From Cymodocea nodosa (lineage: Eukaryota > Streptophyta > Magnoliopsida > Alismatales > Cymodoceaceae), in contig CM072341.1 in NCBI GenBank assembly GCA_036874045.1, positions 7,948,501-8,012,500 of the forward strand: 64,000 bases of DNA, given 5' to 3'. The notes beneath the pieces are model-generated. The model was not told the DNA's origin and ran no database searches. It was given only the letters and a program-made list of their open reading frames with translations. Both the position numbers and the translations under genes were made by a program. Positions 1 through 64,000 of this stretch are shown piece by piece. Position 1 is the first letter of the stretch, and each line of letters begins with the position of its first letter.

Positions 1-1319
1 GTACTAGTAGGAGTTAAGCCTTCTAATCCTAAGAATGCAAATATTTCACTTGGCATAACATTTATACCTGCACCTAAGTTTATTAAGGTTCTTTCTAGAA
101 TGGTATTTCCTATGGTGCATGATATAACAGGGATTCCAAGATCAGATAACTTTTTAGGAATTTGTGGCAGAAATAGGGAACTACTTTGCTCAGCTAAAAA
201 GACCTTTCTAGGAACTTTTCGCTCTCTTTTCTTAGTACACCAATCCTTTAGAAATTTAGCACAAGGTGGCATATTCTGCAATAGATCTAACAAAGGAATT
301 TTAACTTGTACTTTTTCTAAAATTTCTCTAATTTTTTCTTGTTTTTCAGGAATTGTTTGTTGTAATCTTTCAGGATAGGGTGCTAAAGATTTTGATTTCA
401 AAGACTCTTTTTCTTTTAGTTGATTTGTTTGATCATTTTTAGCTTCAATTGTAGATTCAGATTGTTCTTGAGTGATTTCTAGATTTTCAGCTATTACATT
501 TTCATTGTCATTTTGATTTTTACTCTTGTCCACCTTCATATCATTTTCATTTTGAGTTCTTGGTGGTATATCAGTTCTAGATCTTAATGTTACACATACA
601 TCTTCCAAATTTTCGTTACTTTCATGATGTTTTTGTATATCATTTTCGTGATTATAATCTTCAATTGTTTTTAGTTTTAAAGTGCATTCTTTAAATTCTC
701 TTGCATTAGTATTTTCTGTTTGCTGTATATTTTGCAAATTATGCAGGTTTATAACATTATAATTTTCATTGTCCTATTGCGTAACTTGTATTTTCATTGC
801 ATTTTCGTTTAATGCTTTTAATTTTGTTTCCAGATCATCTAGTTTCATTGCATTCACTTGTTGATCAATTTTCTTTATGGTTTTTTCAGTTTCGTAAATT
901 ATATCCTGTTTAGGTTTGGAATATGCTTCCTTATAATTTAATTGGTTGACTTCTTATTGCTGACACGTAAAGTATTCCAATTTGTCAAGATTTTGCTCTA
1001 TACTATGCTCTAGTCTGTCATAGCTATCCCAAACTTCAGTGTCTCTCATCATATTACACATTCTATACTGACCATCAATTGGGTAAACTATAGGATTCTC
1101 ATACTCGACTCTATTATATTGAGGATAATTCATTTGTTGTTCATGGGATCTAACAATCTGTAAATGTCTCAATTTCAAACAATTAGAAATGTTGTGTCCT
1201 TCAGAATTGCAGAATTCACATATGCTAATTACAGGTTTCTGAAATCTTTGAGCATAAGCATATGCCATATTCTCAATTACAGAAGAAAACATACAACTCT
1301 GGCTATTAAAATGAAACAA
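1..1319 (-). pseudogene. Athila-like gypsy zinc-knuckle/protease polyprotein, 5' part (G1a)
   Basis: Reading leftward from an ATG at about 1291 or 1268, the frame starts almost directly after the PBS. It encodes a CCHC zinc knuckle at 1220-1179 (C-x2-C-x4-H-x4-C), then a charged, Asn/Glu-rich linker, then a retropepsin-type region that runs off the left edge. The protease region has the family context (CTIGN, LGAGINVMP), but the catalytic Asp is Asn (AAC at 78-80), so this copy is inactive. In-frame stops lie at 954-956 and 774-776. No capsid domain precedes the knuckle, unlike usual Ty3/gypsy gag. The assignment to Athila/Tat-like gypsy rests on the protease context and the tRNA-Asp-type PBS. 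The closest relative in the window is the plus-strand copy at 5627-6615. RT and integrase would lie outside the window. Confidence 0.8.
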
Positions 1320-1353
1320 CTCTAACAGTTGCTTATATTAATTCAATTCAATT

Positions 1354-1411
1354 CAATTCCCTAGCAACGGCGCGGTAAAACTTGTTTGGGTTTTCCCAGC
1401 ACTACACTAGA
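1354..1411 (-). other. Duplicated primer binding site of G1a (tRNA-Asp type)
   Basis: On the minus strand, 1374-1354 reads GCGCCGTTGCTAGGGAA, close to the tRNA-Asp PBS used by many plant gypsy elements (TGGCGCCGTTGCCGGGGA). A second, more decayed version (GTGCTGGGA and neighbours) lies just upstream at about 1411-1385, in the position that aligns with the single PBS of G1b. The roughly 40-bp block holding the PBS therefore appears duplicated in tandem. Confidence 0.65.
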
Positions 1412-3540
1412 AAAACTTGGATTTGTTACCTCTGTTTTACTTAATTAATTTATCTTTATGCCTATTCTTTCTTTTAGAAGTAAACAAACAACCTTTAATA
1501 CAATTTAGATATTAATTCCAATTTGTACTTTAACTGCAAGTGCATAGTGTCTATTGTATCAATGTGCAAGTACAGGTCGATCACATAGGGAATTGCTAAC
1601 GAATTTGAGAACTATTCGTTTGTTAACAATCAAATTTATATATTCAATAAGCTCTCCGTTGACTTACAGTTAACTCAACGGACTAACCTCGTGGACTTAA
1701 GTTAACTCCATGAGCCTGACTTTTCTTTTTAATACTGCTATTTACAGAGGAATTCAGCCAACCATTGGGCGATTCCACAGATTGTAAATAACATCAATTA
1801 AGCTCTTTAATGTTAGTTAACATTGGATTTATCATTAAGAAATACTAACATTCAGATAATTCAAACAGTAACCATTAAAATCTTTAAGTCTTTTGAACAA
1901 ACCAATTTAAGTAAACTATAAAATTAAAACTAACATAAAACAATCACAAAACTGATATAGATAACATTAATCATAATACAACACAAACAATACAACACTC
2001 AAATACAACATACAAACATAGATAAATTGTTTTTGGTATTTTTGTTTTAATATGAATATGGAAATGGGTGACAGGTGAAATGTAAAGTAATCTCACTTGA
2101 CAGTAAATACTTCCGACACTACTTGCAACGCGATTACACCACTGAAAATTAAACCACTTACAATTTTGTCTCCTCTCCCTATAGAATCGCGAGTCCAAAA
2201 TTGCAAGATGATCTCCTCTTTAGTATACAGGCATCAACCCGAAGCTAAGGCTAAAAGCTTTACGATCTCCTGAAATATGAGTCGGCGCTTGGTGAAAATG
2301 GCTTCCCTTCCTGCGACACGATCACTCCTCACAGTGGTTGTCAGGCATTGTGTTTGGCTCGGAATCGACCCGACATCAAGCAAGTATCCTCACAGACCTC
2401 TGATGGTTGGTGATTATGGTGGTGATGATGGTGGTGATGATGGTGGTTGGTGTGGTACTTCAGAGAATTGCGATGTCGATCCTCCTCTATACACATTAAC
2501 CTTCCATCGATCACCCTTTTTTCTTTTTTCTTCTTTTCTTTTATATTTCTTTAGTAGTAACTGCTTCTGCTTGAATGATCGGTTGAATTTCCTTCATTCA
2601 TATCAACGGCGATGCTTCCTTCTCCTACGCGATACGTGCAAATGTGGTTTTTCCTTCCAACTGTCCTATTTTTGCAACCGTTACAATGGCATATTAGAAA
2701 ATATATAGTCCGTGGAGTTACAGATAACTCAATGGACTTTCTTCGTTGATTTAACTATAAAACATGTGCATAAATTTAACTATCTGATGCTCAGGTGCAT
2801 TTCGGATACTTATAAACTTAACTATCCGATGCTCAGATGCATTTTGGATAATTACAGATAACTCACCGATATATAACTTAAGTAAATCTACCAGATCTCG
2901 ACACGTGTCAGCAACAGTTTAATCATAAAATAACATTTCGGAGAGTTACAGGTCTAACTATCCGATGCTCAGATGCATTTCGGATAGTTACAGCTAACTC
3001 ACCGAAAATCCAATTAAGTCAATTTCCTAGAACATGACACGTGTCCTCAACCATTTTATAAAATAAAAAGAGATTTCGGAAAGTTACAGGGATAACTATC
3101 CGATGCCCAGCTACAATTTTGGATAGTTATAGATAACCCACCGAAATTTCACTTAAGTCATTCATTATGGTTTCGACACGTGTACTTCAGGAAATAATAA
3201 AATATTCTCTCAAAACATAACTGTTCGGCAATATAAACATAACTATCCAACATATTCGGTTTGTTAAACATAACTATCCGAAATATGTTCGGTATGTTAA
3301 ACATAACTGTCTGAAATATCAGAAAATTCGGATACTTAAGAATTTCATAGCCTGCAACTTACCAACAGTTCATAAATGTACTAAATTAACATTAATTCCC
3401 CAAAATTAAGTAGATTCTTCAATTAAAGCATATAATAGTGCAATTATAACATAATGGCTTAATTCTCATATGATAAGCTAAATATTATGCAATTAACCAT
3501 CATTTAACCGTTAATAATATGCACTTTTTCATTCTAAACA
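1412..3540 (-). repeat. G1-family LTR, copy 1 (5' LTR of G1a)
   Basis: On the minus strand the LTR begins TGTTTAGAATGAAAAAGTGC at 3540 and runs to the PBS block near 1412, about 2.1 kb. It aligns with the copies at 3541-5343, 25773-26650, 26651-28400 and 28480-30605. Most of it is an array of short degenerate units: GATAGTTA/TAACTC...CCGAA pairs around G-box palindromes such as GACACGTGTC at 2900-2909 and 3036-3045. Adjacency to the PBS and G1a reading frame identifies it as a 5' LTR. The exact U5 end is uncertain because of decay. Confidence 0.75.
2411..2452 (+). repeat. Impure GGT/GAT triplet microsatellite in G1 LTR
   Basis: A run of tgatggtgg-type triplets. Its length differs between LTR copies: longer here than at 4391-4410 and different again at 27728-27770 and 29500-29525, so it is a variable site inside the LTR. 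Confidence 0.7.
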
Positions 3541-5343
3541 GTCCCATAGAGAATTGAGTAAGAATTGTATACTATTCCATTTTTAGTAATGAAATTTATA
3601 TATTTAGTAAGCACTCTGTTGAGTTATAGCTAACTCAACGAACTAACCTCGTTGAATTGAATTAACTCAACGAAGCTATCTTCTAGTTTAACACTGCTAT
3701 TTACAAAGGAATTCGGCCAACCATTGGGCGGTTCCACAGATTGTAAATAACATCAATTAAGCTCTTTAATGCTAGTTAATATTAGATTTATCATTCAGCA
3801 ACACTAACATTCAGATATTTCAAATAGTAACCATTAAAATCTTTAAGTATCAGGAACGATTCAATTTCAGTAAACTGTAAAACTATTTTCTATTTTCTAA
3901 ATCAAACAAACATGAAACATTCACAATACTGACAATGATAACATTAATCATGATACAAAACAAACAATACAACACTTAAATACTAACTATAAACACAAAT
4001 AAGTTATTTTTGGTATTTTTTTGTTTTGATATGGTCATGAAAATGGGCAAAAGGTGAAATGTAAAAGTAATCTCTATTGACAGTAAAAACTTCTGTCACT
4101 ACATGCGACGTAATTACACCATTGAAAATTTAACCACTTACAATCCTGTCTCCTCTCCCTATAGAATCGTGAGTCCAAAATTACAAGATGATCTCCTATT
4201 TAGCATATTGGCATCAACCCAAAACCAAGGCTAGAAGCTTTACAATCTCTTGAGATATGAGTCGGTGCTTGGTGAAAATGGCTTCCTCTCCCGCAACACG
4301 ATCACTCCTCACAGTGGTTGTTAGGTATCATGTTTGGCTCGAAATTGACCCGACATCAGGAAAGTATCCTCACAGACCTTTGATGGTTGGTGATTATGGT
4401 GATGGTGGTGTGGAGCTTCAAGGAACTTCTGACGCTGCCTGCAGTTAGCATGGTCCTCCACCTCTACACACACACTAGCCACACATGTCTTCATTTTTTC
4501 TCCTCTTCTTTTATTTTTCTTAGTGGTAACTGCTTCTGCTTTGATGATCAGTTGGATTTCCTTCATTCATATCAACGATGGTGATTTCTTCTTCCTTCCA
4601 CGAGTGAATTCCTACGTGATACGTGCAATCGTGGTTTTCCTTCGAATGTCCTGTTTCTATAACCGCTACAGTGGCATACTAGAAAATAAATGGTTCGTAG
4701 AGTTACAGATAACTCAACAGACTTCCTTCGTTGATTTAACTATAAAACACGTGCACTAAAGAAATAAGCTGCTAACCTAACGTGTTACCTTAGTGTGTAT
4801 TCATATAACTCAATGCGTACAGTTATGCTAACTTAATGAGTTATCCATGTGCATCTTACGTGACATAATAAAGCATTTAAATTCAACACGTGCATAAATC
4901 TAACTTAACGAGTTCAAATATATAACTTACGATTTTCACTCACTAACTCAACGAGTTCTCACGTGATCTTTTTATACCTTTAAACTTGTAACTCAATGAG
5001 TTGGCACGTGATCTTTTAACAAAAAGAACACTAACTCAACTAGTTGATACTGTTCACTTAAATATTCTTTTAGCATTTAAAACATAACTATCTAGTACAT
5101 GCAATATAATTCTCCGATATAACAGAAAATTCTGAAACTTAAGAATTTCATAGCTTGCAATTTACCGACAGTTCAGAAATGTACTAAATTAAGGCTAATT
5201 CCCTAAAGTTATGCAGATTCTTTCATTAAGGCATATAACAATGCAATTATAACATAATGGCTTAATTTTCATATGATAAGCTAAAAATTATGTAATTAAC
5301 CATCATTTAACCGTTAATATTATGCACTATTTCATTCTAAACA
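3541..5343 (-). repeat. G1-family LTR, copy 2 (truncated in U5)
   Basis: On the minus strand it starts TGTTTAGAATGAAATAGTGC at 5343 and ends abruptly at CTATGGGAC (3541), exactly abutting the start of copy 1 at 3540. It therefore lacks the last ~250 bp of U5 and any PBS. Internal content parallels copy 1: the gaattcggccaaccattggg segment at about 3711, the antisense ORF segment at 4257, and an array of short GTTA/TAAC motifs. It is a tandem, same-orientation copy joined directly to copy 1, most likely through recombination between LTRs. Confidence 0.7.
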
Positions 5344-5554
5344 ACAATTCTTACTCAATCTCTATGGGATCGACCTATACTTGCACACAAATACAATATA
5401 CACTATGCATTTGCAGTTAAAATACAAATTGGAATTAATATCTAATTATTGTGAAAGGTTGTTAGTTTACTTCTAAAAGTAATTATTGATATAAGCATAA
5501 AGGCAAAGTAAACAAGTTGTTTGATTTAATCTTTCACAACCAAACCAAGTTTTT
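5344..5554 (+). repeat. U5 remnant at the 5' end of G1b
   Basis: Starts acaattcttactcaatctct and continues through tatgggatcgacctatacttg to the PBS. The same stretch lies on the minus strand in copy 1 (about 1640-1430) and copy 5. Only the distal U5 survives; the rest of the plus-strand 5' LTR is missing and replaced by the inverted copy 2. Confidence 0.65.
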
Positions 5555-5572
5555 TGGTGCCATTGCTGGGGA
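5555..5572 (+). other. Primer binding site of G1b (tRNA-Asp type)
   Basis: TGGTGCCATTGCTGGGGA matches the plant tRNA-Asp PBS TGGCGCCGTTGCCGGGGA apart from three differences, all C-to-T or G-to-A, as expected from decay of methylated CpG sites. The G1b reading frame starts about 80 bp downstream. Confidence 0.8.
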
Positions 5573-5626
5573 TTGAGAAGCTAAGCAACTGTAAGTGCTG
5601 TTTTGTTGTAATAGCAAGAGTGTTGT

Positions 5627-6615
5627 GTGTTTTATTCTATAATTGAGAGTATGGCATATGCTTATGTTCAAAGATTTATGAAACCTGTAGTTAGCATATG
5701 TGAATTCTGCAATTTGGAAGGTCACGACATTTCTAATTGTTTGAAACTAAGACGATTGCAGATGGTTAGATCACATGAACAACAAATGAATTATCTTCAA
5801 TATAATAGATCTGAGTATGAGAATCCTATGGTTTACCCAACTAATGGTCAGCTTAGAATGTGTAATATGTTGAGAGACAAGGACGTTTGGGATAGGTATG
5901 ACAGATTAAAGCGTAGCTTAGAGCAAAACATGAACAAACTAGAACATTATATGTGTTAGCAACAAGAAGTAAACCAATTAAACTATAGAGAAGAATATTC
6001 AGAACCTAAAATTGATATCGTTTACGAAATTGAAAAAACCATAATGAAAATTAATCAAAAATTGAATGCAATGAGATTAGATGATTTAGAAAGAAAACTA
6101 AAAGCATTGGATGAATATACAATGAAATTACAAGTTATGCAACAGGAAAACACAAATGAAAACTTTAATGTTACAGATCTGCATAATTTGCAAGATATAC
6201 AAACAAAAGAAAATACTAATGTAATAGAATTTAAAGAATGCAATTTAAAACTAAAAACAGTTGAAGATCATAATCATGAAAATGATATACAAGAACATCA
6301 AGAAAGTAACGAAATCTGGAAGATGTATGCATAACATTAAGATCTGAAACTGATATACCACCAAGAATTCAAAAAGAAAATAATATGAAGGTGGATAAGA
6401 GAAAAAATAAAAATGATAATGAAAATGTAATAACTGAAAATATAGAAGTCAATGAAGAAAAATCTGAATATGAAAATGAGACTAAAAATGACCAAACAAA
6501 TCAAATGAAAGAAAAAGAATCTTTTAAATCACAGTCATTAGCACCCTATCCTGAAAGATTACAACAAACATTTCCTGAAAAATAAGAAAAAATTAGAGAA
6601 ATTTTTGAAAAAGTA
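5627..6615 (+). pseudogene. Athila-like gypsy zinc-knuckle polyprotein fragment (G1b)
   Basis: The frame (best ATG at 5651) opens with a CCHC knuckle at 5700-5741 (C-EF-C-NLEG-H-DISN-C), continues through a region rich in Asn, Glu and Lys, likely coiled coil, and reaches a segment (APYPERLQQ) that in G1a leads into the protease. Breaks: TAG at 5957-5959, a 1-nt deletion near 6310 relative to G1a, and a stop near 6584. As in G1a, there is no capsid domain between PBS and knuckle, so this organisation is a family trait rather than a private deletion. Similarity to G1a stops at about 6615, where the sequence switches to the tail of a copia accessory ORF; protease, RT and integrase are absent. 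Confidence 0.75.
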
Positions 6616-6945
6616 GAACTCCAAAAATACCAAGAAGTAGATACACCTGTAGTCTGACAACAACAACAACAAGATAGGCAAACACAGTCACAACAGCAAC
6701 AGCAACAGTCAACACAATTTTCAGAACAACAGCAACATATAGATATAAATACAGGTATACAGACAGATACAAATACAGGTATACATATAGACATCCATAC
6801 TAAATTTTTACAACAACCATCACAAGTTTCACAAAATGATTTAGATCAAGCAGTAATTGATCAGATAAATAGAGTAAGTACAGAAATTGCAAAGCAAATT
6901 TTAGACACTCTAATCAATATTTTTCAAAGACAAAGAGGCTTGTGA
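6616..6945 (+). pseudogene. Gln-rich tail of copia accessory ORF (C4), fused to G1b
   Basis: Encodes a Gln-rich stretch followed by a short helical tail (about residues DLDQAVIDQINRVSTEIAKQ) and a stop at 6943-6945. The layout, Gln run then a D-x2-ND/IxR-type helix, matches the 3' ends of the accessory ORFs at 23461-23664 and about 35390-35190. An in-frame TGA occurs near 6656. It directly precedes a copia-type 3' UTR, PPT and LTR, so it belongs to C4 and not to the gypsy element to which it is joined. Confidence 0.6.
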
Positions 6946-7234
6946 TTATACAAATTATGTATTACATGATTTATGTATTGTAATTTGTTACCAAAAATAT
7001 TAAGTAAACTATTTACTACATTTAATACTCATGTGATTATTTTTTACAGTTTATATTTAAACAGTTTATGCTTAATCCATGAGAGTTATGCATATTTAAA
7101 AATATCTTTCTGAACGATATGTACTTAGAATATTTTTTTTCTTTACATTTTATTTACTTTTTTATAATGCCAAAAGGGAGAGAAGAGAGATTATTTGACT
7201 TATTAGGTTTTGACATCATCAAAAAGGGGGAGAT
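6946..7234 (+). other. C4 3' untranslated region and polypurine tract
   Basis: No gene. AT-rich 3' UTR with a weaker purine block (ccaaaagggagagaag, about 7168) and the main PPT tcatcaaaaagggggagat ending at 7234, directly before the LTR. The same tcatcaaaaagggggagat sequence precedes the 3' LTR of C1b, with shorter or variant forms in C1a, C2a and C2b. Confidence 0.75.
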
Positions 7235-8367
7235 TGTTACGAATTTTGTTTTGATGATATATGCTTTATTAAAGTTTTTAAATAAGTTTAAATAATATTC
7301 TCTAAGTATAATAGTTAACAGATTATCGAAAAGTTTCATTTTTATGTCGGATAAGTTAAGTTTTCGGAAGAGTTAGATTTTCGATAGTTAAACTTTAAGA
7401 TAATTAACATTTCATTTTTGTCGAATAGTTTATGTTAAAAACTCGTATCGTTAAGTTATCTGCACGTGTGTTTTTAATGTTTTAAGTTGTCATGTGTTTT
7501 CCATGTGCATTCGGTAAAGAAAATCAAATAGTTAGATAACTATTCAAGTTTTTATACGCATGGATAGATAAGTCTTCAAGTTTTATAAAATGACTAACGA
7601 ACAGATAAGTTTGCTATGTTTAGTCATGTGTTTTGTAGGTGCAAAAACTCGAAGAGTTACAAATAAGTATTCGAGTTTTTACAGGACTTAAAGGATAAGT
7701 GTTCGACTAAATCGAAGACTTAGAAGATATTCTACAAGACTCTAGGAAGATAAAGTCTTGGTGAATCTACGAGTGGAGATCGTGGAAATTCAAAATAATA
7801 GTGGAGAAAGTGGAAACTTAAAAAGATAGTAATTTGGATTAAAGAAAAAATTAGTACGTGGATTATGGATTATGGATTAAGTAGATGAACATGCTGAACG
7901 TGAAAACATAGTTCGACTACTAATAGAGAGTACGAGCTACATTACAACGAGAGGATCCCAATCTTAAAAATCAAGTCTGAATATTCAATCTGGATCCCTA
8001 ACTGAAAAGTTAAGTTTGAATATTCATATTTTGAAAAATTCTCCAACATTAGAAGAGGTTCAAAATTCCAAGCTATTTCAGAAAAGGAGTTGCAAACGCA
8101 AAAAGTCTGGAAATTCGACAACTGGAGAAGAAGAGATACAGAAGCTAAGCAAAGAGAAGGAAAGAAGCTGCGTGCATAAAGATCAGGTTTTATACAATTC
8201 AAAATTAGTTTTGAATAAGAGCTTTGTTTTTCTATTTGAATTGTATATTGAACATTACTGTATCAAAACTTTCAAGAGGGGAAAAAATATTGTAAATTCT
8301 GTCTTTAAAGATTATAGAGAATAGAATTTCGTTTATGAGTGTTTTGTGCTCTTGTTTTATCTGCTAA
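7235..8367 (+). repeat. C4 copia 3' LTR, left part
   Basis: Begins TGTTACGAATTTTGTTTTGA right after the PPT. It differs from the C1 LTR except for the first ~25 bp, but carries the same kind of motif array (TTTTCGATAGTTA at 7378-7390, gttaagtta, cacgtg near 7464). It is interrupted at 8367 by a C1 LTR; a terminal piece (acaattcacccccc...gatcttaca) reappears at about 25730-25772. The flanks GCTAA (8363-8367) and ACTAA (25725-25729) look like a one-mismatch target duplication. Confidence 0.65.
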
Positions 8368-9358
8368 TGTTGAGTATTTTGTTTTGATGATGTGTGTTGA
8401 ATGAAATTAATCATATTTGCTAAATTACTATGGCTTGTGAAAGGAAATTAAAATCATTAATTAATACAGAAAAAAGCTTACTGATATAAATACTTGTCTA
8501 TTTTGGATTTAGAATTATACTAAGTTAATCACTAGTCGTTTCATTGCATTAATTTCTCATTTAACTAAACGTTAAGTTAACATGTGTTTTTATTGAAAAG
8601 CATGATATGTTTTAAAGTTATATTTTCTATATTATGAATAGTGCACGCTTAGACAACTCGTTAAGTTAGAGTTTTGTTTGTATAGAGATCACATGAGAAC
8701 TCATTAAGTTAGAGGCTTAAAGGTTAAAATAGGTCACGTGAGAACTCGTTAAGTTAGTGAGTAAAAGAAGAGATGAACTCGTTAAGTTAGTGTTATACAC
8801 ATGGTGAAATTATAAGTTACAAATGTTATATTGTATCACTTGAGGTTCACATGTTTAACTCGTTAAGTTAACATAACTAAACGCGTTGAGTTACTATATT
8901 GAACACTAAGGCAATGCGTTAGGTTAGCGTTATAAACTTAAGTTGTTATTTTTACACGTGATAAAATTCTTATTATAAAAACATTTGTTTATTACTAGTT
9001 CATTGAGTTATCGTAACACAATAGAGATGGTTCGTTGAGTTAGCGTAACACCATAGAAATAGTTCGTTGAGTTAGCGTAACACCACAGAGATAGTTCGTT
9101 GAGTTAGCTACAGTACTTGTCACGTGAGTTGGCACATGAGGAACTCGTTAAGTTAGAAACGTTAAGTTATATATATACTTGTGTTACTCGTTTAGTTAAC
9201 ATTAAAGTGACGACTTCTTATTATACTTGATGAAAAATTTTGGACGAGAAAGTTTATTTTGTAGGAATTTTTTCAAAGATCCAGGATTGATGATTAAAGA
9301 AAATTCGAAATGTAAATGTAGGTCAGAATGTGTGTATTTCGATGAAGGAAAAAGAAAA
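8368..9358 (+). repeat. C1-family LTR, truncated copy
   Basis: Starts TGTTGAGTATTTTGTTTTGA and matches the first ~990 bp of the C1 LTRs at 9359, 9679 and 24167. It stops at 9358 where the C1a 5' LTR begins. It is probably the LTR of an older C1 copy into which C1a inserted. It contains dense (T/C)TCGTT(A/G)AGTTA units and CACGTG cores (for example 8735-8740). Confidence 0.75.
8998..9125 (+). repeat. 32-bp tandem repeat (VNTR) in C1 LTR
   Basis: Units start at 8998, 9030, 9062 and 9094, exactly 32 bp apart, each with gttc(g/a)ttgagtta plus a cgtaacac segment. Other C1 LTRs have different copy numbers: four around 10300-10410, three around 11605-11690 and 24793-24880. The C1b LTRs have fewer, with a different module in place. 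Confidence 0.85.
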
Positions 9359-9678
9359 TGTTAAGTATTTTGTTTTGATGATGTGCGCTGAATGAAAATA
9401 ATCATATTTGCTTAATTACTATTGCTTGTGAAAAGAAATGAAAATCATCAATTAATACAGAAAAAGCTTACTGACATAAATACTTGTCTGTATTGGATTT
9501 GAAATTATATCAAGTTAATAACTAGTCATTTCATTGCATTAATTTCTCATTTAAATAACGTTAAGTTAACGTGTGTTTTTATTGAAAAGCATGATATGTT
9601 TTAAAGTTATATCTTCTGTATCATGAACAGTGCACATTAAGACAACTCGTTAAGTTAGAGTGTTATTTGTATAGAGGT

Positions 9679-11290
9679 TGTTGAGTATTTTTGTTTTGAT
9701 GATATGTGCTGAATGAAAATAATCATATTTGCTCAATTACTATTGCTTGTGAAAAGAAATTAAAATCATCAATTAATACAGAAAAAGCTTACTGATATAA
9801 ATACTTGTCTGTATTGGATCTGAAGTTAATAACTAATCGTTTCGTTGCATTAATTTCTCATTTAGCTAAACGTTAAGTTAACGTGTGTTTTTATTGAAAA
9901 GCATTATATGTTTTAATGTTATATCTTCTGTATCATGAATAGTGCACATTTAGACAACTCGTTAAGTTAGAGTTTTGTTTGTATAGAGGTCACTTGAGAA
10001 CTTGTTAAGTTAGAGGCTTAAAGGTTAAAATAGGTCACGTGATAACTCGTTAAGTTAGTGAGTAAAAGAAGAGACGAACTCGTTAAGTTAGTGTTATACA
10101 CGTGGTGAAATTATAAGTTACGAATGTTGTATTGTATCACGTGAGGTGCACATGTTTAACTCGTTAAGTTAACATAACTAAACGCATTGCGTTGCTATAT
10201 TGAACACTAAGGCAACGCGTTAGGTTAGCGTTATAAACTTAAGTTGTTATTTTTGCACGTGGTAAAATTCTTATTATAAAAACATTTGTTTATTACTGGT
10301 TCGTTGAGTTATCATAACACAACGGAAATGGTTCGTTGAGTTATCATAACACAATAGAGATGGTTCGTTGAGATAGCATAACACCATGGACTTAGTTCGT
10401 TGAGTTAGCTACAGTACTTGTCACGTGAAATAGCACATGGTGAACTCGTTAAGTTAGAAACGTTAAGTTATATATATACTTGTGTTACTCATTTAGTTAA
10501 CATTAAAGTAACGACTTCTTATTACACTGATGAAAAACTTTTGGACGAGAAAGTTTATTTTGCAGGAAATTTTTCAAAGATCCAGGACTAATGATTAAAG
10601 AAAATTCGAAATATAAACGTGGGTTAGAACGTGTGTGTTTCGATGAAGGAAAAAGAAAAGACGTGGAGAAGTGGAAAACTGGTAGTGGTTAAACGTGAAG
10701 GATATGCATGAAATGAAGATACAGTATAAAAGGCATAGAATTCTCGTTGATCAATTTATCCTTTCACACAAAAAGAAAAATCTTTTCAAAGATCAAACCA
10801 TCCCTGCACACCAAAAGAAAAATCTTTTTCAAGGATCAAAAACACCTTCTCGGGAAAATCTCTCAAGTGGAAGAAAGTTCAGTGAAGCATAAAAAGGTAA
10901 GATTTTCGTCACTGAAGATTTGAAGTATAAGAAGAAAGCAAATTCGGGGAGGCATGAAAAGACAAGATATTCGTCACTGAAGAATTGCTGAAGAAGAAAA
11001 AGAAGAAGAAGAAAGATCTCAAATAGGGAGAAAAGTTTTAAATTCCGCAAATTAGTTTTCTCTGTTTGTAGTTATGAAATTGTTTAGATGATACATGGTA
11101 TCGAGATATAATTGTATCTACAATTTCTGAGGAGAATTGAATTGTATATTGTAATTGAAACCTTGAATAAAAATGATTTTATGAAAACAATGTCTCGACT
11201 TGTTTTTGAGTTTTAAAGTTTCAATTATATTTCAGAAAATATTAAAAATACACAATTCACCCCCCTCTTGTGTGGCCATACGATCCTACA
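9679..11290 (+). mobile_element. Solo C1 LTR with 5-bp target duplication
   Basis: A complete LTR of 1612 bp, TGTTGAG...cctaca, flanked by perfect GAGGT duplications (9674-9678 and 11291-11295) and inserted in the C1a 5' LTR. No internal region remains, so it arose by LTR-LTR recombination after insertion. It carries the standard C1 TATA box (10725-10732) and AATAAA (11166-11171). Confidence 0.93.
10725..10732 (+). promoter_or_regulatory. TATA box of C1 LTR (solo copy)
   Basis: TATAAAAG in the context acagtataaaaggcatag. The same box is kept at 11999-12006, about 25190-25197, and on the minus strand near 33508 and 49410, so it is a stable promoter element of the family. The poly(A) signal AATAAA lies about 440 bp downstream, which would delimit R. 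Confidence 0.75.
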
Positions 11291-11998
11291 GAGGTCATGT
11301 GAGAACTCGTTAAGTTAGAGGCTTAAAGGTTAAAATAGGTCACGTGAGAACTCGTTAAGTTAGTGAGTAAAAGAAGAGACGAACTTGTTAAGTTAGTGTT
11401 ATACGTGTGGTGAAATTATAACTTACGAATGTTATATTGTATTACGTGAGGTGCACATGTTTAAGTCGTTAAGTTAGCATAACTAAACGTGTTGAGTTGC
11501 TATATTGAACACTAAGGCAACACGTTAGGCTTGTGTTATAAAACTTAAGTTGTTATTTTTGCACGTGGTAAAATTCTTATTATAAAAACATTTGTTTATT
11601 ACTGGTTCATTGAGTTATCGTAACATAACGGAGATGGTTCGTTGAGTTAGCATAACACCACAGACTTAGTTCGTTGTGTTAGCTATAGTACTTGTCACGT
11701 GAAATGGCACATGAGGAACTCGTTAAGTTAGAAACGTTAAGTTAATATCTACTTGTGTTACTTGTTTAGTTAATATTAAAGTAACGACTTCTTATTACAC
11801 TTGATGAAAAATTTTTGGAAGAGAAAGTTTATTTTGCAGGAAATTTTTCAGAGATCCAAGACTGATGATTAAAGAAAATTCAAAATGTAAACGTGGTTCG
11901 GAACCTGTGTGTTTCGATGAAGGAAAAAGAAAAGACATGAAGAAGTGGAAAACTGGTAGTGATTAAACGTGGAGGATATGTATGAAATTAACATACAA

Positions 11999-12006
11999 TA
12001 TAAAAG
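11999..12006 (+). promoter_or_regulatory. TATA box of C1a 5' LTR
   Basis: TATAAAAG followed by gcatagagtt. It is the expected promoter for the C1a genomic transcript, about 0.7 kb upstream of the gag start. Confidence 0.75.
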
Positions 12007-12526
12007 GCATAGAGTTCTCATTGATCAAACTATCCCTACACATCAAACGAAAAATCTTTCCAGGGATCAAAAACACCTCTTCGAGGAAAAGCACTTAGGT
12101 GGAAGAAAGTTCAGTGAAGCATAAAAAGGTAAGATTTACGTCACTGAAGATTTGAAGTATCAGAAGAACGCAAATTCAGTGAAGCATAAAAAGACAAGAT
12201 ATTCATCACTAAAGAATTGTTGAAGAAGAAAGAAGAAGAAGAAGAAGAAAGATCTCAAATAGGGAGAAATGTTTTAAATTTCGCAAATTAGTTTTCTTTG
12301 TTTGTAGTTATGAAATTGTATAGATGAAATATGGTATCGATATATAATTGCATCTACAATTTCTGAGGAGAATTGAATTGTATATTGTAATTGAAACCTT
12401 GAATAAAAATGATTTTATGAAAATAGTGTCTCGACTTGTTTTTAAGTATTGAAGTTTCAATTATAATCGGAAAAAGTTGAAAAACACAATTCACTCCCCT
12501 CTTGTGTAGTCATACGATCCTACAAG

Positions 12527-12539
12527 TGATATTAGAGCT
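12527..12539 (+). other. Primer binding site of C1a (initiator Met tRNA type)
   Basis: TGATATTAGAGCT, a decayed form of the copia PBS TGGTATCAGAGC, starts two bases after the LTR end. The C1b equivalent reads TGGTATTAGAGCT. Confidence 0.8.
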
Positions 12540-12726
12540 TTGTTAATAATCTTTCATATAAAATCGATAAACCAACTTATTTAATATCATTGCTTATTCT
12601 ACCTTCCTTGTTTTTAAACAGAAATTAATATCTGAGCATACGTTTAACTTTCTTGATTTAAGGCTCAAGTTGTTTTAAAGTTTTTAGATTGTTTAAAATC
12701 AAATAGGTTGAAAAATCTAAGGTAAG

Positions 12727-13641
12727 ATGGCTACTGGAAATGGTAATTTTTCTTTATATGAAGGTCAAAATCTTAATCGTCCTCTTTTATTTGATGGAAT
12801 ACATTTTGAATATTGGAAATATAGGATGACTATTTTTCTTCAAAGTATAGATCATATGTTGTGGTTCATGATTTCTAAACCATATACTCTGTTATCTACC
12901 CCTTATAATTCTTGGACAATTACTGAAAAAGAAAATGAAACTCTGAATGCTAAGGGCTTAAAAATTTTATTTTGTGCATTGACTTATGAACAGTTTAATA
13001 AAGTGTCGGCATATAAATCTGCTTATGAGGTGTGGCATGCATTTGAAGTTTCATATAAAGGTACTTCTCAAGTTAAAGAGACGAAAATAAACATGTTGAT
13101 TCATAAGTATGAACTCTTTAAGATGCATGAAGACGAAAGTATTTTTGAGATGTTTTCTAGATTTCTTGATATCATAAACTCTTTAAAATGCTTAGGAAAG
13201 AATTTTGAACAAAAGGATTTGGTGAGGAGAATTCTCAGGTCCCTAAGTTCTAAATGGTCTCAGAAAGTAACATCAATTGAGGAATCACGAGATTTAAATG
13301 TTTATACCATGAATGAACTTATAGGAAACTTAACAGCTTATGAAGTTCAATTAAATGAATCACTGAGTCACAACAAACTAAAAATGAAGAAAGAAATAGA
13401 CTTTGAAATTAATTCAAATTCTGATATATCTACTGATTCTGACGAGGATTTGATTTTGCTGACTAGGAAATTCAAAAAAGCATGGAAAGCTAAGAAACAG
13501 CAAAGGAACAAGAATGATAAACCCTCAATGTCAAAATCACTAAATGACAAGAATTCTTCATCCAGAAAGTATGTATGTTACAATTGCAAGAAACCTGGAC
13601 ATCTTTCTCCAGATTGTCCTATAAGGAAAAATGAAAAGTAA
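12727..13641 (+). CDS. C1a copia Gag, open reading frame intact
   Basis: Encodes 304 residues with no internal stop, the only long retrotransposon frame in the window without a visible lesion. The N-terminal half is a copia Gag core of the UBN2/DUF4219 type (LFDGIHFEYWKYRM near residue 20, the INSLKCLGK region near 145). The middle is acidic and the C-terminus is basic, ending in one CCHC knuckle (C-YN-C-KKPG-H-LSPD-C) just before the stop. Gag forms the virus-like particle and binds genomic RNA. In C1b the homologous gene has a large internal deletion. The start at 12727 follows the PBS by about 190 bp and fits family lengths. The frame then stops with TAA before pol; whether gag and pol were originally one frame is not clear. 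Confidence 0.85.
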   Translation: MATGNGNFSLYEGQNLNRPLLFDGIHFEYWKYRMTIFLQSIDHMLWFMISKPYTLLSTPYNSWTITEKENETLNAKGLKILFCALTYEQFNKVSAYKSAYEVWHAFEVSYKGTSQVKETKINMLIHKYELFKMHEDESIFEMFSRFLDIINSLKCLGKNFEQKDLVRRILRSLSSKWSQKVTSIEESRDLNVYTMNELIGNLTAYEVQLNESLSHNKLKMKKEIDFEINSNSDISTDSDEDLILLTRKFKKAWKAKKQQRNKNDKPSMSKSLNDKNSSSRKYVCYNCKKPGHLSPDCPIRKNEK

Positions 13642-16315
13642 AGTAGGACAAATTAGAAGAAGACGACTTAGAAAACTCAAAAAAAGTTTTACAAGAAAAA
13701 GGCTTTGAAGGTTACTTGGGATGACACGTCTGAAGAGTCTGAATCTAAGGAATCATCATCAAAATCTTCACATTCAAAAGGAGAACAAGAGTTAGAAGAT
13801 GTTGCTCATGTGTGTTTCATGACAAATGAGTCTAAGGAGGAAACAACATCAAAATGGATCTTGGATAGTGAAGCATCAAGTCACATGACTGGACAGAAAA
13901 GTGTACTACAAAATTTTACAAATACCATGAATAGAAGTGTAACATTTGGAAACAAAAGCAAGGATAAAATCATAAGTATGGGTAATGTTTAAATAACTTC
14001 GACTTGTGTTATTTCAAATGTACTATATCTAGAAAACCTAGGATTTAATTTGTTGAGTATTATAAAACTAACTAAGAATGGATATTATGTAGTGTTTAAA
14101 GATAATGTGTGCAAAATTATTGATAAAAATATAGATGAAATTAAGTTTATTGCTAAAAGAAAAGGTTTTGTATGTATTTTATCTTTATCTTCTGGTGCAG
14201 TTGATTTAAATTCATGTTTGCTAGCTGAAACTAGTGATGCATATCTATGGCATAGAACGATTGGGCATATAAATATAAAACTGTTACATAAACTATCTAG
14301 AAAACATTTAGTAAGAGGTTTACCAAAGATTAAATACTCAAAGGACTTTATGTGTGATGCATGTGAGTTAGGTAAACTTCACAAAAATTCTTCAAATCCA
14401 AAATTGATATTTCAAGCAAGAGAGTCTTAGAACTTATACATATGGATCTATTTGGACCAACAAGAATCATGAGTCTTGGTGGTAAACGGTATGTATTTGT
14501 TTTAGTAGATGACTTCTCTAGATACACTTGGGTATATTTTCTAGCATCTAAGACAGAAGTTTTTGAAAAATTTAAAATGTTTTGCAATTTTGTTCAAAAT
14601 GAACAAAGTGTCTCTATTCAAAAACTTAGGAGTGATCATGGAACTGAATTTGATAATGATCAAATGGATAATTATTGTAATGAGCATGACATTGATCACA
14701 GATTTTCTTTTCCAAGAGCACCGTGTCAAAATGGTGTTGTTGAGAGAAAGAATAGATCACTTCAAGAAATGGCCAGAACTATGTTGAATGAACATAAGTT
14801 ACCTTAAAATCTTTGGGCTGAAGCAGTAAATACAGCTTGTTATGTTATTAACAGAAGTCATTTAAGACCTCATGTTAATAAAACTCCTTTTGAAATTATG
14901 TTTAATAGGGTTCCAAAAATTTCCTATATGAAACCATTTGGCTGCAAGTGTTTTATTCTTAATACTAAGGATAGAAGGGATAAATTTCAAGCCAAAGCGG
15001 ATGAAGGAATTTTTGTAGGTTACTCTACTAGAAGTAAAGCCTATAGAGTATATAACAAGACTTCTAGGACTATTGAAGAAACCCTCCATGTAAGCTTCAA
15101 TGAAAATTCTTTTAAAGAATCTCAATCTAAAGTTGATAATGATGATATGATCAATCTCCCAAAAGAGTTAGAGATCAATAAAGAGATTGAAGATTTATCT
15201 GAGAAAATCAAAAATATGAACTTAAATGATCAAACTAATGATGAAAATGATGGACCTTCAGATGTTGATGAGAATATTGAGGAAAATCAGAGAAATTGGC
15301 GTTATTCTTCATCACATCCCATTACTCAAGTCATTGGTAATATTAATGAGGGAGTTAAAACTAGAGCTTTAGTAAATTTAAATAGTATGTGTATGTTTGT
15401 TTCTATGGTGGAACCAAAGAATATAGAAGAAGCATTATCTGATGAAAATTGAATAGTGGCAATGCAAGAAGAACTAAATCAATTCATTAGAAATGATGTT
15501 TGGGAATTAGTCTCTCCACTAGAAAATCAGTCCATAATAGGTACAAAGTGGATCTTTAGAAACAAAACTAACGAAACTGGTCAAGTTATAAGGAACAAAG
15601 CTAGATTAGTTGCACAAGGGTATACACAGGAAGAAGGACTAGATTATGATGAAACATTTGCTCTTGTGGCTAGGTTAGAAAGTATTAGAATATTATTGGC
15701 CTATGCTTGTTATATGGATTTTAAATTATTTCAAATGGATCTAAAGAGTGCATTTCTAAATGGTTTAATTAATGAAGAAGTTTATGTAAAACAACCACCT
15801 AGATTTGAAGATATTAAAAATCCTAACTTTGTGTATAAATTGAAGAAAGCCTTATATGGTTTGCTGCGAGCACCTAGATCATGGTATGAAAGATTATCTA
15901 CTTTTTTAATAGAAAAAGGCTATATCATAGGAAAAGTGGATCATACTCTATTTATCAAGAGAGATGGTAAAGATTAGAATGTTGTTCAAATATACGTGGA
16001 TGATATAATCTTTGGAGCAACCACTGATAAGCTGATAAAAATATTCTCTGAAGAGATGACTAATTAGTTTGAAATGAGTATGATAGGAGAACTTTCATAT
16101 TTTTTAGGACTTCAAATTAAGCAAATGGATAAAGGTATATTTTTAAATAAGGAAAAATTTGTAGATGAAATGCTTAAGAAATTTAATTTTAATGATACAA
16201 GGATTCGAGGAACTCCTATGAGTACTTCTTTAAAGTTAGATATTGATGACATAGGAAAATCAATAGATCAAAGAAAATACAGAAGTATGATTGAGATTAA
16301 AGAAAATACAGAAGT
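13642..16315 (+). pseudogene. C1a copia pol: protease, integrase and RT (truncated)
   Basis: Order of domains: protease near 13850 (WILDSEASSHMT, where the usual DSGAS has become DSEAS), GAG-pre-integrase HHCC near 14250-14380, integrase catalytic core (HMDLFGP near 14445, LRSDHGTEF near 14625, NGVVERKN near 14730), then RT from about 15456 with LFQMDLKSAFLNG and YVDD near 15995. Breaks: TAA at 13990-13992 (CAA to TAA), a 1-nt deletion near 14393, stop at 14805-14807, TGA at 15450-15452, stop at 15975-15977, stop near 16065. RT ends at 16315 at a rearrangement joint; RNase H is lost. The order PR-IN-RT proves copia rather than gypsy. Confidence 0.88.
16270..16315 (+). repeat. Templated duplication at the C1a/C2a deletion joint
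   Basis: The 17-mer aaagaaaatacagaagt occurs at 16270-16286 and again at 16299-16315, after which the sequence continues as C2 LTR (ttggttcttgctt). The intact C1 RT reads ttggttctttactt here (see 39620-39650, minus strand), so the joint also shows ttggttctt microhomology. Confidence 0.85.
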
Positions 16316-16580
16316 GTTATTGGTTCTTGCTTTAACCTGAAAGCAAGTGTGTAAGTGTTGAAACACTTAGTGAAGCCCAAGTGAATCTTGGGGGTGGACT
16401 AGCCAATTTGGTGAACCACCTAAAACTTACTATGTGTTATCTTTCTTTATTGCTTTGCATTCGTTTAGTTTCATCTCATTTCATTTCTGTTGAATCATTC
16501 GATTCAACAATCAAAAGAATATAAAAAATTACACACATTCACCATTCACCCTCCCTCTATTGAGTCTACCGATCCTAACA
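16316..16580 (+). repeat. C2a 5' LTR, terminal fragment, with PBS
   Basis: Matches about 23025-23289 of the C2a 3' LTR and ends gatcctaaca at 16580. The initiator-Met PBS TGGTATCAGAGCC follows at 16583-16595 and is undecayed. Confidence 0.88.
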
Positions 16581-16631
16581 ATTGGTATCAGAGCCTAGTT
16601 AATCCTTCATAAGATTTAACCATCTGGATTT

Positions 16632-18180
16632 ATGGCTCATTTTGTTGAGGGACAAAACATCCGCAGACCCCCTCTATTCGATTGTTCCAATTATAACTAT
16701 TAGAAGAATAGAATGGAGTGCTTCCTTAGGAGTTTTGATGTTAAACTCTGGAAGATTGTTGTTCTTAGAACTACACTTCCAACCAGTGATGTTATGAACT
16801 GGTCTGAGGAGGATGAGAAACTCATCCAGTTGGATGCTAGAGGGCTGAATGCCATTTATTGTGCATTAACTGCTGATCAATATAATAAAGTATCTGCATG
16901 TAAGTCTGCTCATGAGTCTTGGAAAATCCTTCAAGTTACTCACGAAGGTACAAGCCAAGTTAAGGATACAAAAATTAGTATCTTGTTGAGAAAACTAGAA
17001 CTGTTTAAAATGAATGATAATGAAAACATAACTGAAATGTTTTCAAGATTTATTGAAATCATTAACAGTTTGAAAGGCTTGGGAAAGGAATTCTCTTCAC
17101 ATGAACAGGTACAGAAGATCCTGAGGAGCTTAACTATTGAGTGGAAACAGAAGTCCACATCTATTCAAGAATCCAAGGATCTCAACAACTACACAATTGA
17201 AGAACTATTGGGCAATCTTCTGGCCTACGAAGTTCAGATGAAGGACTAGAAAGAGCAAGAAGGAGCTATTGCAAAGAAAGCTGAAAAGAAAAAGGAAATG
17301 ACATTTCCATCTACAGAAGAAGCTCCAAGCTCAAACGATGATGAGATCATGTTGCTAGCAAGGAACTTCAGAAAGTTCATGAGGAAAAAGAATAAGCCCA
17401 GCTCCTCTAAAAGAATTGTCCCTACATGTTTCAAATGTAAAATGTAAGAGCACATACAGACCTTCTGTCCATTTTAGATAGAAGAGGATCAAGGAGATAA
17501 GAAGAAGAGATTGAAGGACAAAAAGAAGATGGCTCTCAAAGCTACGTGGGATGACAGTAGCACTTCAAGCTGTTCATCAGATTCTGAAGATGAAGCTGCA
17601 GCCAACGTGTGTTTTGTAGCACAAGAGGTATGCTCTTCTTCCTCTAGTTCAAAAAATGAGCATGATGATTTAGACATAAATAGTCTTCTGTCTACTGTAG
17701 ATAATTTATATGTGAAGTATAGAGAATTTAAGAAACAAATTAAAAGGTTAAATCATTGCTTAGAAAATTCATTTGCTGAATTAGAATCAACTATAGTTGA
17801 AAATAGAAATCTAAAATCAAATTTAGATAAGTATAGTTGTGTTAACTATGAATTAAAAGAAGAAAATAAAAATCTATTAACCACTATATCAAATTTGAAA
17901 GATACCATATGTAAATTTACTCAAGGTCAAAAAAGATTAAATAAAATAATAGGATCTCAACGAACAAATGGGAATAAATATGGCCTAGGGTATGCTACAC
18001 CACAGGAAATACCTTATTGTGGTGGAGTGATTCGATCTTATAAAGATGGCACCATTGTGTTTTCCATCAAACGAAGATGAGGTCATATATGGCTGCCAAG
18101 AGGCAATAGATTTAATGTTTTAAGGACTAACTCTACTGGACCCAAGAAGATTTGGGTACCAAAAGCTTTAATTTTAGTAT
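16632..18180 (+). pseudogene. C2a copia Gag plus linker region
   Basis: ATG at 16632. The product starts MAHFVEGQNI and carries the copia Gag core (LNAIYCALTADQYNKVSACKS, SLKGLGKEFS). It is broken by TAG near 16700 (TGG to TAG), stop at 17247-17249, a stop inside the zinc knuckle region near 17443, and a stop near 17476. The knuckle itself is damaged: the CFKCKM segment runs into a stop. From 17511 an open stretch of 189 residues is Ser/acidic and then coiled coil (LENSFAELESTIVENRNLKS), a feature also seen at 56178-55507 in C2b. Such coiled-coil extensions after the knuckle are common in long-Gag SIRE-type copia elements. Confidence 0.82.
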
Positions 18181-19790
18181 GATTTGTAAGGTGACAACGA
18201 GTTTCAAGTACGTTCAACTAAATAGATCGTGGACAGTGGATGCTCAAAGCACATGACAGGTAAGAAAAGTTTTCTTGACTCTGTTAAAAACTTAAGTTCA
18301 GGATCTGTTAAGTTTGGAAATAATGAAAAGTGTAAAATAACTGCAATAGGAAATATTACATCTAAAAATGGTATAATTGAGAATGTCTTGCATGTAAATG
18401 GATTAAAACAAAATTTGTTAAGTGTAGGACAATTATGTGATAAAGGTTATACTGTTTCTTTTAATGCTAAAAATTGCTACATTATTGATCCAGCCACGAA
18501 TGATACAAAATTTACTGGTAATGGAAATTGCTCAATATATACATTAAACTTTCCATGTGAAAATTTTGCAAGTAATTCTTGTTTGGTAGCAACTAGTGAA
18601 GATGATTGGGTGTGGCATAGAAGACTTGGTCACATCATTATGAAGAATATCAGAAAGCTTTCCACGGGTGATCTTGTCAAGGATCTGCCTAAACTCACTT
18701 TTAAGAAAGATAGAGTGTGCAGTGAGTGTATGCTAGGGAAGCAGAAGAGAACTGCTCTTCACAGCAAAAATGTTTTTACCACCAAAAGGCCATTGGAACT
18801 GCTACATCTAGATTTGCTTGGTCCTTCTCAAGTATCAAGTCTTGGGGTCGAAAATATACCTTTGTTATTGTTGATGATTTCTCTAGATTAACTTGGGTAA
18901 TATTTTTGACACATAAAAATGAAACTTACAATGAGTTCAGGAATTTTTGCATAAGAGTTCAGAATCAGAAGGAACTAATAGTGAAGAAAATCAGAAGTGA
19001 TCATGGAGGAGAATTTGAAAACTATGATTTTGAAAATCTTTGCAATTCTTTTGGAATTCTGCATGAATTCTCTTGTCCTAGAACTCCTGCTCAAAATGGA
19101 GTTGTAGAAAGGAAAAATAGGGCACTGTAAGAAATGGCTAGAACTATATTAAATGCCACGAATCTACCTAAATTTCTCTTGGCAGATGTTGTAGGAATAG
19201 CTTGTCACATTTCCAACAGAACTCACATTAGATCTATGTTGAATAAGACACCATTTGAAATTTGGTTTAATAAGACTCCAAATGTTGGCTATTTTAAGAC
19301 ATTTGGATGCAAATGCTTTGTCTTAAATACAGGAAATGCTAAAGACAAGTTTGATGCAAAGTCTGAATCTGCCATACTTGTTGGTTACTCCTCTAGAAGC
19401 AAAGCTTACAAGGTATATTTTGCTAAAGATAGAAGAGTAGAGGAGAGTATAAATGTTTAGTTTGATGAAGATATGATCCAGAATTTCAAAAATTTGGAGA
19501 TTAAAAATGATAGTGAAAATGAATACTTTGAAGATGATAACTGCAAGCAGAAACTCATTTCACAAATGTCAGATTAGAATCTCATCAATAGGTATCAGAA
19601 TCATAACAGTTCGAAGTTCAGATCTAATCATCCCGAGGAACAAATTATTAGAAATATATATAAATGGGTACAAACTAGAAGCAAAGCACAAGATATCTGC
19701 AATTTTTGTGCATTTGTGTCAGAAATAGAGCCAAAATTAGTAGATGAAGCATGTAAGGATACCTACTGGACAATGGCTATGTAGGAAGAA
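18181..19790 (+). pseudogene. C2a copia protease and integrase
   Basis: Protease active site DSGCSKHMT starts at about 18232. It is followed by the GAG-pre-integrase domain (WHRRLGH near 18614, CSECMLGKQKR near 18720) and integrase core (HLDLLGPSQ near 18806, IRSDHGGEF near 18990, NGVVERKN near 19100). A 1-nt loss in a G run near 18845 shifts the frame, and stops occur at 19128-19130 and 19458-19460. The catalytic D,D,E positions are still recognisable. The C-terminal linker region (19460-19790) is heavily broken. Confidence 0.85.
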
Positions 19791-21260
19791 TTAAATCAGT
19801 TCTAGAAAAATAATGTTTGGAAACTAGTAGAAAAACTTGTAGGAAAATCCATCATTGGAACTAAATGGATTTTCAAAAATAAATTAGATGAAGAAGGTAA
19901 CATTCTTAGAAATAAAGCTCGATTAGTTGCACAAGGCTACAATCAGCAGGAAGGTATTGACTATGAAGAAACTTTTGCTCCTGTAGCCAAGATTGAAGCT
20001 ATCAGAATATTGCTTGCTTTTGCAAGTAGTATGAAGATAAGATTGTTTCAGATGGATGTGAAAAGTGCCTTCTTAAATGGAGAAATTCAGGAAGAAGTAT
20101 TTGTTAAACAACCTCCTAGATTTGAAGATGAATTCAAGCCGGATCATGTCTACAAACTAAGAAAGGCTCTATATGGTCTGAAACAGGCACCTAGAGCTTG
20201 GTATGAGAAATTGAAAAAGTTTTTTACTAAAAACAATTTTTCTATAGGCAAAGTGGACAATACTTTGTTTATCAAAACTTTTGATGTGCATATTTTGATT
20301 GTACAGATATATGTTGATGATATAGTCTTTGGAGCCACTTCAGAAGATCTCTATCATGAATTTTAGAATTTGATGAAAAATAAATTCGAAATGAGCATGA
20401 TGAGAGAATTGAAGTTTTTCTTGGGTTTACAGATTCATCAAGTGCATAATGGTATTTTTGTCAACTAAGAAAAATACTACAAAGAGATGTTGAAGAAATT
20501 TGGTTATGAAAACATTAAACCTGCAAATACTCCAATGAGTTTAAGCATTAAACTGGAAATGGATGATTCAAGTGTTGCAGTGGATCAAAAGTAATATAGA
20601 GGTATGATTGGATCCTTGTTATACCTTTCAGCTAGTAGGCTAGATATTATGTTCAGTGTATGCTTGTGTGCTAGATTTCAAGCATCACCAAAGGAATCGC
20701 ACTTGAAATCAGTCAAAAGGATTTTCAGATATCTACAAGGAACAAAAGATTTCGGACTATTCTACTCAGCTAACAGTAATTTGATTTTAACAAGCTATAG
20801 TGATGTAAATTATGCCGACAGCAGATCTGACAGAAAAAGCACTAGTGGTACTTGTCAATTACTTGGAAATTCTTTAATCTCCTAGTTTAGTAGGAAACAA
20901 AATTGTATAGCTTTATCTACTACTGAAGTTGAGTATATTGCAGCAGGATTATGATGTGCTCAAATCCTTTGGATGCAGCAAACTCTAGCAGATTACAGAT
21001 TGCAAATCCAAAATTCAATCATTTTTTGTGATAACAACAGTGCAATCAGTCTATCTACGAATGCAGTACTTCATTCTAGAGCCAAGCATATCGAGATCAG
21101 ACATCACTTTCTGAGAGATCATGTGGAAAAAGGGATCATCTCACTTAAGTTTTTGCCAACAGAAAATCAACTTGCAGATATTTTCACCAAACCTTTAAAT
21201 GAATCAACTTTTAATCATATTAGAAGAAATCTAGGCATATGTTCTTTACTAGACCTTTAA
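19780..21260 (+). pseudogene. C2a copia reverse transcriptase and RNase H
   Basis: RT motifs LFQMDVKSAFLNG (about 20044), YGLKQAPRAWYEK (about 20170) and YVDDIVFGA (about 20310) are intact. RNase H carries the ALSTTE(V)EY motif near 20910 and the ENQLADIFTKP tail near 21165, ending at 21260. Stops at 20364-20366, 20466, 20593, 20883-20885 and 20954 break the frame, mostly TGG to TAG or CAG/CAA to stop. Confidence 0.88.
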
Positions 21261-21652
21261 ATATTTTTTTTCATCAAGCTCACCATATGGGAGCTTGTTT
21301 TCTGCTAACTTATTCGTGTAGGATATATTCAATATCAGTTTTACAGTCCTCACCTTTTTATATAATGACAAAAAGGGGGAGAAGAATTTGAAAATTAGAG
21401 AAGTATATGGTTACTTATAGTATTTCCAACAAGAACAAAAAGAGAACTATAAAAAGGAGAAGAAAAACTCAACACACAGATAGGGGGAGAAGACAACACA
21501 AAGTCAGGTGGAGGAATCCCTCCACGTCAGTATAGTCTTGATAAATTCCTGTTTTATTTAGTTCTCTGTGTGACTGAATGTATAGACATACACAGAGTGA
21601 AATACATGAAAATAAATGTAAAGGTTTTTGTCATTATCAAAAAGGGGGAGAT
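21261..21652 (+). other. C2a 3' UTR with polypurine tract
   Basis: No gene. Contains repeated purine blocks (aaaaagggggagaagaat near 21371, tagggggagaag near 21481) and the functional-position PPT aaaaagggggagat ending at 21652. Multiple PPT-like blocks before the last one also occur in C2b (52200-52325). Confidence 0.8.
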
Positions 21653-23289
21653 TGTTAGAACCTGAGTATTTTGATAATGCAAAACCTATGTGAGGAAACA
21701 TATTGTATTTCACAGATAAGTCAGTACAACGTTAGATTAGAAGGTAGATAGAACAAAATCCAAGCAGACGAACAGATGGAGAAAGTTCCAGAAGATACTA
21801 CTTTAAAGCTACAGGAAAATCGAACAGTTACAGGTCCAAGTATCCGAAGAGTAAAACAGCAACAAGACTATCGAACAGTTAGAAGGATAACTATTCGAAT
21901 TTTCAAAGCCTTCGGAGAGTTAAATAATCGGACAGTTAAGATGGTTGAATGATCAGAGAGTTAAAGAGTTAACTATCCGAAAGAAAAAGGAAGATCAGAA
22001 AGTTAGAAAGGCTAACTATCCGAAACTTAAGTCATTCAATTAACCACGTGTAGAAATACATAACGGAATCTTAAAGGACTTTTTGGAGAGTTAGATAACT
22101 ATCTGAGTTTTCTTCTAGAGAGTTAGATAACTATTCGAGTTTTTCAAAGAGTTACAGGTATAACTTTTCGAAACTTAAGTCATATTATTACGCACATGCA
22201 GAATGGAGAAGCTGGTAGTTGAAAGCTTAAAAGGGAAAATCAGAGAGTTAGATAACTATCTGAAATTTCAAGAGAGTTTCGATAAGTTACAATTTAACTA
22301 TCCGAAACTTAAGTTATTGAAATTGCCACATGCAGAATTCTAGATAGATACTCAAATGGGTTTTCGAAAAGTTAGAAAGATAACTATCCGAAAAATGGGA
22401 TGTTTCGGTGAGTTACACTCTTAACTATCTGAAACTTAAGTTATGTTTTATGCACGTGCAAATTTGAAGGGACAGCTATCGAAGAATTAAAAGAAATGTC
22501 GAAGAGTTACAGTAGTTAACAATCCAAAAGTAGGAGCTCTTTTCGGTAAGTTAAATACAAGACTCCGAACACTTGACATTACACGTGAGCAACTTAAAAT
22601 CTCACGTGACTCAGAGAACAGGATATGAGTAATGAATCGGTAAGTTATGGATGCATTTCGATAAGTTATTTTTATAACCATCCGAAAGCCTGAGATTATC
22701 GGAAGGTTACTTATTGAACATCAGACAGAACAGTAACTTACCATATTTAGGTCTGATTATTTACCAAGTACAGCAGAATACATCCGTTGAAAGAAAAAAT
22801 ATGATTGTTATACCTTTGGTATAAATATGAGGAGTTTAAGAGAGGAAAAGATAGAGATAACGTATATACCACATATAGTGAGCTATACTCCAATTCCAAT
22901 TACACTCAAGTCTGCAAACAGTGAAGCATATTCTAAAGATCTACTACAGAAAAAGCTCTATGCGCCAAAACTCTGATTGAAAGACTCAAGCTATTGGTTT
23001 GTGGCTTCAACCTGAAAACTTCTGTGTTGTTGGTTCTTGCTTTGACCTAAAAGCAAGTGTGTAAGTGTTGAAACACTTAGTGAAGCCCAAGTGAATCTTG
23101 GGGGTAGACTAGCCAATTTGGTGAACCACCTAAAACTTGCTGTGTGTTATTTTTTTTTTTTGCTTTGCATTCATTTAGTTTCATCTCATTTCATTTCTAT
23201 TGAATCATTCGATTCAACAATCAAAAGAATATAAAAAATTACACACATTCACCATTCACCCCCCTATGTTGAGTTTACCGATCCTAACA
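21653..23289 (+). repeat. C2a 3' LTR
   Basis: Begins TGTTAGAACCTGAGTATTTT after the PPT and ends gatcctaaca, 1637 bp. The middle is an array of (g)gagagtta...aactatccgaa units with gcacgtg-type cores (for example acgcacatgc, tgcacgtgc). A TATA-like TATAAATA lies at 22820-22827. A poly-T run at 23150-23161 interrupts the distal part. Confidence 0.9.
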
Positions 23290-23664
23290 CTTATCGCCTG
23301 TTGAATAGAATTCAAATCAATTGGTTTGATGTTTTTACTTCTCAACTACAACATATGAGTTCAAAGTTATTTTATCCTTGCAAGCCAATTGAATTTATCC
23401 GATTAGCCCTCTAAAACTAAAGGCATGAGAGCATTTAGTGTAAAAGATTTGCAACGATTCTAGGCCATGCATAACCCTCAACAACAACAACAACAACCTA
23501 ATTGTATAGACCATATACAACAACAACAACAACAAAGTTATTCAATTCAAGTAGAACAACAAACTCAGATACCTCCTAACCTAGATGATGTACTTACCGA
23601 CATCAGAAATGATATTAGGCATCTAGGAGATAAAATTTGTAATGCTATAAGTGATTATACTTAG
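23290..23664 (+). pseudogene. C1a accessory ORF, C-terminal remnant
   Basis: Homologous to the 3' end of the C1b accessory ORF (35600-35190): the same NRIQINWFDVF stretch near 23296, then two Gln runs, then a helical tail ending NAISDYT at 23664. It is broken in its first part and cut on the left by the C2a LTR. The function of the intact protein is unknown; see the C1b entry. Confidence 0.78.
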
Positions 23665-24166
23665 GAGGGGTCGATAACTGTTTTTGTTTGTATCTGAATA
23701 CAAAATGTAATGTTTGTATTGCTTGTTTGATTCATTGAACAATACATTTTTCTATAAATGCATTCTATTCTTATTATTGTTTATAGAAAGCATTGTTGTA
23801 AATATATCTCTTACTATATATATATTCCCTGTAATTATCTTTTTGATTAATGACAAAAACAGGGAGAAATGTTATAAAAAGATGATTATGATTTTAATTG
23901 CATATAATATAAAGGGAGATGATATTTATGGTTATTGTAATCTAACAGATGATAATTAGAGAAATGATACTTATATAATTATTGACATCTGAAAGTTTTA
24001 GTTCTGAGAGGTGAAATTTACACAAACAATAGAAATAAGCTTAAGTGAACTTAAGTCAACAAACAAGTTTGTTGAATTAAAAGTTAACCCAACGAAGGTG
24101 CTTAGTTGAGTTAAATATATTTCATAATTGATTTAATATGGTTTTGTCATCATCAAAAGGGGAGAT
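23665..24166 (+). other. C1a 3' UTR and polypurine tract
   Basis: No gene. It aligns with 34717-35189 (reverse), including the gacaaaaacaggga block near 23851 and the PPT catcaaaaggggagat ending at 24166. It also contains an aacccaacgaaggtgctt motif related to the LTR motif arrays. Confidence 0.78.
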
Positions 24167-25710
24167 TGTTGAGTATTTTGTTTTGATGATGTGTGCTGAA
24201 TGAAATTAATCATATTTGCTCAATTACTATGGCTTGTGAAAGGAAATTAAAATCATTAATTAATACAGAAAAAGCTTACTGATATAAATACTTGTCTGTA
24301 TTGGATCTAAAATTATACTAAGTTAAAAACTAGTCATTTCATTGCATTAATTTGTCATTTAACTAAATGTTAAGTTAACGTATGCTTTTATTGAAAAGCA
24401 TGATATGTTTTAAAGTTATATTTTTTGTATCATGAACAATGCACGTTTAGACAACTCGTTAAGTTAGAGTTTTGTTTGTATAGAGATCATGTGAGAACTC
24501 GTTAAGTTAGAGGCTTAAAGGTTAAAATAGGTCACGTGAGAACTTGTTAAGTTAGTGAGTAAAAGAAGAGACGAACTCGTTAAGTTAGTGTTATACACGT
24601 GGTGAAATTATAAGTTATAAATGTTATATTGTATCACGTGAGGTGCACATGTTTAACTCATTTAGTTAACATAACTAAATGCGTTGAGTTGCTATATTGA
24701 ATATTAAGGCAACGTGTTAGGTTAGCGTTATAAACTTAAGTTATTATTTTTGCACATGGTAAAATTCTTATTATAAAAACATTTGTTTATTACTGGTTCG
24801 TTGAGTTATCTTAACACAACGGAGATGGTTCGTTGAGTTAGCGTAACACCACGGAGATAGTTCGTTGAGTTAGCTACAGTACTTGTCACGTGAGTTGGCA
24901 CATGAGGAACTCGTTAAGTTAGAAATGTTAAGTTATATATATACTTGTGTTACTCGTTTAGTTAACATTAAAGTAACAACTTCTTATTATACTTGATGAA
25001 AAAATTTGGACGAGAAAGTTTATTTTGCAAGAAATTTTTTAAAGATCTAGGATTGATGATTAAAGAAAATTAGAAATGTAAACGTGGGTTAGAACGTGTG
25101 TATTTCGATGAAGGAAAAAGAAAAGACGTGAAGAAGTGGAAAACTAATAGTGATTAAACGTGGAGGATATGGATGAAATGAAGATATAGTATAAAAGGCA
25201 TAGAATTCTCGTTGATCAAACTATCCCTGCACATCAAACGAAAAATCTTTTTAGGGATCAAAAACACCTCTTCGGGGAAAATCTCTTAAGTGGAAGCAAA
25301 TTTAGTGAAGCATAAAAAGGTAAGATTTATGTCATTGAAGATTTAAAGTATCAGAAGAAAGTAAATTCGGTGAAGCATAAAAAGATAAGATATTCGTCAC
25401 TAAAGAATTGCTGAAGAAGAAAGAGAAGAAGAAGAAAGATCTCAAACAAGGAGAAATGTTTTAAATTCTGCAAATTAGTTTTCTCTATTTGTAGTTATGA
25501 AATTATTTAGATGATACATGGTATCAAGATATAATTGCATCTACAATCTTTGAGGAGAATTGAATTGTATATTGTAATTAAAACCTTGAATAAAAATGAT
25601 TTTATGAAAACAATGTCTCGACTTGTTTTTGAGTTTTAAAGTTTCAATTATATTCAAAAATATTGAAAAACACAATTCACCCCCCTCTTGTGTAGCCATA
25701 CGGTCTTACA
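24167..25710 (+). repeat. 3' LTR of C1a
   Basis: 1544 bp, TGTTGAGTATTTTG...cggtcttaca, with the C1 TATA box near 25190 and AATAAA near 25594. It has three units of the 32-bp VNTR (24793-24880). Confidence 0.88.
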
Positions 25711-25772
25711 ACTGGTATTTAATTACTAAAGACACAATTCACCCCCCTTCTTGTGATACAGACGATCTTACA
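25711..25772 (+). other. PBS-like scrap and terminal piece of the C4 LTR
   Basis: actggtattt (25711-25720) resembles the C1 PBS that normally follows a 5' LTR, although this LTR is a 3' one. It is followed by actaa (25725-25729) and a terminal LTR fragment acacaattcacccccc...gatcttaca ending at 25772. This fits the end of C4 LTR sequence resuming after the C1 nest. Confidence 0.55.
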
Positions 25773-26650
25773 AGCGGTTCCATAGAATGTAAATAATATC
25801 AATTAAGCTCTTTAATGTTAGTTAATATTAGATTTGTCATTAAGCAACACTAACATTCAGATATTTCAAATAGTAATCATTAAAATCTTTAAGTATCTAG
25901 GTTGAATCAATTTCAATAAACAATAAAACTATTTTCTATTTTCTGAATCAAATAAACATAAAGCATTCACAATACTGACAATGATAATATTAATCACGAT
26001 ACAAAACAAACAATACAACACTTTAATACTAAATAATGTAAACACAGATAATTAGTTGTTTTTGGTTTTCTTGTTTTATATGTTCCTAAAGATGAGTGAA
26101 AGGTGAAATGTAAAAATCTCTATCAATAGTAAAAACTTTCGTCACTACATACGATGCGATTACACCATTGAAAATTTAATCACTTACAATCTTGCCTCCT
26201 CTCCTTATAGAATCGCGAACCTTGAATTGTAAGATGATCTCTTCTTCAGCATACTAGCATCAACCCGAAACCAAGGCTAGAAGCTTTACGATCTCTTGAG
26301 ATATGAGTTGGTACTTAGTGAAAATGGCTTCCCTTCCTACGACGCGATAACTCCTCATAGTAGTTGTTAGTCACCATGTTTGACTCGAAATCGACCTAAC
26401 ATCTAGAAAGTATCTTCAAAGACCTCTGATAATTGGTGATTTTGGTGGTGGTGTGGAGCTTCAAGGAACTTCCAACGCTTCCTATAATTAGCATGGTTCT
26501 CCACCTCCCTCCCACACACTTTTTCTTCGTATTTTATATTTCTTTCAATAGTAACTGCTTCTACTTAAATGATCGGTTATATTTCCTTTCTTCATATCAA
26601 TGATGGTGATTTCTTCTTCATTCCACGAGTAAATTCCTACATGATATGTG
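25773..26650 (-). repeat. G1-family LTR, copy 3 (partial)
   Basis: Aligns with the middle of copies 1 and 2 (gttccatagaatgtaaataa, then the antisense ORF segment at about 26302, then the cttctacttaaatgatcggt region). It is cut on the left by the C4 fragment and on the right by the start of copy 4 at 26651, so neither LTR end is present. Confidence 0.7.
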
Positions 26651-28400
26651 TGTTTAGAATGAAAAAGTGCATAATATTAACGGTTAAATGATGGTTAATT
26701 GCATAATATTTAGCTTATCATATGAGAATTAAACCATTATGTTATAATTGCACTGTTATAAGCTTTAATTAAAGAATCTGCTTAATTTTGGGGAATTAAT
26801 GTTAATTTAGTACATTTTTGAACTATCGGTAAGTTGCAGGGTGTGAAATCCTTAACTATCCGAATTTTCTGATATTTCGGATAGTTATGTTTAACATACC
26901 GAATATGTATCGGATAGTTATGTTTAAATTACCGAACAGTTATGTTTAAATTACCGAACAGTTATGTTTTAAAAGAATATTTTATTATTTCTTGAAGTAC
27001 ACATGTCGAAACCATAATGCATGACTTAAGTGAACTTTCAGTGAGTTATCTATATCTATCCGAAATTGTAGCTGGGCATTGGATAGTTATATGTGTAACT
27101 CTCCGAAATCTCCTTTTATTTATAAAATAGCTGTGGACACGTGTCATGTTCTGGGAAAGTGACTTAAGTGGATTTTCGGTGAGTTATCTCTAAGTATCTG
27201 AAATGCATCTAGGCATCGGATAGTTATACCTCTAACTCTCCGAAATGTTTCTTTTATTATTAAACTGTTGTTGACATATGTCGAGATCTGGTAGATTTAC
27301 TTAAGTTATATATCTATGAGTTATCTATAACTATCCGAAATGCATCTAGGCATCAGATAGTTAAGTTTGTAAGTATCCGAAATGCACTTGAGCATTGGAT
27401 AGTTAAATTTATGCACGTGTTTTATAGTTAAATCAACGAAACAAGTTCGTTGAGTTATCTGTAACTCCACGAACTATTTATTCGCTAATATGCCACTATA
27501 GCGATTGCAAAAACAGGATAGTTGGAAGGAAAAACTACGATCGCATGTATCGCGTAGGGAGAAGAAATCATCGTCGTTGATATCAATGAAGGAAATCCAA
27601 CCGACCATCCAAGCAGAAGTAGTTACCACTGAAGAAATATAAAAGAAAAGAAGAAAAAGAAGTAAAGGGTGTGTGATCGATGGGTGTGGCCAATGTGTGC
27701 AGATGAGGATCAGCGTCGGCAATTCTTTGAAGTACCACACCAACCATCATCACCACCACCATAATCACCAACCATCAGAGGTCTATGAGAATACTTTCCT
27801 GATGTCGGGTCAATTTTGAGCCAAACACAGTGCCTGACAACTACTGTGAGGAGTGATCGCGTCGCGGGAAGGGAAGCCATTTTCACCAAGCGCCGACTCA
27901 TATCTCAACAGATCGTAAAGCTTCTAGCGTTGGTTAAGAAGAGGAGATCATTTTGCCTTATGCTGAAGAGGAGATCATTTTGCAATTCTAGACTCGCGAT
28001 TCTATAGGGAGAGGAGACGAAATTATAAGTGGTTTAATTTTCAGTGGTGAAATCGCGTCGCATGTAGTGATGAAAGTATTTATTGTCGACTGAGATTACT
28101 TTACATTTCACCTTTCGCTCATTTCCATGTTCATATTAAAACAAAAATACCAAAAACAATTTATCTGTGTTTGTATTTTGTATTTGAGTGTTGTGTTGTA
28201 TTGTGATTAATGTTATCTTTGTCAGTGTTGTGATTGCTTTATGTTTATTTTAGTTTTACAGTTTACTAAAATTGGTTCCTTCAAAAGATATAAAGATCTT
28301 AATGGTTACTATTTGAATTATCTGAATGTTAGTATGCTTAATAATAAATCCAGTGTTTACTAACATTAAAGAGTTTAATTGATGTTATTTACAATCTGTG
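26651..28400 (+). repeat. G1-family LTR, copy 4 (left arm of an inverted repeat)
   Basis: Starts TGTTTAGAATGAAAAAGTGC in plus orientation and runs to caatctgtgga at 28400, then is truncated. It is inverted relative to copies 1, 2, 3 and 5. No PBS or internal region follows it. Confidence 0.75.
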
Positions 28401-28479
28401 GAGCTGCCCTGTTTGCTTTGCTAGCACGACACAAGAAAACTTGTTTGGATCTCTAGCAACGCACTAGAAAAACTTGGAT
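28401..28479 (-). other. Decayed duplicated PBS next to G1 LTR copy 5
   Basis: On the minus strand the end of copy 5 is followed by ctagtgcgttgctagagatc, a decayed tRNA-Asp-type PBS, and then a second similar block (gtgtcgtgctagcaaagc). The doubled arrangement matches that next to copy 1, so the duplication predates both copies. Confidence 0.5.
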
Positions 28480-30605
28480 TTGTTAACTTCTATTTTTACT
28501 TAGTTAATTTATCTTTATGCCTATTCTTTTTTTTTAGAAGACAACAAACAACCTTTCACACAAATAAGATATTAATTCTAATTTGTGTTTTAACTACAAG
28601 TGCACAGTGTTTATTGTATTAGTGTGCAAGTACAGGTCGATCCCATAGGGAATTGCTTAAGAATTGAGAACTGTTCCATTTTTAACAATCGAATTTATAT
28701 ATTCAATAAGCTCTCCGTTGAATTATAGTTAACTAAACGGATAAAGTTCATTGAGTTATGGCTAACTCAATGGACTAACCTCGTGGACTTAAGTTAACTC
28801 CACAAGCCTGCATTTTCTACTTAATATTGCTATTTACAGAGGAATTCGGCCAACCATTGGGTGGTTCCATAGATTGTAAATAACATCAATTAAGCTCTTT
28901 AATGTTAGTAAACACTAGATTTATCATTAAGCATACTAACATTCAGATAATTCAAACAGTAACCATTAAAATCTTTAAGTCTTTTGAACGAACCAATTTC
29001 AGTAAACTGTAAAACTAAAACAAACATAAAACAATCACAACACTAACAAAGATAACATTAATCACGATACAAAACAAACAACACAACACTCAAATACAAA
29101 ATACAAACACAGATAAGTTGTTTTTGATATTTTTGTTTTAATATGAACATGGAAATAGGCGAAAGGTGAAATGTAAAGTAATCTCAATCGACAGTAAATA
29201 CTTCTGTCACTACATGCGACGCGATTACACCACTGAAAATTAAACTACTTACAATTCTGTCTCCTCTCCCTATAGAATCGCGAGTCCAAAATTGCAAGAT
29301 GAACTCCCCTACAGCATACAGGCATCAACCCAAAACCAAGGCTAGAAGCTTTACGATCTCTTGAAATATGAGTCGACATTTGGTGAAAATGACTTCCCTT
29401 CCCACGATGCGATCACTTCTCATAGTGGTTGTCAGGCACTATGTTTGGCTCAGAATCGACCCGACATCAGGAAAGTATCCTCACAGATCTTTGGTGGTTG
29501 GTGATAATGTGGTGGTGATAATGGTTGGTGTGGTACTTCAGAGAATTACCGACACTGTCTACAGAAAGCTCGATGCTCCTCCTCTGTACACATTGGCCAT
29601 ACCCATCGATCACACCCTCTTCTTTTTCTCTCTTTTTTTCTTTTATATTTCTTTAGTGGTAACTGCTTTTGCTTGAATGGTCGGTTGGATTTCCTTCATT
29701 CATATCAACGACGATGATTTCTTCTCCCTGCGTGATACGTGCGTTCGTGGTTTTTCCTTCCAACTATCCTGTTTCTGCAACCGCTACAATGGCATATGAG
29801 AAAATAAATAGTCCGTGGAGTTATAGATAACTCAACGGACTTACCTCGTTGATTTAACTATAAAACACATGCATAAATTTAACTATCCGATGCTCAGCTG
29901 CAATTTTGGATAGTCATAGATAACTCACTGATATATAACTTAAGTAAATCTACCAGATTACGACACGTGTCAGCAGTAGTTTAATAATAAAAGAAACATT
30001 TCGGAGAGTTATAGGTCTAACTATCTGATGCTCAAATGCATTTCGGATAGTTAGAGATAACTCACCGAAAATTCACTTAAGTCACTTTCCCAGAACATGA
30101 CACATGTCCACAGCTATTTTATAAATAAAAGAAGATTTCAGAGAGTTACACATATAACTATCTGATGCCCAGCTACAATTTCAGATTGTTATAGATAACT
30201 CACCGAAAGTTCACTTAAGACATGCATTATGGTTTCAACATGTGTACTTCAAGAAATAATAAAATATTCTTTTAAAGCATAACTGTTCGGCAATTTAAAC
30301 ATAACTGTCCGATACATGTTCGGTATGTTAAACATAACTGTCTGAAATATGTTCGGTATATTAAAACATAACTGTCCGAAATATTACAAAATTCGGATAG
30401 TTAAGGATTTCACAACCTGCAACTTACCGACAGTTCAGAAATGTACTAAATTAACATTAATTCATCGAAATTAAGTAGATTCTTTAATTAAAGCATATAA
30501 CAGTGCAATTATAACATAATGGCTTAATTCTCATATAATAAGCTAAATATTATGCAATTAACCATCAGTTAAACGTTAATATTATGCACTTTTTCATTCT
30601 AAACA
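28480..30605 (-). repeat. G1-family LTR, copy 5 (3' LTR position of G2; right arm of inverted repeat)
   Basis: On the minus strand it begins TGTTTAGAATGAAAAAGTGC at 30605, right after a PPT-like tract, and runs about 2.1 kb to the PBS block. The PPT makes it the 3' LTR of the minus-strand G2 element. The presence of PBS sequence on its other side shows that it was also the 5' LTR of a further, deleted element or arose by LTR recombination. Confidence 0.75.
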
Positions 30606-30619
30606 CTTGCCCCATACCT
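30606..30619 (-). other. Polypurine tract before G2 3' LTR
   Basis: The minus strand reads aggtatggggcaag immediately before TGTTTAGAAT. Upstream is gggactagcaaaattt, a sequence type commonly found before the PPT of plant gypsy elements. Confidence 0.65.
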
Positions 30620-31312
30620 AAATTTTGCTAGTCCCTTAGCAAACTAAGATCTAATTAATTGGTCTTTCTAAAAGTGCTAGAATTAATTCTTCCCTTTTTT
30701 CTTATGTTCAACATAAGAACTAGTATTATTATAGAGATATTCTGTATGTTTCAACAATCAACCTGCAAATACACTTAGAATATATGCAAATTACATACAA
30801 AGTATATCATCATCACATAGGTATTAATTATATTATCGTTTGTTCTTCTTTTCATCATCTGTCATCTTGAATTTTCCAATAAGATTTCTAGAAGAAATTT
30901 CAACAACATACGAATCAAAGTACAATCTAATTCAATATGATTAAGACAAGTAGAATAAAGAATTGTATCTCCATTAAAACAACTTCAAAAGTCAATTCTT
31001 AGATTCATATTTCAACAATTTTAGATAACAGAAAATATACTCGATTCATAAGATATCTGTATTTCACAAAACACTTGTATCTTTTCAGAATAGTATATGT
31101 ATTTTTGTACTTTAAAAGTTAATTTGACAAGCTTGAATCATACAAGTGCTTTCTAATATACCCATGTAACGAGCTTTCAATTAACAATCCCAGATCTGAT
31201 CAAGATCTTAGGTTGCCAGATTTTAAAAGTCCTTTTTCAAGTCAACAATCCTTACATACCTATCTACTCAAGTACAAAAGGCTCATGATCAAACAAGTCA
31301 ATATACTCTCAA

Positions 31313-31382
31313 AGTTTTTTTTTTTTTTCTTCTTTTTTTTCTTTCTTTCTTTCTTTTTTTTTTTTTTTTTTTTTTCTTTTTT
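31313..31382 (+). repeat. Poly-T / polypyrimidine tract
   Basis: About 70 bases of almost pure T with scattered C. It is absent from the otherwise homologous block near 38570, so it is an expansion specific to this copy. Confidence 0.9.
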
Positions 31383-31945
31383 CAATCACAACAAAAACAT
31401 TAATCACATACTGTATATGTACGTATTTCATTAATACAGATGCAATAAAATACCAATCTCATATAGTCCTGCTTCTATCATTTACTGAAAATATGAATCC
31501 ATAACAATAAGCTCATACTTTTTCTGTAGTTTAATAAGATCTACATATAAATCATTCTACAAGTTTAATAAATCAAATTAAATGTATCTTTAATCATATG
31601 TGTTTCATTTAATCTAGAATTCATATTTCAGCTCCTTCAGGACTTCAGATAATTTTTCTCATTAAGCATTCTGATTTCATTTTAAAATCGTGAAACTATT
31701 ACACTCATGAAATTCAAAAAAAACATAAGATACTATATCTAGATTTGCATAAATAGTAAATTCTATAGCATCTTATATAGTCTTCTAAATATAACATTCA
31801 AGTAGTTACAGTTTATAAAAATTTTACAATCTCAATTATCGGATAGCTACAGCAAGTTCATAAAAATTTTCAATTTCCACAAAACTTTGCAGTACCATTT
31901 TAATTCCTTTAATTAACAAACTTACATGGTTGTTACTTTAATTAC

Positions 31946-31989
31946 TTCCCCCCCCATACTTATATTTTGCATTGTCCTCAATGTAAAAG
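31946..31989 (-). other. Athila-type internal purine hallmark
   Basis: The minus strand reads cttttacattgaggacaatg, then tataagtatggggggggaag. A 'ttgaggacaatg...aagt(t)tgggggg' sequence is typical of the non-coding region after the coding part of Athila/Tat gypsy elements. It lies about 320 bp downstream of the F-box stop, so the F-box gene sits inside the gypsy element, where pol would end. Confidence 0.65.
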
Positions 31990-32308
31990 ATTTGACAATA
32001 AGTACAGTAATTGTAGCAAGCATGAATACAGTTTCATTGATTTAAAATTCAGGATAAGTAATCAGTTACATACCTTGTTTCGTTTGTATCTCCTTCTGCA
32101 TATTCCGATTTTTGATTCTGAAAAACTTTTGATTCACATATAAAAGCAGAATATATAACAAAATAACATTTAACAGATACCAACAAACTGGATTGATATT
32201 TTGTTTTTGTTTTTGTTGTTTTATAAAATAAACTAAAACTAAATTTTTTCTTTTTTTTCTAAAAATAAATGTAGACTACATACAACATTAAACACACAAA
32301 ATGACAGC

Positions 32309-32923
32309 TTAAGAACATGATTGAAAAGTAGAAACAAATGGAATAAACGTATCAGTCCAAGTAAACTTTTTAGGCATAATTCTTCTTGCTATTAATCTTG
32401 TTTTAATGCAGTTCTTGTTCCATCTTAATTTGTAAACTTGTAATATATTCTCAATGCTAAATACAAGTGTATTACCATTAATGAAATGAAACGTAGAAAG
32501 GGATCCTTTTCGATTCCAGGGTAATGTAGCAGTTTCTATTTCTACATCTATTTCAATATACTCCTCTTCCCACTTCCATTCATTCATGTCTTTCATAATC
32601 CATATTTGAAATTTCATCAATTCATCCCACCATCTTATCAGACATAAAGTAGGATCATCATATTCATTATACCACATCCCTATTTGAATTTTATCATATT
32701 CTACAGATGGTGGTTTAGCTATATCACTCGGTATAGGTAATATTTCTATAAAATTATCATCATAACTATCTATGCTTACAATGTATAAATTAGAACTAAA
32801 GGCAACTGATATATCTGTGACTAGATATATATATCCATCAAGTATGACATGCATGCTATTAATTAATGATTTATGTCCTACATATATCATAGTGTTTTTA
32901 GTCCACGATCTATTCAGAAAATT
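32309..32923 (-). pseudogene. F-box gene, C-terminal half (F-box-associated region)
   Basis: About 200 residues open to a stop at 32309, with the Trp/Ile/Tyr-rich strand pattern of plant F-box-associated (FBA-type) domains (for example WWDELMKFQIWIMKDMNEW). The first ATG in this half is an internal Met. Directly upstream is the C1b insertion site with TSD AAATT at 32919-32923; the reading frame continues in the N-terminal half at 59156-59685. The combined length is 379 codons including one stop near the start, normal for plant F-box proteins. Such proteins act as substrate receptors in SKP1-cullin ubiquitin ligases. The substrate cannot be told from sequence. Confidence 0.8.
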
Positions 32924-34700
32924 TGTAGGATCGTATGGCTACACAAGAAGGGGGTGAATTATGTATTTTTAATATTTTCTAAAATATAATTGAAACTTTA
33001 AAACACAAAAACAAGTCGAGACATTGTTTTCATAAAATCATTTTTATTCAAGGTTTCAATTACAATATACAATTCAATTCTACTCAAAAATTGTAGATGC
33101 AATTATATCTCGATACCATGTATCATCTAAACAATTTCATAACTACAAATAGAGAAAACTAATTTGAGGAATTTAAAACATTTCTCCCTATTTTAGATCT
33201 TTCTTCTTCTTCTTTTTCTTCTTCAACAATTTTTCAGTGACGAATATCTTGTCTTTCTCTACTTCACCGAATTTGCTTTCTTCTGATACTTTAAGTCTTC
33301 AATGACATAAATAATACCTGGTTCTGCTTCACTAAATTTTCTTCCACTTGATACTTCAAATATTCATCGACATAAATTTGAACTTTTCTACTTCACTGAA
33401 CTTTCTTCCACTTGAGAGATTTTCCCCAAGGAGGTGTTTTTGATCCCTGAAAAAGATTTTTCTTTTGGTGTGCAGGGATAGTTTGATCATCGAGAATTCT
33501 ATGCCTTTTATACTGTATCTTCATTTCATGCATATCCTTCACGTTTAATCACTACCAGTTTTCCACTTCTCCATGTCTTTTCTTTTTCCTTCATTGAAAC
33601 ACACACGTTCTAACCCACGTTTATATTTCGAATTTTCTTTAATCATCAGTCCTAGATCTCTGAAAAATTTCCTGCAAAATAAACATTCTCATCCAAAATC
33701 TTTCATCAAGCGTAATAAGAAATCGTTACTTTAATGTTTAACTAAACTAGTAACACAAGTATATAAATATAACTTAATGTTTCTAACTTAACGAGTTCCT
33801 CATGTGCCATTTCACATGACAAGTATTGTAGCTAACACAATGAACTAAATCTGTGGTGTTACGCTAACTCAACGAACCAGCATAACCTTTCTTTCGGAAG
33901 GTTAAATGATAACTCACCAAAAATAGTTTAAGTTTCAGATAGTTACGGTTGTAAGTCACCGAAAAACTCTTTATACCATAAAACTAATGAGACACGTGTC
34001 AAGACCTGAAAACATGACTTAAGTTATCTTTCGGATAGTTACGACTGTAAGTCTCCGAAAAACTTTAACTCACCGATTCAGTAATAAACAAATGTTTTTA
34101 TAATAAGAATTTTACCACATGCAAAAATAACAACTTAAGTTTATAACGCTAACTTAACGCGCTGCCTTAGTGTTCAATATAGCAACTCAACGCGTTTAGT
34201 TATGTTAACTTAATGAGTTAAACAAGTGCACCACACGTGATACAATACAACATTTGTAACTTATAATTTCACCACGTGTATAACACTAACTTAACGAGTT
34301 CGTCTCTTCTTTTACTCACTAACTTAACGAGTTATCATGTGACCTATTTTAACTTTTAAGCCTCTAACTTAACGAGTTCTCACGTGACCTCTATACAAAC
34401 AAAACTCTAACTTAACGAGTTGTCTAAACATGCACTGTTCATGATGATATAGTAGATATAACTTTAAAACATATCATGCTTTTCAATAAAAACACACGTT
34501 AACTTAACATTTAGTTAAATGAGAAATTAATGCAATGAAATGACTAGTTAATAACTTCAGATCCAATACAGACAAGTATTTATGCCAGTAAGCTTTTTCT
34601 GTATTAATTGATGATTTTAATTTCTTTTTACAAGCAATAGTAATTGAGCAAATATGATTATTTTCATTCAGCACACATCATCAAAACAAAATACTCAACA
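32924..34700 (-). repeat. 3' LTR of C1b
   Basis: 1777 bp; minus strand TGTTGAGTATTTTG...gatcctaca. About 200 bp longer than C1a LTRs because a module at about 33880-34085 (GACACGTGTC at 33991-34000, TTTCGGATAGTTA at 34029-34041, caccgaaa pairs) stands where C1a has the 32-bp VNTR. TATA box tataaaagg lies near 33508. Confidence 0.9.
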
Positions 34701-34716
34701 ATCTCCCCCTTTTTGA
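34701..34716 (-). other. Polypurine tract of C1b
   Basis: The minus strand reads tcaaaaagggggagat directly before the LTR start TGTTGAG. Confidence 0.9.
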
Positions 34717-35189
34717 TGATGACAAAACCATATTAAATCAATTATGAAATATGTTTAACTCAAGAAAGCACCTTCGTTGGGATAACTTTTAATTCAACAA
34801 CCCTTTTTGTTGACTTAAGTTCACTTAAGCTTATTTCTATTGTTTATGTAAATTTTACCTCTTAGAACTAAAACTCCTAGATGTCAATAATTATATATGT
34901 ATCAGTTTTCTAATTATCATCTATCAGAAACCATTTAAATATTATCTCCCTTTATAATATATGCAATTAAGATCATAATCATCTTTTTATAATATTTCTC
35001 CCCCTTTTTGTCATTAATCAAAAAGATAATTACAGAGAATATATATATATGTATAAGAGATATAATTACAATAACTCTTTTTGTAAACAAGAATAATAAT
35101 TGAACACATTTACAAAAAAATGTATTGTTCAATGAATCAAACAAGTAATACAAATAGTACATTTTGTATTCATAAACAAACAAAAACAG
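34717..35189 (-). other. C1b 3' UTR
   Basis: No gene. It is AT-rich and includes a second purine block (gacaaaaagggggagaaa near 35010) as seen in C1a and C2. The short frame across 34935-35183 is hydrophobic only because of T-richness. Confidence 0.75.
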
Positions 35190-37446
35190 TTATCGACCCC
35201 TCCTAAGTATATCACTTATAGCATTACATATTTTATCTCCTAGATGCTTAATATCATTTCTGATGTCATTAAGCATTGCATCTAAGTCAAGAGGTAGCTG
35301 GGTTTGCTGTTCTGCTTGAACTGAATAACTTTGTTGTTGTTGTTGTATATGGTCTATACAATCAGGTTGTTGTTGTCATTGAGGTTTATGCATGGCCTAG
35401 AATTTTTGCAATTCTATAATACTAAATGCTCTCATGCCTTTAGTTTCAAAGGGCTAGTTAGATAAATTCAATTGGCTTGCAAGGATTCTACATACAGCAT
35501 CACCATAAAATAACTTTGAACTCATATGCTGTAGTTGAGAAGTAAAAACATCAAACCAATTGATTTGAATTCTATTCAACAGGCCATAAGTTGCATATAA
35601 ACAGCTTCTGCTGACTTCCAAATTGTGTCCAACTCTTTGAAATAAATTTGCATGCAATATATTTGCAATAAACCTTGCCTCTGCATTTAGATTTTCCATT
35701 AATCTCATTTCAGAATATACATCTGGAATTTTTGATAAAGACTGAATGTTCCATTCCAATTGTCTAATCATGTCAAATCTGTTCGTAACAACAACACCTT
35801 CATTCTTTAATCCCAAAACTTAACTCAGGAGACAATATAAACTCCTGTTGATTTATTTGACTTTTCAGAAAATTTCCATTCTTGACCAGATTGCTATAAA
35901 AAGCTGTAATAAGCTCTTTGTATTGCTTCCATTTCATTCCTACTAGCAAGAATTGAATGAGGCCTTGAAACTCAAATAGATCCCTTATTACCATCAAACT
36001 TCTGAACTTTATTGGACGAGCATGCAGAATCTGACATGTAATCAGATTATAGTATTTCTACAATGCTTCTTCAGATCTAAAATGAATTGAATTACCTTGA
36101 ATTCGTAATACTATACACAAAGAAGGTGATACCTAAAGTCGTGATTCAGAGTTTAATTCATCTTCAGGAACCTTTTCTTCAAAATGAATGTTATGTTGTT
36201 CCTTTTCCAAAATATTATCTTGAAGCTGCTTAGGTAAGCTTGATTCTTCAACTTCAACTATGTTAGGAACATCTTCAATATGCTCAACATTCATCTGTTC
36301 AATCTCTATAGAATCTTCAGAGTTCAATTTTTCCACAAATTCTACAGCCAGTGTATCTGTCTGTAATTGTTTATTTTGTTCAACAGATATTGCCATTGAG
36401 TCATGTTGTGAATTCTTAGACTCTGCTTCTATAGATTCTAAAAAAGGCTAGTTGACTTTTAGCTCTTCTAGAGTCTTAACATTTTCAATATCTGCTACTC
36501 CAAACAATTCAACCTGTGAACTAGTTACTACCTCAACATTGTTAATTATATCTGCAATAACTTGTTCAATGTTGGGTGCCTGATGCTCTGATTTGGCAAT
36601 TTTTGTATCATCAAGACTTGTACTAATAGAAAAACTTGAGCTCATATTTGACTTGTATTTCTTCTCAAGCTTTCTAGCAAGGGAAAATAAAGTCTCATTA
36701 TCTTCATCAATTTCAATGTGTTCGGAACTGATGAGTTTATCAGATGCACAATAAGGTACAATGTCTAGACATACATTGTCCTTTGGAAATAAATTTTCAT
36801 CTGATTTTCCTTTTTCAATAGACTTTGATTCATTAGACATAATTTTTATGACTTTTCTTATTCTATAACATTTCTATTTCTCATCTTCAAGTATTGCTAT
36901 TTTCTTTTCAACTTGTTCCATAAAAGTTTTCTACTTTAATTCTTCTAAGGCACTCTCAATTGCTATAGCCTTTCGAAGACTATCAACTTTTGTTTTGTCT
37001 ATAATAATATTTGATTCTACTTGTTTTGAATACAAAGGGGTAGGGATAGTTGATTCATGCACTTCCTCAAATGCATGTAGTCTAGTACCATTTATTGGTA
37101 TTTGAGGAGTTCTAGTTGAAGAACCTACACTTTTTTCCAAATAATTTGCATACTGTTCGAGAAATGCAATCTCAACACATTTCATTCTGTATTCTCTATC
37201 AAATTTACTACGAATACCCATGTATGTAATATTTGCATCAGTATTTTGGAGTTCTTGTCTAACTTCATTCAGTATGCCTTCAGGAAAGAAATATTCACTA
37301 TAAATTTCTGCTAACCTTTTGTCCACTCGAAATATTTTCTTGAACCAAGTGCGTGGAACTTCATCATTCTCTATTTCTTTTCCTGTTGCATCTCCTCTGC
37401 TTTTGCCTTTTCCTCTGCCACAACCTTTGTAGAACTTGGAGACCAT
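35190..37446 (-). pseudogene. C1b accessory (post-pol) ORF, 'putative plant transposon protein'-like
   Basis: ATG at 37446 (MVSKFYKGCGRGKGKSRG), then a basic N-terminus, a helical segment (EYRMKCVEIAFLEQYANYL), a long acidic region, and a C-terminal domain with FEFQGLIQFL, ITAFYSNLVKNG, GLKNEG, FIANILHANLFQRVGH and NRIQINWFDVF. It ends with Gln runs and a helical tail at about 35190. This C-terminal pattern resembles the PF20167-type domain found in plant transposon ORFs; function unknown. The position after pol is that of the env-like ORF in SIRE elements, but I see no signal peptide or clear membrane segment. Broken by stops near 36930, 36850 and 36445, a frameshift near 35815 and others. 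Homologues: 23290-23664 and 62146-64000. Confidence 0.72.
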
Positions 37447-39053
37447 CGTCGCAGGTTGTAACAGCAACAAGCGAGAAAAAATTTTCTTGACAAAGTTTAC
37501 AAATAACCTAAGTGCCTGTGTAGTAAGTGTTTAAATAGGGTTTTAGGGGAATAACTCAACGTGAAGAGAAGTCAGGTTTAGATATTAAATAAATATTGAA
37601 TAAAGTTTATTCAATCACGATACTCGAAATATTCAAGTATAACTCGTTGAGTTAACTAATCGAATGAGTAAAACGGTGTCTAGAGGTAGTTTTACATGTT
37701 ACCGTATTTAACATAACGTCTAGTTAGTACACTTAAACAAGTTTCGGATGCTTTGAACTGAAACGTTCTGAAAACAACACACATGCTAAACTTAACATTA
37801 TCTTGAGAACATTTTAAACTATTTGAACATTTTTGTCCTTTGAATCTAAAATAGTTTGTTTGTCTTTTTAAATTATTTCATCAAGATTTTAAGAGGGCAT
37901 TAATTCAGATTAACCAAGATTTGTATTTTGAATTATATTAATCTGTTTTCGACATTGTGAATCCTCCCCCTACAAATATACTTCAAATATATTCAATCAA
38001 AATACAAAATATACTTGTAGTGACAATAGATGTTAAGTATAACTATACTTTTAAATTTTCTTTTCAAAAACTTCCGTTATTCTGACATCATCAAAAATGA
38101 TTTCCAGAATGAATTCCTACTATATATGAATCGAAACACAACTTTGAACTCAATATGATGAATTCAAGGAGAATAAAAGAAGGTATCTCAAATAAACATT
38201 TTCAAAAGTACTAATGTTGATTCAATAAATCAGTAGTCATATTGGTAGAAACTATATGTGATTCAAAGATATCTGTAATTAATGAAATAATTGTGCTTGT
38301 ACTATAAACTAAAGCGCAAATTTTATTTTTTATTTTTCAAAATAGTAAATATTCATAATTTTCTTTAAAAGTTAGTTTGAAAAGCTTGAATCATACAAGA
38401 GCTTTCTAATGTACCCGCATAATGAGCTTTTAGTCAACAATCCTAGATCTGATCAGGACCTTAGGTAGCTAGATTTAAAGAATCCTTTTTGAGGACAACA
38501 ATCCTTACATACCTATCTGCCCAAGTACAAAAGGCTCGTGATCAAATTGATCAATAAACTCTCAAAGATTTTCACTTTGTAAGCACTTTTCATTTTAAGC
38601 ACAATATATATGTATTCCATTAATACAGATGCAATAAAACACAAATCACATACAATTTTTTACTTCTATGATTGTACTGAGAATTTGAATCAGTTTCAAT
38701 AAGCTTATACTTTTGATTAACAGTTTAAGATGAGTTACATATAACTTATTCTACAAGTTTAATCAATTAAGTCAAATTTATGCAAGATCATATGCATTTT
38801 CCTTGATTCAAAGAAAACATTTAATCAAAATTTCAGAATGTCAGAAGTATTTAATGTTTTTCATTTACACTTCCACTTAAAATTGATAAACTACTCAAAA
38901 TCAATAAGATACTACTATGATTTTACAATAAATACATAGTATCTTAAGCAGTAGTTTAGATATTACTTTAGATATTTATGATAAGTATATAATATCTATG
39001 AGGTGAACAACATCATCAATACTATTTATCTTTTTATGTGGAGTTTAAGCATT
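37447..39053 (-). other. C1b spacer between pol and accessory ORF, with gypsy-related block
   Basis: No gene. About 38040-38900 is homologous and in the same orientation to the 3' non-coding region of the gypsy element G2 (about 30870-31900). The part at 37540-37720 contains aactcaacg/gttgagttaac motifs like the LTR arrays. Confidence 0.7.
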
Positions 39054-41681
39054 TTACACATCACATAGCCTACAAATACCTAAATTTAATCTAATGTTGC
39101 AGAATGTATTTTCGTCTAGAGGTTTTGTAAATATATCAGCTAATTGATTTTTACTAGACACAAATTCTAATTTAATTTTTCCTTTAATTATGTTATCTCT
39201 TAGAAAATGATGTCTAACCTCTATATGCTTTGCTCTAGAATGTAATACAGGAGTTTTGGAAAGATTTATTGTAGAACTACTGTCACAATAAATCTCAGTT
39301 GTATCATAAGATAATCCAAATTCTTCTAAAGTTTGCCTTATCCATAGAATCTGAGTACAACATAGTGCAGCAGCAACATATTCAGCTTCTGTAGTAGAAA
39401 GTGCCACTAGTACTCTTTCTATCAGATTTAGATCCTGCATAATCAGCATCAGTATATCCTATAAGATCTATTGAACTATCCTTAGAATAATACAATCTGA
39501 AATTTTTAGTTCCTTGTATATATCTAAATATTCTTTTAACTACAATTAAGTGTGATTCTTTAGGATTAGATTGAAATCTAGCACAAACACACAACAAACA
39601 TAATATCAGGTCTACTAGCAGTCAAATAAAGTAAAGAACCAATCATACTTCTGTATTTTCTTTGATATATGGATTTTCCTATGTCATCAATATCTAACTT
39701 TAAAGAAGTACTCATAGGAGTTCCTCGAATCCTTGTATCATTAAAATTAAATTTCTTAAGCATTTCATCTGCATATTTTTCCTGATTTAAAAATATACCT
39801 TTATCCATTTGCTTAATTTGAAGTCCTAGAAAATATGAAAGTTCTCCTATCATACTCATTTCAAACTAATTAGTCATCTCTTTAGAGAATATTTTTATCA
39901 ACTTATTAGAGGTTGCTCCAAAGATTATATCATCCACGTATATTTGAACAACAATCTAATCTTTACCATCTCTCTTAATAAATAGAGTATGATCCACTTT
40001 TCCCATGATATAGCCTTTTTCTATTAAAAAAGTAGACAATCTTTCATACCATGATCTAGGTGCTTGCTTCAAACCATATAAGGCTTTCTTCAATTTATAC
40101 ACAAAGTTAGGATTTTTAATATCTTCAAATCCAGGTGGTTGTTTTACATAGACTTCTTCATTAATTAAACCATTTAGAAATGCACTCTTTACATCCATTT
40201 GAAATAAGTTAAAATCCATATAACAAGCATAGGCCAATAATATTCTAATACTTTCTAACCTAGCCACAAGAGCAAATGTTTCATCATAATCTAATCCTTG
40301 TTCCTATGTATACCATTATGCAACTAATCTAGCTTTATTCCTTATAACTTGACCAATTTCGTTAGTTTTATTTCTAAAGATCCACTTTGTACCTATTATG
40401 GACTGATTTTCTAGTGGAGAGACTAATTCCCATACATCATTTTTGATGAATTGATTTAGTTCTTCTTGCATTGCCACTATCCAATTTTCATTAGATAATG
40501 CTTCTTGTATATTCCTTGGTTCCACCATAGAAACAAACATTCACATACTATTTAAATTTACTGAAGCTCTAGTTTTAACTCCCTCATTAATATTACCAAT
40601 GACTTGAGTAATGGGATGTGATGAAGAATAACGCCAATTTCTCTGATTTTCCTCAATATTCTCATCAACATTTGAAGGTACATCACTTTCATCATTAGTT
40701 TGATCATTTAAGTTCATATTTTTGATTTTCTCAGATAAATCATCAATCTCTCTATTGATCTCTAACTCTTTTGGAAGATTGATCAAATCATCATTATCAG
40801 CTCTAGATTTAAATTCTCTAAAAGAATTTTCATTGAAGCTTACATGGAGGGTTTCTTCAATAGTCCTAGAAGTCTTATTATATACTCTATAGGCTTTACT
40901 TCTAGTAGAGTAACCTACAAAAATTCCTTCATCCGATTTGACTTGGAATTTATCCCTTTTATCCTTAGTATTAAGAACAAAACACTTGCAGCCAAATGAT
41001 TTCATATAGGAAATTTTTGGAACCCTATTAAACATAATTTCAAAAGGAGTTTTATTAACATGAGGTCTTAAATGACTTCTGTTAATAACATAACAAGCTG
41101 TATTTACTACTTCAGCCCAAAGATTTTGAGGTAACTTATGTTCATTCAACATAGTTCTGGCCATTTCTTGAAGTGATCTATTCTTTCTCTCAACAACACC
41201 ATTTTGACACGGTGCTCTTGGAAAAGAAAATCTGTGATCAATGCCATACTCAATACAATAATTATCCATTTGATCATTATCAAATTCAATTCCATGATCA
41301 CTCCTAAGTTTTTGAATAGAGACACTATTCATTTTGAACAAAATTGCAAAACATTTTAAACTTTTCAAAAACTTCTGTCTTAGATGCTAGAAAATATACC
41401 CAAGTGTAACTAGAGAAGTCATCTACTAAAACAAATACATACCGTTTACCACCAAGACTTATGATTCTTGTTGGTCCAAATAGATCCATATGTATAAGTT
41501 CTAAGACTCTCTTGCTTGAAATATCAGTTTTGGATTTAAAAGAGTTTTTATGAAGTTTACCTAACTCACATGCATCACACATAAAGTCCTTTGAGTATTT
41601 AATCTTTGGTAAACCTCTCACTAAATGTTTTTTTGATAGTTTATGTAACAATTTCATATTTATGTGCCCAATTGTTCTATG
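39054..41681 (-). pseudogene. C1b copia pol: integrase, RT and RNase H
   Basis: Continues the integrase frame cut by C3: HRTIGHIN and CDACELGK (zinc-binding HHCC), HMDLFGP near 41500, LRSDHGIEF near 41310, NGVVERKN near 41200. RT: LFQMDVKSAFLNG near 40205, YGLKQAPRSWYE near 40080, YVDD near 39945. RNase H: ALSTTEAEY near 39405 and NQLADIFTKP near 39130, ending at 39054. Breaks: 2-nt loss near 41330, stops at 40541-40543, near 40315 and near 39955, and a deletion near 39400 removing the segment between DRKSTSG and ALSTTE. It is otherwise close to C1a and lets the missing C1a part be inferred. Confidence 0.88.
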
Positions 41682-41686
41682 CCACA

Positions 41687-41984
41687 TGTTATGCGAAGAG
41701 AAGTGCAGAAAGGGAGAAGCTTCGACTCGTGGAGAAGAAGACAAATGGGAAAAACGTGTGAAACAACTGCAAAAACACCAAGGTTTAACGTGGTTCCCCA
41801 ATTGGGTACGTCCACGGATGGAGCTCAACTGAATGATTCTCTCAAGGTGATCACAAAGGGATACAAGATTCATCATCCTAAAAGCACACGTTGGGGGTCT
41901 ATTTATAACATTTGTGTACCCCCAAGTGGCTAAGGACAAAACTACCCCTATGTGTAACAAACTAATTTAAGATACATAATAACA
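41687..41984 (-). repeat. 3' LTR of C3
   Basis: 298 bp; plus strand tgttatgcgaagagaagtgc to tacataataaca. A TATA box lies at 41907-41899 on the minus strand (TATAAATAG). Confidence 0.92.
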
Positions 41985-42298
41985 ATCTCCACCTTGCCTT
42001 GAATTTACAAACTCCACCTAGAACCAAACAAATTTCCATCTTCAAAAGACCCAAAGGGTCAACTATAAGCAAACACATTAAGTAAGTCTAAGCAATGCTT
42101 AAACATGCTTTCAAGAATGCCTTTCGTAAACATATCGGTTGGATTGTCATGTGTGTTGATCTTCAAAATCTTCACACGATCTTCTGTTCTAAGAAAGTGA
42201 TAACAAACATCAATGTACTTTGTCCTGTCATGAAACACATTGTCCTTCGTTAAGCTGATGGCACTGAGACTGTCACAGAAAATTTTTGCTTTATCATA

Positions 42299-44751
42299 TC
42301 ACAGACCAAAGTCTCCAAGTAACCCCTTTAGCCAAATACCTTCTTTTGCAGCTTCTGTCATCGCCATATACTCAACCTTTGTGGTGGATAAAGATATAGT
42401 AGGCTGTAGAGTAGATTTCCAACTAATAATAAAATCTGCCAATGTGAAGACATATCCTGTTAAGGATCTACGTTGATCAACATCACCTGCAAAATCTGAA
42501 TCAAAATATCCAACTACACTACAGTTATGTTTAACACCATAAATCAGTCCTACATCAGACGTGCCCTTCAAGTACCTAAAGATCCTTTTCACGGCCTGCT
42601 AATGACTCTTCCCTGGATTTGTCATAAACCTGCTTACAACACTAAGAGGGTAAGCAAGATTCGGACAAGTACAAACCATAGCCTACATAAGATTGCCAAC
42701 GGCCTGTGAATATGGAACTTTCTTCATGTACTCTTTTTCAGATTGCGTCTGAGGTACCATAGCAACTGATAATCGCAGGTTCCTATCATAGGGCGTTTCG
42801 ATGGCCTTGCTTGAAGACATGCCAAACCTGCTCAAAATCTTCAAAACATAACTGTGTTGATGGAGAAATAATCTTCCAATGTTCTTGTCATGATAAATCT
42901 CCATCCCAAGGATTTTTCCTACAGGTCCTAAATCCTTCATTGCAAATTGAGATTTCAATGTGTCTTTCAAAACCTATATTTCATTGACATCTTTGGCTGC
43001 AATCAAAATGTCATCCACGTACAAGAGCAAGTAAACAAATTCTTCTTTAATTTGTTTAATATAGACACATGAATCAAAACTACTTCTAACAAAACCAACA
43101 TTAGTGATAAAAGAATCAAATCTTTTATACCACTGCTTGGGAGACTATTTCAGCCCATACAAAGATTTCTGCAGCTTACAAACGAGGTCTGATCTACCAC
43201 TTTTTGCAAAACCTGTTGGTTATTCCATCCAAATGTCCTCATCTAAATCACCATACAAGAAAGCTGTTTTCACATCCAACCATTCAAGTTCTAAATCCTT
43301 TATGGCAACAATTGCCAAAAGGACTCGAATGGAGGTGTGTTTAACTACTGGAGCAAAGACTTCATTGAAGTCCACACTCTCCTTCTATGAAAACCCTTTT
43401 GCTACCAATCTTGCCTTATATTGTATTTCAAGGTTGCCCTGTGTTCCTGATTTCCTTTTGAACACCCATTTGCAACCAACAATATTCCTGTCCTAGGGAC
43501 GTTTTACCAACTCCCAAGTCCTATTCTTATGCAAAGATTGTAGTTCTTCTTGCATAGCTTCCAACCAATATATGGCTTCTGGTCCGCTAACGACAGCTTC
43601 AAAACTAGGTGGGTCAGCATCCTCCACCTCACCAGCTACCTGTAGGGCAAAACTGACCATATTATTGTAGCCATACCTCTGTGGAGGGTGAACATCCCTC
43701 CTAGGACGATCTTTGGCAACACATCTTAGATGTGTGTCCTCAACAAATTCATCTCCTCGTTCATCTTCTAAAATCAAACGTTGATCTGTATCAACAGGAA
43801 CAAACTGATCAGATATCAACAGTTGATTCAAATCAAGCTCCACCTGCTCAGGAGTACTAGGTGGATTCAAAGCAGTTGGGTTTTCTTTCTTGTGCATCAA
43901 AGAAACCTCATCAAAGGTAACATCTCTACTATGAATGACCTTTCTTGTTTCTTTATCATATATCCTTTTACTCCCATTCCATATCCCACAAAGATGCCTT
44001 CCTTGGCACGCGGCTCCAATTTACCATGATTCACATGGTAATACGCAGGACGTCCAAATACTTTCAATTTGGAATAGTTAGCCACTTTATCCATCCATAC
44101 TTCATAAGGGATCTTGTCACCAATTGCATTAGATGGCGACCTGTTCACCAAATAGGAGGCTGTGTTAACAGCTTCAGCCTAAAAACATTTTTCCAGCCCA
44201 GCATGAGAGAGCATACACCTAGCTCTCTCCAACAACGTCCTATTAAGACGTTCTACAACTCCATTCTGTTGTGGAGTTCCCCTGACAGTATAATGCCTAG
44301 TTATGCCTACATCTATGCAAAAAATGTCAAATTCATTTGAGCAAAATTCTAAACCATTATCTATTCTCAAGTATTTTACTTTCCTCTCTACTTGGTTTTC
44401 AACAATAGCCTTCCATTATTTAAAGTTCTTGGAGGCCTCACTCTTATGTTTCATAACAAAAACCCAAGTTATATGACTAAAGTCATCAACAATGGAGAGA
44501 AAATACTTAGAACCTACTAAAGAGGGTTGTTGAGATGGTCCCCAACAATCTGCATGGACATAATCCAACTTCCCCTTGGTAGAATGTTCTGCTCTTCGAA
44601 AGGAAACACGTTTCTGTTTCCCATAGATACAATGCCTGCATAAATCAATATTTGTAAAGATATGACCATCTAACCTGCCAAGTGTACTAAGCTTCTGCAT
44701 TCCCTTTAGGCCCAAATGTCCTAACCTGGAATGCCAAATAGCTGACATAGA
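42299..44751 (-). pseudogene. C3 copia integrase, RT and RNase H
   Basis: Integrase: WHSRLGHLG and CRHCIYGKQK near 44730-44620, then HADCWGPS and DDFSHITWV, MRIDNGLEF near 44370, QQNGVVERLNRT near 44270. RT region about 43490-42900 with YVDDILIA near 43020. The GKILGMEIYHD stretch lies near 42925. RNase H: YFDSDFAGDVDQRRSLTGYVF near 42515 and SLSTTKVEY near 42380 (usual STTEAEY, so one acidic residue is changed). Stops at 44749-44751, near 44410, 44178, 43497, 43385, 43147 and 42600 break the frame; most fit single C-to-T or G-to-A changes. Confidence 0.87.
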
Positions 44752-45975
44752 CTATTGATCACTTATTGTCGCAACTACCAATCCAATGATAGGTTTGCCC
44801 TGAAGAATGTATAAAGGTCCATCCTTGATTCCCTTCATTACAACTAGGGAACCTTTCAAAATGTGAAGTTTACCTCCTCCACCTGAAAAACTAAAACCTT
44901 TCTGATCAAGAGCCATTAGTGAAATAAGGCTCTTGCCCAACCTTGGCACATGCCAAACATTCTCCAAGACTTTGATCATCCCATCATGCATCCTGAATCT
45001 GATAGATGCAACACTTGTTCTGTCACAAACATCATTATCTGCTAAAGTGACCTGTCCACCATCTACCTCCTCATATGTATGGAAATATTCTCTGTTGGGA
45101 GTCATATGATGTAATGCACTAGAATCCATAATCCAACTCTGATCGAAGTAGACACTACAGCATACAGTAAGGGAGAAATCACAGTCAAACCTTGAGTTTC
45201 CATTTTCAGTGACTATTGCATTTCCCTTAATCTTCAATTTAGGGCAGTTTACCTTCCAATGCCCATTTTCCTTGCAATAATTGCAAGTGTCCTTGGAAAT
45301 TCTACCTTTGGACTTACTTCTGTCTCTACGCCTGTTGTCTCTTCTACTCTGCCGTCCCCTAGACTCTGAATGATGCACTGTCAAACCTGATCTGCCAGCA
45401 TCATTGCTACCATGTGTAGCCAAATGTCTCAATTCTCGAGAATGAAGACTCGATCTTACCTCCTCCAATGTAATAGAATCTTTGCCAACCACAAAAGATT
45501 GCACAAAATTCTCAAAGGAGAGAGGGAGAGATACCAATAAGATGAGAGCAGCATCCTCATCTTCCACAGTAACACCAATGTTCCTCAACTCCATGAGAAT
45601 GGTGTTGAGCTGATCCAAATGTTGCTTCAATGGTGTACCTTCCTTCATTCTTAGAGAGAACAGTCTTTGCTTCAACAACAGCTTATTCATAAGAGACTTA
45701 GTCATATACAGAGATTCTAACTTATTCCAAAGACCTAAAGCTGTATTTTCATCTGCTACCTCAATGATTATCTCATCTGATAAACATAGCAGAATAGTCG
45801 AATGTGCCTTCTCCTCTTGCTGTTCAAATTCGGCAAACTTCTTATCTAGGGTTGTCTCCACATTTAAGGGAGTCCAAATACCTTGCTGTTTCAAAAGTGC
45901 TTTCATCTTAATCTGCCACAAACTAAAGTTCTTCTTGCCATTGAACTTCTCAACTTTCAAGGTTGAAGATGCCAT
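44752..45975 (-). pseudogene. C3 copia Gag and protease, long open frame
   Basis: From ATG at 45975, about 407 codons without a stop. The copia Gag core is at the N-terminus (KVEKFNGKKNFSLWQIKMKA), then an Arg/Ser-rich segment, a CCHC knuckle (C-NY-C-KENG-H-WKVN-C) near 45280, and the protease motif WIMDSSALHHMTPN near 45120. The usual DSGAS is DSSAL, so two active-site neighbours are replaced and activity is doubtful. The frame stops at 44752-44754 just before the GAG-pre-integrase HHCC motif. It would form the particle shell and process the polyprotein in an intact copy. Confidence 0.85.
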
Positions 45976-46429
45976 GACAGTAGAACAACACAAACACAGC
46001 AAGCAAATACCAAAGAATTCGAACAACAAATAAGCACAAAATTTGCTATCCCAAAGCTGTGGATGAATCTTTCATTCAAAATATCCCAACTAGCAAAATG
46101 CAGCTACCAAATTCAAAAGATCACTCGCAAAGAATCCCAAACAAACAAAGATGAGCTAAGATCACACGTATTGTCTTAAAATTCCCAAAGAACTTCAAAG
46201 AATTCCAAAGAACTGCAAAAGAATTCTAAAGAACTTCAAAGAATTCCAAAGAACTGCTAAAGAATTCCAAAGAACTGGCCACACTTGATCTACCTAAAAA
46301 AGGCCGAAAAAGAATTCCGCAAAATCACAACAACAAACTTCAAAAGTTATGATAGGAATTCTTACTACTCGTTTCACCAATGTGGAAACGACAGATGATC
46401 AAGTGCACGTTGTCAGATTCAAGATCGTA

Positions 46430-47035
46430 GGCGTCAAACAAGAATTCCAACCCCGGAGGCTTTGTCACGAACATAAGTTGCGAGCAAAGATCGCGTGAGT
46501 AAACTGCAAGCGCTGGCGTCGAACGAAGAACGCAAGCGTTGATACATGAATGCTGGCATCGAGCAACACGAGCGATCACGCATAGGTGTTGGCGTAGGCA
46601 ACGACGTAGATGAATGCACGCAGGCGCTAGCGTCAAGCGACAATGCGAGTAGTTGCATGCAAGCGTTGGCGCACACGAAGATGCAGGTGCTAGCGCGAGC
46701 AAAGACGTTGACGCTGGCGCGAGCAAGAACGCGGGCGAATGCCCGCAGACGCTGGCACGGGCAGAGACACGGAGGATCGTGCGGGCAAGAACGTGGGCGA
46801 ATGCATGCAGACTCTAGCGCTGGCAAAGACGCGGACGATCGCGTAGGCAAGAACGTAGGTGAATGCACGCGGATGCTAGCGCAGGCAGAGACCCGGACGA
46901 TTGCACGGGCAAGAACGCGGGCGTCAAGCGTTGAGTGCAGGCATTGAGTGTTGGGCACGGGCGTCAAGCGTAGGCGTCGAGCATCAGGCGCGGGCGTTGG
47001 GCGCGAGCGTGGGCGTCGGCTTGTGCATTGGCCAA
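46430..47035 (-). repeat. GC-rich tandem-repeat region in the C3 5' leader
   Basis: Abruptly GC- and CpG-rich compared with all the rest of the window. The clearest part is three 62-bp units at 46725-46786, 46787-46848 and 46849-46910, each starting aagaacg(c/t)(g/a)gg and followed by a partial fourth unit at 46911. Degenerate related units extend on both sides (gcgctagcgtcaagcg, gggcgtcaagcg and similar). It lies between PBS and gag. Long frames in all phases here are by-products of the composition; 62 is not a multiple of three. Confidence 0.85.
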
Positions 47036-47082
47036 GATCTTTCTTTTCTTATTTCAAGACTAATCCACGACCAACTCCTCAA

Positions 47083-47098
47083 GCTTCACTTTGATACC
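47083..47098 (-). other. Primer binding site of C3
   Basis: The minus strand reads TGGTATCAAAGTGAAG from 47098, an initiator-Met-type PBS, starting three bases after the 5' LTR ends. Confidence 0.85.
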
Positions 47099-47101
47099 AC
47101 T

Positions 47102-47406
47102 TGATATGCGAAGATAAGTGCAGAAAGGGAGAAGCTTGGACTCGTGGAGAAGAAAGAAGAAGACAAATGGGAAAAACGTGTGAAATAATTGCAAAAACAC
47201 CAAGGTTTAATGTGGTTCCCCAATTGGGTACGTCCACGGATAGAGCTCAACTAAATGATTCTCTCTAGGTGATCACAAAGGGATACAAGATTCATCATCC
47301 TAAAAGCACACATTAGGTGTCTATTTATAACATTTGTGTACCCCCAAGTGGCTAAGGACAAAACTACCCCTATGTGTAACAAACTAATTCAAGACACATA
47401 ATAACA
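47102..47406 (-). repeat. 5' LTR of C3
   Basis: 305 bp; plus strand tgatatgcgaagataagtgc to acacataataaca. It differs from the 3' LTR by a short aagaag expansion and scattered substitutions. TATA box on the minus strand at 47329-47321. Confidence 0.92.
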
Positions 47407-47411
47407 CCACA

Positions 47412-47985
47412 GATATGCATCACTAGTTTCAGCTAGCAAACATGAATTTAAATCAACTACACTAGAAGGTAAAGATAAAATATATACAAAACCTTTTCTT
47501 TTAGCAATAAATTTAATTTCATCTGTATTTTTATCAATTATTTTGCATACATTATCTTCAAGCACTACATAATATCCATTTTCAATTAGTTTTATGACAC
47601 TCAGCAAATTAAATCCTAGGTTTTCTACATATAGTACATTCGAAATAACACAAGTAGGAGTTATTTGAACATTGCCCATACCTATGATTTTATCTTTACT
47701 TTTGTTTCCAAATGTTACACTTCCTTTCATGATATTTGTAAAATTTTGTAGTAGACTTTTCTGTCTAGTCATGTGACTTGACACTCCACTGTCCAAGATC
47801 CATTTTGATGTTCTTTCCTCCCCAAACTCATCTGCCATAAAGCACACATGAGCAACGTCTTCTAACTCTTGTTATCCTTCTGAATGTGAAGATTTTGATG
47901 CTAATTCCTTAAATTCAGACTCTTCAGACGTGCCATCCCAAGTGACCTTCAAAGCCTTTTTCTTGTAAAACTTTTTCTAAGTTTT
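47412..47985 (-). pseudogene. C1b copia protease and start of integrase
   Basis: Protease motif WILDSGVSSHMT near 47800, here with DSG intact, followed by the GAG-pre-integrase region up to SDAYLW, where C3 interrupts. The N-terminal part (47985-47850) is acidic and broken by a stop near 47872. The sequence continues at 41681. Confidence 0.85.
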
Positions 47986-48634
47986 CTAAGCCGTCTTCTT
48001 CTGATTTGTCCTACTTTGCTTTTCATTTTTCCTCATAGGACAGTCTAGAGAAAGATGTCTAAGTTTCTTACAGTTGTAACATACATACTTTCTAGATGAA
48101 GAATTCTTGTCATTCAGTGATTTTGACGTTGAGGGTTTATCATTTTTGTTCCTTTGTTGTTTCCTAGCTTTCCATGCTTTCTTGAATTTCCTAGTTAGCA
48201 ATATTAAATCCTCGTCAGAATCAGTAGATATATCAGAATCTGAATTAATTTTGAAGGCTATTTCTTTCTTCATTTTTAGTTTGTTATGACTCAATGATTC
48301 ATTTAATTGAACTTCATAAGTTGTTAAGTTTCCTATAAGTTCATTCATAGTATAAACATTTAAATCTCGTGATTCCTCAATTGATGTTACTTTCTGAGAC
48401 CATTTAGAACTTAGGGATCTGAGAATTTTCCTCACCAAATCCTTCTGTTCAAAATTCTTTCCTAAGCATTTTAAAGATCTATACTTATGATCCATACCAT
48501 AACTTATGATCTATACTTTGAAGAAAAGTAGTCATCCTATATTTCCAATATTCAAAATGTATTCCATCAAATAAAAGAGGACGATTAAGATTTTGGCCTT
48601 CATATAAAGAAAAATTGCCATTTCTAGTAGTCAT
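47986..48634 (-). pseudogene. C1b copia Gag with internal deletion
   Basis: ATG at 48634 with the first ~45 codons as in C1a Gag (GNFSLYEGQNLNRPLLFDG). Then about 320 nt are missing relative to C1a (12860-13180), and a short duplicated filler sits at the joint (48474-48520). The C-terminal part is open from 48495 and keeps the CCHC knuckle (C-YN-C-KKLR-H-LSLD-C). Loss of the capsid core makes this Gag non-functional. Confidence 0.85.
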
Positions 48635-48820
48635 CTTACCTTAGATTTTTCAACCTATTTGATTTTAAACAGTCTAAAAACTTTAAAACAACTTGAGTCT
48701 TAAATCAAGAAAGTTAATCGTATGCTCAGATATTAATTTCTATTTAAAAACAAAGGAGGTAGAATAAGCAATGATATTAAATAAGTTGGTATCGATTTTA
48801 TATCAAAGATTATTAACAAA

Positions 48821-48833
48821 GCTCTAATACCAC
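48821..48833 (-). other. Primer binding site of C1b
   Basis: The minus strand reads TGGTATTAGAGCT from 48833, one base after the end of the 5' LTR at 48835. One C-to-T change from the usual initiator-Met PBS. Confidence 0.85.
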
Positions 48834-48834
48834 T

Positions 48835-50312
48835 TGTAGGATCGTATGGCTACACAAGAGGCGGGTGAATTGTGTATTTTTAATATTTTCTAAAATATAA
48901 TTGAAACTTTAAAACACAAAAACAAGTCGAGACATTGTTTTCATAAAATCATTTTTATTCAAGGTTTCAATTACAATATACAATTCAATTCTCCTCAGAA
49001 ATTGTAGATGCAATTATATCTCGATACCATGTATCATCTAAAAAATTTCATAACTACAAATAGAGAAAACTAATTTGCGGAATTTAAAACATTTCTCCCT
49101 GTTTGAGATCTTTCTTCTTCTTCTTTTTCTTCTTCAGTAATTTTTCAATGACGAATATCTTGTCTTTCTCTACTTCACCGAATTTGCTTTCTTCTGATAC
49201 TTTAAATCTTTAGTGACATAAATAATACCTGGTTCTGCTTCACTAAATTTTCTTCCACTTGATACTTCAAATCTTCAGTGACATAAATTTGACCTTTTCT
49301 GCTTCACTGAACTTTCTTCTACTTGAGAGATCTTCTCCGAGGAGGTGGTTTTGATCCCTGAAAAAGATTTTTTTTTGGTGTGCAAGGATATTTTGATCTC
49401 CGAGAATTCTATGCCTTTTATACTGTATATTCATTTCATGCATATCCTTCACATTTAATCACTACCAGTTTTCCACTTGTCCACGTCTTTTCTTTTTCCT
49501 TCATTGAAACACACACGTTCTAACCCACGTTTATATTTTGAATTTACTTTAATCATTAGTCCTAGATCTTTGAAAAATTTCTTGCAAAATAAACTTTCTC
49601 GTCCAAAATCTTTCATCAAGCGTAATAAGAAGTCGTTACTTTAATGTTTAACTAAACTAGTAACATAAGTATATAAATATAATTTAATGTTTCTAACTTA
49701 ACGAGTTCCTCTTGTGCCATTTCACGTGACAAGTACTATAGCTAACTCAACGAACTAAATCCATGGTGTTACGCTAACTCAACGAACTAACTTAACCTTT
49801 CTTTAGGAAGGTTAAATGATAACTCACCGAAAATAGTTTAAGTTTCGGATAGTTACGGTTGTAAGTCACCGAAAAACTCTTTATACCATAAAACTAGTGA
49901 GACACGTGTCAAGACCTGAAAACATGACTTAAGTTACCTTTCAAATAGTTATGACTGTAAGTCTCCAAAAAACTTTAACTCACCAATTCAGTAATAAACA
50001 AATGTTTTTATAATAAGAATTCTACCACGTGCAAAAATAACAACTTAAGTTTATAACACTAACCTAACGCGTTGCCTTAGTGTTCAACATAGCAACTCAA
50101 TGCGTTTAGTTATGTTAACTTAACAAGTTAAACAAGTGCACCTCACATGATACAATACAACATTTGTAACTTATAATTTCACCACGTGTATAACACTAAC
50201 TTAATGAGTTCATCTCTTTTTTTACTCACTAACTTAATGAGTTATCACGTGACCTATTTTAACCTTTAAGCCTCTAACTTAACGAGTTCTCACGTGACCT
50301 CTATACAAACAA
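48835..50312 (-). repeat. 5' LTR of C1b, distal part
   Basis: Matches 32924-34390 of the 3' LTR, including the inserted GGATAGTTA/G-box module (about 49800-49990) and TATA box near 49410. Interrupted at 50312 by C2b. Confidence 0.9.
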
Positions 50313-52059
50313 TGTTAGGATCGATAGACTCACTAGAGGGGGGGTGAATGGTGAAAGTGTGTATTTTTAAAATTTTTTAAATGTTGAATCGAATAATTCA
50401 ACAAAAAATGAAATGAGATGAAACTGATATAATGCAAATTAACAGAGATAAAAAAACACAGCAAATTTTTAGGTGGTTCACCAAATTGGCTAGTCCACCC
50501 CCAAGGTTTACTTGGGCTTCACTGAGTGTATCAACACTTACACACTTACTTTCAGGTCAAAGCAAGAACCAACTACACAGAAGTTTTTAGGTAAAAACTT
50601 TAGTAAACCAACCTCTAGAGTTTTCAGGTCGAAACTCAAACCAACACTATATGTAGCTTTCAAGTTGAAGCCACGAACCAACAACTTTAAACCTTCAATG
50701 AGAGTTATGGCGCAAGAGCTTTTTCTGCAAAGGATCTTTTGAAAATTCTTCACTGTTTGTAGACTTGAGTGTGAATGGAATTTGAGTGTAGCACACTATA
50801 TATCTCTACCGTATATCTGTTGTCTGCATTTTGAATATATACTTGATATGTACAACGATCATATTTTCCTCCAACGGATGTATTCTACTATACTTAATAA
50901 GGATCAAGTCCCAATATGGCAAGTGACCGTTCAGAAAAACGTTTCAAGTCAACATATTGATTTTCCTGTTCTTTCAGATAGTTAGCTATGAAACTCTCTG
51001 AAGAGTAACTGTACTCACCGAAAGATCACTTATCCTTTATTGCCAGGTAGGATTCCAGAATATTTAAATGTGAGCTGTCATCCAATCGGATACTTATAAC
51101 TGTAACAAACTGAATAGTTGTATACTTGACTATGTCAAATTTCGGAAGGTTATCCTGTAACTCACCGAAATTCTTTAGGATTTCGGATAGTTATTTTTCT
51201 AACTCTCCGAAAACTTATTTGAACCACTGTTTGAAATTCTACACGTGGGAAATTCGATGACTTAAGTTTCGGATGGTTAAACTGTAACTCATCGAAACTC
51301 TTTTGAAATTTCGAATAGTTATCCTTCTAACTCTCCGAAAACCTATTTGAGCATCTGTTTCGATTTCTGCACGTGAAAAATTCACTAACTTAAGTTTCGG
51401 ATAGTTAAACTGTAACTTACCGAAACTCTCTTTTAAATTTCGGATAGTTATCCTAACTCTCCGATTTTCCCATTTAAACTTTCAACTACCAGCTTCCTCC
51501 ATTTTGCACGTGCGTAAAAAAATGACTTAAGTTCCGAAAAGTTATACCTGCAACTTACCGAAAAACTCGAATAGTTATCTAACTCTTCGAAAAGAAAACT
51601 CGGATAGTTATCTAACTCTCCGACAAGTCTTTTAATCTTCCGTTCTGTATTTCTGCACGTGGTTTATTGAATGACTTAACTTTCAGATAGTTATACCTAT
51701 AACTCTTCGAAAAGTCCATTAAGCTTCCAGATAGTTATCTCTTTAACTATCCGATCATTCAATCCCTTTAACTGTCTGATTAAATAACTCTCCTAAGGCT
51801 TTGTAAAATCGGATAGTTATTCTTTTAACTGTCCGATAGCATTGGTACTGCTTTAAATTTGCTCTTCGGATACTTAGACTTGTAATTGTCCGATTTTGTT
51901 GAATCTTCTTGATCTGTTCATCTGAAACCTTCTTGATCTTTTTATCTGTTTGGAAATAGTTCTAACAGCCTTCTGATCTAATGCAGTAAGACTTAACTAT
52001 GAAATACAATATATTTCCTCACATAGGTTTTGCATTATCAAAATACTCGGGTACTAACA
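50313..52059 (-). repeat. 3' LTR of C2b
   Basis: 1747 bp; minus strand TGTTAGTACCCGAGTATTTT...gatcctaaca. Its middle (about 50990-51900) is a dense array of GGATAGTTA, TAACT(C/T)(A/T)CCGA and GACTTAAGTT units separated by CACGTG-type sites (for example 51656-51661). Confidence 0.93.
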
Positions 52060-52427
52060 ATCTCCCCCTTTTTGATAATGACAAAAACCTTTACAATTAT
52101 TTACATGTATTTCACTCCCTAGTGTATTTCTATACATTTAGTCACACAAAGAAACATAAAACAAGAAATTAACACAACTATACTGACAATGAGGGATTCC
52201 TCCCCCTGACTTTGAGCAGACTTCTCCCCCTATCTGTGTGCTGAGTTTTTCTCTTTTAATTCTTGCTAGAAATACTGTGAGTGACCATATACTTGACAAA
52301 TTTTCAAATCCTTCTCCCCCTTTTTGTCATTATATAAAAAGGTGAGGACTATAAAACTGATATAACCTGCACGAGTAGGTTAGCAGAAAAACAAGCTCCC
52401 ATGTTGTGAGCTTGATGAAAAAAATAT
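52060..52427 (-). other. C2b 3' UTR and polypurine tract
   Basis: No gene. The PPT tcaaaaagggggagat (minus strand) abuts the LTR at 52060-52075. Three further ggggga blocks lie within 52195-52325, as in C2a. Confidence 0.85.
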
Positions 52428-53940
52428 TTAAAGATCTTGTAAAGTACATATTCCTAGATTTCGTCTAATATGATTAAAAGTTGACTCATTTAAAGGTTTG
52501 GTGAAAATATCTGCAAGTTGATTTTCCGTTGGCACAAACTTAAGTGAAATGTTCCCTTTCTCCACAAGATCTCTCAGAAAATGATGTCTGATCTCGATAT
52601 GCTTGGCTCTGGAATGAAGTACTGTATTCTTAGATAGACTGATTGCACTGCTGTTATCACAAAATATGATTGAATTCTGAATTTTCAGTCTTTAATCTAC
52701 TAGAGTTTGCTACATCCAAAGGATTTATGCACACCACAATCCAGCTGCAATATACTCGGCTTCAGTAGTAGATAAAGCTATACAATTTTGTTTCCTACTG
52801 AACCATGAGATTAAAGAACATCCAAGTAATTGACAAGTGCCACTGGTGCTTTTTCTATCAGATCTGCTCCCTGCATAATCTGCATCAATATAGCCTGTTA
52901 AAATTAAACTACTGTCAGCTGAGTAGAATAATCCGAAATCTTTTGTTTCTTGTAAATATCTGAAGATTCTTTTGACTGATTTCAAATGTGATTCCTTTGG
53001 TGATGCTTGAAATCTAGCACATAGGCATACATTAAACATAATATCTGGCCTGCTAGCTGAAAGGTATAACAGGGATCCAATCATACCTCTATATTGCCTT
53101 TGATCCACTGCAACACTTGAATCATCCATTTCTATTTTAATGCTTGAGCTTAATGGAGTATTTGCGGAATTGATGTTTTCATAACCAAATTTCTTCAACA
53201 TCTCTTTACAGTATTTTTCTTGGTTGACAAAGATACCATTATGCATTTGATGAATCTGTAATCCCAAGAAAAACTTCAATTCTCCCATCATGCTCATTTC
53301 GAATTTATTTTTCATCAAATTCTGAAATTCATGACAGAGATCTTTTGAAGTGGCTCCAAAAACTATATCATCAACATATATCTATACAATCAACATGTAC
53401 ACATCAAAGGTTTTGATAAACAAAGTGCTGTCCACTTTGCCTATAGAAAAATTATTTTCAATTAAAAATCTTTTCAATTTCTCATACCAAGCTCTAGGTG
53501 CCTGTTTCAAACCATATAGAGCCTTTCTTAGTTTGTAGACATGATCCGACTTGAGTTCATCTTCAAATCCAGGAGGTTATTTAACAAACACTTCTTCTTG
53601 AATTTCTCCATTTAAGAAGGCACTTTTCACATCAATTTGAAACAATTTTATCTTCATACTACTTGCAAAGGCAAGCAACATTCTAATAGCTTCAATCTTG
53701 GCTACAAGAGCAAAATTTTCTTCATAGTCAATACCTTCCTGCTGATTGTAGCCTTGTGCAACTAATCGAGCTTTATTTCTGAGAATGTTACCATCTTCAT
53801 CTAATTTGTTTTTGAAAATTCATTTAGTTCCAATGATGGATTTTCCTACAGGTTTTTCTATCAGTTCCCACACATTGTTTTTCTAAAACTGATTTAATTC
53901 TTCCTGCATGGCCATTGTCTAGTAGGTATCCTTACAGGCT
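52428..53940 (-). pseudogene. C2b copia reverse transcriptase and RNase H
   Basis: RT motifs SAFLNGEIQEEVFVK (near 53610), YGLKQAPRAWYEK (near 53510) and IYVDDIVFGA (near 53370) are preserved. The stretch 53318-52725 is open for 197 residues through MIGSLLYLSASRPDIMF and ALSTTEAEY. RNase H ends NQLADIFTKP...at 52428. Stops near 53885, 53820, 53580, 53383, 52722 and elsewhere, mostly of the CAG/TGG-to-stop kind. Confidence 0.88.
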
Positions 53941-55505
53941 TCATCTACTGATTTTGGCTCTATTTCTGACAAAAATGCACAAAAATTACAGATATCTTGT
54001 GCTTTGCTTCTGGTTTGTAGCCCTTTGGATATATTTCCAATAATTTGTTCCTCGAGATGATCAGATCTAAACTTTCAACTGTTATGATTCTGATATCTAA
54101 GGTTGAGATTCTGGTCTAACACTTGTGAATTGGTATTCTGCTTGTTTTTATCATCTTCAAAGTCTTTATTTTCACTATCATCATTAATCTTCAACTTTTT
54201 GAAATTTTGGAATAGATCTTCATCAAACTGAACATTTATACTTTCCTCCACTCTTCTATCTTCAACAAAATATACTCTGTAAGCTTTGCTTCTTGAGGAG
54301 TAACCAACAAGTATGGCAAGTTTAGACTTAGCATCAAACTTGTCTTTAGCATTTCATGTATTTAAGACATAACATTTGCATCCAAATGTCTTAAAATAGC
54401 CCACATTTGGAGTTTTATCGAACCAAATTTCAAAGGGTGTCTTATTCAATATGGATCTAATGTGAGTTCTGTTAGAAATGTGACAAGTTGTTCCTACAAC
54501 TTCTTCCTAGAGAAATTTAGGTAGATTTGTGGCACTTAACATAGTTCTAGCCATTTCTTGTAATGTCCTATTTTTTCTTTCCACAACTCCATTTTGAGCA
54601 GGAGTTCTAGGACAAGAGAATTCATGCAAAATTCCAAATGAATTGCAGAGGTTTTCAAATTCATAGTTTTCAAATTCACCTCCATGATCACTTCTAATTT
54701 TCTTCACTGTTAGTTCCTTCTGATTCTGAACTCTTATGCAGAAATTCTTGAACTCATTGCAAGTTTCATTTTTATGTGTCAAAAATATTACCCAAGTTAA
54801 TCTAGAGAAGTCATCAACAATAACAAAGGTATATTTTCGACCCCCTAGACTTGATACTTGAGAAGGACCAAACAAATCTAGATGTAGCAGTTCTAATGGC
54901 CTTTTGGTGGAAACAACACTTTTGCTGTAATGAGCAGTTCTCTTCTGCTTCCCTAGCATACACTCACTACACACTCTATCCTTCTTAAACGTGAGTTTAG
55001 GTAGACCCCTAACAAGATCACCCGTGGATAGCTTTTTGATATTCTTCATGCTAATGTGACCAAGTCTTCTATGCCACATCCAATCGTCTTCACTAGTTGC
55101 TACCAAACAAGAATTGCTTGCAGAATTTTCACATGGAAAGTTTAATGTATATATTGAGGAATTTCTAATACCAGTAAATTTTGTTTCATTTGTGGTAGGA
55201 TCAATAATGTAGTAGTTTTTAGCATTAAAAGAAACAATATAGCCTTTATCACTTAATTGTCCTACACTTAACAAATTTTGTTTTAATCCATTGACATGCA
55301 AGACATTCTCAATTATACCATTTTCAGATGTAATATTCCCTATTGTAGTTATTTTACATTTTTCATTATTTCCAAACTTAACGGATCCTGAACTTAAGTT
55401 TTTAACTGAGTCAAGAAAGCTTTTCTTACCTGTCATGTGCTTTGAGCATCCACTGTCCACAATCCATTTAGTTGATCGTGCTTGAAACTCCTTGTCACCC
55501 TGCAA
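53941..55505 (-). pseudogene. C2b copia protease and integrase
   Basis: A 332-residue open stretch (55505-54507) holds protease WIVDSGCSKHMT (near 55465), HHCC zinc region (WHRRLGHIS near 55075, CSECMLGKQKR near 54970) and integrase core with D, D and E sites intact (HLDLFGPSQ near 54880, IRSDHGGEF near 54690, NGVVERKN near 54590). It is the best preserved enzymatic region in the window. Beyond 54507 (stop within the NLPKFL-EEVVG segment) the integrase C-terminus and linker are fragmented by several stops. Confidence 0.9.
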
Positions 55506-55506
55506 A

Positions 55507-56200
55507 TCATACTGAAATTAAAGCTTTTGGTACCCAAATCTTCTTGGGTCCAGAGGAGTTAGTCCTTAAAACATTAAATCTATTGCCCCTTGGCAGCCAC
55601 ATATGACCTGATCTTCGTTTGATGGCAAACATAGTGGTGCCATCTCTATAAGATCGAATCACTCCACCACAATAAGGTATTTCCTTTGGTGTAGCATACC
55701 CTATGCCATATTTATTCCCATTTGATCGTTGAGATCCTATTATTTTATTTAATCCTTTTTGTCCTTGAGTAAATTTACATATAGTATTTTTCAAATCTGA
55801 TATAGTAGTTGATAGAATTTTATTTTCATCTTTTAATTTACAGTTATCACAACTATACTTATCTAAATTTGATTTTAGATTCCTATTTTCAACTATAGTT
55901 GATTCTAATTTAGCAAATGAATTTTCTAAGCACTGATTTAATCTTTTAATTTCAGTCTTAAAATCTCTACACTTCACATATAAATTATCTACAGTAGATA
56001 AAAGACTATTTATGTCTAGATCATCATGCTCACTTTCTGAACTAGAGAAAGTAGAGCATACCTCTTGTGCTGCAAAACAAACATTTGCTACAGCTTCTTC
56101 TTCAGACTTTGATGAACAGCTTGAAGAGCTACTGTCATTCGACGTAGCTTTGAGAGCCATCTTCTTTTTGTCTTTCAATCTCTTCTTCTTATCTCCTTGA
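55507..56200 (-). pseudogene. C2b Gag-pol linker with coiled coil
   Basis: 223 codons open from 56178: a Lys-rich start, a Ser/acidic low-complexity segment, a coiled coil (RLNQCLENSFAKLESTIVEN) and a tail with RSGHMWLPRG, followed by the protease. It matches 17511-18180 in C2a, so it is a conserved part of the C2 polyprotein rather than a separate gene. Confidence 0.78.
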
Positions 56201-57056
56201 TCCTCTTCTGTCTGAAATGGATAGAAGGTCTATATGTGCCCTTGCTTTTTACATTTGAAACATGTAGGGACACTTCTTTTAGAGTAGCTGGGCTTATTCT
56301 TTTTCTTCATGAATTTTCTAAAATTTCTTGCCAGCAATATGATCTGATCATCATCTGAGCTAGGAACTTCTTCTATAGATGGAAATGCTATTTCCTTTTT
56401 CTTTTCAGCTTTCTTTTCAACAGTTCCTTCTTGCTCTTTCCAATCCTTCATTTAAGCTTCGTGGGCTAGAAGATTGCCCAACAATTCTTCAACTGTATAG
56501 TTGTTAAGATCCTTGGAATCTTGAATAGATGTGGACTTCTGTTTCCACTCAACAGTTATGCTCCTCAGGATCTTCTGTACCTGTTCACGTGAAGAGAACT
56601 CCTTTCCCAAGCCTTTCAGACTGTTAGTGATTTCAGTAAATCTAGAAAACATTTCAATTATGTTTTCATTATCATTCATTTTAAACAGTTCAAGTATTCT
56701 TAAAGAATACTGATTTTTGAATCCTTAACCTGACTTGTACCTTCATGAGTAACATGAAGGATTTTCCACCCCTCATGAGCAGATTTACTTGTAGATACTT
56801 TATTATATTGATAAGCAGTTAGTGCATAATAAATAGCATTCAGCCCTCTAGCATCCAATTGGATGATTTTCTCATCCTCCTCAGACCAGTTCGAAATATC
56901 ACTAGTTGGAAGTGTAGTTCCAAGAACAACAGTCTTCCAGAGTTTAACATCTGAACTCCTAAGGAAGTACTCCATTCTATTCTTCCAATAATTATAATTG
57001 GAACCATCGAATAGAGGAGGTCTGTGGATGTTTTGTCCCTCAACAAATTGAGCCAT
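56201..57056 (-). pseudogene. C2b copia Gag
   Basis: ATG at 57056 (MAQFVEGQNIHRPPLFDGSN). Gag core as in C2a, broken by a stop near 56700 and again at 56452. The zinc knuckle near 56250 is damaged: its third spacer contains a stop (CAG to TAG) and the last Cys is Tyr, whereas C2a keeps that Cys. It cannot make a functional nucleocapsid. Confidence 0.87.
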
Positions 57057-57093
57057 AAATCCAGATGGTTAAATCTTATGAAGGATTAACCTC

Positions 57094-57105
57094 GCTCTGA
57101 TACCA
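57094..57105 (-). other. Primer binding site of C2b
   Basis: The minus strand reads TGGTATCAGAGC, a perfect initiator-Met-type PBS, two bases after the 5' LTR. Confidence 0.92.
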
Positions 57106-57107
57106 AT

Positions 57108-58855
57108 TGTTAGGATCGATAGACTCACTAGAGGGGGGGTGAATGGTGAAAGTGTGTATTTTTAAAATTTTTTAAATGTTGAATCGAATAATTCAACAAA
57201 AAATGAAATGAGATGAAACTGATATAATGCAAATTAATAGAGAAAAAAACACACAGCAAATTTTTAGGTGGTTCACCAAATTGGCTAGTCCACCCCCAAG
57301 GTTCACTTGGGCTTTACTAAGTGTATCAACACTTACACACTTGCTTTCAGGTCAAAGCAAGAACCAACTACACAGAAGTTTTTAGGTAAAAACTTCAGTA
57401 AACCAACCTCTAGAGTTTTCAGGTCGAAACTCAAACCAACACTGTATGTAGCTTTTAGGTTGAAGCCACGAACCAACAACTTTAAACCTTCAATGAGAGT
57501 TTTGGTGCAAGAGCTTTTTCTGCGAAGGATCTTCTGAAAATTCTTCACTGTTTGCAGACTTGAGTGTAAATGGAATTCGAGTGTAGCTCACTGTATATCT
57601 CTACCGTATATCTGTTGTCTGTATTTTGAATATATACTTGATATGTACAACAATCATATTTTCCTCCAACGGATGTATTCTACTGTACTTAATTAGGATC
57701 AAGTCCCAATACGGCAAGTGACCGTTCAGAAAAACGTTTCAAGTCAACTTACCGATTTTCCTATTCTTTCAGATAGTTAGCTATGCAACTCTTCGAAGAG
57801 TAACTGTAACTCACCGAAAGATCACTTATTCTTTACCACCGGGTAGGATTCCAGAATATTTAAATGTGAGCTGTCATCCAATCGGATACTTATAACTGTA
57901 ACTCACTGAACAGTTGTATACTTGACTTTGTCAAATTTCGAAAGGTTATCCTGTAACTCACCGAAATTCTTAAGGATTTCGGATAGTTATTTTTCTAACT
58001 CTCCAAAAACTTATTTGAACCATTGTTTGGAATTCTGCACGTGGGAAATTTGATGACTTAAGTTTCGGATGGTTAAACTATAACTCACCGAAACTCTTTT
58101 GAAATTTCAGATAGTTATCCTTCTAACTCTCCGAAAGCCTATTTGAGCATCTGTCTGGATTTCTACATGTGGAAAATTCACTAACTTAAGTTTCGAATAA
58201 TTAAACTGTAACTTACCGAAACTCTCTTTTAAATTTCAGATAGTTATCCTAACTCTCCGATTTTCCCATTTAAACTTCCAATTGCCGGCTTCCTCCATTT
58301 TGCACGTGCGTAAAAAAATGACTTAAGTTCTAGAAAGTTATGCTTGTAACTTACCAGAAAACTCAAATAGTTATCTAACTCTTCGAAAAGAAAACTCGGA
58401 TAGTTATCTAACTCTCTAACAAGTCTTTTAATCTTCCGTTCTGTATTTCTGCACGTGATTTATTGAATGACTTAGCTTTCGAATAGTTATACCTGTAACT
58501 CTCCGAAAAGTCCATTAAGCTTCCGGATAGTTATCTCCTTAACTATCCGATCATTCAATCCCTTTAACTGTCAGATTAAATAACACTCCGAAGGCTTTGT
58601 AAAATCAGATAGTTATTCTTTTAACTGTCCGATAGCATTGTTGCTGCTTTAAATTTGCTCTTCGGATACTTAGACCTGTAACTGTCCGATTTTGCTGAAT
58701 CTTCTTGATCTGTTCATCTAGAACCTTCTTGATCTTTTCATCTGTCTGGAAATAGTTCTAACAGCCTTCTAATCTAATACAGTAAGACTTAACTATGAAA
58801 TACAATATGTTTCCTCACATAGGTTTTGCATTATCAAAATACTCGGGTACTAACA
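57108..58855 (-). repeat. 5' LTR of C2b
   Basis: 1748 bp, same ends and same motif array as the 3' LTR at 50313-52059, with scattered substitutions between the two. The flanking AACAA and matching PBS confirm that the element inserted as one unit. Confidence 0.93.
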
Positions 58856-58860
58856 AACAA

Positions 58861-59155
58861 AACTTTAACTTAACGAGTTGTCTAAACGTGCACTGTTCAT
58901 GATACAGAAGATATAACTTTAAAACATATCATGCTTTTCAATAAAAACACACGTTAACTTAACGTTTAGTTAAATGAGAAATTAATGCAACGAAACGACT
59001 AGTTAATAACTTCAGATCCAATATAGACAAGTATTTATGCCAGTAAGTTTTTTCTATATTAATTGATGATTTTAATTTCTTTTTACAAACAATAGTAATT
59101 GAGAAAATATGATTATTTTCATTCAGCACACATCATCGAAACAAAATACTTAACA
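58861..59155 (-). repeat. 5' LTR of C1b, proximal part
   Basis: First ~295 bp of the C1b 5' LTR (minus strand TGTTAAGTATTTTGTTTCGA), separated from the rest by C2b. It matches 34406-34700. The first bases are TGTTAAG, as in the C1a 5' LTR. Confidence 0.92.
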
Positions 59156-59685
59156 AAATTATACACATTCAAGCATAAATCTTCATCCCAATTTCCTATA
59201 GGTCTCCAATAATATAATTTTTCAAGAATAGTCAAATTTTTATCAGAAAATATTAAAGTTGACCCACAATTTACAGTTGGTACTTCATATCTATTAGGTC
59301 TTCCTATATTCCATTCTTCTCTAGTTATAGGATTTCTTATCAAAATATCAAGTAATAGACTTGCATACCTTGGTCTGGTCCTATATATGATTAATCCTTC
59401 ATCCATCCCCATAACATGCTCTATTCCTTCTAATGTATTGGGTGGAATTCTAGTAGTTTCTTCCACCTTCAGATATTCATGGGTAATTGAACTACGATTA
59501 AATGACTTCCATATAAATCCATCTTTAATCTTAGTCATTTTTGCAGCTTGTAATCCCTGAAAATATTTTTCTCTAACACAGTCTTTAATTTCCTTTGATA
59601 CACAACACAGCCTGCACAGATCTTTAGTTGACAAGTTACTCAATACTTCCTTTAGTGCATCCAACAGTAATTACATCAATTCCAT
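59156..59685 (-). pseudogene. F-box gene, N-terminal half (F-box domain)
   Basis: ATG at 59685; an in-frame TAA at 59673-59671 is codon 5. The frame then stays open to the C1b insertion. Residues about 6-45 form an F-box (LLDALKEVLSNLSTKDLC, then RLCCVSKEIKDCV), followed by a segment leading to the FBA-type region (NPITREEWNIGRP). Joining at one copy of AAATT to 32918 keeps the frame, giving 379 codons to the stop at 32309. The F-box binds SKP1 in SCF ubiquitin ligases. The gene lies 187 bp downstream of a gypsy gag stop on the same strand, so it looks like cargo of that element. An independent host gene flanked by chance cannot be fully excluded. Confidence 0.82.
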
Positions 59686-59872
59686 TTGCTGATTCTGTAT
59701 AACACAAATAAAAATTTAGCAGAGACAAAAATTAACATAACTACTACACACCCTCGTGGAGTTAGGGCATAACTCAACAAACTAAGTTCGTTGAGTTAAG
59801 GACTAACTCTACGATACAACTACCTATAAATAAACTTATATATACATATATAGTTACTTCAGTTAAACTGCT
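59686..59872 (-). other. Gag/F-box intergenic segment of G2
   Basis: No gene. AT-rich with an inverted pair of the LTR-type motif (aactcaacgaacttagtttgttgagtt, about 59770-59800). A good plant splice acceptor (tttgtgttatacag) ends at 59695, ten bases before the F-box ATG. Confidence 0.55.
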
Positions 59873-61207
59873 TCATTCAGCTATCCTCCCAGAAGAGGTA
59901 TCAATTTCATTAACAGTTCTATTGACAAGGTTAGATACTGCTTGCATTAGCAATCCTCCAGTAGGTCTAACTTCCATTGATTCCTTCTGTCTAAGTGGTA
60001 TATTTCTATTCTGATTTTGAATTGCAGCATTTCCAAATACAAAATCCAGATGATTGTTTAATTGTTGGATTATCTTTTCTAATTTCTCTATTCTAGATCC
60101 TTGTTCAAGTAATGCTTCATAACTTATATTCTTCTCATTTACATTTTTTCCTCCCTGAAAATTATTGTTTCTCCAAGATAAATTCGAGTGATTTCTCCAA
60201 TTAGGATTATAAAAATTTCAAAAGTTATCTTTCTGGTTTCTAGCATAAATAATATCTAAATCATTAATGTTTGCATTCTTTTCTACTAGCTTTTGATTTA
60301 ATGATAACTCTTCTATTTTCTTTGTTAATTAAGTTAACTTCACTTCAAGCATAGTACTTGAATCTATCTCATGCATTCCTCTTGGCAATATTCTTTTATC
60401 TGCAATAGCTTCAGTCGAGTTTTCCCACTGTGTAGTTCTTTTTGTAAAGTTTTCTAAATAAGCCCATGCTTCTTCACTACATAATTTCAAAAATCCATTT
60501 TGACAAGTAGATTCTAATAAAGATTTCATTGAAACATCTATGCCTTCATAAATTATACCTATTAATTGTGCTTTACTCATTGCATGATGTGGACATTGAG
60601 TCAGTAAATCTTTCAAAATATTTCCAAAATGATTCACCCTGTTGTTGACTACACATTAATATTTCTTTTTTCTTTTTAATTGTTTGATGTGTTGGATAAT
60701 ATTTTTCCAGAAAAACAGAGTAAAATTCAGTCCATGTAGAAATTGAATCAGGCAATAGAGTATATAACCATCTCTTAGCTGTGTTTTTTAAAGCAAAAGG
60801 GATATATCTAAGTTTAATAGCATCTATACTCATGTTCGGCATTTTCATCATTTGACAAACTTCATTAAATTCTCTAAGGAAATAATAGGCATCCTCTCCT
60901 TCTAATCCATGAAAATGTGGCAATTGACTAATATAATTAGATTTCAGTTCAAACCTATCTCCCTCAAAGTTTGGCAATCGAATACATGAAGGTTCATCAA
61001 CTAATTCAGGATACAGAATTTCTCCTAATGGTTTTTCTACTAGAGCAGCCATCTCTACGTTCTCTTTTAAAGAAAGGTTAGCTACACCCCAAAGAATTTC
61101 GTTAAAGTCCAATTCAGAAACTGTTTTAGTACGCCTCTACGTTGAATATTCTTGGATAGGTGTTCTTACTAATTGTTTAGTGCTTAGAGAACGAGTCCAT
61201 GTGCTCA
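59873..61207 (-). pseudogene. Athila-like gypsy Gag (capsid) of G2
   Basis: ATG at 61207. The retrotrans_gag-type core is clear: LPNFEGDRFELKSNYISQLP, YYFLREFNEVC, LRYIPFALKNTAKRWLYTL, FLEKYYPTHQT, then KDLLTQCPHH and EAWAYLENF, and the FYNPNWRNHSNLSW signature typical of Athila/Tat Gag. It ends at a TGA at 59875-59873. Breaks: TAG at codon 24, a frameshift near 60620, TAA at 60329-60327, and a TGA before NFYNPNW (CGA to TGA). No CCHC knuckle is found before the FYNPNW signature, where Athila Gag normally has one. No protease, RT or integrase follows; the F-box gene does. Confidence 0.85.
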
Positions 61208-62145
61208 TAAATAAATAGCAGAAGATTAATTACATACCAGTCTGAAGCTTTCCATTCAATAAATATTTGTTGACAGATGAAGTTGAATCAGCTGCTTCTA
61301 CTTCCAGTTCCCCCAACGCTTTCTCCTTTCTTTTAAAAGTGTTGGTAAGTAAATTACATTTTGCTTTATATATATAATGCACATCCATAAAGTGAATAAA
61401 TCTCGTTGCAAGAACGTGTCTTGCAATGTGCAGCATGGTTCCTATTTTTATGGATACGTTTACCACTATTAATTTCAAATTTTGGTAACCGCTAAGCCGA
61501 CGAAGTTTCGTTCGTGGTTAAAAGAATAACTATTCTACTTAATCCACGAACTAACCTCGTTGAGTTACAGATAACTCAATGGAACAAAGTTGGTTACTGT
61601 TGCTAACTCCATAGACTAACTTCGTTAAGTTGCAGATAACTCAATGAAGTGACCTTATATTATATTACTGACCTTGTGGAGTTTCTTTTAACTCAACGAA
61701 CTTACTTCGTTGAGTTAACACTTAGCAACCTCTAAGTTTACTCCTTGTCAATACCTCTCTGTTTTTTCTCTATTCTGCTGACTAAAATAAAGTTAAATCT
61801 ATGTCATTAATGCATCATTCTAATCAAAATTCATTTAAATTTGAATATTATACAAATATTTAACTTGCAGGTCAATTTATGTTATGTAGAATTTACATTT
61901 TACCTTGCAACATGCAGAAATTTTCAAGCATCTATCCTGTCATTCAGCAAATTGTAAATCTGTTAAACATTCATTCATAATGTTCCACAAATTATATAAC
62001 ATTCAATATAGTCCATTCATTTCACATTCAAAACACACATGAAAAGTATGTTTGAAAATTTATATTCATTCATTTGAATCAATTTACATTAGAATCAAAT
62101 TAGACATTTTTCATACAATTATATACAAGTAGACGAACAATACAA
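61208..62145 (-). other. G2 leader region
   Basis: No convincing gene. Contains tandem/inverted TAACTCAACGA motifs (61540-61730) like the LTR arrays, a TATA-like tatatatataaag near 61370, and a plant-like splice donor ctg|gtatgt at 61238. A frame at 61478-61230 is weakly supported. I find no PBS or LTR between here and the accessory ORF to the right. Confidence 0.5.
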
Positions 62146-64000
62146 TTAGTCTCTATTCCTAAGTTCATCTACTTCCTTCTAGAGTTTTTCTAATTGTTGC
62201 TCTAATTGATTAATTCTCTCTACAGCTCCTGTAATTCTTTTAGAAGGTGTAGCAATCTCTGTAGCTACAAAATTTCTATACTCTTTCACTGAAATGTTTC
62301 TTGATTTGATCCTTTTTGATGCCCATTTAGTGAAATCGATACAATCCACCATCAGTAGTGGAATCAAATCTCCATAAAATAATTTCTTCTTTACTATTCT
62401 CAGCTTGGAGATAAAAACTACAGACCAATTTATTTGAATTCTATTTACAACTACAAACGTGGCTCATTTGACAAATTGACTCAATTCTATGTCATGGCCT
62501 TGTCGTTGATAGACATTCTTAATTAAAATGTTAGCTATCATGTGTGTTTTACCATTTAAATGCTTCAGTCTATTTAATAAAGGCACACTAGGATTGATAG
62601 TCAAACTGTCCTTGATTTCCTGTTCTATCCATTCAATGGCTGTTGTACTTTCCAAAATTTCCCGTCCTTCATTCTTTAATCCAAAAATGTTGTGGAGAAG
62701 CTCTAGTGTTATCTATACATCAGCTTCCTCCACGTTGGAAATTTATTTTCCTTCTTCTTCTCTCAAATTTGCATAAAAATAGGGCACTAGATTCTCATAC
62801 ATTGCATGCCCTCTTTCTTGAGAAATAAACTTCAGTAGACCTTGGAACTCAAATAAATCTTTGATTTCTTACATTCCGTCTCAATTTACTTGTCTACTGT
62901 ATATAATATCATAACCCCTAATCTCTTGGTATTTAATATAAGCTTCCTAACTCCAAAAATGTACTTCATTTAGAACATTTGTTTCAGTCGGGTCAGGAAT
63001 GTGACTTTGTTGTTCCAGAGGGGTTTATTCTTCATCTTCCTCTACCATTTGTTGCACTTGAACATGTTCTACAGATTCCTGAATTTTTGCTTCTGCTTTT
63101 GTCTATGGTAGTGAGCTGGCAGAACTCTCTACTCTGTCTTGAATTCTTTCCATAAATTGCTGAAGAGTTTCTTACTCTTCAATGGAATCTCCAAAGTCAT
63201 TTTTGTCCAAATGACTTTGTTCAGCTTCTTCATTTTCTGTTCTTTCTTCTTCCTCCTGACTACCAATTTACATTGTAACTGTTCTTTCTGATTCACGGGC
63301 AATTCAGTTTCTGCCCTAATTTCTGTTTCTTCTTCTTGTATAGGCTGTAGACTAATTTCAGCCTGTTTTTCTTCTTCTCTTTGCTCTTGCTGCTGCTGCT
63401 CCTACTCCTCCTACTCCTCAGAATCGGATAGTAGGTTTATAAAAATTGGCTCCACAAGCCCTGTTGCTATTGGTACTTCAGATTTAATCTCCTTTTGACA
63501 TTCAGGCACTATCTCTTTTCCTTTCCTTCGTATGATTAATTGTGCCTAGTCTTCCTCTTCTTCTTCTAAGATTAAATCTAAAAACAAAGGCTCTATATGC
63601 CTTTGAGCCATAGGTACTAGCTCTTCCTGTTTAATTTTTTTAATAATAGTTGGTCTTGAAGGACCAGCTTCAGCTTCTTTTGCAGTAAATCTGACAGTAG
63701 TTCTGGCAGTAGTTTCTTGATGCTGTTCCACTTTAATTTTATATTGGGCATGCAATTTTTCTGTAGCCCTCCTATGGCGTAGTGCATCAAACACCAGATG
63801 TGCTTTGGCTACTGCTAAATCTTCTAGTTCTCCTTGGTTCCTTTCAACTTGAACCAGTCCTTGAAATTCTTTTAATTCTTCTTTAGTCGAAGGCCCCAAC
63901 ATTTCTGCTCGTGCCAACGACTTTGGTAGTGGAATAGAAGGTCCTGGTTGCTGTTCCTTAGGAACAGGTCTTTCAGTAGTTGGCTCCTCTTGTTCTTCCT
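62146..64000 (-). pseudogene. Accessory ORF homologous to the C1b post-pol ORF, running off the right edge
   Basis: Open from the window edge to 63546, rich in Glu, Lys and Gln with a probable coiled coil; then an acidic/Gln-rich region with several stops and frame changes; then a domain matching the C1b accessory ORF segment by segment: FEFQGLLKFI, ENLVPYFYANL, FGLKNEG, MIANILIKNVYQRQGHD, NRIQINWSVVF. It ends with a helical tail (RINQLEQQLEKL) and a TAA at 62148-62146. It is as divergent from C1b as a different family would be. It lies upstream of the G2 gag on the same strand. Whether it belongs to G2, as an ORF before gag, or is the 3' end of another element is open. Confidence 0.7.

Follow-up and report, generated by a model that had tools for sequence, protein, structure and literature searches.

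The window, a 64-kb stretch of DNA, contains the 3′ part of a Ty3/gypsy retrotransposon (the window copy) on the minus strand, with a capsid gag gene, an F-box gene, a polypurine tract and a 3′ LTR (Table 1). The F-box gene is in two pieces, split by a nested insertion flanked by a perfect AAATT duplication, and its fifth codon in the window copy is an in-frame stop; its 3′ part scores just below the cut-off of the F-box-associated domain profile and spans 612 of the 1137 positions of the reference gene. The gag gene, the two F-box pieces, the polypurine tract and the LTR start, together with a ttgaggacaatg...gggggggg motif, were correctly located in the original prediction, whose label of the motif as an Athila hallmark we adopt as an assumption. 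The ORFs inside the nested insertion have a copia-type look by eye.

A candidate 3′ splice site, TTTGTGTTATACAG, is nine bases 5′ of the F-box ATG; its AG is kept in 10/10 aligned copies and it may function in splicing. The polypurine tract has similar counterparts at the corresponding place in two complete copies (A12 and B16), and the 3′ LTR is 92% identical to that of A12. Upstream of gag an extra ORF region extends past the window edge; in A12 it includes a weak PF20167-like ORF (25.5 bits, cut-off 45), and two scanned pieces of the region gave no match to PF03078 (env-like/Athila ORF-1).

Table 1. Features of the window copy. Coordinates are those of the window, or of the adjoining stretch L027 where so marked.
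Feature	Coordinates	Strand	Evidence or remarks
3′ LTR of the F-box element, TG...CA	28410..30605	-	2,196 bp
Polypurine tract directly before 3′ LTR	30606..30619	-	read in sequence
ttgaggacaatg...gggggggg motif	31946..31989	-	read in sequence
F-box gene, 3′ part, F-box-associated domain	32309..32923	-	ORF; TIGR01640 34.4 bits, cut-off 37.9
Nested insertion splitting F-box gene, TG...CA ends	32924..59155	.	AAATT at 32919-32923 and 59156-59160
F-box gene, 5′ part, F-box domain	59156..59685	-	PF00646 33.1 bits, cut-off 20.5; ORF 59119-59664
gag/F-box spacer with candidate 3′ splice site TTTGTGTTATACAG	59686..59872	-	alignment of copies
gag (capsid) gene, degraded	59873..61207	-	PF03732 (Retrotrans_gag) 48.2 bits for 60573-61112
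Extra ORF region between integrase and gag, past window edge	61208..64000	-	64000-59155 colinear with copy A12, 93%
Zinc-knuckle/protease-type ORFs	L027 5613-4525 and 4341-3514	window copy's strand	read by eye
RT/RNase H	L027 3342-2338	window copy's strand	Pfam 82.9-116.9 bits
Integrase fragment	L027 2229-1774	window copy's strand	resemblance to A12 integrase
5′ LTR	outer end at L027 7899		LTR ends

Pol, the 5′ LTR and complete copies

The window stops inside the element, and the adjoining stretch just past its edge (L027) holds the rest of the window copy on the same strand, including RT/RNase H, an integrase fragment and the 5′ LTR, so that the earlier reading of a locus with no pol does not hold. 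The zinc-knuckle/protease-type ORFs in L027 gave no Pfam match above cut-off. The two LTRs differ by a K2P distance of 0.062, and the outer flanks, GGGCG and GGGCA, match at four of five positions.

Copies A12 and B16 were read across from one LTR to the other; each spans about 17 kb, has TG...CA ends and contains pol, gag and F-box between one LTR pair; target duplications at the outer ends of shared LTRs, as the original prediction had anticipated, are exact 5-bp repeats in both (AGTAG in A12, ATTGT in B16). The element order is LTR, PBS, zinc knuckle/protease-RT-RNase H-integrase, extra ORF region, capsid gag, F-box, PPT, LTR, and the RT-RNase H-integrase domain order is present (RVT_1, RT_RNaseH, rve), with pol on the same strand in the window copy and in A12. 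The PBS TGGTGYMRTTGCYGGGGA, 3′ of the 5′ LTR in A12 and B16, is presumably of the tRNA-Asp type, and from PBS and gag we take the family to be Athila-like, with a capsid of the Athila kind. RT gave 7,989 matches, and among the 120 listed those with an organism name are plants.

Because pol and the 5′ LTR lie beyond the window edge, and given the order in the LTR-to-LTR copies, the F-box family is a pol-bearing Ty3/gypsy family, Athila-like on the assignment just assumed, and not a gag-only parasite. The proposal that F-box and gag lie within an LTR retrotransposon thus stands (LTRs, target duplications, many copies), and its other half, an F-box gene instead of pol, fails; pol upstream of gag in the window copy, A12 and B16 rules out a gag-only non-autonomous element. 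A12 has a K2P of 0.063 yet is nested in a second-family LTR with a K2P of 0.030, an order that is impossible if these are clocks, and no K2P dates are therefore given; with transversions alone (10/2,045 versus 12/1,533 sites) the order of A12 and the second-family LTR comes out right.

Copy number and gene order in two families

The genome contains at least 150 F-box copies, the number scored out of 5,324 candidates, with identities of 83% or more throughout, and the further copies of gag plus F-box that the original prediction called for are found. The copies used come from a ranking by F-box similarity, and nine of them were chosen for long frames; capsid is 1,427–1,463 nt 5′ of the F-box gene in all nine. 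Among 20 systematically sampled copies capsid precedes F-box in 16; in the other four the expected position showed no capsid. Integrase, capsid and F-box lists of 150 matches each were also paired in full (150 x 150). Among the matches listed, the capsid-to-F-box distance is 1,437–1,456 in 7/9 same-strand pairs no more than 20 kb apart, capsid is downstream of integrase in 14/14 pairs, and the integrase-to-F-box distance is 6,189–6,444 in 6/6 pairs. This fixed spacing in many copies rules out a neighbouring host F-box gene hit by an element. A diverged copy (L079) that looked gag-less has flanks in which an LTR is joined to a gag tail and F-box, and we interpret it as an older, internally deleted element.

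Capsid was found only 3′ of integrase, and gag standing first, before pol, as is the Athila trait, was not seen. The position of gag 3′ of integrase, in the place of env, had been missed in the original prediction. A second family has the same order and no F-box; its capsid is 45–56% identical to that of the F-box family. In 50 of the 66 capsid matches listed it lies 1,140–1,346 nt downstream of the integrase match, and in none of these 66 does it precede an integrase match within 15 kb. Gag after pol is as unusual as the F-box cargo. LTR retrotransposons need Gag in large excess and make it from the first gene, according to the established view; with gag after pol in two families, how the Gag:Pol ratio is controlled becomes a testable question.

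The F-box protein and its reading frame

The complete F-box gene has 378 codons, is of plant type and directly follows gag. The F-box domain is present in three copies (PF00646 25.1–33.1 bits, cut-off 20.5). TIGR01640 scores of 28.9–34.9 bits are below the cut-off of 37.9 (E 6.6e-7 to 9.7e-9), and FBA_1 scores 16.2–16.8 bits in two copies, below its cut-off of 21.1, with no match at E ≤ 0.1 in the third. The predicted fold of the C half alone had a mean pLDDT of 33 and was set aside, and a genome profile search with PF07734 had no match anywhere, its positive controls being equally silent. A genome search with PF00646 scored 150 of 4,219 candidates, of which eight were read (the top match and seven with long frames); seven are element F-boxes, and the remaining one (L072), at 26% over 42 aa (E 0.23 and 1.6), is an F-box gene unrelated to them. 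Relatives of the element F-box were not found among 526 protein database candidates at E ≤ 1e-5, in the PDB at E ≤ 1, or in viral contigs; the eight genome matches read, the protein database and the PDB likewise yielded no host progenitor.

Selection within the family was assessed with all changes and with C>T and G>A changes removed. The first tests were null or noisy, and with all changes counted the true F-box frame is indistinguishable from wrong frames. With C>T and G>A removed, the C part of the F-box gene has an omega of 0.61–0.64 (p 0.01–0.02), with 0.96–1.28 in the two wrong frames; RT/RNase H has 0.46, one piece of capsid 0.52 (p 0.07) and another 0.45 (p 0.02), and a noncoding control 0.93–1.19. 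The C part is not significant with transversions alone (p 0.16–0.30). Positions 4800–5300 of copy c1_12.96, meant as a 5′ control, were dropped because this region itself behaves as coding.

Between subfamilies the F-box omega is 0.24–0.53 (20 pairs listed) with dS up to about 0.66, and the most diverged copy has 0.35–0.45 outside the F-box domain versus 0.50–0.92 in wrong frames. In less diverged pairs the true frame overlaps with the wrong ones, whose values start from 0.38, and other pairs reach 0.75 versus wrong-frame means of 0.60–0.69. The F-box gene is intact, with no stops or frameshifts, in one of the 20 systematically sampled copies, and long open frames are present in several subfamilies. 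The frame looks constrained between subfamilies and, within the family, does so only with C>T and G>A changes removed. As an additional ORF, the F-box gene is present in many copies, at one place, with a frame whose conservation is moderate and null in the all-changes test.

Proposed role and comparison with known systems

We consider it probable that, in this pol-bearing Ty3/gypsy element with its relocated gag, the F-box protein serves as an SCF adaptor and so eliminates some protein that holds the element back. The element combines two innovations: a capsid gag 3′ of integrase, in the env position, with the 5′ ORF retaining zinc knuckle, protease, RT, RNase H and integrase, and a complete F-box gene behind gag. 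Full-length RNA would encode the pol polyprotein, while gag and F-box would be expressed from spliced or other subgenomic RNAs, that of F-box perhaps via the candidate acceptor just 5′ of its ATG. The predicted F-box protein would bind SKP1, and its target would most plausibly be a host defence or silencing factor, its own Gag being less likely. A conserved F-box in an abundant element is a concrete candidate for an antagonist, encoded by a retrotransposon, of silencing or of protein-level control in the host, and the related family with the same order and no F-box provides an internal comparison.

A broader scenario is possible and is offered tentatively: a lineage inverted its gene order, with pol first and Gag from a downstream, probably spliced RNA, and one branch added an SCF adaptor for degrading a silencing or restriction factor of the host and rose to very high copy number. 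If true, capsid and a host antagonist would form a late unit analogous to the accessory genes of complex retroviruses.

Somewhat doubtful is an action of the F-box protein on the element itself, for example in turnover of Gag or integrase. The F-box gene comes right after gag and may be expressed together with it, and its constraint is within the range of that of gag; however, the precedent, polerovirus P0, is an RNA-virus F-box protein acting on host silencing. Unlikely is a mere passenger role, in which an active lineage acquired the F-box gene in a single event and multiplied it without any gain for the element. Stops or frameshifts in 19/20 sampled copies, the null all-changes test, a constraint milder than that of RT/RNase H and the overlap of frames in closer subfamily pairs would fit a passenger, but frame-specific constraint appears once deamination-type changes are removed, the listed subfamily pairs have low omega at dS up to about 0.66, and several subfamilies have kept long open frames.

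Very improbable is an older separate element, consisting of gag and F-box and nested between integrase and 3′ LTR, with the gene order a nesting accident. Gag and F-box do form a compact module that could have originated by insertion, but the LTRs are the only repeats of at least 100 bp in self-comparisons of A12 and B16, no capsid was seen ahead of the 5′ zinc knuckle (in A12 this starts no more than about 150 bp from the PBS), and the second family shares the order without F-box; nesting at most describes an ancient origin of this order. The model of the original prediction, in which gag and F-box make up a non-autonomous element lacking pol, can be set aside: no pol is visible beside gag on that strand in the window, and a 64-kb view can give a pol-bearing element a gag-only look, but pol and 5′ LTR directly past the edge refute it for this copy and the complete copies A12 and B16 argue against it.

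The preferred reading, a pol-bearing element with an SCF adaptor, has partial counterparts in known systems. Polerovirus P0 is likewise a parasite-encoded F-box protein, but from an RNA virus, and the comparison drawn here is one of kind. TR-GAG elements have kept gag and are mobilised, as are gag-only Athila families, and the F-box family differs from both in having pol. With Athila (Ty3/gypsy, OTA superclade) it shares LTRs with TG...CA ends, large size and additional ORFs before the 3′ LTR and, by the assignments assumed above, a tRNA-Asp-type PBS and an Athila-kind capsid; it is unlike Athila in its capsid gag 3′ of integrase and its F-box gene. Passages of PMC2410132 give Athila gag, pol and env as ORF1, ORF2 and ORF3, and document gag-only and gag plus env Athila. 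Passages of PMC6317226 place tRNA-Asp among non-chromovirus primers and describe two-ORF elements in which the first ORF is GAG or GAG-PROT.

Literature searches on the topic brought up no case of an F-box gene in an LTR retrotransposon. A screen of 121 angiosperm genomes reported 15 extra domains, and in the main text of that paper F-box is not among the nine named and the word is absent (PMC9289625). Plant LTR retrotransposons with sense additional ORFs, as described in parts of PMC7264820, likewise carry, in many copies, a further ORF in sense orientation downstream of pol and ahead of the 3′ LTR, but the extra ORF here is an F-box gene behind a relocated gag. Orchid Gypsy elements carry an AlkB-type m6A demethylase, proposed in sections of PMC9289625 to counter host surveillance; there, too, a large Gypsy lineage has taken up and kept a host-type domain, although a different one.

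Organization of the window copy

The gag gene, the F-box gene in two pieces, the ttgaggacaatg...gggggggg motif, the PPT and the LTR of the original prediction are all found on the minus strand. However, the element continues beyond the right edge of the window (C13:7948501-8012500) into the adjoining DNA (L027), extending from C13 position 8,020,399 down to window position 28410. The remainder of this copy contains pol (a zinc-knuckle ORF, a protease-type ORF, RT/RNase H and an integrase fragment) and a second LTR on the same strand, and the central claim that the F-box gene replaces pol therefore fails. The two LTRs differ at 127 of 2,163 sites, and the outer flanks are GGGCG versus GGGCA.

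Coordinates of features in the window copy, its continuation in L027, and family 2 (related elements lacking the F-box gene)
Feature	Location	Coordinates	Strand	Evidence
Capsid gag	window	59873-61207	minus	Retrotrans_gag 48.2 bits for 60573-61112
F-box gene, one piece	window	59685-59156	minus	PF00646 33.1 bits for ORF 59119-59664
F-box gene, other piece	window	32923-32309	minus	
ttgaggacaatg...gggggggg motif	window		minus	present
PPT	window		minus	present
LTR	window	30605 to 28410	minus	
Zinc-knuckle ORF	L027	5613-4525	minus (as gag/F-box)	by eye; Pfam nothing above cut-off
Protease-type ORF	L027	4341-3514	minus	by eye; Pfam nothing above cut-off
RT/RNase H	L027	3342-2338	minus	RVT_1 82.9 bits, RT_RNaseH 116.9 bits
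Integrase fragment	L027	2229-1774	minus	resemblance to copy A12
Second LTR	L027	outer end 7899		
Family 2, capsid gag after integrase	C1	L018 5128-10000 and L051 1-4520		

The two F-box pieces, each analysed separately, are separated by a 26.2-kb insertion, which has TG...CA termini and is bounded by a perfect duplication of AAATT (32919-32923 and 59156-59160); its ORFs are copia-type in appearance (by eye). A segment of the nested insertion (37969-38794, within 35454-38794, minus strand) shares 71% similarity with the 3′ portion of the F-box element, and PF20167 weakly matches an ORF at 35457-35816 (14 bits). Because a plus-strand LTR of the F-box family (window 26651-28409) adjoins the 3′ LTR end of the window copy, the insertion site of this copy was apparently an older LTR from the same family. 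More pieces of the family lie within window 1-6611: LTR stretches on the minus strand (~3540-1380 and 5343-3542) and an internal stretch on the plus strand (5345-6611).

Gene order in two families

The original prediction called for a search of this genome for other copies with gag and the F-box gene and with TSDs at their outer ends, and such copies were found. Comparison of the N half of the F-box with the genome yielded 5,324 candidates at first look; the best 150 were scored and correspond to the window copy and 149 others (83-92% identity); the capsid (5,903) and integrase (11,655) candidates take in other families and are not copy numbers. In all nine copies that were chosen for long frames and then fetched, the capsid starts 1,427-1,463 nt ahead of the F-box, and a sense capsid is at the expected place in 16 of 20 further copies taken stepwise down the F-box list. 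Capsid, integrase and F-box lists of 150 rows each were also paired against one another. Among the matches listed, there are nine same-strand capsid to F-box pairs within 20 kb, seven spaced at 1,437-1,456 nt and two at -5,670 and 13,127; the capsid is downstream of the integrase in 14/14 pairs (4,658-5,373 nt in 11) and the F-box is 6,189-6,444 nt downstream of the integrase in 6/6. Opposite-strand pairs among these matches number two (capsid/F-box), three (integrase/capsid) and two (integrase/F-box).

Two other copies covered from LTR to LTR, A12 on C1 and B16 on C16, are each ~17 kb long, are colinear across 13.7 kb with 93% identity, and have exact TSDs (AGTAG/AGTAG and ATTGT/ATTGT, respectively). 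The order in A12 is LTR, PBS (TGGTGYMRTTGCYGGGGA), a region with zinc knuckle and protease, RT/RNase H, integrase (rve 56.7 bits, H2C2 39.8 bits), additional ORFs that weakly match PF20167 (25.5 bits; cut-off 45), capsid and F-box, followed after 1.7 kb by the PPT and LTR. The zinc knuckle is reached by ~150 nt in a first open frame that starts no more than ~40 nt from the PBS, and there is therefore no space for a capsid ahead of it. Nine 20-kb loci, mostly starting near the 5′ ORF, have no sense capsid match except that preceding the F-box.

Between integrase and gag, parts of the extra ORF region (4700-7270 of the c1_12.96 locus, L017) vary more from copy to copy than the sequences next to them (79% in one copy pair), and an ORF in this region has the lowest measured omega (0.23). 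This pattern suggests exchange between elements.

The element that hosts A12 in its 5′ LTR belongs to family 2. Its LTR pieces are 94% and 98% alike, with TSD TTTAT/TTTAT, PBS TTGGCACCGTTGTCGGGGA and PPT ggggggg, and its internal 7.8 kb encodes zinc knuckle/protease, RT, RNase H, integrase and capsid (Retrotrans_gag 67.2 bits); F-box matches at E < 1 are absent. The two families share 68% DNA identity from RT to integrase and 45-56% identity between capsid proteins. Gene order in family 2 was counted genome-wide from capsid rows 1-66 of 150 (81-99% identity; the other 84 are at 44-51%) and integrase rows 1-115 of 150 (74-100%); the 35 excluded integrase rows are mostly at 59-66%, and at least one (C5:4955831, 72%) would supply another pair. 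Among the matches listed, the capsid lies 1,140-1,346 nt past the start of the integrase match in 50 of 66 and at 14.3 kb in one more, 15 lack an integrase partner, and none is ahead of a same-strand integrase within 15 kb. Judging from several rows that keep open frames of ~1,490 aa across the integrase or 454 aa across the capsid, this order is not due to decay. Gag after pol is common to the two families. A JGI metagenome protein, P0121, whose longest contig spans 2,210 bases, carries a zinc-knuckle-like motif close to its N terminus and, behind it, linker and protease motifs like those of these elements (by eye), which suggests a capsid-less 5′ ORF in another genome.

The F-box gene: product, decay and selection

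F-box proteins recruit SKP1 through an N-terminal F-box and bind a substrate with the remainder. An uninterrupted natural copy of the element gene encodes 378 residues. Two copies have an N-terminal F-box (PF00646 25.1 and 32.7 bits; cut-off 20.5), and the F-box-associated region scores 28.9-34.9 bits with TIGR01640 (curated cut-off 37.9) and, in one of the two, 16.2 bits with FBA_1 (cut-off 21.1), all below cut-off. We read the product as a plant-type F-box protein whose second domain has diverged. No relatives at E <= 1e-5 are present among 526 candidates from a collection of 5.8 billion proteins that includes many plant retroelement proteins. Eight rows were examined from a genome list for PF00646 (150 of 4,219 candidates scored), and seven are element-type F-boxes of several subfamilies, six with 80-87% identity and one, L079, with 63% over 378 residues; the eighth is an unrelated F-box gene. 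At the L079 locus an LTR accompanies a gag tail, an F-box and a 3′ region; A12 is colinear with the latter three (75%).

Only one of 20 systematically sampled copies (L046) is free of stops and frameshifts. Stops recur at codons 43, 192, 311, 313 and 364 (3 to 7 copies each), through either subfamily inheritance or repeated C>T/G>A decay. In the F-box family, most LTR changes are transitions (112/122 in A12, 95/110, and 114/127 in the window copy), against 33/45 in family 2, and like the recurrent stops they fit the expectation of C>T and G>A decay. K2P dates from the LTRs give an impossible nesting order for A12 within the family-2 LTR.

With all changes counted, the true and wrong frames of the F-box are indistinguishable. 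Without C>T and G>A, the C part, which played no role in ranking copies, has a true-frame omega of 0.64 (all 35 rows, p 0.01) or 0.61 (20 systematic copies, p 0.022), versus 0.96-1.28 in wrong frames; values from transversions alone (0.78 for 35 rows, 0.66 for 20 copies) are not significant. For comparison regions (9 to 14 rows) in the same C>T/G>A-free test, omega is 0.46 for RT/RNase H (p 0.0002), 0.52 (p 0.07) and 0.45 (p 0.02) for capsid pieces, 0.23 for the PF20167-like ORF, 0.45 for ORFx, 0.80 (not significant) and 0.52 for protease pieces, 0.71 (not significant; wrong frames 0.71-0.90) for integrase, and 0.93-1.19 for a 3′ noncoding control.

Between F-box subfamilies (20 of 55 possible pairs), omega is 0.24-0.53 in the true frame and 0.38-1.14 in wrong frames. 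The two overlap in closer pairs, as might be seen if the gene were a passive passenger of the element, which we consider unlikely. For codons past the F-box domain, omega is 0.35-0.45 between L079 and nine others (wrong frames 0.50-0.92), and 0.26-0.75 (mean 0.46; wrong-frame means 0.69 and 0.60) in ten other pairs. Purifying selection on the F-box thus appears moderate and in the gag/pol range, and is clearest in the most diverged copy, but it is not beyond doubt.

Putative expression and comparison with known elements

In this abundant element, the F-box gene has a set position 3′ of gag and a moderately conserved frame. Gag and the F-box protein would be expressed from subgenomic RNA; a candidate splice acceptor, whose AG is conserved in 10/10 aligned copies, lies nine bases ahead of the F-box ATG. 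The F-box protein may target a host factor rather than Gag, a reading that we favour, the sequence evidence favouring neither.

Splicing in a plant element is reported for barley Bagy2 in sections of PMC7264820 that name no F-box gene in elements. According to parts of PMC6317226, GAG or GAG-PROT is the product of the first ORF where two exist, and the plant mobile domain, Transposase_28 and Athila ORF-1 are the most prominent of the additional domains. In a screen of 121 angiosperm genomes, 15 extra domains pass the filter (PMC9289625); the word 'F-box' is absent from the main text, one section of which names nine of the 15, and the portion of PMC11963269 consulted has no mention of it. The top matches in the open-access literature, a scope outside which most subscription papers fall, report neither an F-box gene in an LTR retrotransposon nor gag after pol. 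The F-box family is not filed here as canonical Athila because a gag-first order was looked for and not encountered. Athila, as described in the sections seen of PMC2410132, has gag-only and gag plus env forms, and its gag precedes pol, whereas in the F-box family the capsid gag follows the integrase.
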